Notes under the pieces: model-generated
Databases searched by the model: none
What the model saw: the letters and a program-made list of their open reading frames with translations, nothing else
Told to the model about the DNA's origin: nothing
NCBI GenBank assembly: GCA_009192285.1
Contig: WBVU01000003.1
Coordinates: 3,937,973 to 4,001,972, forward strand
From: Morchella semilibera
Lineage: Eukaryota; Ascomycota; Pezizomycetes; Pezizales; Morchellaceae
DNA length: 64,000 nt
Direction: 5' to 3'
In this document: positions 1 to 64,000 of the stretch, one piece after another
Layout of the letters: the number at the start of each line of letters is the position of its first letter
Position numbering within the stretch: position 1 is the stretch's first letter
Made by a program: the position numbers and the translations under genes

Positions 1-1
1 C

Positions 2-970
2 GCGAGTCATGAAAAGTACCAACCCTATATATTTCAAAGCTCTGTGTTGGTCCCGGGGAATCATTGCTGCTTCCCAACCCCTGGCCTGGGTCTCCGGCTC
101 CGAATATACTGTCCGTTTGATTCGCCATTGGAATCTTCCCCTTACTCACATGCATGTCCCGTGAAATCGCTTACCTTCTCATCCGAGGGGCCCGAAGGTC
201 GTCCTGTAGTACCAGGAGATGAGAAGTTGAGAGGCGGGCCACTCGTGATTTTCAGAAAGGACTACAAGCCGCTACAGCCAAAACAAGTGGAGGTTCTCTG
301 GAGATATCTCCGCCACTTTAAGCATGGAACAGACCCAATTCACAATGGTTATGGACTTGGGTCCTATCACACATTTTCAGCCAATGGGGCCCTCCGACAA
401 CCACCACCAAACAGAAAAAGAGGAGTTATGGATGTCATTCAGGGAGAAGCGTGGCATTATGAGGAGCTAACAAGGGCGTACTTTACGGTCAACAACTTTC
501 ATGCGTTCTTCCATGTTATTAGGCATCGGCGGTTATGTGGAGGGGATGAGAGCTGGAGGGGTGTGAACTCGCTTTACGATGGTGAGTAGAATCAATACAG
601 AAAAAGGTCTCACTACGGTCAAATAGGTTGTGCAACACGGCTATGGATATTTTTTTCCAAATCTTCGGGAAGGGAGGGGGGGCGGGGGAGGGGGCTATTG
701 ACTTATGACGGTCACTTGTCACTTATTCAAACGTCATTCCTAGCACAGTATTGATCTGTATTTCTTAATTCAGACATCTTTCCCCTTCGGTCAGAGAGAT
801 CTACTGCCAAACTTCTCAATGTGTACCTACGAAACACAACCCCGAGTATTTTTATCCGAAAGGTCATTAGCATCATGTCGTCCAGTCGCATTGTGGTAAT
901 TCATCGACAGATTGATAATGCCACGTCAAATTTAGACCCGTTGTTGCATACATACGGCGTGCACGTATAA
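2..970 (+). CDS. Hypothetical protein, 3' part, runs in from the window edge
   Basis: A reading frame is open from base 2 to about 581 and ends at a good donor (G|GTGAGT). A second exon from about 774, after an AG acceptor, keeps the frame and stops at 970. Together they would give about 258 residues with no start in the window, so this would be the C-terminal part of a gene beginning upstream. I recognise no family. The middle is rich in aromatic and basic residues (for example AWHYEELTRAYFTVNNFHAF). No repeats, signal peptide or membrane segment are evident. The coding call rests only on frame length and the splice fit, so a chance frame remains possible. Confidence 0.35.
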
Positions 971-1894
971 GTGGGGGCATTGGAAGAAGTGGAAATCTCA
1001 AGGATGGGGGTTTCATGGAACACGTGTGCCCGAGTGATTTGCTGTGATTACAGAATTTCATTGTGACATCTACCTTACGTTATCAAAATTTGTCAATCAG
1101 CTGATTAACACTGAGTTTTTTTTTTTTGTTCAGTGGGTTCGACTTTCCTTTTGAATCCAGCCTGGGCAAACCGGGCTTTACCCAAGTGCACTGTAAGGAT
1201 TCACTGCAAAAGTAATCCCTGACCTGAATCATTCATTGCACGCCATTCCCACATATCCTCGGTTAGAAACCCGTGTCTAACAGACCGGTGTCGGGTATGG
1301 TTCCCTGTAGCCGTTCTAGGGACCATTGGAAGCGGCAGTCGGAAAGCCCAATCTTGTGGAACAGAGCCATGGATAGGAGATATTGCAAATGTGAATTATT
1401 CACCAGGTCCCCAGCTTCACCGCCGCTCGCAGCCTTTCAATGCCCCCTCCGAGAAATCCGAGTGAGAACTCATGATTAACACGCTCATCAATTGCGGTGT
1501 AGCTATGATGATATCTTGCTCCTTATCCTTCGTTCAAGCAAAATGTCTAGCCAGTTCGTCGAGTCCTATCCAGTATATACCTAATTCTTAAAACAAAAAC
1601 AAAGAAGTATATGAAAAGGGAAAGACTCCACGATAAACATCTCTACCTTGTCTATGACCTTTACTCGTCGATCCTGACGCTGCTCCACTGCCTTCCTCCC
1701 AGGTTACCTGTCGCCTTTTTCATGACTCGTTGTCTTGATAGAAGCTGTGAGATGATAAAATGGTTTACGTCTTCGTCACCCCAATAACTAAGATGGCTCG
1801 CAATGCTTGCAATCAAGCTTATATCAAACACTCCCCTGTCCCGCTCCTCGATTAGGCACTCTGCTCATCAAAGCCCAAGTTTAGGTAGGAAAAC
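971..1894. other. Intergenic, no gene seen
   Basis: No supported coding region, RNA or clear repeat was found. The stretch separates the partial gene at the left edge from the 3' end of the DDHD phospholipase gene, which is read towards it. Confidence 0.5.
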
Positions 1895-4692
1895 TCACTC
1901 TTGAATTGCAAAGTCGATCCTCCCGGTCGCATTCAATGCCCTCACTTTGGCCTCCTCTCCCTTCAACTGAGCTGCCTTCTCCTCAGCCTCTAGCCTCTCC
2001 TCTTCACCTTCACCCTCCTGACCCTCAGTTGCGGATTTCCGTCTCTTCTGGAACCCCGCATACAGTGTCTCGATCTCATCATCAATTAGTGTTGGTGGAT
2101 GTTGCTGGCCGTCTTCGCCTGGGGCTGACGGTGGCTTCTTGTCTGTATCGGTAACCTTGATGCTAGACGTCGACTGCGGGAGATTCGTATCATTAAAGCC
2201 CAATGAGCGACTCAAGATACTTGAAGCAATGCCAGATGACAGGGACAACCACATGCTGCTAACACTACGGGAGACACTCTGGCCAATACCACTGATGCCA
2301 CCAACGAGCTGGCCAGAAGAGAAAAGGCCACGTTTTGTGTATGGGAGGGGCTGCGGCTTCAATGATGCCATAGCTTTTGAGACAAGGGGCTCAATGCGAT
2401 ATGAGATTGGGTCTGTGGGGTGAAAAATATTGAATAGCTGTTGACATTTCGGCGAGCTCACTGGGAATAGGGAACCTCCATGGTAGTGTGTTGCCGTTGC
2501 TGAAGAAGTGGCAGAGGTGTGATAGTTCTCCGGTTCGTCGCCTATCGTTTCTGGAATAATATCACCGTCGTAAAACTTTCTCGAGACGATGGTGCGCCCT
2601 TTGAGCATTTGAAAAAGGCCGATTGGAGACCCCAGACAGAAGAACGATTCTACAGGGAAATCTAGGATTATATTTGGCTTCCCAGAAGACAAGGCGGGGC
2701 GGGTATCATTAGTGAGGGGCTGGCGGCAGAGAATGTCGAATAGGATTGCAGAGCCGAGGGAGTGGCCAACAAGGGAAACCTTGCCTTTGAAGGAGGGGTT
2801 GCGCTGCTTGAATAGTTTGTAAATGCGGTTACATTCTGTGAGGACGGTTTGGATGATGTGTTCTCTGTATGTTGCGGATTGGTATAGTAGGACGTCGAGA
2901 GCAAGGTCGGTCATAAGGGAGCGGACTGCAGGGACGCCCTCGACGGTGATATCTGCTAGCGACGGATACTCATCCTCGTACCCCGTAGAACCGGAGGAGA
3001 GATCCGTTTCTTGACGATTGGTGCGCAGTGATTGCTTGGGGAAATCGAGGAGGTGCCGCCAGCAGACGGGCAAACATTGTACTTTGCAGTTCTTCTTCTT
3101 TTCTTCGACTTCATCGTTGAGAACTTGTAGATCTGGGGAGAGCGAGTATACGTTTTTCAGTGTCTTGCGGAACACATTGACATCATGCACGAAGTTCACA
3201 CTCTCCATGCGCATGGATAGCTTCTGCCCGATGCCATGTGTTACTAGCAACAAGTGCTCAATCTCTCTTTCAGGGTCGTCAAGTTCTTCGTCGGCCGTAT
3301 AATCTTCTTTCATCTCCGTTTCTAAAATTTCGTCCTGTGTCCTCTCCCCCTCTACCCCTTCTCCAATGACAAGGGAAGACATTCTTCGTTCAAGCTCACG
3401 GCGGTGAGTTTGTTCAGCAGTGTCTCCCCCAGTGCCCGGAGACGGAGTTCTAGGAGGCGGCATGGACCTCCGTTTGTATTTCTTGTCCATCTCTTCCTTT
3501 TCTTTTTTCTCCTTCTCTCCCTGCACCGGCGTCATAGGCCGACTAGAATCCTTCCTATCCGACCTGACACCCTCTGAGTAACCTCTTACCAGTTTGTGGC
3601 TCCCTAGAACCGTCGACGAAAGTTTCCCATAGAAGTCATCGCTCCTCAGTAGCGCCGTGTTTGGGTCAACATAAACCACAAAGCTATTCAAGTGAGCACC
3701 AAATAACCTCCACTGGGGGAGTGGAGCTGCCGTAAGCGCAGGCTGATCTTTATTTGGTGTTACAGGTCGCTGAGGGTCTTCCGAGGGTGCGAGATTATCT
3801 AGGACTTTCTTCGCAAGTTGCGACGTGAGCGGGTCGGGTTTCGCAGGGTTGTTACGGAACGGCTTGACACGCAAATATCCCTCCTCGATCTGCGTCGCCA
3901 GGTTCTCGTCGCATGGGCGGAGCGAATTACCCTCTATCCGCCGCCCCTGTTAGCTAGAAAACCACCTACAGCTTCCTAGCTAGCTAGATGGCTAGCTACC
4001 TACCTTGGAAAAACCAAGTACCCCGCCTCACATCATAAGCCGGGCCAAGCCAATATACAGGTGCCAACTCTCGTTTCTTGATATCCACATCGAATAAATA
4101 GTCCTCGTTCACGGGTACTTGAACAACCCCCCTATCTCAACCTTATGTGAGCTGTCCTCAAGATGCCGGCTGTATGCCGAGGACTCCCTGTCAATGGCAT
4201 CTTCTTCTTCAGAGAGCTTTTGGAATGCGGCCTCAATTGCGCGCGAGTCACGCGCGGCGAAAGAGACAAATTTGGAGGGGGGCTTTGGTGGCTTTGCCGG
4301 CGTACCTGCTACGGCGGGCTCGTTTGGCTGGAATGGTTTGCGTTTTGGGACCTGTGAAATGGGTTTAGTTGCTGGGTGGGGTGGGGTGGAAGGAGCTTAA
4401 TTACATCGACGGCGTAGTACCAGCGGACATTGAGAGGTGGGCAGTCGGGTGGGTATTCTTTCTGGGAGAGACGGTGTCTGAAAGATGAAACGGTATGATC
4501 GTTTGCAGCTTGTTGGGGCGGAAGTGGAGTTGTAGATCTTGATGACGGAGAGCTTTTCTCTCGAGTCTTTTGAGGTGATGACATTCGGGATTGCTTTGGT
4601 TGTGGTTGTGGCGGTTGAGGTGGTGGTGGTGGTGGTGGTGGTGGTGATGGTGGTTGTGGTGGGAGTTGTTGCGGTTTACTGCTCGTGGCCAT
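1895..4692 (-). CDS. DDHD-domain phospholipase (PA-PLA1 family)
   Basis: Intracellular phosphatidic-acid-preferring phospholipase A1-like protein; the family acts on phospholipids at organelle membranes. Proposed exons are 4692-4405, 4351-4004 and 3933-1895, about 890 residues. The N-terminus is a Pro/Gln/Ser-rich low-complexity tail. It is followed by the conserved start of the family (PPLNVRWYYAVD) and a second conserved block (VPVNEDYLFDVDI, then RRGTWFFQ). Exon 3 resumes with EGNSLRPCDENLATQ. The lipase motif GHSLG lies in SLVGHSLGSAILFDIL, followed by the DDHD region (FFCLGSPIGLFQMLKG, RKFYDGDIIPE). The chosen ATG at 4692 precedes the proline run; upstream in-frame codons lack an ATG. 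Exon 2 changes frame by one base at a run of six C (plus strand, 4127-4132). Seven would restore the conserved reading, so this is a likely consensus error or a recent lesion. Confidence 0.88.
4615..4665. repeat. Trinucleotide GGT/TGG run inside the DDHD gene
   Basis: A plus-strand run of GGT units lies in exon 1 of the phospholipase gene. In the coding frame it gives an uninterrupted proline tract with Pro-Gln repeats; in another minus frame the same run reads as polyhistidine. Such triplet runs change length easily, so length variation between strains is expected here. Confidence 0.8.
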
Positions 4693-4764
4693 AGGTTCCG
4701 GGGGCAGGTAAATTCGCTTTGTGAGCCGCACAAGACGGCTTACGAGAAGTGAGAGTTTGGCCAA

Positions 4765-6129
4765 TGCTACTGTTGTGTAATTGGTGAGTTGAGGGTGGTG
4801 AAATTATGATTACTTTACAATATATTATTATCGGCGAAGGGGTGGGGACATGGAGAGCAGGAACAGAGAAAGGGGGGTGTGGTTGGAGGGGTAGACAAGA
4901 TGGGATGAATGAGGCGGGGATGTTGAAATTGGAGGGGGGAAAGAACTATGACGTAGGGCACGTGTTAAGCTTGGCAGGTGAAGTGTGATGATGATGGGAA
5001 TTCTAAGGAAAGAGAGAGCTACATGTATTTAGAGTGTTTGACTGTTACTGGAATTCGTATTTGGTTACATACGTGTTGCATTGATCAGTTACACGCAAAT
5101 ACAGTTCAGATCCAAGCTTATCCGAGTGATCTCTGGTGACCCGAATCTACAATATCAGATATAACACCCGCACTACCTTTAACAGACTAGTGACACACTA
5201 TATCTTTGGCCCTTCGGTTTATCAGCGCCACCGCACGTATACCGCAGCTACTACATACATGTACATATCTCTGTGACAATAGATCTCAATAGCTGAACCC
5301 CCAAGGGTGCAAATCATTGTGATAATTATAATTGACTCTAGGCATCATATACATACTTATATGCTAGCATCTGCCCATATCCCCCTAGTCTTTAGAATTT
5401 GCGAATCATCTTCTGATCATACCTAAATCAGTTGAGTAATTCTTTGCGCTAGGAAATAGTTGTAGTAATTTCATGCATTCCCTGAACCTCCTGTGCGCAA
5501 GAAGCTAGGGATCCGAACCATATGCTCGCCCCACGGCTCAAGAAGGGGTCCGCTCACTGGTGACCCTCAACGTCAGGTATTTATTACACCTTCCTTACCG
5601 CTGTTAATTCATTAGCTGTGTGTCAAGAGTTTTTTTCTAGCCTACATATCAAGGCTAAGAATTTGTGAAGCCGTCTAGATTTATCGTGGAGACACTCACC
5701 AGCTTGTAACATATACATGCGGGTCATCTTAACCTTTCTTTGTCAATATTATAGTAAATTCACGGCAGTCCGCCCATATTCTATAAGCTTGATTCTCTCC
5801 CGGTGGTTTGGTGGGCCCGATCCTGCAGAAAGAGGTTTACCATATGCGAACCACCAACTATTGTTTCAGAAATATTTCATATTTATCTACCATCAATCTA
5901 CGCCATTATATCCTAAGCTAACGCATTTTCCAATACATGTATCATAAAAAAAAAACTTTGAAAGTTTAAGCAAGGCCTGAGCTATGTAGGTATGCGAAAC
6001 TGCAAAGAATTAAAACACCACAACTATGCCAATAATGCATATGTACGAACAAGAAAGAATAAAGCAATAACGAGATTTTGAATAATGGCCTTTGCCAAAT
6101 GTTAAGGTTGGGGATTACCAGCCGGTCTT
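4765..6129. other. Intergenic, no gene seen
   Basis: Upstream region of the phospholipase gene (left part) and 3' side of the ferritin-like gene (right part). It is AT-rich with several TACAT/ATGTA words. I saw no coding region, RNA gene or repeat structure that can be supported. Confidence 0.5.
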
Positions 6130-7165
6130 CTAAAAATTCGTGATCTCGACGATTGCTGGGCCGGCAATCGTGTTGTCATCGGTAACTCCGGTGTCTGAGC
6201 TTGTTAAAATCACATAACTCTGGCCGTTGACGCCCTTAGGAACAAAGACACTAAATTTATCGCCAACTTTCTGGGCCTTAGCGAAGATCGGGCCCGTGAC
6301 TGTCATGAAAGCAGCGTAGATACAATCTTGGTCATATTTTTGGGTAGAAGCGGCTGTAGATAAATAAATGGTGCTTCCTGCTTTGACTTCAGGTTCACCC
6401 TCGGCCGGTACAAATGTGAGGACAGGGAAAGGCTTGAAGGGGAGGGCTGGTTGGTCCGCAGGGCACTCAACGATGAATTGAACGGCGAGAGAGAATACTT
6501 GATTGAAGCTCAGGGGAGTATCGAAGGGCTGAGGGAATGGTGCCTGCTTGTTTGCAGCACGGATGTAGGAAGAGTGTCGAGCCTCTACGGTGAGAATCGA
6601 ACCTGCGGCAGTCAGGTAGGCCTTTTCCATGATGCTTGCAGCGGCACCTGTGAACGCAGTTAGTACCAATAAGTAATTTAAGAAGAAGAAAAAGTCAAAG
6701 CCGAGCATACCAAGATAGGCACTGACACCAACTCCTTCCAGAACACCGCTAACCATGACAAAGTCACTAGGGTTTTCGCCGGGGAATTTGTATGTGCACG
6801 GTTTGACTGGGACTGCTCCTGCAGCGGTAAGACCTTTTTGGAGAAAGTCTACGTGGGTTGCTTCATCTGAACTGATGATTACCAAATTTTCATAAAATTC
6901 CGAGGTAAATCCAGCATCCATAAAGTCTTTCTTGTTAAATTTCTTGAGTCCTTCGGCATAAAAGGCATTCTCGAGGTGCTCGAGTGTAAGGGCACTGCGA
7001 CAAAATTAGCATGGAAGTTCCGGGACAATTGGAGTAGATGAAGACAAACTAGTTGAGAATATCGCCATCAGTGGGAGGGGCTTGTCTAGCAACTAGAGGG
7101 GCACCAGAAACTGCCTCGAACCCCATAGCGACAACGACAGACATGATTCCAGAGTAGAACTTCAT
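6130..7165 (-). CDS. Secreted ferritin-like domain protein (Rds1-like)
   Basis: Exons 7165-7050, 6994-6711 and 6647-6130 join in frame to 305 residues. The first 20 or so residues (MKFYSGIMSVVVAMGFEAVS) form a signal peptide. The ferritin-like (Ferritin_2 type) helices follow: E44 and E47 in LTLEHLENAFY, then E83 and H86 in SDEATHVDFL, which fits a Glu...Glu-x-x-His metal-site pattern. The C-terminal half is a beta-rich domain with no motif I know. Fungal members include the stress-responsive S. pombe Rds1 and several secreted or cell-surface proteins; the biochemical role is not settled. Both introns have good borders. The gene stands alone. Confidence 0.85.
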
Positions 7166-7336
7166 CTTATAATTGGTGTCTGTAAATGTTTGTGCTTAGA
7201 TAAAAGTAAAGGAGTAGGGTAGTGAGTGTTTAGGAAAGTGTTTAGGGAAGTGGGATAATAGCAGGGTTGATGATGTTTGGAATGCTGTCGATGGATATCG
7301 CAAGAATGCAGGCTCGACGAGGAGGGAGTGCTACCG

Positions 7337-7346
7337 TTTATATACT
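7337..7346 (-). promoter_or_regulatory. TATA-like element of the ferritin-like gene
   Basis: On the minus strand TATATAAAC lies about 170 nt upstream of the ATG at 7165, a plausible TATA box for a strongly regulated secreted-protein gene. This is by position and sequence only. Confidence 0.4.
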
Positions 7347-8947
7347 TCTTGATTCTCGAGCCAGATATATGTAAGACATCACCACGATTACATATAGATC
7401 TCCTCAAGATCAATTGAGCTGCGTATACACTAGTTGTCCTTCATGATACAATTGTACAAGGTAAGTAGTACTAGTACAAGTATGTGTTCCTACAGCCACG
7501 TGCACGTACCCAATCTACGTACACTTAGGTATTCCAAATCCCCTACGCATGCCTAAAGTTAAGAAAGACACTTGCAGCCATAAATTCTGAATTTTGACTA
7601 ATTTCCGCTGTTACATGCAGCCCGCTTAGATGTCCTTACTTGTCTGTCGCCGGAGTTATCGCTAGGCATGAGCACAGATTTAGGACATTCTGCCTCCCCC
7701 CAGGTCACCCATAACTACATGTAGTCACATGTACCTCTAGCAGAAGCGAGCCAACAAGAATTCTGCAAATTCCTGACTATGGATCTTGGGGCGTGGGCCT
7801 GCGCCCCAGGACTATGCCACTACATGTACATGTAGTTACGAGCATAGCTACTTGTACATACATACATAGCCATGTATACATAGTAGGAACGCAACATCAT
7901 GGAAATCTCAAAACACAGCTTACCCTTGGAATGAAACAGTGGTGTGTTACTACATGTTCCCACCCTTACGTCAACAGATTATATAGATACATGTACAATA
8001 TGCAGGTACATACCGGCCGTGATCTGGTTTGGGTTAAGAATTTGATAGCTAAATGATCTGTGTACGTGTTTAATGTGACAGAATAGTCAAATTGAATAAA
8101 GGGGAAAGTCTAAAACTCGCTTATGGCTAGAGAGAGGTCTCGGGAATAGTACATGTACATGTATACTTGTATGTATAGGGGAAGTGATGATATGTCATCT
8201 GGTAGTCCTTCCTGCTCTAGAGTAAGTAGGTCCCCTGTACATCATAAACAAAGTTAATCTTAGACATGACGCTGGGGTAAAGCTTGGCTATGAACTACAC
8301 TCTTCCGGTAAAAGATAGGCAGCATGACGACGGATTATTTGGAATTGATTTGTTGGTGTGTCTGGTAAGACATGGAATCGGCGCGCTCCTCCTGGGTGAG
8401 CACCGATCTTAGGCCGGGTATGTACATGTATGTATGCATTGATCTGATCTTCGTAATGCAACATGATCTGAGCTAATTTAACTGGCAAAACACCTGGGCC
8501 CCTAGCATGTCTTGATATATATACAGTCCTCTATGTTTATGGCAGTATGTGAGACTGTTCAACGGTAACGTTATACCTACATGTAGCACTTGTATATCTA
8601 GCTAGCACTTATACACTTATACACCTACAACTAAGCTGTTGCGCAAGTGTCATGGCTCCAGAGGTTATTCATGCATGGCCGTGATGCCAAGGCTTAGTAC
8701 ACAAGGGCATCAGCTTTCTGTATTACTCTCTACATGTACTTAGAAGGTTGGTATATCCTTTGAGACCCACCGTCTAGATATTGTAGTCAACAATAACAAA
8801 TATAAACTATATTGCGGTTGCTAGGTTAATGGAGTAACTTCAATTGCCCTTGCCTAGAGTAATTTCTTTATTTCATGATCGAAGGCCGTCAACCTACGCT
8901 ATATTACTACATGTATGTAGCTGCATGTCAGTACTACTAATTTTATA

Positions 8948-9041
8948 ACGTTTCCGAACACGACCAATATTGCATACACACAAAAAAGTGCCAAGTCCCC
9001 CTATTTGTATGGTATGTAATATTGGTCGTGTTCGGAAACGT
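8948..9041. mobile_element. MITE-like inverted-repeat element, 94 bp
   Basis: The ends form an exact inverted repeat: the left arm starts ACGTTTCCGAACACGACC and continues to AATATT, and the right arm is its reverse complement ending at 9041. The arms continue imperfectly (CATAC/GTATG) to give nearly 30 bp each, around a loop of about 35 nt. There is no coding capacity. No certain target duplication is visible, since the flanks ATA and CAT do not match. It is best explained as a non-autonomous DNA transposon or foldback element. Confidence 0.65.
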
Positions 9042-9791
9042 CATGGAGGGACGAGTACAAATTTACACAACCCTGCATTTAGCACATCTACTGCTTATAG
9101 TAACATTGCATACATAACCCGCATACATCATTGAGACTCAAGTATATAGTGTGCCCCTCGAAACAGTACCAGCTGCGCTACCCCCTTAATGGTCTACGTA
9201 AATTAGCCTTCAAACTGTACTATAGTACATAGTTTTAGGGGCCAAACAGGTTCTTGTTTCGAGCCGATGCGGTTCAGATTGATCAGCACGGTTGCAGATG
9301 GCAGGGTTGTGATGTGGAAGAGATAGAAAAAAGTACATATATATATATGCTCGTTTTTAGTCCTCTTACGGTGAATAGAAATGTGTAGGTTGCTGCAGAA
9401 AATCACAATACTAAAGTGCTTGGGTACGTGATCCCACTGACTACGTATACTACAATACCAAAAAAGGGGATGTAATATAATAGCAATACGGTATCGTGAA
9501 AAACTTCCGAATTAAATTGGAATTTCAACCATTATACCATAGCAATATAGTGCTGTAGAAATACCGCAGTATCATAATAATATTCTGGCAGATAATGTAC
9601 TAAATACACCCGCTTTTTTGGTACTAGCTTTGGTGCTCGAGCTCGGCCGCGGTGAAAGGCATTTACAATGATCGAGTCAGTGACGTGACACGGAATGCGA
9701 ATATCCCGTACTGTGGGACAAGAGTATGTAATTTGATATGTGCATGTATACATACATGTAAGTAGGTATGAATATGGTCGCAGAAAATTAA

Positions 9792-9874
9792 GGGCCCATT
9801 TAGCAACAAAACGGCCTAAAAAAGGGTTGTTTACAGGAGTGAAAACTCGTTTTTGACCTGTTGCCAAACAGACC
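9792..9874. mobile_element. Short hAT-like MITE candidate
   Basis: The left end GGGCCCATTTAGCAACA and the right end TGTTGCCAAACAGACC form an imperfect terminal inverted repeat of about 16 bp around an 83-bp body. The GGGCCC...TTTGG-type start resembles the elements at 39762 and 52650. Flanking AATTA/AATTC could be a decayed target duplication. Confidence 0.4.
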
Positions 9875-10937
9875 AATTCACACAATTGAGTTCAGGCAGT
9901 ACTGTACCTACGTAGGCCTAGATCAGCACTCCGAGAGATGTAGTGGCTATGGGATTAAGCTATAGCTAATTAGGTAGGTTTCTAACTATTTCTCTTGCTC
10001 AAGTTCTATAAGCCTATATATATACAAGTGGAGTGCGGCCTCCGGCCGCATATATATATAGTTGTGTGTATTCTAGGCCGTAATGATTCGTCTCTGCCCA
10101 TGACCGGCCGATATAATCCTTTAATAGCACTGTTTTGTCCATTCAGTTGAGTCTGTTTGTGAAAGCTTGGGGGTTCAGGAATCTAGAGATGATATATAAA
10201 GGATTATAGACGTACTTATCAGTGTTTGCTCATGCCCTTTGATACAGCAATGGTGTACAATCCCCTCTTAATGTAGCTTCCCTTCCAATCACAGGAGCGA
10301 TCTTTGTCAGTGCATGTATGCTTCTAGTATATCACTAATATGCAAACCATCTTGACCAGTAGAAATGCTTCCTGATGACGGTGGACAAGCCTATACTGTT
10401 TAGAATATCAAAGTCACATTCGTCAGTTCTAGCTGCGCATATCCCTTCGATCCATACCTACAGTTGATCTACGCAGTTACCTCATCTTAGAACTCACGTC
10501 CTACCATACGTATACCCCTCAAACAAGTAACTTTCTTGAAACCTTAATCCCTATATATTTTGTAGACAAATGATGATCGGGGGACATACCCAAAACCTAG
10601 AATCGATCAAAGTTTCCACAATAAAAATTTCGTTATGCTGTTCCTAGCTCCTGTGGCATCGATATGTATACATATAGCTTACGCTGGGTATTTGGGGTAG
10701 AAAAGAATCATGCTAAATAACGGCTCCTAATCCGATAGTTGTTGTTGGAATCTAACCCGTACTTGCAGCTTTCTCTCATTTGCCCAGATATCTTTCTCCT
10801 TAATAGTGTCGTCGTCTGCTAGAGCAATTTTCTGAAGCATTATGCATCCCCTATATCGATAAAAGCACCAACATAAAGAATCTTTTTGTCATTAGCTGAT
10901 CAATTTGTCTAACATTCGAAGTGGCGCTGTCCACACA

Positions 10938-10952
10938 CCCCCCCCCCCCCCC
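10938..10952. repeat. Homopolymer run of 15 C
   Basis: An uninterrupted C run lies in intergenic DNA. Its exact length is unreliable given the homopolymer changes seen in genes of this window. Confidence 0.85.
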
Positions 10953-11214
10953 GGGTCTCCTCAAATGATAATGTGAAACAAAAACAGCTATTTTCCCTCA
11001 TAATTGGTACTGATCCTATCTAAACTAGATCACATGGGAATTCGGTAACTCGTACATGATACATTATCATCAAAGCACAAAATAATAAAATAAAGGCTAG
11101 TAGGAAAGTGTGGTGCTGTAAAGAGCATGAGATCTAAACGAAATTTAACAAAGATGCATATGTCAAATATCATGAACCACAAATACAATAGAAAAGAAAC
11201 CATTCAAACCAGAC

Positions 11215-12778
11215 CTAAACTTCCTTTGGATCTTCTTCCACTCTTCGAGAACCACTCTCCTCGTTTACTCTGTTCTGAAGGGATGCGGCCTGATAACCTC
11301 CCTTGCGCGCGAGAGCATGCCTGATCTCCTCCATGCTTCTGTTCTTCCAGCTATTATATCCTGCGGTCGAGTAAGGCCATAGCGGTGTGTTGTTATCCAC
11401 CTTAATCCAACTGTCACAGCTCGGTGGGGGCATGGAAGTGAGTATATTCAGATCCATCGCGAGACCTTCACAATATCTGTCGAGGTCGAGGTCATTCACA
11501 TCTGTACCAAAGGGATTCTCGATCTCCAGACCAATAGCTGCAATACCAAGAATAATATACGCAGCTACAAGGGTCCCTGGGATAGCAACCCATCCAAGTT
11601 TTGGGAATAACTGGAATGGTAACATCAAGACGTATAGCCAGGTAATCTGAGAGATGGCGATTGAATACGCTAGTGGCAAAGGTGTTTGAAGGACCCTCTC
11701 ACAACCCCCATATGCATTCATCAAATTCAATTGGCTTGCACTTACTTGTGAATGCCAAGAGCCTCCTATAAGTAATGTATTCCCAATGATATGGTCGAGG
11801 TAAGCGCTAATGTGTGTCATAATCTCAAAGGGAAGATTTCCATGGTGTCTTCCCTCCGCCGTTGCTTTCTTTGCCGCCTTGCGTGGGTTGCTTATGAGAA
11901 AGGTGACGCCGAGAGAGGCACCCCACGTTTTGATCTTTCGGAGTCCCATATTATACCTCTTCGGGGGTATGTCGTCGACGCTTGCAGCTTTGGCATATGT
12001 GGAAATATTCTCGACCAAGTTCTTCATATCCATATAATCGTATTCGATTTCGTAACGGAGTTTGTGTTTCACTGCCCGGGCAAAGGCGAGGACAAGGTTT
12101 ATTGCAGTAAGTTTTGCGAGAAGGTCCCCTTTGCCTTCTTCGCCTGGGCGCTCCTTGCCGTGGACCCAAATTATACGCGCGATGTTGCGAGAATGGAGGA
12201 TAAGCTCCTGCCAGTACCTTAGGGGTGCATAAGTATTATTTCCCTTCGTACCAGTGCCAAGGCTTCCAGTACTCACTTTCTTCCTTCTATGTAGCGCTCG
12301 TATGCTGTCGAAGACCTGAATGATAGGGACAAACCAACGACAAAACCCAATACTGTAAGGAGTACAGAATCGACCTGGAGCGAATATACTCTCTGGCTAA
12401 TTACCGTCACTGTAGTAGACCAAACCAAGACAAAAAACATCGGCAGAATCATCATGGGCATGATAGATCCATGCATTCTCATGAAACGCGGGTATCTCGA
12501 ATGGCGTGTCGGATCTATCGGTCCACTCTATCGTCCAAGTCAGTACTCGCCGACATTTTAGAAATGCGAAGGGGGCAACGCACAAAATATTCATCCAAGT
12601 CCATCGATCTTTTGGGTACAAATGTTTCTGGCCTCCGAATACCGTTGCCAAACGTTAAGCCAGGGAGCCCAGCGAAAGTCTTTGCATAGTTGCTATGGTT
12701 TTCTCGCTCCACTCCATTTACAGAATTTGTGTTTGTCGTGGCCCCTGAGTTCAGCGGCGGAGAATGGCTGTCTCCCAT
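11215..12778 (-). CDS. Bestrophin-like anion channel (UPF0187 family)
   Basis: Exons 12778-12584, 12527-12277 and 12217-11215 give 482 residues. Intron 1 (GTGCGT...GATAG, with a TACTGAC branch site) restores a conserved run: LDEYF joins SGPIDPTRHSRYPRFMRMHG. Family hallmarks follow: VLLTVLGFVVGLSLSFR, RSSTAYERYIEGRKYW, SRNIARIIWVHGKER, then later TM segments (YSIAISQITWLYVLMLPFQL, AIPGTLVAAYIILGIAAIGL) with IENPFGTDVNDLDLD. The late run DLNILTSMPPP is typical of fungal members. Bestrophins are multi-pass membrane proteins that conduct chloride or related anions; plasma or organelle membrane location is not told by the sequence. The C-terminus is hydrophilic. The gene has no obvious partner nearby. 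Confidence 0.9.
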
Positions 12779-13506
12779 ATCTGTTTGTTGTGCAGAAGAA
12801 TTTTGTTTGATGTGGAATTAGTCTTTTAAGAAGAAGGATGTACCAGTTGAGCTATGGCTGCGGAAACTCTACAGGAAAGAGTGGATACGGTACTGTAAGT
12901 ATATATACCAACGTACCACTTGGCTAACTATTCTCAAACAAACCAAGACAGAGAGAAAATTATCGTATGCGAATCGTTGCTTATGGCGAGCCTATCATAG
13001 ACCTTATTTCCCCACCATTGTTTTATCTGGCAAGGCGGATCAGTTCCGCTACGCCCTGTTGAGGTGCTGGCAAAAGAAATTAGTTCGCACGGTTCGGGGT
13101 TTCTGATTCTAGCTCTCGCAGCATGGAGCTTGATCACACTCCATCCATTCCCTTTCTCCATGCGGTACAATGTATCCTGAGTTGATGCACCATGCATCGG
13201 CGGTTATGGAAAACTGGGAAGGAAAAACCCAGCTCGGCTTTAGAGCACCCTTGTCAGCTCCCCCCGAGCACTAAATCGGTTAAACTTTAATTGAACTCCA
13301 GCTTCCAAGGGTCTTAGCCCGCCACATCGGAGTATGCTATACATCCAGTAGCTAACCTTATGCTGTCATGAACTGTCGCAACATACATTATCTTCTAAAA
13401 GGTAGTTTTATGGGAAATCAATATATATACATTTACAATCCATTGACTCTATAGTACATGTAGTCATTGGATGACATTAACCACTAAAGTCTCCAATGTC
13501 CATGAA

Positions 13507-13571
13507 GTACTACGGGTGTAGCTAGGGGTAAGTTACTGCTGACAACAGACTTACCCCTACACCCGTAGTAC
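13507..13571. repeat. Hairpin element, family H1 copy A (65 bp)
   Basis: Near-perfect palindrome: the left arm GTACTACGGGTGTAG(CTA)GGGGTAAGT pairs with the right arm ACTTACCCCTACACCCGTAGTAC around a short loop. The same arm sequence recurs at 31184, 36201 and 47306. This copy has a 3-4 nt insertion in its left arm. GTAC stands at both ends. No coding capacity. Confidence 0.85.
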
Positions 13572-15766
13572 TGCGCACTTTTACGATCGATGAGGCTAAT
13601 CGATTGATCAATTAATTACCAACCTAAATGCAGTTCTTCACGCACGCGCTAAGTGTTGTACTCTATTGCCGCAGACGCACAGTAGAGTACTACTCTACTA
13701 CTCTAGAGTAGGCTCCACGTCGCGCCCCAGGACCTGTCTAAAGCAGATTGGCTATGTTTTCCCTTAACTGCTTATCCAACCCCAAAATGCGCCAACCATA
13801 CATGTACATGCAACATCCAAATACATGTAATTAGATACGGGCTCCTGCTATATATCTCGCGATCAAAAGGCACTATTTTCTTTAAACTGTAGAGTGGAAC
13901 GCCTGACAACTTACCTCTTCTACATGCCACACAACTACATAAGGACAGTGAGGCAGCTATGAAATCAAAGACAATTCAGCCCCCGGGCACTAAACTCAGT
14001 GGTCCGTCGACATGATCAGCATGACAGCACTGCTCGTATCGACATTTGAAACAAACAACAAAAGCAAAGTGTAACCACTAGGAGAAGAAGATACAGGTAG
14101 TCGCCGATTGGGGTACATATACTCTACAAACTCTTCCAGAACCCATTGGCGTGTTGGGCATGAGCAGATTCACCTGAGACAAAACCTTGTATTTACCAAA
14201 AGCCTACCAAAATTTGTACCATACCATTCAACGCGTGTTGGAGATGAATAACTGGTCTCCCTTGTGGGGACTTCAGCTATAAACGACTCCGATCTCGAAC
14301 TTCCCCCTTTCTAACAGAAAGGTTGAAAGCTACGAGCCATAGACACACATTCCGTTTCGTTAATTTACAAATAAAATCGCACTCAGTTTATTCCGGCTGG
14401 CTTCCAAGGAAATAACATAACACTAGCAGTGGCCACCCCACAACCACGAGTTATATAACGAACGCTACTAAAGTACATTATAATATCCAATTATAGAACT
14501 GTACCCAAAAATCTATTTGATTATTGGGGGAACAGCGGTAGACGGGGGAACAGTGGCAGAATTTAGGGAACAGCAGTAGACTAGAGGGAAGTTACAGACA
14601 TATATATCTAGTGGCCAGCTCTAGTGCTAGTGACTAGGTCGTGAGCGCGAGTTGTAATTTCTTTTAGAGGGGTTAACTAGCTCAGTCTACCACAGTTTTC
14701 GATACTGAATCTTCCAAAGTATCCCTTCGTTGTGCTGTCAGGCTGCTCAGCATACTTTTGATAGCGCGGGAAAATGCACTGCTCTGCTCGGCCAATCCCT
14801 ACTCTAGGCGAGTACATGGGCATACCAAATGATATGAAAATATATGAAACTTCCTGCCCACGCAATTCTTCCCGGGGTCGTGCTGCGATTCTGGTAAAGC
14901 CTGTCGTTAGCCAGTGAACAATTAGGTGGTTGATATCAGATCGCGATGTAGTTACTACATATGTATGTTCAAATGATATTATCTGAAGCCGGTTTGAAGA
15001 ATGCTGAATGCAAAAGATCCGGTGTCCTTTGCCTTGTTTTCTTGCATGATAAACGAATTTGCGATTTTCGTCAAAATACTCTTAGCTCACATCCTGTGTA
15101 CAGGGCCGTACTTGCGGCAGACAAGGATTGCTGGATAATGCAAGTTTTAGCGTTGGTGAACTAAAAACCTGCGCTGTCCGGTACTTTGCGAGTACTCACT
15201 ACGCACGTCTCGGTAGGGTCCACGCTAAGTGAATTCTGGAACACCATAAAAGTGGAGTTTTGACAACTGAGTACAATATTTTCGGACACCATTCCATATC
15301 ACCACCAATCCTCACAAAGCATCTTTGCACAGCACCTGGACTTAAATTATCGTCGCGAAGCAAACCACACCAGAAAACGGCAAAATCACGCATTTCAAGA
15401 TCTAGTATTATACAGATTAACTATTACAAACCTTATCCAGAACCCTAGTTGGAATCCAAAAATAAGAATGTTTTCAAAAAAAAAAAACACGCCAAGACCT
15501 CAAATCTGTAGGTACAGGGTCCCGGCCCAAATCTCAAATCTCGGATTTCAAAGTGGTGCAGCTCCTGAAACATTTAGTAAAAGGGGGGTATTATAAGATC
15601 ACTTATAGCATATCTTTCAGTCTTGATAATTTCATGGCTCGATTAAAGGAATTGGGGGCTGGGCAAGCTCTCTTTTTTGCCAATTTTGCTGTGTTTTAAT
15701 TTTGGTGCGGCGACGATGACTTTTCCCATATGCGAAATTTTACCTTCCAGGGGCGGGGCTACAAAA

Positions 15767-15851
15767 GCACCGTTGGTGCAGGGGTAGGTAGCATAGTTGC
15801 CTTCCATTAGATTGTGAGCAACTGGGAGGGGTTAGAGTCCCTTGCGGCGCA
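15767..15851 (+). tRNA. tRNA-Gly(TCC)-like sequence, possibly a pseudogene
   Basis: The 5' end GCACCGTTGGTGCAGGGGTAG resembles fungal tRNA-Gly. The anticodon stem GTTGC/GCAAC encloses CTTCCA, giving anticodon TCC, but the loop is 17 nt instead of 7, so either a roughly 10-nt intron or an insertion is present. The T arm AGGGG-TTAGAGT-CCCTT pairs but has TTAGAGT in place of the usual TTCGANT. The acceptor stem has one mismatch. These deviations make a decayed gene or a tRNA-derived repeat as likely as a working tRNA. Confidence 0.4.
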
Positions 15852-16562
15852 TAGTGTTGACTTTTTGTACTTCTCGCTATTCATATAAACGCCCCCGATA
15901 CAGTTTTATTATTGAAATATCCTCAGTTCATGGGCGGGGTAGTTCCTTTTGCGAGACGTCAGAGGGAGTTTCGGGCCGGATCTTCACACGCCATTCCTTC
16001 ATGCACAGACAGATGCACCTTGTTGCGTGAAAGATGGCCTTTCTTTTCCTCTACCTCACTTTCGGGACGAGACTTCTCCGAGTGACAGTGTTTCGGGCCC
16101 TCCTGGCCGCTTGGTCCCACGGTCAATGCACAATGGACCGCTGTAGTGGCGTTGTTTACGGAGCACGCTGCCGAAGGACGTTTTCCATATCTCAAGAGTC
16201 AGGGTTTAATCTAAAAGTACGGGGCGATAGGTGGCGGCGAGAGGTAAATCAGCCAATGGGACGGCTTAGGTTTGATCTTTGAGCCCGTGCTGTTCTTTTA
16301 ACGACTTTCCATGCTGAGCTGCTGAGCGCTTTTCATAACCCCGGTTGATGTGGTGTTGTTCCTTTCAAGGCCCGTGCGGTAGATGCATATCTGCTTCACG
16401 ATATATCACTCGGACATCGTATAACTGCATGTATTTCTGCCTACATTTATTTGAAAAGCTATGTATCGCACACCATTCGACCCCAATACATGTAGTTTTA
16501 AAAACCAACTACCCGCCAGATTCTCAAGAAAATGAGTTTACAAACCCCCTTACAGAAACGAT

Positions 16563-17485
16563 CTAAGCATAGCAAGTGCTGCGCCTGGTGACAGTAGAGT
16601 CGTATTTGCAATAGGTTCCATCATTCCCGGCACCAGTCTTGACCGGTTCATCGCCATCGTCGTTACCGGTGTAACGCTGACAGATGTCAGTGACCTCGGA
16701 GGTGCAGGTGTTAGAGATCGTGGCGGTATCTATTTTATTATATCAGCCATCCTGCCTGCATCAACAAACCAAGGTAGCCAGAGCGGTAAACCCACCTCCA
16801 TAGTTGGTGTTGATTCCAGCAAGAGTACCTCCATCAACAGCAACAACGCCGGAGGCAACAAATGTTCTCTTGTACTGAGTACCGCAGTTTCCGCAAGAAC
16901 GGTAAAGCTTTCCAAAGTCCTCAACGAAAAAGTCCTGAACATTGACGGTACCACCGCCATTGTGCTGGATAACTGCAAAACTGTTAGCCTCGCGGAAACC
17001 CGCTGGATGGGCAGGACAGCTAGCATACCTTTATCGCTAGCGTGTCTGGCTCCACCGCCAATGATGTACGAAGTGCCGGAGGTCTGCTTAATCGACAAGG
17101 CGTCTTCACAGACATCCTCCCACCACACATTCTGGATGGTGCAAGGACCCAAGCAGTGAACACCCTCGGTCTGGGCAGATCCAATAATGGCGTTCCTAAG
17201 AGTGGCCCCGCTCGAAAGGATAAAGACGGCGTCGTCGTCACCGCCCTCCCCCTCATTACAACCGTCTGCAGGAAGATTCGATTAAAACACACCCCTGGTC
17301 CTGTAGAATTGGTGCTACTCACTGTTTCTATTAAAACGCTTCATCCCACCATCGTATGTTCCAGAAACAGATATCGGAGAGGAAAGGGTAGTGGAGCTCG
17401 CTGCGCTGGGGAAGACAGTAGTGGCAGCGGCGGAGACATATGCCACAAGACCGGCGGCGGTGACAGAGCTGATGAGAAACTTCAT
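16563..17485 (-). CDS. Secreted pectate lyase, family PL3
   Basis: Cleaves pectate/polygalacturonate by beta-elimination outside the cell. Exons 17485-17323, 17265-17029, 16972-16796 and 16729-16563 join in frame to 247 residues, the usual PL3 size. The signal peptide is [19 protein letters not shown]. Family signatures are [98 protein letters not shown] and [12 protein letters not shown]. The acidic cluster DVCEDA is the likely calcium/substrate region. The many cysteines suggest disulfides. Intron 2 uses the second of two nearby AG sites; only that choice keeps the conserved HASDK-VIQHNG junction. The ATG at 17485 begins the signal peptide. Confidence 0.93.
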
Positions 17486-17575
17486 ATTGGGCAATGGCGA
17501 GTGAGTACGGGATTGAGAGGACAGTGGTGATAGTGGGTGGTGGTGAGAGATTAGAACATGCGGAAACCCCAAAGG

Positions 17576-17583
17576 CTTTATAC
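17576..17583 (-). promoter_or_regulatory. TATA-like element of the pectate lyase gene
   Basis: Minus-strand GTATAAAG lies about 92-98 nt upstream of the ATG at 17485, in the usual place for a TATA box of a secreted-enzyme gene. Confidence 0.4.
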
Positions 17584-20500
17584 GAGTCGTCCACAGACTT
17601 TGGAAGCTATGAATGTGCGCATTGACCTGTGATGAGTAGGACCCACAGTGAGATTAACCTTGAAGATAATGGCTATAGCTCATTTCATCCGTCAACTCGA
17701 ATTCGCTCCCAATTATGCCGAGGAGTATACATACCGGACGGGTGCCCGCGCATCGTGGAGTGTTTGGAGGTGGCTGGTTCTTGTAGCTACATGATTTCAA
17801 AAGTGTTGGCAAGCTTATTCTCTGGTGTTACTGTTATATCACGAGGTTATAATGTCAATCCCCTGTACGTCGGGAATTTCTTCACCGTTCCCTACCGTTT
17901 CCAAGACACGTTTGTGGGGATACAAGGATTGGGTGACCCTTTTTACCCCGCAATATATTACCTTATTTCAGGGCCATCCAGCGTGGGCCTGGATTCAAGG
18001 GTATATCATATAAAATACATGTATATCCCATGTTGTGTATTTAGACTTTAAAGGGTGGGTCGTAGTGCTGTCATCTGCAAGGCGTCGATCTTGGCGGCCG
18101 GCAATTTATAAATCGTGCGTGTAACTTAGTAAGAACTTGCTAACACACCCATTGATAAGTGCCCTTCAAAGTGTGGACTTGTCGGTGATTGCACTAACTA
18201 GTATCCGAGCCAATTGATATCCCATGGATCAAGGTTCCGGAACTTGAGTAATCATGATTGTTATTTTATTACACTAAGGAGAACGTTATTCTTTCATGGG
18301 ACTTGTTTTGCCCGCCAACAAGAGCTCTGTGTATACCTACACGTAGCCAGAAGACCAATAGCACGTGATAGAAGGCTATTGCGCATCTTGAACGATACGA
18401 TTCACACAGAATCTCAGATATGATCTTGAGTCGCTAAAGAAACACAAGTGTATAGAGGTATTCCCATACCGCTATCCGGCCCCAAAACTAGAGAGTGGAT
18501 ATCCTATGTGTACCCGTACTTAGCATCTTCGGTATGGTCTTGGGAAAAAAAATCACCCCCCCCATATGCTCCACCTAATATAAAGGTATCCCAGGGAAAC
18601 CTATATTAAAGAGGCAAAAACGGTATTTTTGACGCAGTGAAACTAGCTAAACACACCTCATTTACTCGGCATCAATAGTCCGAGAGGGCGCCCATAAATG
18701 ATGGTTATTGCTTAAAGCTCCCGATTATGAGATGGATAGAATAGAGAGAGTCGGCCGGAATTGAGCGAGTGGCGCACTAACTCGCGCACCAAACCGCCGA
18801 GATTGAGTGATCGACTATGACCGGAGGTCTGTAAACGTGTACCTACATCTGCCTAGTACTGGTCAATGGATTTTAGAGTGCCGATTAGTAATAGAATTTT
18901 ATGTTAGCCCCCCACATGTGAGTCTGTTTGCGCACTTTAGTGTATCCAATATATGCATTACCATAAAACGGGAACCCGGCCCGCCTGAAACAGTTGGAAC
19001 TCTTGGTACAGTAGGCCATGTCACATGAACTTTGGTATGATAAGAAAACAGCGTGAAACCCAACTACATAAGCCCCGTGTTTTCCTTATGCTCTCCATAT
19101 TCGGAGGGTTAACAAGCTCCGGTAACTTTCGTGTTGGAGACCTATTTGATTGAAATTCAGCTTCTGACTTCGATACGCGTTTCCTTTGTCAAGACATACT
19201 ACACCGTGTCTTAACCGGTTAATATACTCAAGCAACAATGTTTGTATGCTATAATGGGTGCCTTTGGGGTGAAGTCCATAGTTTCCCTCTAGTCGAGTGT
19301 GTATAAGGCAGTGATGAGAGTTTATTGCCAGTTTAGGATTCCTGGGATTCGTTTGGGTCTATTGAGGGAATCCGATTCCAGAAGCGGGATCGGACCGTCC
19401 GTCAACCTCCATACATCCGCAGCCAGGCTACTCCGCGGTGAATGACTCCGGCAGAGTATGATTTATCAAACTTAAAATATGGTATGGAGGCCTCAACAGA
19501 ATGCGAGTTGTCATTCAGCTATCGATCTAGGCATGTACCACACGATTGATGTGACTAACACGCTATGATTAGAAAGGCCCGTAGATAGACTGCTTTAAAT
19601 CTGTTTCAAAGCATATTTACATCTTCCTGAAGGACGACACCTGATTTTTAAAAATCAAGACATAGTGTATATATAAAAATTTAAAACTGTTATACACTCA
19701 CATTATTAAAAGTATTCCAGTCAGTGTTAGACAGGCTTTTATATCGACGGCCAGCAGCTAGTGACGATTTACTAAGCCGAGGGAAGCCTTAACCATATGG
19801 TAATTAACGCTGAACTGAGCCGGCTGCGAGCTTGTGAAGACTGCGGGTCATCCGAGTCCATTCACGTAAGCTTGAATTTCCCTAATAGGCCCGAGCAAGT
19901 GAAACTCTGTCGTGGTGAATGGATATCCTAACGACACAGGGTCTGAGAGAGTGGGAAGTCGGTTAATCGTGAGGTTGCTATACTGCTGGGCCTTAGTAAT
20001 GTAATGTCAGTAATCTACTGCGTTTCGCGCGAGTACAATTACATTTATGAAATGAGCTATAGCAGGAGGATGGGTGGTGGTGGAGATGGGGTCAAGAGAT
20101 AGAAGGAAAGCACCGAGAGAGGGGGCAGGTCGAAACTGCGCGTACCTACATGCGATTCCTTGATGCGTATGTCAATATCATCTCTTTAATAAAGAAACTT
20201 CAATGAAGGGTACATACATCACGTAGTATCATTGCCTTATCCTTATTGTTAGAGTAGGTACGTCTTGGTACCACCGAGATGGGCTAATGTTCAACCTGGA
20301 TTTGCAAGCGTTGTGTAATCTGGTAATCAGCAGCAAAACTCTAAGCTCTCGGTTTGGTTGGCTCGGTTACGCTGTGCTAAACCTCTTAAGTACTAGTGGA
20401 TCGGGTACGCGACCTCCATGTGAACCCTGCGCTAATCTCTCGGGCGGGAGTGACCTTTTTTCACGTGTATCAGGGACCTTCACGTGACGTCTAGTGGATT

Positions 20501-20932
20501 TCCCGGCCGACAAGCTTTCTTCCTCTCTCAACGTCGAGGGTAGTGTAGATGGATTTATAAGGCGCCGGATAGTTTTTTCATACCGACCTGGAGCTCAATC
20601 TCTCCGTACTTCTATTTTACTCGTTCGATTGGTTTATGCTCGATTGGTTACAGGTCAAACCGATGGCCGAATACAGCTTATAGACAAGGTTACCAATTGC
20701 AATGTACATGTATGCAAGACAATGTATCAGTAGGGCGGGAAGAAAGAAGCGATACAGCTGCACTAGTGATAGAATCTTAATTTCTGATAACTGAAAATTT
20801 CATGTACTTATATCCGCTGGCTCCCCTTTCCCACAACCTACCACCACCACAACCATCACACACCTGCGCCCAAAGCTCGAGATCTTCATCTAATTGCCTC
20901 TATTGAGTTTTTGATCTTAGAAAACTCCCAAA
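17584..20932. other. Gene-poor region
   Basis: No gene could be supported over about 3.3 kb. Near 18574-18612 there is a hairpin listed separately. The right end, from about 20820, is rich in CCACCA/CAACC and leads into the FAD oxidoreductase gene, as expected of its promoter and 5' leader. Confidence 0.5.
18574..18612. repeat. Short imperfect palindrome
   Basis: CTAATATAAAGGTATCCC faces GGGAAACCTATATTAAAG with almost no loop. It could form a stem of about 17 bp with one or two mismatches. It lies in intergenic DNA with no nearby gene end, so a terminator role is unlikely; it may be a small foldback element. Confidence 0.5.
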
Positions 20933-22120
20933 ATGACCTCAAAGAACGTTGTTATCCTCGGTGCCTCATTCTCGGGCCTCCCCTTGACCCATTATCTTAT
21001 CAAACATCTCCCTGAAGAGTACACCGTTACGCTCGTCTCCCCATCCACCCATTTCTATTGGAATGTTGCTGCTCCCCGTGCCATTGTCGACCCCGAACTC
21101 ATCGGCAAGAACAAGGACGACCTTTTCATCCCAATCCTTTCCTCGTTCGAGAAGTACCCCAGTGGACGCTTCACCTTTATCCAGGGAAAGGCCGTGTCCA
21201 CAAGCCCACAAGCAGATACCGTCACAATCAGAACCGTCAGCGATGACAAGTCACAGGGCGCAAAGGATATTAACCTCGAGTACTGTCACCTGATCGTTGC
21301 TACTGGCTCCTCCACTGCAGGTGGAGATTGGGCTTTCAAGGCCGCTGGCCAGGGAACTCATGTCTCTACTAGGGCTGCAATTGCAGCTACCAGGGACCAA
21401 ATTGCAGCAGCAGACCGTATTGTTGTTTCTGGTGCCGGTGCAACGGGTTGTGAGGTGGTTGGAGAGATTGCGTCCAAATACCACAAGTCCGGAAAACATA
21501 TCACCCTTCTCAATTCCGATACCGGACTTCTCCCAATAGCCCGTGCAGATGTTGGAAAGACTGCAGAAGGCCACCTCCTCAAGATGGGAGTCAATATTAG
21601 ACATAACGTCAAGGTTGCCTCTGAAACTAAGAAGGGCAATGTCACCGAGTTAGTTCTGTCCACCGGAGAAACCATCGAGGCTGATCTCCACATTGCCACA
21701 TGGGGTCTCATACCCAACTCCTCTTTCATGCCTAAGGAAACGCTTGACCAGGCCGGCTGGATCATAACCGACAAGTACCTCAGGATATCCACCTACCACA
21801 ACATTTGGGCTCTTGGCGATGTCACCCACTGGGGTAACCGCAGTGTCTCTGTTATCGAACCCCAGCATGTAGCACTCACCGCCAATATTTTGGCGGCAGT
21901 TGACGGCAAGTCCGAGGCGGCCTTCAAGGAGTACAATCACAAAAACGATCTCATCATGGTTGTCCCACTTGGCCCATGGTTCGCAAAGGCTACTGGTATC
22001 GCTTGGGGCTGGAAGATGTGGGGCTTCCTTGCTTGGGCGTTGAAGGGAAGAACATACATGATTGAGGCTGCTAGGCCTATTGCGGAGGGAAAGAGTACGG
22101 CTGGGAGGACGAAGATTTAA
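20933..22120 (+). CDS. AIF/AMID-type FAD-dependent NAD(P)H oxidoreductase
   Basis: A single exon of 395 residues. An N-terminal Rossmann motif is at residues 6-16 (VVILGASFSGL; a Ser replaces the usual second-loop Gly or Ala). A central NAD(P)H motif is VVSGAGATGCEVVGEIAS. The late FAD motif is NIWALGDVTHWG. This is the pyridine-nucleotide disulphide oxidoreductase fold without the CxxxxC redox pair, as in AIFM2/FSP1-like and yeast Aif1-like proteins, which reduce quinones or similar acceptors with NAD(P)H. The C-terminus (GPWFAKATGIAWGWKMWGFL) is hydrophobic and may contact a membrane, a feature of fungal AMID-like proteins. No mitochondrial leader is obvious. The ATG follows a pyrimidine-rich leader. 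Confidence 0.88.
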   Translation: MTSKNVVILGASFSGLPLTHYLIKHLPEEYTVTLVSPSTHFYWNVAAPRAIVDPELIGKNKDDLFIPILSSFEKYPSGRFTFIQGKAVSTSPQADTVTIRTVSDDKSQGAKDINLEYCHLIVATGSSTAGGDWAFKAAGQGTHVSTRAAIAATRDQIAAADRIVVSGAGATGCEVVGEIASKYHKSGKHITLLNSDTGLLPIARADVGKTAEGHLLKMGVNIRHNVKVASETKKGNVTELVLSTGETIEADLHIATWGLIPNSSFMPKETLDQAGWIITDKYLRISTYHNIWALGDVTHWGNRSVSVIEPQHVALTANILAAVDGKSEAAFKEYNHKNDLIMVVPLGPWFAKATGIAWGWKMWGFLAWALKGRTYMIEAARPIAEGKSTAGRTKI

Positions 22121-22808
22121 ATAAGTTTTCTTTTTAGCTTTGGTGTTTCGGTTTCTTTCAAAACTTGTCCTATATCTCCTTTGTAAGGTACTCTATTAAT
22201 GACTTAATCTTGCACTATGTAGCTACATAATACGATTTTTCATTTTCAATTCTGCCTAAATGTCTTTGTGAGTGAGAACCGGTGATTCAAACTACATATA
22301 TGTAACGAGTGAAGCAACGTTCGTAGGGGTCGGGTGTATGCAATACCTTACCTCCCAGAATACCATAACACTGCAGTATAATGGCTGGAGTTCCGTATTT
22401 TTACGGTACCTATTGCATCCCTCTTTTGGTACTGTATGTATATGCATGTATGTAGGTCACCTATATCAGCACCAGCCGACACTGCTATTTTTTTTGATCA
22501 ATGTGTGTAGGCGTGTGTAGGCACCCCGCTCGTTTTAAAATCTTGAATATGGCACGATGAATATTACACAACTCTAAATTGATGCCACGTTAATTAAAGG
22601 CTGATAAATTACATGTAGCTATAAACCCACTTCTTATCTTGACTCAAACAAAAAAAAAGAAAGAAAAAACAAAGACACCAAAGGAATGAAATGTGCCAAA
22701 CGCCCGAATCTAAACCATATCAAAATATATCTCACACAAAGAATAGAACCAGACAAAAGGAATCATAACCCATGCTGAACATATATACTACATGACTCCC
22801 GCACCTCT
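22121..22808. other. Intergenic between two convergent genes
   Basis: 3' flanks of the FAD oxidoreductase gene (+) and the secreted-protein gene (-). AT-rich with one TACATGTA word near 22612. No gene or clear terminator was seen. Confidence 0.5.
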
Positions 22809-23546
22809 CTAATAATTCGAGCTGTTAGCCCATGGCTTCGACTCATCCAAGACCTCGATAACAAGCCCGTGGTTCCAGCTCCAGTTGGCGCTGCTCTTGA
22901 TCGTGCCAGCGCCCCTAACCTCGAACCCGGTGGGCTTAGTCGGGCAATCGATGTCAACCCTCTCTTTTACCAGGAGCAGCGAGTCGCCGTTCGAGCTGTC
23001 GCCCAACGCGAATCTCTCCTGCTTATCATCCTCGGGTCCCGGGAGGAAAGACGCAATCTTGGTAGCGGCCGAGACGGGCTTGTTGTTGTAGGTGGTCTTC
23101 TCCGTGACCTCTCCGCTGGTGAGCGCATAGATATCCTGCGATCCGAACCCGTTGGTGCCGTCGCCCGCCGAGAACGCAAAGTGGAAGCGACACTTCTTGC
23201 CTGCGTAGGTGGGGTTGAACTCGAACGCCAGGTAGGCGTCGGGGCCGATCTGCTTGGTCTCGTAGATTGTGGTGTCGGGCTGCGCGGGGTCGACAGAGAC
23301 CTGGAGGTACGAGCCGAGGGCGACGACGCCGTTGGGGAGAGTCACGGGCTGCTGGTAGCTTAGAAAGGGGGTCGGGGGAGTGTAGGGCGGGCCGGTGGGG
23401 GTTGAGAAGGGGGTTGGGCTAGGGCCGTCGACCGTTACAGTTTCCACAACGGTTGCTGTGGCCTGTGGGCTACAGACGGGAGTGGGCACTGCGCTGGAGA
23501 GGGAGGCAGCGAGTGAGAGGATGGTGAATGCGATGAAAGACTTCAT
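22809..23546 (-). CDS. Secreted protein, possibly But2 C-terminal-domain type
   Basis: A single exon of 245 residues. The signal peptide (MKSFIAFTILSLAASLSSA) is followed by a Ser/Thr/Pro linker (about residues 30-65) and a beta-rich domain. Runs such as DAYLAFEFNPTYAGKKCRFH and the paired cysteines resemble fungal secreted proteins annotated with the But2 C-terminal domain. I hold that family call loosely. The linker suggests O-glycosylation, hence a wall or extracellular location. GC content is visibly higher than in the neighbouring DNA, as expected for coding sequence. Enzymatic function is unknown. Confidence 0.72.
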   Translation of the reverse strand: MKSFIAFTILSLAASLSSAVPTPVCSPQATATVVETVTVDGPSPTPFSTPTGPPYTPPTPFLSYQQPVTLPNGVVALGSYLQVSVDPAQPDTTIYETKQIGPDAYLAFEFNPTYAGKKCRFHFAFSAGDGTNGFGSQDIYALTSGEVTEKTTYNNKPVSAATKIASFLPGPEDDKQERFALGDSSNGDSLLLVKERVDIDCPTKPTGFEVRGAGTIKSSANWSWNHGLVIEVLDESKPWANSSNY

Positions 23547-25754
23547 TTTTGATGATTTGTCTAGCTAGAGAATTAAGTTGAAGGTCCTGGGAGGAGAATA
23601 TATCTGTTTAGATGGAGGAGAGAGCGGTGGTGGGTGGGTGGGTAGAGGAATTGTTTATTCAGGTGCGGATATTCAGTGATCTTATACTGCATGCACATCA
23701 CGGTGGATCTGCCTCAATGGCTACCAGACCAGGCAGTTAATTACTTACATGTACACTACATACAGCAGATGCTTGCAAGTGCAGATACCGATATGGTAAG
23801 ACATACTGTTGGACTTAGATGTTGATGCCTTCTTTCTTGTCATGCTTGGATATGAGGCAGGGCGTCATGCATGGCAAAGGCTCTAGGCTTAGTAGAGCAG
23901 AGTAGAGTTCTGAGTGGGTTCGTTCGGTCAACAGGCAAAGGAGGGTTTAGTTTTTAGTTTTAGTAATAATAATAGTAGTAATAATAATGACGATGTCATT
24001 GCATTGATGGGGGCCTGCTTTCTAATTCCTTTGCTTGGTGGTTTTATCCAAAGTATACAAGTTTGTAGTACTCTACCCTTTTAGAAAGGGAGAGAGAGGT
24101 TGGGGTCGAGTATTAATTAACCATGTCGCGGGAAATCTTACCTATCAAGCAGTGCACCCGCACCAGGGAATCAGAACCCGGTATTCGCACGATTACTGGC
24201 TGGCTGCTCGACCTTGCCTATTGAAGAAAGCCAAAAGCGAGCTCATCCGATAGATCCATCTAGAGTACCTACAGAGCAGAACTCACGCACTCACTCACTT
24301 ACTCGGACGGACCGATTTGAAAACATCGTCGTCGCCCACGATGACATATGACCTCCAGAGAACTATGTAGGTACATCCTCTACTGGTAGAAAACCTACAT
24401 GCATGCATGTACCACTCGTCGCGATGTGTGGGCATCAGTAATTCAAAGGCATGCTGCATAGGGCTGCACAAAAGTAATAATAGAGCACCTCTCGGCCAAG
24501 CAGGCATCAGCCCCGGGATCCTACCAACCCCAAACCCTGAATAATTTAAACATAAACACAGCCCACAGCCACCTCGCGATACTCTAATCGTATCGTTACA
24601 ACTCTATTTTATCCACCTGTAGTAATTCCCGGACACCGTACCCAGTCATCGGACTACTTCACATCACACATAAGAAACTATTAGTTACATATATAGCAAT
24701 ATTAACATATCCTTCTCACTCGACCAGAATACCTTTTTCTTGCAGTGCTCTGCCCTCGTGCCACAAACACAAACAACTGCATAAACATAGAAGCGCGGGT
24801 GCTGATAGTTCCGTTCCATGGGTAGAGTAGAGTAGATAGATACTCTATCCACTACGCATGAAGTACACTCATGTAGGCCAAGAGGCACTGTGTTTACCTA
24901 CCGCATAGTGCCTTCCTAGGTGCCTCAACCAACCACAACCCTGAGCTGCCTACTTGCCGATCCATCGTCGCCATCGCGGCTGAAAAGAAAAAAAAGGGCC
25001 ACTGACGATCAGTCAACCGGCCGGGTTAAAGCCGACAAGGGCACACAGCGACCTGTGGTTGGCTTGGCTTTTGTGCCCTTTCACTGGAAAAGTCACTCTA
25101 GAGTATTTTGGGCAGCACGAATCCGCTGTTGCGGGGTTTTGAGACATCGTTCACTCGGGAAATTGCGCGGGGGTTCATGCGTCCAATGGATAACGGATTG
25201 ATTCTGGTGCCGATTCAGGTGAGCTTTTTTTTTGTTGCCTCGTGGAGAGAGGGACCGGGATAAACGATACGGCGCGCATCATGGCTGGAGATTGGTGTTT
25301 TTTTTTTGGAAAATATGGGTGGGTCTGAGGTGGGGCCATGCGGTTTTGGAGTGCTGGATGTGATGTTGAGGTTGAACTTTGATCTGTTGTCTAGCATGAG
25401 ATATCACTCGACAACGAACCTCACTACATAAACGATTGGCATGTGATTCAATATTTGTTTGCACAGTACTGAGTAAGCACTATCTTTGTGCTCAACTATG
25501 TAATAAACGTGCAGCCTACAGTGCCACAGCTTATCGATTACAAACAACACATGTAGGTAGGTACAGCTGATCATAAACGTGTGTTTACTTCCTTTGCCCA
25601 GGTTTTAATTAGGGTACAAGACCATGGGATGCTAGGTGCTTATTTAAATCCGTGCCTTAGACCTACCTACATTACTACAATATAGACCAGAATCACACAC
25701 CCCTTGTCAGTTCCGAATGTACCCCAAAGCTAAAATTGAATCCAGGGAATTATA
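23547..25754. other. Gene-poor region with microsatellites
   Basis: Promoter side of the secreted-protein gene, then about 2 kb with no supportable gene. There is a TAA/TAG triplet tract near 23950-23990 and short GGT/GGTG tracts near 23630. A possible T-arm-like stretch on the minus strand near 24150-24185 was rejected as a tRNA. Confidence 0.5.
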
Positions 25755-26775
25755 TTACACCGCAGCTGTCAGGTTTTCCTGGAGGTAGTCGACAATTTGT
25801 TTATAACTACACCGCCATATACACTGTCAGAGATCTATATTCTACTTACTTGGCGCGAGTGGGAGGAAAATCGACTTACCCTCTCTCGTACTCGCTGGCG
25901 TTCTCGGGATCACTCAGATTGGCCCTGGCCGCCATGAACCCATGGATCATCTTGGAGTATGTGACGACAACGGATTTTGTCTTGACAGCTTCGATTGAGC
26001 TGTTCTTCAGATTCTCTTCACTCGCGGCGATTGCCTCGGGGGGCTCATCTTTTGATGCGATAATCATGTGGGGGATGGTAACCGCCTTAGCGTTCTCTGG
26101 GTCGACCATGGCTGGGTGGATTTGAATGGATGCTTTAAAGGGAGTGTTTTCACCCGAAAGGAGCGCGGTGATCTACGGTTTGGTAATTAGAAACAGGCCG
26201 GCCACTGGTGATGAGTAATGGTAGGATAACACTTTACCTTTCCACCCCAGCAGTATCCGATAACACCCATACCTTCTATCGACTTGTACTCTTCCTTCAG
26301 CGCCGGGAGGAACTTGTGGGTGTTTTCCTGGGCCTTGGAAAGGTCTGCCTCTGCGCCGAAGAAGGCCTGGAGCTTGGCCTTTTTCTCGGGGGTGTCTGGG
26401 GGAAGACCTTAATGTCCATGGGCGAACCGAAGAAGTAGTCTGGCATGACAACCTACATCCTATTTTCAGTTCGTTGTTGCGCTGAGAGCAAGATAAGAAC
26501 TTACAAGGTGGTTTCCGGCAGCTGCAATGATATCAGCACCCTGCTGGGTCTGTGGGTAGAACCCAAAGATGTCAAAGATCACTAAGACAGCGGTTTTGGC
26601 ATTCTTGTCGCCAGTGACATCTGCAGTTCAATTGACGTTAATATTGTTATTTGAGGTTTGTATGGATTGTGGATAACAGACATGTCCTGAGGCCACCAAT
26701 TTCGGAGTAGCATCCCTTAGGCGTGTAGTTTGAGGTAACGACCGGGGGAATGCTGCAGCAAGCTTTGGATGCCAT
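25755..26775 (-). CDS. Dienelactone hydrolase family protein
   Basis: Alpha/beta hydrolase of the DLH family (carboxymethylenebutenolidase-like), cytosolic. Exons 26775-26682, 26620-26505, 26452-26238, 26172-25880 and 25806-25755 give about 256 residues. Landmarks: MASKACCSIPPV, VLVIFDIFGFYPQTQQGADI, MPDYFFGSPMDI, the nucleophile elbow GVIGYCWGGKI (Cys nucleophile), HPAMVDPENA and MIHGFMAARA (catalytic His). In exon 3 the conserved reading needs one more base at the G run 26398-26402 (plus strand): upstream gives ...MDIKVFP and downstream gives DTPEKKAKLQAFFG in the next frame. No intron fits the gap. A single-base consensus error or a recent frameshift is therefore likely. In vivo substrate unknown. 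Confidence 0.85.
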
Positions 26776-27390
26776 TGTGTTTGCTCAAGACCTATACGGC
26801 TCGTCAGCGTGGACTCGTCAATGTGGACTCGATGAATCATATTAAAAACGAGTACCGTTATCGTATAGAAATAATCCTTAATTGGCTGATAGCGAAGATG
26901 ATGATTACGATGAGATGGAGGCGGAGATGCGATAAGAGATGCGGGGTAACAATTATCTTAGAAGGAGGGTAAGGCAGGTATCGTCGGGCATTGCGGTCCT
27001 TGGATCCCTGGGGGTTTTGAGTAGCCGAGGGTTTTAAGCTTATGCACATTTGTATATATAGTATGTGCCTACATTTTTGGTAGTGGTAGTTAGCGTACCG
27101 CATCCTTCCCCGGCTATCATTTGGGCGGGCATATTGGGTCTCATTGAAACCATAGAACGAACGAAGTTGCACGAGAATAATCGAAAATAAAAAAGCACAA
27201 TCAGACGGCCTTTGAACCGGGCTATTCTTTTGAGACCTGACGGTACATGTAGTTATATCCAAACGAGGCGTTTAAAAAAAGAGACATACATAGTAACTAA
27301 ACAAAAAACGCAATATGACGCTTGTAAAACAAGTAAAACATATAAAAAGAAAAGTAATAACCAAAAGTAACCAAAATACTACAACGGGTA

Positions 27391-29712
27391 TCAGAGAAGT
27401 ATCAAATCAGAGCTAGAACCAGGCCTTTCCAGGCCGTGAAGACACCCACTCAGACTAGCAACCCTCTGTGTTTTTGAGATAGCTAGACAAAGAAACCGTG
27501 CCATGAGGTCTCCACCAGTTTGAACAATAAGATGCAGCCTCTTTCTATCATGCACTATATCCACATTATCGTATTGATGAAGAAGGTAGTCGGCGAGAGA
27601 AACAACAATGCATTCTCTGCTCAGCTGAAGTGAGGACAAAGGATTCGTGCATGAGCAGCTTGGTTTTAGGAATGAGTGGTATTTTGTGAGTATGGCTTCT
27701 GGGCTAAAGACTGCTTTCACTACACCGCCAATTCTGGCACGAAAGACTACACTTCGTTCGTCCGACTCCCACCATGGCTCCGCATCAATGCGGACAGTTT
27801 CGCCTAAATCTAAATTTTCGATAGTTGTATGCCTTTTTTCTGGCTCGGGTTTCCAAGTCTTAAACGCTGAACTTCTCGAAGGTATATCGGCGGCGCAAAC
27901 TAAACCGTCATCATCCAGCGGTAGATCAAGCAACTGCCCAACGCGAATATGGTATTGAAACCAGGTGCTTGGATTCGGGGATGGATAAAGCAAGATACTT
28001 GGGAGAATAACGATTCCATTTCTCTGAACGCCGAGCGTTGACAAGAGTGGGGTATCTCTAGGACCCCCCTTCTTGGACCTAGCATCCAGGACTGGGTCTC
28101 TTGTTGACCCGCAGAAGACGTTAACTATCAGCTGAAACCAGCTCTGATGAGTAGCTGTGGCCCAGAATCCCCTCGCGGGATGATGTTTCGGCATCAATAG
28201 GGCACGAAAAACTTCGTAAGAAACCCAAGGGGTCAAGTTCCCGCGTCGAAGATACTCAGAGCAAAATGCTATTTCCGTGTCTAATGGGGACTTCAATGTG
28301 TCATCTTTATGGATCCATTTGAAGCAAACAGCGTAGATTGTTGCCAAAAAGACCACTCTAGTGATGTACCAATCATCAAGATTATCTTGATCAGGCGGTA
28401 CGGCGTATTCAGAACCGTCATCCTTGAATTGGTCAAGGATGATTCCGTTATTCCAGATTGAATCTTTACCACTATGGCTAACGAATTTTTTAAGTGGATG
28501 GGATGTAACAAAGGTTAACCATTGAAACTCCTCCCAGAATTTTGAGTTTTGGTCTATATGTTTCAGCTTCTCGTGTAACGTGTTGCCAAAACTCTGGTCT
28601 GCTGCTTCGGTGAACTCAATGGTTGTTTCGAAGTTTGCCCCACCCCCCCCAGGTCGGGCGGGCTCAAGTATTCCGTAAACATAGTCGAAAGTATATTCCC
28701 ATGCCTCAGAGAGATATTTTGGTGTAGCAAGGCCTTGATTATCCTGAAGATTTCGAAACACTACCCACGGAATCGATCTAATAGTACCAATACGTGTGCT
28801 AGGGCCTGGGTCCACCTGACGTGAACTCTGTTGATGACTGAGTGGATCTGTTGGACCATGGTTCGAAGTGACAAGAATAACCTCTTGAAAGGTTGCTTGA
28901 TAACCGGTGTTCTGGACATAGGCTTCGTAATCTTGCCTTGAAGAAATAGCATGCATCGAAGCTGCTACCTCAAATCCAAGTTGGGCCATTATCAGAGATA
29001 AAGCCCACACCTTGAGAGACCTTGTGGGATAAACTTTTTGCTCTCTTTTGAGAACAGGAGTCAAAATCCACCTCAATGCCCCAATAAAATTCGGAACATC
29101 TGATTCAAGAAAATTGTCGCAATCGAAAATGTCACCCTTTGTTGCACCTGTGACATTGGGTAGGAGCGAATCCACAACGTCTAGAAGCCTTTGACGCAAA
29201 TCGTCGCTGTCTTCCTCGACGCCCGCAGCGATAACAAATTGTCGTAATGAGGCCAAAAGTGGACCCGTTATCTCCTCGTTCCCCCCTTCTTGATCAGAGG
29301 TATATATTGTTCCTGGAAGCACGCCGATCAAGATATCCAGCACAGTATTTGAGTCGTAAAAACACATCAGAGCACAAGTAACTGCCCTTAGGCAAACAAT
29401 GCCCTGATCCCCACTGCTGGCGGAGGAAGCATTAGGCAAGGTAACGCAAGAGATAACGCCGTCAGGATTCCTAGCGACCCCACGAGTTAAACTATCCCTT
29501 CGTTTATCGACATATCGTATCAGGTTAAAGGTACTAGTTGTTGTTATCCGACATGCTCTCGACTCCACAAGCCCTAACATTGAATGACCTCTATCTCGTG
29601 CTTTCCACCATCCGTATGCCCCAGTAGCTAGTTGGACTGCCAACTCAACGCTGAACAGAGAAACGCTTATTTGGCTTAAAGGCCCGGCAGTCACGGAAAA
29701 TCCAAGTTCCAT
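27391..29712 (-). CDS. Orphan protein, about 773 aa, intact copy of a two-copy family
   Basis: A single uninterrupted reading frame of 773 residues from the ATG at 29712; the frame is open about 20 codons further up but without an ATG. I recognise no domain. The N-terminus is hydrophobic (VSLFSVELAVQLATGAYGWW), without a clear signal peptide. A decayed paralogue at 37520-39388 shares conserved blocks: YPTRSLKVWALSLIMAQLG, ATIYAVC.KW.H.DD, DTEIAFCSEYLRRGNL, a VGQLLDLPLDDDG block, DAEPWW, a Cys-x-Cys (CSC) and IVQTGGD. Conserved Trp, Cys and charged residues suggest a folded protein under selection. Codon use looks ordinary. Function, location and partners are unknown; a cysteine/tryptophan-rich nuclear or cytosolic protein is only a guess. 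Confidence 0.75.
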   Translation of the reverse strand: MELGFSVTAGPLSQISVSLFSVELAVQLATGAYGWWKARDRGHSMLGLVESRACRITTTSTFNLIRYVDKRRDSLTRGVARNPDGVISCVTLPNASSASSGDQGIVCLRAVTCALMCFYDSNTVLDILIGVLPGTIYTSDQEGGNEEITGPLLASLRQFVIAAGVEEDSDDLRQRLLDVVDSLLPNVTGATKGDIFDCDNFLESDVPNFIGALRWILTPVLKREQKVYPTRSLKVWALSLIMAQLGFEVAASMHAISSRQDYEAYVQNTGYQATFQEVILVTSNHGPTDPLSHQQSSRQVDPGPSTRIGTIRSIPWVVFRNLQDNQGLATPKYLSEAWEYTFDYVYGILEPARPGGGGANFETTIEFTEAADQSFGNTLHEKLKHIDQNSKFWEEFQWLTFVTSHPLKKFVSHSGKDSIWNNGIILDQFKDDGSEYAVPPDQDNLDDWYITRVVFLATIYAVCFKWIHKDDTLKSPLDTEIAFCSEYLRRGNLTPWVSYEVFRALLMPKHHPARGFWATATHQSWFQLIVNVFCGSTRDPVLDARSKKGGPRDTPLLSTLGVQRNGIVILPSILLYPSPNPSTWFQYHIRVGQLLDLPLDDDGLVCAADIPSRSSAFKTWKPEPEKRHTTIENLDLGETVRIDAEPWWESDERSVVFRARIGGVVKAVFSPEAILTKYHSFLKPSCSCTNPLSSLQLSRECIVVSLADYLLHQYDNVDIVHDRKRLHLIVQTGGDLMARFLCLAISKTQRVASLSGCLHGLERPGSSSDLILL

Positions 29713-31040
29713 GACAGATAGATTCTGGTGTCTCAGTAAGTATAAATCAAGTGGAGTAGGATCTAGAGCCACACACCTATATTATTTGATTAAATTTCAG
29801 GTGAAAATTCGTGGAGCTATCCTTGTTTCCTCTCTGTAACCGTTAGCAAAGTATATAGTAAGTATATTTCCGGCTTTAGTACAAACTTACCTGTAGAACC
29901 TGCCTGATTATTCCAACATAGCAAAAGTGGAGAGAGTCTAAGTGTGAGGAAAGTATCTTCACTATAAATATATCAAGGCCATGCTGGGTTGGGATATCAC
30001 CGCCCAATCAAATTTTGGGGTAATTTACCCCCCTGTTTTATCAAAAAGTGTCCGCCTAAAATTTGTGATATGTCTGATTGACTTTGGCAGACAAGTTGTA
30101 TCACAACATTGTGTAGGCTTTCTAGCGACGCCTTTAATTCAAATTACCTTATTGGGCGATTTTGCGTGACAAGTGGATCAATATTGCGCCGCCGGTTGAC
30201 GGTTTCCGTGAGCCACCGATTGCTACAAGTCCTGAATACAGACGAAGACATACTTGGCGGAGTCGATCAGTTTAAGTAACTATCAGCATGGAGACCACTT
30301 ACATGTACTCTAGTTTAGAGATGTGCTCGTCCTTTTCAGCCTGCTCGGCGGCCCGCCCCGCAGGCAGTGCTCAGAGTGTATGGAGAGTAAGGCCGGGCCC
30401 ATATGGTGGGGGACACGACAAAAGGGTCAGTCTTGGCAGAAGTAACAAAGTTCCAGGCGCTGATCAGTCCCGTTTAGGGAAGTTATTAAGCCTAATAAGG
30501 AGGATTTCAATTTGGCCTTAACAAATTTGTATGGTAACAAACTTTGTCCTGCCTAACAAAATTGAAACCCTTTCTTCTCAACAACAACACAATCTAATTT
30601 AATTTACACACCGTACTTTGATTCTCTTACTGATTCCCCACAGAAGTACAGTGGCTGGATTTAAAAATTATTGAATTGTGGTGAAGGGATAGATTTGGCG
30701 TTCTTCTATTTTCATCTATTATCATCGACCCCGTTGTCGTGTCCGCCACCATACAAGCCCCCCAGCATGAGTTCGCGCTACGGCCCGTCCCGCGAGCTGT
30801 GGGGGGCAGTGAATACATGTATCCAGCAGTTTCTGCCCCACAACGAGCGTCCACCCAGAATTTGGGGGTAGCATCCGTTGATGGGCAAGCTGGCCTGCTG
30901 GTCTATTGGAGAATGATGCAGCATAAGCCAAACCTGATGTTTGTTGGGTGCAGCCTGATTGATACATGTAACTACATAATATGATACCTCTTATTTTTAG
31001 CCAGTATGCAACCGACTATATTAAATGATTTAATATGTCT

Positions 31041-31091
31041 ATTGCGGCGGGTACGCTTAAGGTCGGGTTAGACGGTGTTATGGTCGATCCA
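31041..31091 (+). repeat. Dispersed repeat R2, left copy
   Basis: Begins ATTGCGGCGGGTACGCTTAA and matches, in inverted orientation, 40281-40331. The first 38 or so bases differ at one site; the rest is weaker. It may be the end of an unseen larger element. Confidence 0.7.
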
Positions 31092-31183
31092 CTCTTATAG
31101 ATTACCCGCTTAGCGGGATGTTTGCTTAATAGCCGCTGTATGTGCTGATTGGGATTTTGTTTCTGGCGTTAACTGTGGTTTCA

Positions 31184-31269
31184 TACGGGTGTAGGGGTAA
31201 GTCTGTAGACAGTGGTTGTGGTTGCAACAGCAGTAGGTGTCTACAGACTTACCCCTACACCCGTAGTAC
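31184..31269. repeat. Hairpin element, family H1 copy B (about 84 bp)
   Basis: Exact arms of 28 bp: TACGGGTGTAGGGGTAAGTC followed by TGTAGACA, and the reverse complement on the right. The loop of about 26 nt contains GGTTGCAACAG, which is also in copy C. GTAC follows the right end; on the left the flank is CA, so the border differs from copies A and C. Confidence 0.88.
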
Positions 31270-31457
31270 ATACCTATCTTTGGTTCGGTTCCGCTCGATT
31301 CACTTAAACCTCTTTCTAGTAATTAACGTGCTATAAAAAGCGAAAAATTGTCACAAACTGTCACGCATGCTGGAAACTACAGCTCAGACTTATTGAGCGT
31401 TATATTCATCACATTGCCATAAAGGGTTTAAGTGTCTCAGGTTGTATTAGCCGTATC

Positions 31458-31702
31458 CACAGCCACACTTGGCATTAATCAGCCAAGGAATTAATAGTGC
31501 ATTTGACTCCAGGAGAACCTCCACTTTGTAGAATCACCAGATGGAGATCTTTTTTCATTCAGATCCTTGTATATAATCTTCACCAAGAGCTGGGTAATGC
31601 CGATCAGTGGCAAGCAACATCTGGCTCCCCCAAATCAACGAAAATCCATATAATGCCAAGCTGCAAAGAAGCTAGATGCATCCAGCGCAAAGCCCCTATT
31701 AT
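31458..31702 (+). repeat. Dispersed repeat R1, short copy
   Basis: Matches the reverse complement of 52804-53165 over its whole length, from CCACACTTGGCATTAAT to GCGCAAAG...CTATTAT. This copy lacks two or three internal blocks present in the other. No reading frame is conserved between the copies as a protein, and no terminal repeats are evident. Best called a non-autonomous element or a remnant of one. Confidence 0.8.
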
Positions 31703-32280
31703 GACCGACCGTCTATTAGATACTCCTATCGACAGATGACATGGGCTCGCTGCAAAATACACCTAACCCTAGCACCAATCAAAGTGCCGACAAAACTCGA
31801 AACTACATGATGCGAGAACAAACGGTCACTTCTGGCGCTAATTAATATACTGGGGCGATATCCTCCACTTCTTATTGTTCCTGAATAAACAACGCGATGA
31901 CAAAGTACATAACTGCCTTCCAGGCCAATTTTATATCGCCCTTACACACGGGATCACCAACTTTGTATCTGGCTTAAAGAAATCTCCCTTGCGAATTTCG
32001 TCCCTACGCTTGGGTCGCTATAATGTCCGGATCCATATGTCCATAAACATATATTCCTTGATGGACAAAAGAAATTGTATTCAGGTATGCACGGACAGTG
32101 TAGGCCATTTTATTGTTCCCACATATATATAGTGGATATATCGATTCAAAATTCTCACCCCCGGTTATCAATATAGTCATAAGTCATATAGCAGCAGGTG
32201 TGCCTGCCTATATATATGCTCTCCACTAAATCTCCAACTACCCGGCTTCAAAGTTTTCCTAAAAGATTCCTATGGCCCCC

Positions 32281-33547
32281 TTACATAGTACCAAACAAGT
32301 TGTTCTTTGGCGGCTCTACCGCTTTCCCTTCGGGCGTGACGTATGCCTGACAGAAACCAGATGGGTTAGTACTTATAATGATTCAAGGCATAAACATTGG
32401 GTTTTTGTTACCTTTGTCATACCACCGTCAACGACCATCTCCTGACCAGTAACAAAACTGCTGTCGTCACTCGCAAGGAATACAACCATATGAGCCTGCT
32501 CAATTGGTTCTCCAAAACGCCCTGTGGGGAAATGAACCTCACGTCTATGACGTCTGGCCGCATCGGTTCCAAGAAATTTTTGAAGTACTATTATACGCTG
32601 AGGTTACTAAAAGCTCTCTCTCAAGAAATAAACATGAGCTTGCACTAGGGATCTTACAAGGCGTGTTTAAAGGCGCAGGGCACAAACTATTAAAACGATA
32701 ACCTTGTTAAATTAGCAACAACTCATTACCATATATTGAGTTCCTAACCTTCTCGAGCGTGAACTATAGCCAGCTCTCTAGTCATTGCTAGAACAGCACC
32801 TTTAGAGGCAGTATAGGCCAGTTGAGGAGTAGCGCTACCGACTAGAGCGACCACGGAGGCAGTGTTGATAACTGATCCTTTAGTCTTTTTGAACTTTCGA
32901 AACGCCAGTACAGCGTGTTTGCAGCCAAACCAGACGCCCTTTACCTGTGCTATGTCAGAATCGGTCTCTACATGTACAGTATTGGTTTTCAAGTTACATT
33001 AACATTTTGGGTCTGATCCCAAACAGCCTCAGGAGTGTCAATGGCATCATTGTCCTATAAAATTGTAAGCCACTGGTGATAATATCCATATAGCAGGAGT
33101 GAGACCAACCAGCTTGTGCATGATTCCAGCATTGTTAAAAACAACATCTGCGCCGCCCCATGGCTCTGCCGAGCTGATGGCTTTTGCAACTTCGTTCTCT
33201 TTCGATACATCGCATCCCTAAGTCCGATAGAACAGAAACCTTATTAGTACTGATTCAAGTAAGAATCTTGACGTGGGGATTATCGCTGAAATTCAGCTTG
33301 AACTTACAACAGCTAGAAGCTGAACATTAGGTGCTAGCACTTGAATTTTCTTTACCGCATCTACGCATGCTTGCCCATTGATGTCCGCAAGAACGACATT
33401 GGCTCCCTCTTTAGCGAAGAGAACTGCTGTTTCAAGCCCGATGCCACTGGAATCAGAGTTATTTTATGTATAAGTAAGCGGGGTTCTGCTCAGTAAATAC
33501 CTTCCAGCGCCAGTTACGATACAGTTTTTCCCCTCAAGCCTACCCAT
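32281..33547 (-). CDS. Classical short-chain dehydrogenase/reductase (SDR)
   Basis: NAD(P)-dependent oxidoreductase, about 277 residues over 8 exons (first ATG at 33547, stop at 32281). Spliced landmarks: [15 protein letters not shown] joins [19 protein letters not shown]; the acidic residue D37 in VVLADING favours NAD(H); NNAG at about 90-93; catalytic S147 (INTAS), Y161 and K165 (YTASK); then [35 protein letters not shown] and a C-terminal tail [16 protein letters not shown] found in fungal relatives. All introns are short with GT-AG borders. It is divergent from the glutamine-synthetase-family gene 725 bp away, so the two may share a promoter. The substrate is not readable from sequence. 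Confidence 0.88.
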
Positions 33548-34272
33548 TTCAATTCGAATAACGCGAATAAAGTTGTTTCCCTTCGATGGTGATAGCTGAG
33601 GGAGGGGAGAGGCATACGCTAGAGAGAGGGGTTGCTATAGGTATTAATACAGATGCGGAAGAGCCCTCACACATACTTATTTTTTCTTTTCGTTACTAAG
33701 GTACCGCAAAATCTGAGAAAATTCGTTGCAAGACAGCAGGGGTATAGGCCAACCAGAGGCGGTCTTTGAACGCCAATATGCAAGTTTTGGTGTACTCGCG
33801 ACAGGTACATAACAAGTACCCGAAAATGCAGCTGCACTGAATTGGTGTATTTACCTCTTTTAATCCAATAAGAATTGCACCTCAAGACTTGCATGTTCGG
33901 GTACCTCTTACTGCGAGTAGAGTAGAATATCCCGCAACAGATTTTGCGGTATGTAGTTATAACCTATAAGGCTATATTGGCTTAGTGGAACTCGGATACA
34001 TCATACAACAGATAAGCGGGGTACCTGTGGCGAGGTACATACATACAGGTAGGAGCATCGACAAGGATACCATGCGGTATCGAACGTGCTTCCTCGATAG
34101 TGGCTTATGCACATACTTGGGGACAAGTAGTAATGTTTTACCCCCCTTACCAACTTCATTACTACTCACAAGACTACCGGCCAGCGGTTTTTAAGTAGAC
34201 GTGCAACCTCTATTCTCTACCCGGCCTATTCAATATTAAGGGCCGGCCAATATCGGTTCTACGAAACTACAT
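33548..34272. promoter_or_regulatory. Shared divergent promoter region (SDR / GS-family gene)
   Basis: 725 bp lie between the two start codons, with no gene inside. Near 33784-33799 and 33888-33903 there are inverted copies of a short run (ATGCAAGTTTTGGTG / CTCAAGACTTGCAT) of uncertain meaning. Co-regulation of the two flanking genes is inference from geometry. Confidence 0.45.
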
Positions 34273-36049
34273 ATGAGTCCCGTACATACACTTGTATCTC
34301 TAACTGAGGAGCTGAGAAATGACGATAAAGTGAAGCTTGCTGGGGTCGATGTGGATGGACAACTCCGAGGTATGTCTAAGCTCACGAATCTACAATGTGT
34401 TGCTTTCGAGTCATCAAACTTATTTTCCTCTAAGGGAAACTCATCTCGAGAAAAAAGTTTTTCTCAATCGCCGAATCTGGTTTCGGATTTTGTTCTGTAA
34501 TCTTTGGATGGGATATGCATGACAAAACATATTTTCGCGAGCTCCTTATATCAAACGCCAAGAACGGATACCGTGATCTTCTAGCGAAAATAGATCTTCA
34601 AAGCTTCAGAAGGATACCTTGGGAAGATGCCGGGGGTGACCATATAAAGGGTTCAAACGGCGTGCCATTCTTTTTGGTCACTTTTCATGACCCCGACTCG
34701 GGACAGCCGATCCCACCTTGCCCACGAGGGCTACTAGGGAATATTGTGAATAAGGTGGGAGAGAAAGGATGGAAAGCCATGGCTGGAGGTTTGACCCCAT
34801 ATCTTGATTTTCTGTTAGGATAACAGGAAGACTAATGCCAACCCCCCTCCCCTTCAAGCTGAATATGAATTTTTCAATTTCCAAGAGACTTCAAAAAGTG
34901 TCAAGGAGGGAGGTGGGACGGATCTGGAACATTTGACACCAGGGATGTTCGGGTATTCTCTCACAAGACCTGTACAAAACCAGGAGTTCTACTACAGTGT
35001 TTTTGATACATGTAAGGTCTTAAGAGAAGAACACCAACATACCAAGAACTAATGATATCTAATCTTTTCTTTAGGCAAAGATTTCAATGTCCCGATAGAG
35101 GGCTGGCACACAGAATCTGGTCCTGGAGTTTACGAGGCTGCTTTGGAATTTGGAGAGGTGTCCATAATGGCTGATCGAGCTAGTTTGTTCAAGTAAGTTA
35201 GCGGCGGATTCAGGACTCTGTTTGGCAAACACAGGAGGTCTAACTTTATTTATTTAGATATGTTGTCAAATCTTTGGGGTCCAAATATGGCATAATGCCT
35301 TGTTTCATGGCAAAACCAAAAGAGGGACTGCCTGGAAATTCGGGGCACATGCATAGTAAGGACTTTATCCCTCCACGAGATTTCTTTTGCCTGCATATGC
35401 GATACCACGAACTGAACTAAAGACCTCTATCCTATTAGTATCACTTGTTGATTCAGAGGGAAAAAATCTCTTTGCTCGGCCTGAATATGACGAAAGTGCA
35501 CCATATTCAGACGCATCCCACCTTTCTGACCTGGGACGTCACTTTCTTGCAGGCATGTTGGAAGGTCTCCCATCTATAATGCCCATTCTAGCACCGACAG
35601 TGAACTCTTACAAGCGCCTCGTTGAGAATTTCTGGGCACCAGTGACGGTGTCTTGGGGACTTGAACATCGTGCAGCTTCTATACGTCTCATTGCTCCACC
35701 AACAGCTTCGTCAAAATCTACACGCTTCGAGATCCGGACCCCTGGAGCGGATGCTAATCCATTTTATGTTTTGAGCGCGATTCTTGCAACTGGTTTGCGA
35801 GGGATCGAGAAAAAGATTGAACTAACTATTCCCCCTCTTGGCAAAGGTGATGAAACGGGGGGTGGTGAGCGTTTGGCAAGAAATTTAATGGATGGTGTCA
35901 GAAAAATGAGGGAGGATGGAAGTGTGGCGCGAGAGGTTCTTGGGGATGAGTTTGTGGAGCATTTCACAGGAACTAGAGAACATGAATGGAAGCTTTGGGA
36001 AGAAGCAGTAACGGATTGGGAAGTAAAAAGATATGTTGAGACAGTTTAA
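34273..36049 (+). CDS. Glutamine-synthetase-family ligase (gamma-glutamyl ligase type)
   Basis: ATP-dependent glutamate-amine ligase fold, 476 residues. Exons 34273-34369, 34435-34788, 34859-35011, 35075-35192, 35258-35355 and 35439-36049 join in frame. Landmarks: GFGFCSVIFGWDMHDKTYF, AEYEFFNF (metal Glu), GWHTESGPGVYEAAL (metal Glu pair), NSGHMHISLVD (His-rich nucleotide loop), NSYKRLVENFWAP (ATP/glutamate loop) and RIEIRTPGADANPFYVLSA-like RFEIRTPGADANPFY. It is longer than eukaryotic GlnII (about 360 aa) and resembles bacterial GSI-type and gamma-glutamyl-amine ligases found in fungi. It probably acts on an amine rather than ammonia, but that is inference. The divergent SDR neighbour fits a small catabolic pair. 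Confidence 0.88.
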
Positions 36050-36200
36050 ATACATGTATCCGACGTATCCACGTAGGGGTTCTATTTTATACATGTATGT
36101 TCGAGGCGTGTGTATTTAAGCGCATAAGATTTGTCTTGATACCGTGAAATACGCTAATTCTAAGGTCTCCTTTCCTTTATAAACATAAATGTAAGTACAT

Positions 36201-36290
36201 GTACTACGGGTGTAGGGGTAAGTCTCCAGAACTACGGCCATGGTTGCAACAGGCCATAGTTCTGGAGACTTACCCCTACACCCGTAGTAC
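36201..36290. repeat. Hairpin element, family H1 copy C (90 bp)
   Basis: Arms of 39 bp with a single mismatch, starting GTACTACGGGTGTAGGGGTA and ending with its reverse complement. The loop ATGGTTGCAACA shares GGTTGCAACA with copy B. The left border sits directly after TACAT, so it reads TACATGTAC. Confidence 0.9.
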
Positions 36291-36612
36291 ATAACAGATG
36301 ACTACCGGGCATCGAGGCCTTATTCTGATTAAGACTAGCGTTTTGAGTCTACATAACTACATGTACATACATGTACACGCACACAGGTTTCGCGGCAACG
36401 GTTGTTGTTTTAGGTACAAGCTGTGTAGTACATACATGTACATGTACCTAGACTTCAGTTAATATGGTATTGATACAGTCTTCTTTCTACTATGCTGGTT
36501 CAATTCAGTATCCGTCACTCAATTCTGTAGTCCTATGGTAGTGATTATATCCATTGTTGCAAAAAGATCTATCTACATGTACTTAGTTAGAATATAAGAA
36601 TTGCATACTAAA

Positions 36613-36677
36613 GTACTTGCCGCGAGAATAAGTGTAAACCGCACAATTTGGCGGAAACTTATTCTCACCGCAAGTAT
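36613..36677. repeat. Hairpin element, family H2 (about 65 bp)
   Basis: GTACTTGCCGCGAGAATAAG faces CTTATTCTCACCGCAAGTAT, with an inner pairing of CCGC and GCGG around a short AT-rich loop. Two mismatches in the outer arms. Unrelated in sequence to family H1. Confidence 0.75.
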
Positions 36678-36736
36678 GTGAAACCTTAAGCTTGCCAAGA
36701 CCTCAGATTTGCCTACATCTCAATACTCTCTTACAT

Positions 36737-36835
36737 GTACAGCGTCAGGTAACAAGTGATGGAATGCCCTGAGGTATACCAAATGTTGGTCACTGTGTTC
36801 CATCACTTATTACCTGCTGCTGTACTTATCTATCA
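36737..36835. repeat. Hairpin element, family H3 (99 bp)
   Basis: Arms of about 28 bp: GTACAGCGTCAGGTAACAAG on the left and the complement of GTACAGCAGCAGGTAATAAG on the right, then GTGATGGAA on both. About three mismatches, loop of about 43 nt. Its left border lies in TTACATGTAC. Confidence 0.8.
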
Positions 36836-37519
36836 TACATATAAACTACATATAGATGTACTTACATATAGCTGCTCCTCAACAGTAACACATATTCATA
36901 GACATAGGCCGTTTTCATGAATATAGCTTTTGTTTTAACTCGTAGGTTTTAATACAATGTCATAAATAGAGTACATAAAGTACTACATGTAGTATGTAAA
37001 GCCCCAACCCAAAAGTTTTCGTGAAAGCCTGGAAGTAGTTGAATGGTGAACCCCATACAAAATCTACCTATATAGCAATGGGGTTCTCCACTACAATATT
37101 TTATTACACCTTAACCACTCCTTTTTACTAATTCAAAATGTGCAAAATGCTTCTCCCAAGGGTAAAATTTTTTTTTACCTCTGTTCATCGTTATAATTAA
37201 TTATGTTGTGGCTCTTGGAACCTGGTTCCACCTAGTTTGGGCGGTAATTGGGTAGGGACTTTACCTACATGCATGCAACACTGCATGATTGCAACTGCCA
37301 ACTTGGGAAAAATAGGCCACCCTGTCCGGGTGTGCGTGCGTCAGTACGGGTCGGGCCGTGATTAGAGATTTTAGGCTAGGCATCAATTTTGAGTCTACTC
37401 TACGCAGCTATTCAATGTCATCCATGCAAAGGAGCGCCCAGTGGGAAGGGAGAGAACGTGGCACCATGATTTCCTGGGCTATATATATTCCATGATCTCT
37501 ATAGAGATATCCCAAAGAT

Positions 37520-39388
37520 TCCGGCACACTCTACCGCTCGAACCAGGATGGGGGCGAAGGAGCTATTGAGGGGCCTTTACTTTCTTCCCTACGCGGATAT
37601 ATCAGGTCTGCAGAAGTGGAAGAAGATAGTGACCAGCTCCGGCAAAAGTTACAAGAAGTTGTGAATTCTAGGTTGCTCAATATAACTAGTGCAACACACG
37701 AAGACCTGTTTGAATGCGAGGATTCAGAATCAGACGCCCCAAATATTGTTGGAGTACTGAGATGGATTTTAACTCCCGAGTTCAAACGAAACCATCGAGT
37801 TTATCCGACTCGTTCTCTGAAGGTTTGGGCTTTGGCAGTAATAATGGCCCAGCTTGGACTCGAAGTGGGCTCTGCAATGCACGTTATTTCCTCGGAGAAG
37901 GAATATGGGGACTATATCGACAATGTTGGCTATCAGTCAACATACCAAGAGGCTTTTCTTGTCACGGCGAGTGGCCTTCCTACCGACCCTGAAACCTTTA
38001 GAGGTCTCCTATTTCATCGAAACCTCGAATTGGTTCCATCCGATCAATTCCCCGTATAGCTTTTCGACATCTTAGTAACGGTGGTCCGGTCAATACAGTT
38101 CTGTCTGAAGTTTGGGACTTCACTTTCAACTATGTTCTTGATTTACTCAAGCCACCTCCACGGAGAAAAGATGAAGTAGACATTCTATTCACCAAAGAGG
38201 CCCTTAAAAGTTTCGAGGAAAAGAGTTCTTATGTACCTGCAAACCCTAGATTGACCGACACCTTACAATGGCTTACTCACGTCATATCTAAACCCCTACA
38301 GAAATTTCTGCCCTCCAAGTTCTCCCGGATTGAGGATATCTGGGTTATAACAAATTCAATTGGCCAATTTCAAGGCCTTACAGATGATTATGTCGATTTG
38401 CCTAAGGGCGACGATGCGGATAGCTGGTATGTGGCTAGGGCTGCTGTTTTGGCCACAATATATGCTCTCTGCAGTAGATGGCTTCATCAGGATGATAGTA
38501 TGGTAGATCTACTAGACACGGAGGTTGCCTTCTGCCCAGATTTCATTCGGCGGGGCAATCTAGCCCCATAGACTTCATTTACATGTTTTCACACAAAAGT
38601 GTTCTCCGAAAAAACGGCGTCAACCTGGACTGGTGGTTGGGAATTTGGTACCTGGATGAGGCATGATAGGTGGTTGCATTTACTGTATCTGGTTTTTCTC
38701 TGGTGGTACTGAAAGCAATGATATCAAAAACAGGCTTTCTAGCTCATCAACTCGTACACAATACCTCAATACCACAATACTAGGTTTCCAGAAGAACGGT
38801 ATAGTCATGATCCCGGATATCTTAATACATCCCTCGGCGGAACCAGCATCTTGGTTTAGATACTACCTACGTGTGGGGCAGGTACTCGACTTGCCGCTCG
38901 ACCAAGACGGATTTATATGCCACAGCAACAAATTTAATAGTCCTCAGACTAAGTCTAGTTTATCCGGAACAATTACGAGGTCATTAGAAAACAAGCCATC
39001 CGACGTACTCATACGCCTCGATGTGGAACCCTGGTGGGAATTTGACCCAGCCACCGTCATATTCCAGGTGAGAGTTGGCGGTATTGTTAAGGAAATATTC
39101 AGCCCCAAAGCCATCTACGAAAAGGAGATTTACGAAATGAAGCAGTGCGAGTGCCAGAGCCTCAACACATCTATGGTACAACTGAAGGAAGATGTCATGG
39201 TCTACCGTGTCTCCGAATATCTGTCCTGTAAAAAGGAAAAGAACCCTAAAAACCCCATAATCGTACAAACCGGCGGGGACCAGATAGTTTGCCTTGCTTT
39301 GTCCCCTCCGCGTTCTAATTGGAAAGGCTCAAGCTCATGTTTGAATTGTCTTAATTCTGATTATATTCGTTCCTTTTATGTACTCTAA
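37520..39388 (+). pseudogene. Decayed, 5'-truncated paralogue of the orphan gene at 27391-29712
   Basis: Translations in several frames match the 773-aa orphan protein in order: EGPLLSSLRGYI, YPTRSLKVWALAVIMAQLG, WDFTFNYVLDLL, ATIYALCSRWLHQDD, DTEVAFCPDFIRRGNLAP, a VGQVLDLPLDQDG block, DVEPWWEFD, CEC and IVQTGGD. The N-terminal third of the family protein is missing and the reading frame is interrupted several times, so no full protein is expected. It points the opposite way to the intact copy, with the SDR and ligase genes between them. The match runs to the C-terminus. An alternative is a set of unrecognised introns, but stops inside conserved blocks argue against that. Confidence 0.8.
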
Positions 39389-39761
39389 TTACTCACCTAT
39401 GGGATTTCCTTTTATTTTTCTTGCTTGACTGTCGGGACTATTTTTTATCTTTGGTGGCCTTTAGGCTTTAGTTGACTGGCTTTCCTACTTGGTTTGGTTC
39501 CTGTATACATATATATAAATCATCGTTTTGAATTCAATTGTTTTGTGGTTTTTCTTTCTAGCTGCATGATATATGATCATGTTATGTTCAATTAAAAGAG
39601 CAGATATTTCGGTACTTTGCTCGAGGAGCACCAATTACTTGTAAGTTGTGACTGAAAGGATTATGGTAGTTATAGTTTATCTGTACTGGGGGGACTTGTC
39701 TATCCTCATGAGTCTATGGCCACCCAAAACCCGCTACGGAGCATCCGCAAGCTAAGCAAAA

Positions 39762-40031
39762 CCTAGGGCCCGTTTGGGAGCCGTCTGAATTAAACGGAGT
39801 TACTAAAGCTTGAAGCTTCGTCCTGGTGAAAACCTTGTTCTGGGAAAATAAGTAGTGTTTAGTGGTCGTAGGCCCAGAAAACAACGTTAACCCCATGAAA
39901 CAGAGTTTTTAGATAGTAGCTTAGAGTATTTGCATAGTCTCTCAAACAAACTCCATCCTAAGATTTCTCCGTCCCCACTAAAGCGGGGCTTCCTGCGGCC
40001 TCGGCTCCCAAACGGGCGCCGGGCCCTTAGG
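39762..40031. mobile_element. hAT-like MITE, about 270 bp
   Basis: Terminal inverted repeats: left CCTAGGGCCCGTTTGGGAGC (then CG), right the complement of CCTAAGGGCCCGGC followed by GCCCGTTTGGGAGCCG, so the right arm has a small insertion. No coding capacity. The GGGCCCGTTTGG start is shared with 52650-52800. No certain target duplication can be called. Confidence 0.75.
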
Positions 40032-40280
40032 CAGGTACAAAACAGCCCCTTACAGCCCAGACCACTACCCAAGATCGATACCTATGGTATTGTACTCTAT
40101 GTACATAAAGTATTCATAGATCACATTTAAATAAAAGAAGCTGGGCTGGTTGCGCCACGAAGACCCCTCAGGTCTAAAAAAATAAGTTAACGCCGTGAAT
40201 ATAAACCCAAGATTTACAGTATAAACGAAAAACTCCCACAAACGCCAAGACCAACATCGCCAAGAAATACATGCAAGGAA

Positions 40281-40331
40281 TCGATCAGCCACAACATTGT
40301 CTAGCCCGACCTTAAGCGTACCCGCCGCAAT
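40281..40331 (-). repeat. Dispersed repeat R2, right copy
   Basis: Reverse-complement match of 31041-31091. It ends only 7 bp from the stop codon of the membrane-protein gene, so it may lie in that gene's 3' untranslated region. Confidence 0.7.
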
Positions 40332-40338
40332 CGAGTAA

Positions 40339-41199
40339 TTAAATCATATCTAGTTGCTGGGGTTTTGGTGTAGTTGGCGGTCTCGTTCCCACCGGTGTTA
40401 ATGTTTTTCGGTAGCTTTCATAGCTACTTCTAGTCTCGCTCCTATTGATCACACTAGGCCCAAATCTATCCTCGATTATAGCACTGGTTGTATCTCGAGG
40501 CCTCTCGTCGGGCTTTTTTGGTGGTGCCGTAGGCGCAAGACTTTCGCGGGAGTAGTTGTTTCCCTTTTCGAGATCGTACGGTGGGATGCCTGTGTATCCA
40601 TCCTCATGATACTTTGGCGAAGGTTGATTCCATTTCGCTGGGGATGTGAGATCTTTACTCTTCCACGCAGGAAAGTTGAGCTCCTTTTCTGACATTCCAG
40701 CGTGGGCGTAGGAGATTGTGGGTGCCTCCAACGACGCTTGGCCGGCTTGAGGGTAGTCATATGCTCGCTCGTCTCTTGGGTACTCATAATGTGGTTCTTC
40801 GGGAATTCCCCAGATGGAGTCGGTCGACTCTCTACGGGTATTTATGGAGTGGGATGCAGCACGAACTTTGCGGCGCTGGATCGCCTTTATGATGCAATGG
40901 GCAGCAAAGCAGACGAGTGCTAGAAACAACAGGCCACAGACGACTCCCAGAACGACGTACATCACGTTTCGATGATAAGATGGTGTTTTGTTTATTGAAA
41001 AGTTGACAGCGGGGCTGGAGGTGACGAAGTTTCCTGTACGAAATTTGGGGTCACGTCCTGCTAACCCGTGACTAAAATCGTTGGTGCGAGCTGATGAATC
41101 TAGAGAGCAAGCTGTAGGGACAGCGTGAAATAATGGTAGTAAAAGAGTGATTAAGCGAATGTGAAGGGTTAATGAACGGGGGCGATATAGAAGTGCCAT
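40339..41199 (-). CDS. Single-pass membrane protein with signal peptide
   Basis: 286 residues in one exon from the ATG at 41199. A hydrophobic N-terminal signal (LITLLLPLFHAVPTACS) is followed by a short ectodomain with a possible N-glycosylation site (NFSINK). One membrane span (VMYVVLGVVCGLLFLALVCF) follows, then a basic stop-transfer run (KAIQRRKVRA). The cytoplasmic tail of about 170 residues is rich in Pro, Ser, Tyr and charged residues (several YPRDERAYDYPQ-like and PPKKP runs). The layout is that of a type I membrane protein, perhaps a wall or surface sensor-like protein; I recognise no family. Frames upstream of this ATG have only non-ATG starts. Confidence 0.65.
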   Translation of the reverse strand: MALLYRPRSLTLHIRLITLLLPLFHAVPTACSLDSSARTNDFSHGLAGRDPKFRTGNFVTSSPAVNFSINKTPSYHRNVMYVVLGVVCGLLFLALVCFAAHCIIKAIQRRKVRAASHSINTRRESTDSIWGIPEEPHYEYPRDERAYDYPQAGQASLEAPTISYAHAGMSEKELNFPAWKSKDLTSPAKWNQPSPKYHEDGYTGIPPYDLEKGNNYSRESLAPTAPPKKPDERPRDTTSAIIEDRFGPSVINRSETRSSYESYRKTLTPVGTRPPTTPKPQQLDMI

Positions 41200-42672
41200 T
41201 AGTTTGAGAGAAATATACGATCTTATATTGAGCACGTTTCCCCTGCTGATAATAATAGAGTGTATGCTGCACTGCGCCTGTGCCTCTTGGATATTTGAGG
41301 ATCGATAATGTAAGGTAAGTTTAGAAACGATGCGTAGTTATCTATCTGCCAATATGTACTACTTTTGAAACGTCCGATTCGTGCGGACTGTACCTCTTTT
41401 GAACCCCAAGAAAATCGAGAGGTGATTAATATGACAAACCAGGAATGAGAGGTACCTCGGTGGAAGTGGAGACATTGTTTTTGAGAAAAATTTACTGTAT
41501 AGGTTGGCTGTATATCGTGTTGGAATTTTGCGCAATTGAATCAATACGATGATTTTCGGGGATGTGAGTACTAGCTTGTAATCTGGATGAGGTGTGGTTG
41601 TCGACCGGTTCAGTATCCGGTAGAGAGGCCCGGTCGATGCACGTGCCACATGGTCGTCGATGAACCTGGGGCTCAGATTGGGAGTTCTTGTGGCTTTGTG
41701 CAACGGCTAATTAAGGCTCGATCGGGCGCTACTAAGTAAGAATAATACATACGTACTACATGTAAATACACTTAACTGTAGCCGTCAATAGGAATGTCAA
41801 GGAGGTGTCTGCCTACTACATACAAGTACATACATCTTGCAGGTATATATTGATACACGAAAGTACCGAAGTTTCAGCCTTTGAATAATATTAGTGTTCT
41901 GCTGAGCTGCCATGATATCATGATCAGGAAGTACTTTATTCTCGAGCTCTGACAAAGAGAATCCCTTCTTACCGGTGACATATGAACCAGAGAGTGCGAA
42001 CGACAAAGTCAATATGCTTGTACCTATCACCTTCAATATATGCAGGCTTCTATGATCAAATTATAAGACCACAGCTGGAGTGGTCGCTTTGGTGGCTATA
42101 GCCAGTCCAAATAGCCTTCGACACAGTTTCTCACTCGGTGGTACCTCATCACATCACTGAGAGGGCTTCTTTTTGGGAGTACATGTAACTAAGTTGTGTA
42201 GTTGCGTCGGCGGTCTAGAGTACACGAAAAGGTAAACCTGGGTCTAATTGGGTTCGGGAGAGGATTGGTGTCTGATGTCCTCCCGGTCGAGGCTTATGCG
42301 GCGCGGGACCCGAAGCTTACAAGGACCCCGTCCTGTTTAACATGTATTCTCCGAACCTTAGTCACTTCCATAGATGTTCCTATCAGGCCAGGCGCCGCTG
42401 AGCTCTGGCAGCTCTGTGGGGTATCCCGAGGTTAGGGTAGGTTATGTGTGTGAGACCGCCGGAGACTGAAGGTGGTGGTGGTACATACATGTAGGTAGTC
42501 GTTGTCCTCGGTTCGGCCACGGGGAAGGCTACTGTCGGCTCCTGCCAACTCTCCCTCCACCCGCAATATTATTCACATGATTTGACCTCTTTCCTCCCTC
42601 GTTCTCCTTTCCCCGCATTCTACAATTATCATCAATCAATTGGTGTTTGTCTCCTACCTCATATTTTAGATC
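41200..42672. other. Intergenic region, no gene supported
   Basis: Lies between divergent genes (membrane protein on minus, methylcitrate dehydratase on plus). A pyrimidine-rich stretch at 42580-42670 is the likely promoter/leader of the latter. A short frame at 41800-42036 starts with a non-ATG codon and was not accepted. Confidence 0.5.
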
Positions 42673-44499
42673 ATGTCCTTTTTGGCACGTTCCCTGTCAA
42701 GGTCTGCTGCGGTCCCTCGTGCAGTTTCTCGTCGTGTTTCCCCCGCGCTCTGCCGTCAGATCTCAGCCCGTTCGTCATTCACACCAGCAGCATCTCAGAA
42801 ATCTATCATATCACCACGAGCATTCTCCACAATGTCCTCAAGGCAGAGCACTGTTCATGGAATTGTGAACCAGAACGAAAAGCCTGAGCCTGATCAGGTT
42901 CTCCAGGACATTGCTGATTATGTCCATAACTACGAGATTACTTCACCTCTAGCTGTATGTCCGCTCATCTTCTTTAGTTTTCATATTTCATCCCTTGTAT
43001 AATTCTAGATCTCCATGGATAATTTTTGGTGGGACTGAGATCGTGTTTGCTTGGGGAAAGCTGTTCTAATGAAAGTGGGGTAGTGGGAAACTGCACGTCT
43101 ATGCCTTATCGATACATTGGGGTGTGGTCTGGAGGCATTGAAGTTCCCGCAATGCACAGATCTTCTAGGACCTGTTGTGGAAGGTATACCTTGCATCCAT
43201 CTCTCTCAATTTCTTCAAACTAAAAAAAAAAAATCAATAGGCACCATCGTTCCAAACGGCACCAAGGTCCCTGGAACCCCTTACCAGCTTGACCCGATCC
43301 GCGGAGCCTTTAACATCGGTACTGCCATTAGATGGCTCGATTACAACGATTGTTGGCTTGCCGCTGAGTGGGGTCACCCCTCAGACAATTTGGGTGGTAT
43401 TCTCGCGGTGGCCGACTGGCTTGCCCGTACCAACAAGGCCAAGGGACTTCCCGCACCCAAGATTAAGGATGTCCTCGAAGCAATGATTAAGGCACACGAG
43501 ATCCAAGGATGTCTCGCCCTTGAGAACTCTTTCAACCGCGTGGGCCTTGACCATGTTGTTCTCGTCAAGGTCGCTACTACCGCTGTTGTCTCCAAGCTCC
43601 TTGGACTCAATCGCGACCAAACCATTGATGCTGTCTCACAGGCATGGGTTGATGGCCAGTCTCTTCGTACTTATCGCCACGTTCCTAACACAATGTCTCG
43701 GAAGTCATGGGCTGCCGGTGACGCTTGCTCTCGAGCTGTCAACCTTGCATTGTTGGTAAAGAAGGGGATGGGGGGTATCCCATCTGTCCTTACCGCTAAA
43801 ACATGGGGTTTCTACGATGTCCTTTTCAAGTCCGAGGGCTTCAAGTTCCAGCGTCCTTACGGTTCATACGTGATGGAGAACGTCCTCTTCAAGATCTCCT
43901 TCCCAGCTGAATTCCACTCTCAGACAGCTTGCGAGGCTGCCATGACTCTTCATGGTGAGCTTAAGCGTCTTGAGAAGACCACCGATGACATTGCCTCCAT
44001 CCGTATCCGGACCCAGGAAGCTGCGATCAGAATCATCGACAAGAAGGGACCTTTGAACAACTATGCTGATCGTGACCACTGCATCCAGTATATGGTTGCT
44101 GTTCCCCTCATCTACGGTCGCCTTACTGCTCAGGACTACACCGACGAGGTTGCTTCAGATCCCAGAATTGACGAGCTGAGGGCCAAGATGGAGTGTATAG
44201 AGGACAAGAGCTACTCTCTTGAATACCATGCACCGGACAAGAGGAGTATCGGAAACGCCATCCAGATCACCCTCAAGGACGGAACTGTGCTGGACGAGGT
44301 TGCAGTTGAGTACCCAGTTGGACACAAGTTCAGACGCTCGGAGGGTATCCCATTGTTGTTGGAGAAGTTTGAGAGACACGTCACTGGTCGCCTCGGAAAG
44401 GCGCAGACAGAGAAGATCATGAAGGCGAGTGAGAAACTAGAGAGCGTTCAGGAGTTAGATGTAGATGAGTATGTCAATCTCTATGTTACAGAGAAATAA
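42673..44499 (+). CDS. 2-methylcitrate dehydratase, mitochondrial (MmgE/PrpD family)
   Basis: Dehydrates 2-methylcitrate to 2-methyl-cis-aconitate in the methylcitrate cycle, which detoxifies propionyl-CoA. Exons 42673-42954, 43084-43183 and 43241-44499 join in frame to 546 residues. The first 50 or so residues are rich in Arg, Ser and Ala (MSFLARSLSRSAAVPRAVSR, then RVSPALCRQ), a typical mitochondrial presequence. Conserved blocks: ITSPLAWETARLCLIDTLGC, GAFNIGTAIRWLDYNDCWLA, WGHPSDNLGGILAVADW, SWAAGDACSRAVNLA, TWGFYDVLFK and SFPAEFHSQTACEAA. Exon 2 is only 100 nt; it uses TAG|TGGGAAACT as acceptor. Length and layout match fungal PrpD. No other methylcitrate-cycle gene is in the window. Confidence 0.94.
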
Positions 44500-45681
44500 G
44501 CGAGGCAGAAATAGCAGGGTTCTTTAGAATACAGTTATGTGTAAAGATGAGAAATAATCTTTCAATTCAATTATTCCTATCAGAAACAAAACCTTTATAG
44601 AAATTTCAATGGCAAGATTTTGTTATGTGTCAATTAGGCCTTTGCGAACAGTCTCCACCTTTTACTATTAAAGTACATGTACATACACGCTTTATCGGGC
44701 GGAATTATCCGAAAATTAACACTCGAAAAAATTGTGCTATATTATTGTTGGGACTGTTAGTACGCGTACGAGCCTCGTGGTTGCAGTACTAATGCTTGGC
44801 AAATAGCTTTCCCAAACTCGTTACTTAAACTCACCTCCGCTGTAGTATATAGCATCAATGATCGAGATTACATATAACTAGATGTATGTATATATATATA
44901 TATACAATGTTATATACCAGGCCGTAAACGGTTCTGCTAGAGGGGTTTTTTGTGAGTTACCTTAACCCCCGCTACGCATCAACGTATCAGCCAACATCCA
45001 ACACTGCAGCGGAGGATCGATCTCAACAAGTAAGCACATATACAGCTTCGCTACGCTTATAATCAACAAATTAGCCCTAAAGTAAGTTAAGGGTGAAGGG
45101 CTGAGGGGTGATGCTAATTACTGTGCGGATGTTATCCACAGTTTGCCGGACCTTCAGCACCGGTAGGATGGCAATTAGTCAATATTTATCAAACACCTTT
45201 TTGGGGGAGATTTACCTGGTTTTGGTTTAGCCTCATGGGGTTTTTTTATAGCCAGGATTCCCGAGGGGTATATGTAGCTTATCATAGCCTGGTTACATGT
45301 AGTTTATGGATGCTCTATATATATGTGTGTGTGTGAGTATAGATTCTGCTAACGTAGAACCGCCCCGGGACAATGGAACGTACTAATAATCATAAGATAT
45401 CGTTCGTTATATGGCTATATGTTTACTTATATAATATGTATACAGAGATGCCAATCAAAAAAGCCATAGATATTTAGGTTTACTTAGCCTCTTACATCCT
45501 TCAAGTATTTCGCATATCATAAATTGCATGCATGTAGTTGGTATATTATTCTTATCTCACGAATTTAATAATTAGATTATCCTCCGCCGGCTATCTTGGA
45601 GCACTCTAGTTCTGTTGCTAAAGGCTGTTGATATTCGTGGAATCCAGAACATCCCTGAGCAGCCAAGTACAAATGTGTGGT
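44500..45681. other. Intergenic, between convergent genes
   Basis: 3' flanks of the methylcitrate dehydratase (+) and pyroglutamyl peptidase (-) genes. AT repeats lie near 44886-44905 and a GT tract near 45327-45335. No gene was seen. Confidence 0.5.
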
Positions 45682-46563
45682 TTAAAGCTCCTTTTCATGT
45701 TTCCGTCTTACTCTCTCTGCCTCGGTAACGAAGGCGATAATAAACTTCTCGAGCATCCCTACCCCAGTTTTGATGCTATATGGGTCGTTTTCAGGGGGGA
45801 CATGCAGAAATAATACCCTCCTCGACGAGTGTTCGGCGCATTGTAGTGACGTGCGGAATATATACTCACATAGGTACCTGCCAGCATTGGTCGACTCGTG
45901 AAACACAAGCTGGTCTCCGGGGGTCTCCTCTGGCTATACCCGCCGCTGTGAGTATAAAAATTGTACCTACATCCCAAAGCTATGGGGCAGAAACATACCA
46001 CAATACCACAAGCATCCATCATTCCAATAATTCGTTCTACATCTAATTCTGTCTTATAAACCTGCCCTCCGTCCTCGTCCTCTGTAGCACTCTTTCCCGT
46101 ATCACCGGTTTTGTTCTCCATTTCCTTTTCTGGGTCCGCCTTTTTACCACCTGGGACCAGACCGTCAATATCACCCTTTACATATCCTTTCTCATGGGCA
46201 ACGGTCTCAATCTCATAGCTTCCAGGAAGCCCGACACCAATGTGAAGAATGTAGTCAAACTTTTTCTCCGCGTGAATCGATGGGACAAGGGTATCGATGG
46301 TTTCGTAGGCAACCCTGATAGGGACGGTGTGTGGGATTATGGTAATATCGTAGATATCGGTAGAAACGGAAGCTGATGGTAGGAAGGAAGATGTTATTTG
46401 CCAAGAAGGGTTTTCAGAGAACTTTCGGAACGGCTATATCGAATGTTAGCGACTTTTAAGGCTAGATGGAAGGCTAAAAACGAACCCCGAACCCGGTAAG
46501 ATAAACTGTGATGGGTTTCTTTGACGCATCAGAAGTGGTATGTGGAATGATTGAAGGAGGCAT
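45682..46563 (-). CDS. Pyroglutamyl-peptidase I (peptidase family C15)
   Basis: Removes N-terminal pyroglutamate from peptides; cytosolic cysteine peptidase. Exons 46563-46486, 46433-45999 and 45933-45682 are all phase 0 and give 254 residues. Landmarks: VYLTGFG joins PFRKFSENPSW, the classic TGFGPF start; IGVGLPGSYEIETVAH carries the likely catalytic Glu (about E102); STNAGRYLCEYIF carries the nucleophile Cys (about C193); LFLHVPPEND carries His (about H215). Between residues 115 and 155 an acidic/Lys-rich insert (KKADPEKEMENK...) lengthens it compared with bacterial enzymes of about 215 residues. For intron 2, the donor GTATGT with the acceptor GGGTATAG is the only pair that avoids an in-frame stop. 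Confidence 0.86.
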
Positions 46564-47616
46564 GATTTAGTAGCTGGCTGATAATTTGATATATATATAT
46601 ATATATGTTGACAGCTTTGACTATTTCGTTAAGATGGGGGGGCGCGGGGGGGGGGGGGGAGGGTAGATAGTGGAGATCGATGGAGATGTGCGATGCCGGA
46701 GATGTGCCATATATACATATTACCTGACACGATATTTACATAAAAGCAATTTGTAGGTATATACCCTGTCAAAGAAGAATAGAGCTTCCTAATACACGTA
46801 TGTAGCGTGTTTGTTTCTGCGGGGCAGGTCCCCATGGAGTGTGACCAGGGTAGCAAGTAGGGTGTCTAGCATGCTTATTTTTGTGCTACATGGCCCTAGA
46901 TGTGAGCGGGGCCGGAGCTCCAAGCACTGGAGCTGAAGCAGAACATACATACATCATGTGGGCAAGGTTATGGGTAACCATTTTGTAACATAGGGGTTAG
47001 GGAAATTCCGAACCTTTAATCTCATGGGATAGAAAGGCTTCATGCGTTACTACATGTATTATCGCTGCATTTAGACATTCCACAATGGAAAGATGACTAA
47101 GCCATCCCATAACAGGCACCAAGTCTATGTTCCTGAGGTAGTAGTACATGTAGTATCTATATAATATTTCCTTCCTGAATTCCCTTACGTTCACGCACAA
47201 ATTCTGATAGCAATATAGCTTATGACACCGGTATCATTGATATTAGACCCCCTGCTACCTCCCCCCCAAGCATACATGTATGTACTACATGTACATAAAG
47301 TACATGTACTTTACGCTTACCGGGTAAGTCTGTAGACAGTGGCCGTTGCCAGACTTACCCTACACCAATAGTACATGTGCGGTCCCACTGACAAACCCTT
47401 ACACTTTATCATTAATTAGGGATGGGATCACGTATCAGTCACATTGCAATTTCCTCGCATCAGCATACTGATATTGTTTAACACTGATCAACACTGTATT
47501 TTCTTTTCTTTTTCCTTACACACAGCAAGCAACCTTTCCCGACTTCCAACACTTCCTTCCTACACCTACCCCCCAAGCCACCAAACTAACTTTGTATATA
47601 ATTAGGGGAAACAACC
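46564..47616. other. Intergenic, with a G-rich tract and a hairpin
   Basis: Promoter of the pyroglutamyl peptidase gene on the left. A G-rich run at about 46635-46662 is nearly pure G on the plus strand and could form a quadruplex. An H1-related hairpin lies at 47306-47374 and several TACATGTA words at 47270-47310. Confidence 0.55.
47306..47374. repeat. Hairpin element, family H1 copy D (diverged, about 69 bp)
   Basis: GGGTAAGTCTGTAGACAGTGG on the left is shared with copy B; the right arm CAGACTTACCCTACAC is shortened and ends in ATAGTAC. It has lost several arm bases relative to copies B and C, so it looks like the oldest copy here. GTAC is present at both ends. Confidence 0.7.
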
Positions 47617-48784
47617 CTAGGTCAATGCAGAGTCAACACCGGTATAGGCGAGCTTCCTGTTGAAGTAATCATCCCACAAAAGTGGAGCATCGTATGATGG
47701 GAAGGTGCTATCAACCCAGGAATTCTACAAATTTCGTTAGCTTTAATGATAGGCTGAGTTAAGAAGGGAATCATTGCTTACTGCATCGCTAACGCCCCAA
47801 ACAGTAATACCAACACACTTGCTAACTGCCAAACAAGCCTTTGTAACAGTGTTATAGTCGGTCTGCTGCTGAGCCAACTTTGCAGAGGTAACATCCTTTG
47901 GAATACGGATATCAAGCTCGGTGATGGCAACGTCGAGACCAGTGTTTGCAAGAACTTGCAATTGAGCAGCAACACCACCAACCTGACCAAGGATCAAGTG
48001 TGCCTGAGTGCCGATACCATCGATAGGAACACCGCGAGTCTTAAGTCTCCCGACAAGGGCAACAAGACTGTTGATCTTTGCCCCGGGACCATCAAGGTTA
48101 TAGTCATTGATGTAGAGCTTCGCAGCAGGGTCAGCAGCACGTGCCGCAATAAAGGCGATGTCGACAAAGGACTCGCCGAGGACATTATAAAAGACCGAGT
48201 TACGGAAGTTTCCACTGTCATCAAAAATCTCATTTACAACGTCCCAGGCGTAAATCTTGCCCTTGTACCGGTTCATAAGGGTCGTAACATGATTTTGGAT
48301 GACGGAAGTCAAAGTAGCTTTGTCGCTAATGGCTGAGACCCAAGATGGGAGTTGTGAGTGCCAGACTGATACCCATTGAGTAAGTATTGTTCTTTAATTT
48401 TTCAAATATTGTTACAGAACTTACCAAGGGTGTGTCCACGGATGAGACGATTGTTGTTTACGGCGAAGGCAACGGTCTGGTCAGCGTTCGTAAAGGTGAA
48501 AGATCCCTTGGAAGCTGAATGAAACAAGTTAGGTTTTGATATAGAGGATAATAGTGGCGATAAAGGAGAAACTTACGTTCAGTCGCATCCCACTTCATAC
48601 TGTTCTCAGGAGTGATTGCACCAAAGTCAGACGTAAGGATAGTCTGAACATTGCTGTTGGACAAGGTGTTAGGATCCGCAATAGATCCGAAATACTTCTT
48701 GCCTTTGGCAACCATCTTAGGGTTCAAAAGTCCAAAGACCATATTGGGAGCCAATACGGCTGCGAGGATTGCGGTGGTCTTCAT
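47617..48784 (-). CDS. Endo-1,4-beta-xylanase, family GH10, secreted
   Basis: Hydrolyses internal beta-1,4 bonds of xylan outside the cell. Exons 48784-48577, 48514-48425, 48365-47782 and 47724-47617 join in frame to 329 residues. The signal peptide is [18 protein letters not shown]. Hallmarks: [38 protein letters not shown], the acid/base E145 in [29 protein letters not shown] and the nucleophile E249 in VAITELDIR; then a late GVSDANSWVDS. No carbohydrate-binding module or linker is present, so it is a bare catalytic domain. Two GGCTAA words upstream would fit a XlnR/Xyr1-type activator. Confidence 0.95.
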
Positions 48785-48881
48785 AGCAAATTGGTCGTGG
48801 TTGGTGTTTTACGATTGATAAAAGACTGACGGCCTGAATGATGCTGGTGAGATTTGATAAACTGAGAGAGAATTTGGAGGT

Positions 48882-48892
48882 TTATATAGCCC
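48882..48892 (-). promoter_or_regulatory. TATA box of the xylanase gene
   Basis: Minus-strand GCTATATAAAC lies about 100 nt upstream of the xylanase ATG at 48784, in the usual spacing for a TATA box. Confidence 0.5.
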
Positions 48893-49248
48893 TCTCATCT
48901 GGAATAAGTGGGTCCAATATTATGACTATACAAGTAAAACTAGTCACCGTATATCAGCATTCAAACGCTTTGACTGTAACAGTTTGGCTGAACAGGGGAG
49001 CTTCAAAGACTTTCGGAATCAAAGCCCATTGTCTCCGGGGACAAAGAGGCTCACGGCCCGAAGAATTAGTCCTGAAGATCAATCCGTCCGGCCATCCATC
49101 CGTCCGTCTGCAAGTGTAATGCCTAGGTACTATGAATTGGTTGAACAGAAATGACAACATGGCATGGCAATATGAGGAGTTTCTTGCCTGGCACAACTTC
49201 CGAGATCAGGTATGATTTCTCCAGAATGATCATCACTAATTCTCCGAA

Positions 49249-49255
49249 TTAGCCT
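49249..49255 (-). promoter_or_regulatory. Candidate XlnR/Xyr1 site (GGCTAA), proximal
   Basis: Minus-strand AGGCTAA about 465 nt upstream of the xylanase start. A second GGCTAA lies at about 49470-49476. The known consensus for XlnR is GGCTAR. Such a 6-mer occurs often by chance, so this is only suggestive. Confidence 0.3.
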
Positions 49256-52200
49256 ATTTATAAAATTAAAAGTACATAGCACATGGCTAGAAATACTCCG
49301 GGCGGTCCGCATTTTGGCAAAACTTCCCCACAATTTCAAATGGTTTCCGGGCCCCATTCTGAAGGCTCATATATACGACGTAGAAGGTAGCTAGTTAGTA
49401 TAGTATAGGGCCGTCTGCAGTTTCACAGATGGGGATATCAGCTAGCGCCTATATAACTCAAGCTCCAATTAGCCTATTCAGGGGCCCTCAAATTGGCTTT
49501 CCTACTACAAATCGGAGATTTAAGGGGAAAAACTAAGGACCACATGTTTGAAATGCCCCACAAATAAAGTCTTGTTTCTACCCAGCCCCACAAACGATAC
49601 GCATGCTAAGCATATTACGGTAGATCGAGATATTAGAATCCCAGAGTATTGAATTTAACCCTCTTTATCCGGGCCTGGGCCTAGCATCTCCACTAGGTCT
49701 CTGACCAAATAGAGGTTAAAGAGATTACTTAGGCAGGATTGCCGATAGACTGAGCGCCGAAAGCTTCGCAACACGGACCACAAACCTGCCTTTCCACGGA
49801 GATTCCGGGAGTGGTTCCAGGCCACTATCAATCATCACTATTGCAATAAGGTCAACAAAATAATTTCTCCAGATGCCTGTCTACAGTCTTATAGAAATGC
49901 ATGTACCTATAATAAAATCTCCAGTTAGCTCGTGCACTGTATGTTAGCCAGGTAGGATGGAACAATGGGCTTTGGGGATGTTATTCTGTTAGTTAAGTTG
50001 GGTCTTTGTCCCGTGTTATGCTGTTTTGCGGGCTCTAATGCCGAAACCCCAAGGAAAGAATTTATACAGTCGAGATATAATTAGCCCTGGCCATACTAAT
50101 CCAGAGTTTGGGGAAACTTCACACGTTTTCCTAATTCTCTGTGTACCTTACGTATAGTTCCCTATATTGCATTACGGCTGATTTCCATTTTATTCTAGAG
50201 TAGATCACTTGACGGGTAGGTCCGCGCCTAGAATCTTGACAAGGGTATCGGCAGGACGCTAAAGTTGCGAATCTTGGGTCGGGTATAATAAAACTTTATC
50301 CAGTAACCAATCGATACCTTTACGGGGAATTCCTTACTTCCTAAATTACTTTCAGCTGACCTATGCCGCACTAAGTACCCCACGTTAGTACTATACATTT
50401 CAACCAAGAGTCTACCTCATATTGTAGTCATTCAACCGAAACCGTGTATTTGACTATGTGTAGGTAATGGCTCAAGTCACAATATTGATCTCTAGAGCAC
50501 ATGACCTTGGACTAGTACGTGCGTTGGTCTACCAGGTTTCCGCTTACTTTCTGTCGACGCGCGCATACACAAATCATTGAAAACACTAGTATTCCGGCAG
50601 CATATTCAGACAAACTATTACCTTCTTATTCTAGAGGTAGTGGGCCATGTATTGTGCGAAGCCGCTGATGGAGGCCGGCCGGATATTGGATAATTCACAG
50701 TCCAACAGCCCGCGATCGATCGCACGCACATGAAGTTGTCTTTGTTTTCGCATGCACGCACATTCTGCGTGCTGTAGGAACCTATAGACAAGCTGAGAAA
50801 CGATCATCGTGCTGTGGAGGGGTATTTTCAATCTGCCTTCAGGCTGGTTTACTCCATGTATCTGAGGTTTAATTTAAATTGCACAGAATATCACTCGATT
50901 TAAGGATGTGGTGCAGACAATGAGTCCGGCCAAAGGTTTCACAATTACGTTATGCCTCTACCAGCATATATCCTCGGACCAAGGCAAGGCAACGTATATA
51001 ATCTTATGATAAATCACCGCACTTTCTATTACTGTCTCCCCCTTTGTTTTTTTATCACACGGCGTGGCCATGGTGCAATTAACTACGATTGTGTGGGGGA
51101 ACTAGGGACCACTAGCAATGCCAACAATTCTAAAGGCTACAGTACGAAAAAACGGGGTGAAATCACTACGAATACCGAATTAAACCGGCGTATATTACCA
51201 TAAAGAGTACTGCAACAATACCGTATTCTTTGCGTATTGACGCAGCTAGTACTGTGTGCACCAAACCCCGAAGGCTCCACGCCAATATCGGGCTACACGA
51301 CCCATAGAACAATATATTACTAGTATTTACCCGGAATACTCGGGATGATTACTAGTACTAGCTGCGTACATATATCATTCTTTTCATGTTTTCCTGCGCC
51401 AAACTTGCATTGGTGCTACTCATACCGGCCCACAAATACAGGCCTTATGCCAAGTGTTTCTTTTGTTAATAGGAATACGGGTACGAGCTTCACCTTCGTC
51501 TTAGAGACCTCCAGATAAAGTAACTCTCCTTTCAAAACTCTACCCGGGTAGGAAGTACTAGTACCTGCCGCTAGTAACCTAGGGCTCCAGATATATTGAA
51601 CACTCACCCTCACCAGTTAAAACACATACGCGATAGGAGGTGATAGTGAGTGCGGTATATAATTAAAAGGTGATGTACTCTAATTTCAAGGGCAGTTACT
51701 TATATACGGTCCCGTGCCCAGCCAAACACAATACAACACAATAACAGAACCTCTCTACCATACCTAAGCACTAAGCATATACTAGAGTATCTGCACACTC
51801 ATACCTACCTTGAAATAGCCTTGTGTAGAGAAATTAATTCCCGTGTGGTTGTGAAACCACCGAATACATCCCGACACTCTGGGTACTCTATAATCACGTA
51901 CCCCCTCTTGTACTACTGCTTTTGATACCGCCCAGCGCCTACATCTAGTAAGTTCCCTACTGATGCGCCCTAACTCAGCTGTCATGTCATCAGCAACCAA
52001 TTTCTATGATTATCTGTAAGTATGTACTTATTAGTGTACAAAGTGTATATGCGTATATATGAATCCTCTCAGTTACAAGATATACTCCCAGTCGTACCTA
52101 CATATACCTACATGTTATACTAGAATTAAACCCCTTCTGGCGGTAGCTTATCCATCTGCAAATTAATGGGATCACTACGGTATTCCCGCCAGTCAATACG

Positions 52201-52424
52201 CTAGCAATGCGCCAAGAATACCCTGTTCTTTCATACTACGTGGGTCATTTAGTAATACAATATTTATTCCCGACTTCTTTGTTGATTACGTTGAAGAGCC
52301 ATTATCAATCAAGGAGGAAAACATTGATTACATGTAGTAAACTATCCTGTTACGCAAAATCTGGCTACTAATACTCTAATACAAAAAATGGGAGAGATAG
52401 TATCCCTTATATAGTCTGTCAGTA

Positions 52425-52541
52425 AAATGCTGACCTCCCCAGAAGAAGCAAATTTTGTGTGGCTTTACTAACAGATCCCCTTATCAAATAATAGATCTTC
52501 AATACAAATTTAATTCCTCTATTATAGGGGGGTCAGCACTG
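52425..52541. mobile_element. MITE candidate, about 117 bp
   Basis: AATGCTGACCTCCCC on the left faces GGGGGGTCAGCACT on the right: a terminal inverted repeat of about 14 bp with one or two mismatches and an AT-rich body. No target duplication is evident. Confidence 0.4.
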
Positions 52542-52649
52542 GTTAAATCTCGTCCTAAACTTAAGTACATACATGTATGCATGTAGTAATCACTGGAAAT
52601 ACCCGATTAGCGATGAAATAAGTGAGACGAAACACCATAACTCGCTTAC

Positions 52650-52800
52650 GGCCCGTTTGGGAGCTAGCTTAGTAGATCCTAGTTGCTTATTAGAAAGCTC
52701 TATTTCGATGGAGTTAACGCTGTCCCAGGACCCGCAAAATAAGCCATTTCCTAGGAGCAGTTCCCCCCATAACTCCATTTTAGGTGGCTCACGAACGGCC
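52650..52800. mobile_element. hAT-like MITE, about 151 bp
   Basis: Left end GGCCCGTTTGGGAGCTAGC, right end the complement of GGCCGTTCGTGAGCCACC. It shares its start with the element at 39766. Its right border abuts the end of repeat R1 (52804), where the match to the other R1 copy stops, so one element may have inserted at the edge of the other. Confidence 0.65.
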
Positions 52801-52803
52801 CTG

Positions 52804-53165
52804 ATAATAGAGACTTTGCGCTGGATGCATCCAGCTTCCTTGTAGCTTGGCATTATATGGATTTTTGTTGATTTGGGGGGAGCCAGATGTTGCTTGCCAC
52901 TGATTGGCATTACCCAGCTCTTGGTGAGAAAAGAATTATTTTTACCATCAATGCTGTTGCTAAATTCTTGAGGATTTTATATAAGGTATATTTGTATCTG
53001 AATGTTAGTATAAAAAAGTTCCTATGAAAAAAGAGCTCCATTTGGTGATTCTACAAATGTTAGAAGGAGTGGAGGTCTAATTTAGCGATTTGCCCTCTCT
53101 CCTGGAGTCAAATGCAAGGCTGGATCTATAATTATAATTCCTTGGCTAATTAATGCCAAGTGTGG
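52804..53165 (-). repeat. Dispersed repeat R1, long copy
   Basis: Reverse complement of the 31458-31702 copy, with extra internal blocks (for example around 52935-53040 and 53070-53095). High identity in shared blocks (such as AGAGCTGGGTAATGCC and GGCAAGCAACATCTGGCT) points to fairly recent spread. Confidence 0.8.
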
Positions 53166-53619
53166 CTGGAATGGATCTGGATCCCTCTGCGCAAGGTCTC
53201 TAATCAAGCAACGTTTAATGGGGTTCATGTATAATAGTCCGGGGCCGTAACTTTTGACGTGCGCGCTCGCCTTACCTCCATAAGCATGAGTGATTACTTT
53301 ACATGTAGGCACACTAAAGCCGTTAACGCATCAGACAACGATTGCGCAAAAGCCTTACCACAGTAAGCCCCCGGCATCTTTAGGTTAAGCTTTAACTCCG
53401 AAAGCTCAGAAATCCGTCTAAAGAGTTCCATCAAGGTGTAAATTCCGGTATCTCCAAATGTCATCACGATGGCGAACTACTTTCATTAGCCTCAGGATTG
53501 ATATAAAGCTAACTACCTCCTCCCTGAATCTACCTTCAATTGCAATCATCACAGGCCTTAACAAAAGATCCACAATAACATCAAAGACTCCTTCCAAGTT
53601 TCAAAATTAACAGAACACA

Positions 53620-55129
53620 ATGTCAATTCCAACTAGACGAATGGGCAAGAATGGCCCTCAAGTACCCGCTATCGGATTCGGTACAATGGTAATGACCGCG
53701 CCTCCACCTTTGATTATGTTCCTTTACTGACCTCATAAAGGGTCTTAGCGCTTTCTATGGCGCCGTAAAATCTGATGAAGAGCGTTTCGAGGTTTTGGAT
53801 CACGCTCTCAAGATTGGCGCAACAAACTGGGACACCGCCGATGTATACAAAGACTCTGAGGAATTGCTTGGAAAGTGGTTCAAGCGCACCGGAAAGAGGG
53901 ACCAAATCTTTTTGGCAACAAAATTCGGATTTGCTGGCGGTATTGAAGGTATCCGTGGCGATTCGGAATTTGTGAGAGAACGTTGCGAAAGTTCTTTGAA
54001 GAGACTTGGTATTGAGACAATCGATCTTTACTACCTACATCGGTCAGCAAATATTCTCCATTTTTTTATAACAGTTTTAGTTAACTTGTGGCGTATACAG
54101 CGCGGATACAAGAGTCCCCATTGAAGTAACTGTTGGAGCAATGGCCGAGCTTGTCAAGTATGTATATTGTCATAATCCCCTATATATACAAGTAAACGTT
54201 CTAATATCTTTTTACAGAGAAGGAAAAGTGAAACACATTGGTCTTTCTGAATGCAGCGCTGATACGCTGCGCCGAGCTTACGCTGTTCACCCAATTGCCG
54301 CGGTTCAGGTCGAGTACTCACCTTTCTTCCTTGACGCCCAAAGCGAAGAAGTTGGTCTTATACAGGCCTGCCGCGAGTTGGGCGTCACTGTGGTTGCCTA
54401 CAGTCCTTTAGGACGAGGGATCTTGACCGGCGCCTATAGAAGCTTCGATGACCTCGACGATGATGATTTCAGAAAACAGGTGAGAGAGCCTCTAGCGATG
54501 AACACATGTCAAAGAGCTAGTATCGCTATTCCAAACCACTGCCATACATCAGTCGGATACCCAGCCCCCTCCGCCAATATCTTTCCCCTATTTCCTAAAC
54601 TAAGATTCCTATGTTATCATGAATTCTGTCTATACATGCCCCACCCAGGATATCGCGTTTTGTCTTGATTTACTAATATTTCTTGCGTAGATCCCCCGTT
54701 TCTCTCCCGAGAACTTCCCTAAGATTCTAGAGCTCGTTGATAAGATAACTGAAGTTGGAAAGAAAAAGGGAATTACTGCGGGACAAGCTACTCTTGCCTG
54801 GTTGCTCGCACAGGGTGATGATATCATTCCTATTCCTGGGTACGCATATATTCTTTATGTCCTCATATAGAAAAAACCGCTGATAATTAGTAGAACCACG
54901 AAGACTAAATACCTCGATGAGAACATGGCGGCTGTTCACGTAACTTTAACTCCAGAAGAGATTAAAGAAATTCGTGACGCAAGCAAGATCGTAGATAACC
55001 TTCCCGGCGGAAGATATCCGGATGGGTAAATATGGACCCTTACCTTTTTAAGTCTGATCAAGTCTCACTAACGCACGGGAAAGGATGCAACAATATTTGT
55101 TCGCCGATACACCGGCACTCCCGAATTAA
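53620..55129 (+). CDS. Aldo-keto reductase
   Basis: NADPH-dependent carbonyl reductase with a TIM-barrel fold, 338 residues. Exons 53620-53688, 53741-54042, 54101-54157, 54218-54479, 54691-54839, 54894-55025 and 55084-55129 join in frame. Start [20 protein letters not shown]. The catalytic tetrad is visible: D54 and Y59 ([16 protein letters not shown]), K84 (FLATKFGF) and H123 (DLYYLHR). Further blocks: [44 protein letters not shown] and [15 protein letters not shown]. It belongs to the YakC/AKR13-like group of yeast and fungal enzymes. Intron 4 is longer than the rest (211 nt). The substrate is unknown. Confidence 0.93.
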
Positions 55130-56398
55130 TGCTGAAGCTTGTTGAGGGTACAATGTATCTACAGATACTGCGTGGATATTTTCATTTTTTTACAGAGCGT
55201 GTTTCCAAGTTGCGGACAACTTTCCGTGCAAGGATGGAGTTGTAGATTTATCAAAATTTAAGAGGCTCTCGCTTATGCACAACGCCAAATTGATATAGCA
55301 CGTTTGGACTAGGTACCAAGGAGTTTGATATTTGAGGGTCCATAAAACCCCGCACACCAATACACAGTATCTAATCTTTAGACCTGGGCTAGAGTAAGAC
55401 TACAGGTAATTATAAAAGATTTCAAGTGGTTGTCTTATCATAATCAAGCCAAGAACATACGCGCGGGGATTACTTTTTTTTTTATCTACAGTAGACCACA
55501 CGTTCCTATCTTGGAAAGATTTCATGATAGCTCGCGTGATATGTTTCTCAAGGATGAAACTCGCCTGATACTCTCACATGATCTTGCTGGCGAGTATGAA
55601 GACCAATGTAAGTACATGTACTTAATGTAAATGCACATATAGTGCATCTCTAGGTGTTGCGCCCCCTCAAGCAGGAAACATCTATTGATCTCAAAACATT
55701 CGGGGATGTTAGCCAGTACTACGCTTGGATAATCTTACAGCTTCATATCCCCGAAACTCGAATTGACGCTCTCTCACATAGCTTGTTGGGGCTTACATGA
55801 ATGCACCTATTAAAAAATTAGGTATTGTAGAGATGTAGGTTAGCCAGAGTGCTCTATTGTACAAGAAACTGATTGTACATGTAACTAGTATATACAGCTA
55901 TATTATTATGATACCTAGAAGCTACTTATACGTAGCGAGATCTAGAGCTATGCGTTTTTCACATGCTACAAAGCCTAGAATCGGTACTTGATAAGTAAAG
56001 AGAAGTACATGTAGTTAAGTCCAATCGTGAGAGGCGCCGTGAAGTTGTGACTCGCTGAGAAAAGGAAAGTGTGTTAGGTTTTCATCTCATCTCATTGATC
56101 TCAACAATTGACCCCTGGTCACACTTCCTAGTCTTGTCCCACTTCAACACATGCTACCCAGTTTAGTACCGCGGACTAGTGGGGGAGCAAAAGTTGATAA
56201 GTTGAACCCTTTCCCGTGTACAAGACAAACTACAGAATTCTACAGTCAACGAACCGTCGCCCGGTACTTCAAAGCGCGACCTCCACATAGGGAACACCCG
56301 GTAGCCAACCTTTACAGAAATTAACTTGAGGAAAGAAAACTCGGGTTTTATCTTATCAGTACGCTTTATTGGCGAGTTTCGTCTCAAAATTCAGAATC
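55130..56398. other. Intergenic between two plus-strand genes
   Basis: 3' flank of the aldo-keto reductase and promoter of the permease gene. TACATGTA words lie near 55614, 55876 and 56008. No gene was seen. Confidence 0.5.
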
Positions 56399-58225
56399 AT
56401 GAACGCTCCTCCTTATCAGGGAGATGACCTCCCCCAAAACGACACCAAATCCGTTGATGCGAGTCGGGATAAATTGACCATAGACACAGATGCTGCAAGA
56501 TTGGCAGAGATGGGCTATACTCAAGAGATGGAGCGAGGCTTCAGTAAATGGACACTGCTCGGAGGTGAATTCCCAGCTCCCCTTTCCCTAAACTGCTCTA
56601 ATGATCGTTGTGACAGTGAGCTTTGCACTTACAAACTCATGGTTTGGGATTTCTGCTTCCCTGGTTACTGGAATCTCATCCGGTGGCCCTATCGTTACAG
56701 TTTATGGTATTATTATCATCGCAATTATCAATGGCTGTGTTGCAATTTCGCTATCGGAGTTGGTCAGCGCTATGCCAAATTCTGGAGGCCAATACTTCTG
56801 GGCCAGCGAACTGGCTCCTAAGAAGTACGCAAAATTTCTTGCCTACACAACTGGAGCTATTGGATATGCTGGAAGTCTGTTTACATGCGCAAGTGTTGCA
56901 TTAGCAATTGGAAGTGCCTTAATGGGAATGATTCAGTTGAACCACCCAAGCCTGTGTGTAACCCCCAGGAATCTACCTTTAAAACGTTATTGTATACCTA
57001 ATACAAATTTATAGAGTGATCGAAAGATGGATGGTTTTCATCGCCTACCAAATTTTCAATCTCTTCGCTTGGCTTTTTAACTGCTGGGGGAAGACACTTC
57101 CTACAGTTGGCAGCTTCTTCCTTTACGTTTCACTTGTGTCCATGATTACCATCACAATCACAGTGCTTGCAACATCCTCCCCGAAACAAAATGCCAGATT
57201 CGTATTTGCGAACTTTGTCAACAATACTGGATGGGAATCAAATGCGATCGCATTCATTGTAGGATTGATTAATCCAAACTGGTCTTTTGCATGTCTGGAT
57301 TCGGCGACTCACTTGGCTGAAGAAGTCCCCAGGCCTGAGCGTAATATTCCCTTTGCTATTATGGGCACAGTTGCAATCGGTTTCTCCACTGCCTTCATTT
57401 ACTCCATCTCCATGTTCTTTTCTATGAATAACCTAGATGAGCTTGTTTTTTTCGAGCACTCTTGTCCCAATTCTAGAGCTATACTATCAGGCCACAGGGT
57501 CAAAAGCCGGGGCGACATTTTTGGAGTTTATGGTCTGCTTCACTGGGTTGGGGTGTCAGATTGCTTGCCATACCTGGCAGGCTAGGTTATGCTGGTCGTT
57601 TGCTCGTGATAGAGGCCTGCCAGGCTCGCGTTTCTGGTCTCAGGTGCACCCAAAAATGGGTATCCCATTCTATGCGCACAGTATGAGCTGCTTCGTCGTA
57701 GCCTTACTAGGTCTTCTATATATTGGATCGACCACTGCATTCAACAGGTAACATAAGGCTCAAAACTTCTAGCGATACACATCACTAACAATAGATTGCC
57801 CAAACAGTATGGTTACCGCTTGTATCGTCCTTTTGTACATTTCTTATGCCATTCCCATTGTCCTTCTTCTCATGAAGGGCCGTAACAACATTAAACGCGG
57901 TCCCTTTTGGCTCGGCAGATTTGGTCTCACAGCCAATATCGTCACTCTTGTATGGACACTATTCACACTTGTTATGTACTCGTTTCCGTATGGAAAGCCT
58001 GTTACAGCTGGGTGTAAGTTACCTGTAACCCTATGACTATTTCTTTACTGAGGATATTAACACTATCTTACAGCCATGAACTATGTCTCCGCTGTTTATG
58101 CAGTTGTTTTCGTCTTAGTAATTGGATATTGGTTCCTTCGAGGCCACCGCACATTCCGGTCAAAGGACGAGCGGGTTGTAGATGCTGGGCATCTCACACA
58201 TAACATCCCACAGGCCAGTAACTAA
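56399..58225 (+). CDS. APC-family permease (amino acid / choline type)
   Basis: Plasma-membrane importer of the fungal amino-acid/choline (HNM1-like, GABA permease-like) group, about 530 residues with about 12 membrane spans. Exons 56399-56564, 56617-56953, 57015-57747, 57808-58013 and 58074-58225. Landmarks: LGVSFALTNSWFGISASLV, GIIIIAIINGCVAISLSELV, AMPNSGGQYFWASELAP, INPNWSFACLDSATHLAEEV, PRPERNIPFAIMG, GLGCQIACHTWQARLCWSFA and ARDRGLPGS. In exon 3 the run of seven T (57446-57452) puts the following SSTLVPILELYYQATG one base out of frame; six T would keep the conserved reading. Likely a consensus error, otherwise a recent lesion. Substrate choice within the group cannot be told. Confidence 0.88.
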
Positions 58226-61200
58226 TTCCCGGCTTCTTCTTTCTTTCCTGGCAGCTTAATATTTCTTTCAACAAATATATGTCTGGGCTTTGGGGTTAGG
58301 TGTGTTTTTATCCAGTTTAATGGGTTTTACTGTTTATGAGTATGCCCTTGGGTATGGTGTTACCTAAGGTAAAAGTTAGTAATTACTAGATGAGTTTCGG
58401 TTAAGGGCAGCCTGAAAAAGAAAGAAAGAAAACGTAACAAATTTTAGTATTCGGTTAGGCGTGGCATTAAATACATGTACTATAGTACTCCCGGTTCCGT
58501 CGCATTTCACCCCCAAGCAATACAAATTAAAGCAATACACGTATTTGAGTTTGTTCGGTAGAACATGGTAATTTATGAAGTAGACAACATGGAGGAATGC
58601 TGAACAGGCAAGAGTAGCTGGTGAGATACATAAATATTTCCTGAAGTACTTTACATATATATATGATTATTAATAAGAGTCCGCTTACCATGGCAATGTG
58701 CCTCAGCGCGCGCCGTGGTGTTTGCGGGAATCAACTTTAATAAATTAAGTCCCACCAGCTTCGACTTTGAACCGCTCACCATCCTGCCCCACCCCTTTGA
58801 TTTCTTTACAGGCTGCGTATATACCAAGTTCAATAGGTCCCATATACATATATAAGTAATTGATGCGGGAATAGTCAGAGCGAAGGATGACCGGCCGGGC
58901 GCGCCACGAATACATGACAGCCATTGACAGGCCATTGGAATCGTGGGCCATTAATATTTTCCACGCTAAATTGTAGAGCTTGGATCAATATAGGCCGTTC
59001 GTGAAGCCATGACCTGAAATAAGCTTAAGAGCCTAGGCGGGATCCAGCCCTCAAGACCTCGGGTCACTAACACGACTTGATAATGTGGGACCTAGATATA
59101 TTGGCCGGTCATTAAAAGGCAATTTAGGGCGCATGAAGCTATAGAAGTAACCATAGAGAGAATTGAAACCCGGTCACCTCAACAGGGTGAGGATTAGTAT
59201 GACTGTTATCACGAGGCTAGGTTGATTAGGGCTATCCCAAGAAGCTGGATATACTACCGATATATGCGCTAGCTGGCCATGGTGGGGCACATCTCGTCGA
59301 TTTAGATGAGCCTCTGCATGCAACCTCCCTATCATCTAAAGGATTGATGATAAAAGCACAGACCCTTTGGTAAAAAGGATATTATGCTAATATATATATA
59401 TGAACATTGCCCACCGGCAGGAAATTTCACCACTACCAGCGGCAGGTATTTCACTGGTGGGAAACTTTCATAAGTATATATTGGCAGGGCAAAGACTGAA
59501 ATTCAGTGTTTATACCACCGGTGGTAAATAATATACTACCACGTTGATAAAATTACTTTTGACATTTACCCAGCCCATAAAATGATGAATGAACATAAAA
59601 CTGCTAAACCATTATCTGCCACGCATACGCACTACAAAAATTGTATGGCTTCTTATGCCTATAGCGTATAGCCTGTACATTTAACCCCTATAGATTAGAG
59701 AGCTACGTGTAGCCCCTATTGTTGAATCTTTGCTACATGTGTGTGGTGCCGACCGACTGTGTTGCTCGGTGCATATCGCATTAAGATCACAGGACATCAC
59801 TCGCCCGCGCCAACAGCGGTAACGCCAAGTTACGCTTATGCTAAGTAAATGCGGAGCCAAGACAAAGGCTCGACATGGCCATATATAGGCTTTAGTATCA
59901 AGGGAGATGTACCTTTATGATAACCTCTATTCTAGGAATTACCCTCTTTCCCTCTTCTAACACCATGCATCAACTTCTCATTGCTGTCCTATACGCGTAT
60001 CTACACTATAAAACTCTGACCAGGCGCGACACAAATGACCAGATAATTCTTAGTAGGGATTCCTATATATCAACTATAACTAGCATTATAATAGAGAGTG
60101 AGCAGCGCACATCGTGATTTTCGATGCCACACCCCTTCACCGCTGATATTAATGCGCGCGCATATACGTATATAGGCGTAGAGATCTAGCTGGCTAGATG
60201 ATAATAATGATGGGCACGAGTCAACATATCTCGAAACATTTCCCCGAAACTCGAAACTTGGGACAAAACAAGACGGAACCCGGGGCGCAACAAGACAAGA
60301 GACAAGACTACATGCATTCACAGATATCTCGAGGCTAGTCTCGACTTGTTTTCCCCACACAATCCGATATTGCATTTAACTCCGTTATATAGCGTTCTAT
60401 TCTCCTGTCTCAAAAACCAACGGCTAAAAAGATGACCAAAGACGAGCATGTTTCTATTCAGAGTCTGAAAATAGAATTCGCTTACTGATGAGGGAAGCAA
60501 AAAGAATTCATAAGAGCTAGGGGTATGTCAGTGATTAAAGAAGGTATGATTGAAACGCATTAAGCCGTGAATCGACGATCAAAATGTTTACCAACAATCA
60601 AGTGTATCCGGTTTTTAATCTTTGAGTGAAGTATAATGGCCCAAAGTTGAAGATTGAATCATGCCAGGATTCGTCGGGCTTGATGTGTGTCTCAGTCCTA
60701 TACGCGTCTGACCTGGGTTCAATGTATGCCTTTTAAACCTTCCTGCCCTAGATTACCATAGCCATGGTCAATCAGGTTTTGGCTCAAAGTGTAGGTGCAT
60801 ATATATATGTATATATATGCACGTTTGTTTCCTTGCAATACATGTACTTATTTGGTGAACCTACGTATGTAACTCCCTAGATTCTCATCTATGAATAATA
60901 TATATACATATCCATGGACCATTACCAATCAACTAACCCGTTTGGATTGTATTATGTCGCAGTGTGACGTACATGTGCTACGTTAACTCGAAAGCGGAGA
61001 TCACAATACCAGTATCAGGCTCAGACCGCAGAGCCATTACTTGCGAAACATGTTACATGTAAACTAGCTAAAGCGATCTAGTTTTTATCGGCTGTAAATA
61101 CGAGATTGGTTGTAAATGCTTACATATACGTTTGAAATTAGGGAGATGTGTGGAGATCAAACGGGGTCTAGTCTTGATTAGTGAAGTACATGTAATCATA

Positions 61201-63398
61201 TCAAGCGCACTTATTCCCCATGCCGCAACAAACAATCACGAATTACTTTATATTCCATATAGGCACTTAACTACATATGTACATATGCAGATCACTCTAT
61301 TTTTTCAGAAAGCAGACGGGCAACCAGATATTATATATATCGAGATCGGCCATACAAATTATATAGGACTATAACCCTATCGTCGTCGAGCTGTGACAAC
61401 TACATGTGTAAGTACATAAGTACATACTCGCTGCGCACGCGCTCCACCCGGGATACTGTGTATACAATAACATTATGAACTCAGGGGATACTTGCACATG
61501 TATTCTCTAGGTTAACGTTTTAGGAAATCAGACATCCTAACTTCAAAACAGACTCCTGAAGGGTTAATGTCGACCTGTTGCGATTGTACTTTGAACACAA
61601 TTGCAATTTCACGGCCTAGCTATCATGCCCTTGCAACTGCGAACCCTTGTGGAGGCAAAGCAAGTAAAGAAGGCACACACATATACCTCATATGTAGATG
61701 CATATATGATTATAATCATCTAAGAGAGCAAGGCTATAAAAAAGAGGTGGGATGCCTTCATATTTGTGTGTTCCACTAGCATACCCATAGGCCTATGTTG
61801 CGGAGTAACCCCCGTATAATTTAAGCACCGATGCAGGCAGCTTGCCTCATGCATATCATCCCATCTTACTGTAACTACATCTTCATGTAGGTACATGTAG
61901 GCGGATATTAGAGGGCCGGAAATAAGAACCTGGAAATGCAAGCTGCAAAGCAGGGCCCAATTTGGTGTAGTTTTTTATTACATGTAGTCGCAAATCAGAG
62001 GCTGTTACCGTTGAAAGTCATTTCCAGATTCCTATTGCCTGCCCCGAGCAACTTGTTGTGACATGCCTACATACAAATAACACCAGATAACTTAGTCAGG
62101 GGCCGTAGTAGGCACGATACTTAAGAGGCTAGGTACTAATATCAATTATAGTATTGGGGTTCAATACCAAAAATAACTTTTCGGCATACCGACGCTACTT
62201 AATGCGCACGGATAAAGAAGCCGCATCAACGACATGCACAACCGGCTTCTTCCATTATTGTTACATCTCCCAACATTGGGGCCCAATTTCTATTTTCTTA
62301 TGGGAAACCCTGCTAAAATACATACATGTATCTATACACAATACCCAAGAGTACTCTACCCAGACCAGACCCATCAAGTATCCAGAGAGTACACTAACTA
62401 CATATTTTATATGTACCTTGTGCACTTTTCAAACAAGCAAATCGCTTCCCGGGTCCCACTGTCTGAGCTGTGCAGCATGCTCAACGCTGCATTGTGTAAC
62501 AGGGTGCTGTGTGGCTGCTTCCCCGTGGTGAAGTGAAGTATCGAATTGGGCCCGCAGGAGAATTAAAGACACTCCCCGATGTCTAGGTGTCTGAGCTGAG
62601 TGACAGTTTGACGACCAGAACAAAGGAGACCCCACTCTTTACAAGGGCTAAAAAAGCGAGCGGCCACACATCTGGTCATAGCTCAGCTCTCTCTCGCTGC
62701 GTTTCTCAAATTATTTGTCTTCGTCCAAACTCAGCTAGTGTCGCAATTGACTCTTCTCTCAAGCTTTCTCAACCTCCTACATTACAGTTCCTCTAACTTG
62801 AGTGATTTCACATCTCGCGCTACTCGGTTCTCCCTCTCCTTTAGCTTGGTTTCACTATCGTCATACACTTCCTTCTTCTTCTTCATCCCATCCCACTCGT
62901 TATCTTGCGCCCAACCGTCGTTGCTTTCTCATCATCTCCTGTTCAACCACCCCATTGCAACCACCCCTTTGATTACAAGCCTGACGACCGGAAGGCAGCA
63001 GCCTACTTCACCGATTACGACGACACCGGAACACCACGCGAACTATAAGAACCGACACTACTTTTAAAATATTCGGGTAGTGGCTTGTAGTCGGGTGACA
63101 AGATCAATACATATTCAGGCAGCAACCCAGCCTATTGCCACTACAAAGTTGTTAAAACAGTGGAACGAGCTGTTGGGCGCTACGTTAACTATCATCGTCA
63201 CGCGCGCTCCATAGGTTGAGTTCTTTCCAGAATCCAGCATATCAGAAACAATTATAAAATACAAATAAAGTAAGAAATACCTATAGGTCAGAGGGGGCAT
63301 ACAATATTCGAAACCAACCAAAGCAGTAATACTTCTTGGTAGGAGATAGGAAACAATACGCGAGACTTCAAAATTTTTTCCTAATAAACATTCTGCCC
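58226..63398. other. Long gene-poor region (5.2 kb)
   Basis: No coding gene is supportable. It has palindromic words near 59440-59545, an AT palindrome at 60795-60822 and scattered TACATGTA words. From about 62640 to 63060 the plus strand is strongly pyrimidine-rich (TTCTTCTTC, CTCTC), which would suit a long promoter/5' leader of the transcription factor downstream. Confidence 0.5.
60795..60822. repeat. AT-rich perfect palindrome
   Basis: GTGCATATATATATGT followed by its near-complement ending GCAC, 28 bp with little or no loop. Such tracts can extrude as cruciforms; no function is implied. Confidence 0.6.
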
Positions 63399-64000
63399 AT
63401 GGAAATCCCAGCTACCTCCTCAAAGGATATGGGGTCATCACCCGATAGCTTGGGTACAGCACCAACGAAGCCCAAGCAATCAAAAAGCCGAAATGGTAAG
63501 GGGAATGCTACTGTCTTCCTGTGTTCAAATCGAATATCGCCTACCAATAAATAGAGACTCGAGTCGATCCAACAGTACCAATTCTAATATTTTCTTAGGT
63601 TGCGTTACATGTAAGGCAAAGCGATTAAAGTGCGACGAGTCAAAACCTACCTGCCACCAATGTATGTTATTCGGCTCCTCAACCCGCTAGGGCCTCCGCG
63701 GCAAGTAATTGAACTAACACGAGAAAGGTCAGAAAAGAGGTGTTCCTTGTGGGGGCTACAAAAAGGACTTTAAGTGGAGACCATTTGAAGAGTCCGCCCT
63801 TGTCGGCAAAGCTCCAAAATCATCACGAAAAAGTATGCACATGTAGTCATTACTGGGGGACATTAGCTAATATGTACTTTATAGGTACTGCCAATGGGGT
63901 GGCAAAACCTAAGAGGAATCCACCTCCTCCACCTTTATCGGGCACGGCCTTTTTAGATCAGCCTTTTACAACAACCACAAATCCCCCCCAACGGTCCCCC
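63399..64000 (+). CDS. Zn2Cys6 transcription factor, 5' part, runs off the window
   Basis: Nuclear DNA-binding regulator of the fungal zinc-cluster family; only the N-terminus is here. Exons about 63399-63497, 63600-63663, 63727-63830 and from 63885 on. The spliced zinc cluster is C34-x2-C37-x6-C44-x6-C51-x2-C54-x6-C61 (reads CVTCKAKRLKCDESKPTC then HQCQKRGVPC). It is followed by GGYKKDFKWRPFEES, a run found in a known subgroup of fungal zinc-cluster proteins. A Pro-rich stretch (KRNPPPPPLSG) follows. The ATG at 63399 is the first in frame; codons above it lack an ATG. The intron between C54's first base and the rest uses GTATGT...AGAAAG. Its targets are unknown. Confidence 0.88.

Follow-up and report, generated by a model that had tools for sequence, protein, structure and literature searches.

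A dispersed family of hairpins in Morchella semilibera, very probably an 84-bp TA-duplicating MITE

Duplication of the dinucleotide TA is a hallmark of Tc1/mariner transposons. Among the closest described fungal systems are the mimp elements of Fusarium, which are non-coding, non-autonomous and bounded by terminal inverted repeats (TIRs), and the non-autonomous DNA transposons (MITEs) of Mariner-1/-8/-14_SS in Sclerotinia sclerotiorum (PMC4188875), which have the same three properties. The six Sclerotinia MITEs are 481-813 nt long and are reported to have ACGT ends. The hairpins analysed here are likewise non-coding, TIR-bounded and non-autonomous. Four of them lie in a 64,000-nt stretch of the Morchella semilibera genome (hereafter the window), and we found that they belong to a family that very probably consists of copies of an approximately 84-bp MITE, which duplicates TA and is presumably mobilised in trans. 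A single MITE family, some of whose members were copied recently, would thus account for some hundreds of hairpins in the genome.

All four sites in the window were read directly, and the sequences listed in the initial annotation are present at their positions. Its description fits three of the four (A, B and C), of which copies B and C, each about 84 nt long, are near-perfect hairpins. Copy B (31183..31266, plus strand) is a full-length member of subfamily S1 with the inner stem CTGTAGACA, and its DNA fold has a z of -11.9 with 0 of 200 shuffles equally stable; its left end reads TTCATACGGG, the usual GTACTACGGG form having been lost. Copy C (36204..36287, plus strand) is a full-length S2 member with the inner stem CTCCAGAACTA and a similarly extreme fold (z -12.8, 0/200); it is flanked by GTA and TAC and begins 155 bp past the end of an ORF (35387-36049) with a match to glutamine synthetase. 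These copies score 105.5 and 97.0 bits, respectively, against a family model of 32 members that includes both of them, so these two scores are not independent. Copy A (13510..13568, no strand assigned) is shortened to 59 nt and bulged by 4 nt, although it is still a stable hairpin (z -6.3, 0/200); it has TA on either side (13508-13509 and 13569-13570) and scores 42.2 bits on the minus and 40.4 bits on the plus strand. Copy D (47322..47360, plus strand) is instead a decayed, internally shortened remnant in which the inner arm part alone is recognisable, with a partial match of 21.4 bits (E 0.0042) and a weak fold at 47306 (z -2.3, 3/200 shuffles as stable). As the initial annotation had observed, copies B and C have GGTTGCAACA in common, while their inner arms differ and still pair. 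Protein matches in the window include But2, Bestrophin_2 and MmgE/PrpD, which point to a filamentous fungus.

Other hairpins were seen in the same window. At 8945-9044 there is a long hairpin (z -11) whose 33-nt arms are 94% complementary and whose ends are of the form TA-ACGTTTCCGAACACGACC. It may be a MITE of the pogo/Fot1 type, and a similar stretch adjoins one copy of the present family elsewhere in the genome (L110). The hairpin at 36737-36825 has ends TACAGCGTCAGGTAACAAGTGATGGAA that by eye resemble the TIRs of the DDE_3 transposons L066, L067 and L071, and it is likely a MITE of their family. A short inverted repeat at 36614-36676, starting TACTTGCCGCGAGAATAAGT, may be a further TA-flanked MITE.

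To gauge the size of the family, we searched the assembly (56.76 Mb, 23 contigs) with a 23-nt arm, allowing up to 3 mismatches. This gave 477 matches (248 + 229), and a reversed control pattern gave none, so the repetition is not due to chance. The initial annotation had staked its family on there being further copies in the genome, and these are plainly there; its count of four was a sample of a dispersed family whose number is estimated at roughly 240 if each copy has two arms. Three pairs of contigs (C9/C10, C12/C13 and C21/C22) look like near-duplicates by their parallel match positions, so the non-redundant number should be somewhat lower. These pairs look as if two haplotypes or nuclei had been assembled for part of the genome. 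No difference in insertion was seen between near-duplicate contigs for the perfect-arm copies listed on C12, as 5/5 were matched on C13. Exact inner-stem patterns occur 26 times for S1, 24 for S2 and 14 for S3, near-duplicate contigs being counted, and each of six haplotypes recurs unchanged at 2-5 sites. The family therefore has the high copy number and the homogeneous subfamilies, with identical copies observed at separate sites, by which MITEs are recognised.

We extracted 98 distinct copies from 157 loci and the window, and assigned 57 to S1, 19 to S2 and 22 to S3. The base unit is 84 nt long and runs from CTACGGG to CCCGTAG. It is bounded by CTACGGGTGTAGGGGTAAGTC and its reverse complement, and the TA on either side belongs to the target, outside the unit. 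These ends were observed directly, with 78/98 copies aligning within 3 nt of both, some of them with internal deletions. All three subfamilies have in common a base length of 84, the centre GTTGCAACAG or a close variant of it, and the outer arm CTACGGGTGTAGGGGTAAGTCT, whose eighth base is mostly G on one side in S2; their inner stems are CTGTAGACA in S1, CTCCAGAAC in S2 and CTGGCGACA in S3. The first 29 positions pair in the consensus of S1 and S3, as do 29 of the first 30 in S2, where pair 7 is a G.A mismatch. The element is thus short, non-coding and bounded by terminal inverted repeats, and the near-palindrome can be read as two such repeats meeting across a short middle. Two of the copies (L091 and L097) appear, on reading by eye, to have other MITE-like sequences nested inside them.

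The TA dinucleotide is found on both sides of 69 of the 73 copies that were aligned to both ends. No longer direct repeat recurred among them: a match over 8 bp was seen in one copy, and lengths of 3-7 and 9 bp gave no match. A G stands just outside the TA at 78/82 ends, a count made on imperfect arms only so that this base was not selected with them. Insertion is mostly within GTAC. We then searched for empty sites using the joined flanks of 36 of 50 candidate copies (17 + 19), and empty copies were found for two, L027 and L087, both inside other repeats; none was found for the other 34 flank pairs searched. Among the relatives of L027, 8 of the 11 fetched cross the junction uninterrupted, reading GTAGTAG in five, GTAGCAG in two and GTACTAG in one, while the remaining three comprise one with GTAGTAG and a deletion just before it (L167), one with a deletion over the site (L166) and one that aligns poorly (L168). 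In the case of L087, the junction is crossed by 30 listed hits, of which 10/10 fetched read TTCTGTACGATT, as against TTCTG-TA-CTACGG...CCGTAG-TA-CGATT in the filled site. As most or all of the fetched empty copies have a single TA and the filled sites have TA on both sides, TA is the duplicated target, which fits the IS630-Tc1-mariner group. We also considered GTAC as a 4-bp target duplication, with which most copies agree, but rejected it because GTAGTAG, and not GTAC, stands at five empty sites of L027 and the outer base is sometimes C. At two loci (L088 239-343 and L030 1580-1963), sister elements with TACTCGGGTGTGTAGGTAAGTGATC-type ends abut a hairpin copy, the TA at the junction being common to both; a search with the sister arm gave 31 matches.

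The presence of GTAAGT in the arm raises another reading, namely that the copies are introner-like mobile introns, since sequences of the GTAAGT type form the 5' splice consensus and the element contains both GGGGTAAGTCT and CTACAG. However, the element reads nearly the same on either strand, the two insertions with empty sites sit in other repeats, and 0/4 window copies lie inside the ten listed ORFs of at least 200 aa, and we consider this reading extremely improbable. On the MITE reading, the element would insert at TA, mostly within GTAC, with duplication of the TA, and would move by cut-and-paste through a transposase provided in trans, most likely one of the IS630-Tc1-mariner group.

The genome offers many candidate transposases, with at least 96 matches to DDE_1 and at least 69 to DDE_3, and several transposases of these types have TIRs that, read by eye, start after TA. 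An autonomous element with the TIRs of the family was not found at the 40 loci inspected (20/96 DDE_1 and 20/69 DDE_3, with about 1.5 kb on each side). With a limit of 5 mismatches, both arms were present at none of these loci, and at 6/19 mismatches they were present at L043 alone. The best TIR resemblances were modest, with p values from shuffling of 0.0055 for the sister MITE and 0.009 for the DDE_3 locus L078, uncorrected for 21 comparisons. The exact inner arms of S2 (77) and S3 (60) listed genome-wide were also paired over distances of up to 12 kb, which gave four far-apart facing pairs and no autonomous partner. The pair on C20 (665 bp) proved to belong to two distinct old hairpins that enclose a tRNA-Cys, the pair on C12 and its counterpart on C13 (134 bp) are copy L097, into which another MITE seems to have been inserted, and in the pair on C19 (9.2 kb) one arm is already part of a hairpin. 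An S2 and an S3 arm 111 bp apart on C5 were rejected as a distant pair, being two hairpins back to back. At L179 (1-731), a tRNA-Cys gene lies in the interval of about 620 bp that separates two old S2 hairpins.

The initial annotation had proposed that sequence which changes while pairing is kept hints at selection for the hairpin or at copying of one arm onto the other. Under the former, the hairpin itself would be maintained by compensatory change as a structured RNA, a small-RNA precursor or a cruciform, as might be suggested by its long and very stable stems and by inner pairs 22-28, which differ between subfamilies always on both sides. To compare this with change inside subfamilies, we counted only pairs that had not been used for fetching the copies, in 91 of the 98 (7 short ones were dropped). 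An earlier count (141 one-sided and 3 paired changes in 79/98 copies) was discarded as biased, its copies having been fetched by perfect outer or inner arms. Outer pairs 0-17, scored in 52 copies, had 35 changes on the left only, 38 on the right only, 4 two-sided and paired, and 1 two-sided and unpaired; shuffling predicts 2.3 paired changes, and 2 of the 4 observed are in the truncated copy L138. Inner pairs 20-28, scored in 66 copies, had 17 left-only, 18 right-only and 1 paired change, with 0.5 paired expected. The total is 108 one-sided against 5 paired changes, where about 2.8 paired are expected, in a count that lacks the old S2 copies L144, L149 and L152.

A recount without gaps also covered old S2 copies (L144 and L149 are present and L152 absent in its list of two-sided changes) and kept 46 of 57 copies, 11 being dropped for divergence or indels and L179 and L180 left out. 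It had 47 left-only and 36 right-only changes against 7 paired, with 3.5 paired expected, and 5 two-sided unpaired. Three of these 7 are in the G-rich decayed ends of L144, and the higher paired total stems partly from inheritance and decayed ends. Each count thus has slightly more paired changes than the mean of its shuffles, but not the excess of compensatory change that marks structured RNAs. All 22 outer pairs are kept in only 9 of the 41 copies of exactly 84 nt, and a search of the window with Rfam at the gathering threshold gave zero matches. Moreover, unpaired stem positions occur in 4 of the 6 multi-site haplotypes (13/18 copies), so mismatched copies jump, and a lineage with a G.A mismatch makes up 11 of 43 S1 copies. 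It is observed, then, that pairing in inserted copies is mostly lost through changes in a single arm, the arms decaying for the most part independently. One-sided changes and mismatched recent haplotypes argue against both selection for the hairpin and ongoing correction of one arm by the other; the former is strongly disfavoured, and we regard it as very improbable.

Differences between the subfamilies have another pattern. In the consensus, inner pairs 22-28 differ only on both sides at once, at 2 pairs between S1 and S3, 4 between S1 and S2, and 5 between S2 and S3, and the single outer difference, at pair 7 of S2, is one-sided. Repeated restoration of the palindrome by copying between arms, through hairpin-templated repair or template switching, would account for the two-sided inner differences, for a centre and left loop that look homologous, and for the occurrence in S2 of copies with beta arms on both sides as well as copies with alpha arms on both sides. 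However, there is no clear excess of paired changes in inserted copies, copies with mixed S2 arms and the S1 G.A lineage exist, and mismatched haplotypes are uncorrected at several sites. Repeated restoration is therefore rather unlikely, and arm copying, if any, was confined to rare founding events; this part of the initial annotation is not borne out on inserted copies and may apply at the birth of a subfamily.

It is also conceivable, if doubtful, that each subfamily was founded by an autonomous transposon of its own, the three being siblings that agree in their outer and differ in their inner TIRs. The DDE_3 transposons L062, L066, L067 and L071 do have outer TIR letters in common, and further inward they diverge from one another although the two ends of each still match. 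Against this, a single ancestor is indicated by the GTTGCAACAG that S1, S2 and S3 have at nearly the same offset and by their common base length of 84, and the inner arms of S2 and S3 gave the four facing pairs within 12 kb described above (C20, C12, C13 and C19).

The S2 copies themselves suggest how arms may change. Six hairpins (L143, L144, L149, L152 and both of those at L179) have the beta arm GGGGAAAG on both sides, with pair 15 paired, and L144 and L149 have a base change within it. Seven copies (L014, L023, L032, L142, L150, L151 and L154) combine one beta and one alpha arm, and others, including the one in the window, have alpha on both sides. From these sequences we infer that the outer arms of S2 were probably replaced one at a time, from beta to alpha, via mismatched intermediates, a direction suggested by the more decayed look of the beta/beta copies. 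Apparent left/right chimeras among the copies proved to be classification artefacts once their sequences were read. We offer, as a tentative idea in which we place little confidence, that new subfamilies are founded when arms are exchanged singly, in whole or in part, as from beta to alpha in S2 by way of mismatched copies that go on multiplying, and when the inner stems are re-templated from the other arm in the founder. If so, the palindromes would be rebuilt by replication or repair rather than kept by selection, and exchange of the outer arm would allow a subfamily to be moved by a different transposase. It is intriguing to consider the graded S2 series of old paired, mixed and new arms as a natural record of transposon ends changing while jumping, and the changing but pairing pattern becomes a testable question about the founding of MITE subfamilies.

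The hairpins are a new family of a known kind, that is, ordinary mobile DNA, and the family is not named in the fungal Tc1/mariner MITE literature that we searched (open-licence papers, queried without the species name). Guest of Neurospora crassa, a fungal inverted-repeat element of about 100 bp, is like it in kind and would differ in its short TIRs and longer target duplication. The REP or GTAG-tagged repeats of prokaryotes (PMC3733652) are likewise short palindromes present in many copies, tagged with GTAG at one end, whereas the present element has a fungal-looking host, is tagged at both ends and duplicates TA. Compared with the Sclerotinia MITEs of PMC4188875 (481-813 nt, ACGT ends reported), it is 84 bp long with CTACGGG ends, so that almost all of it is TIR.
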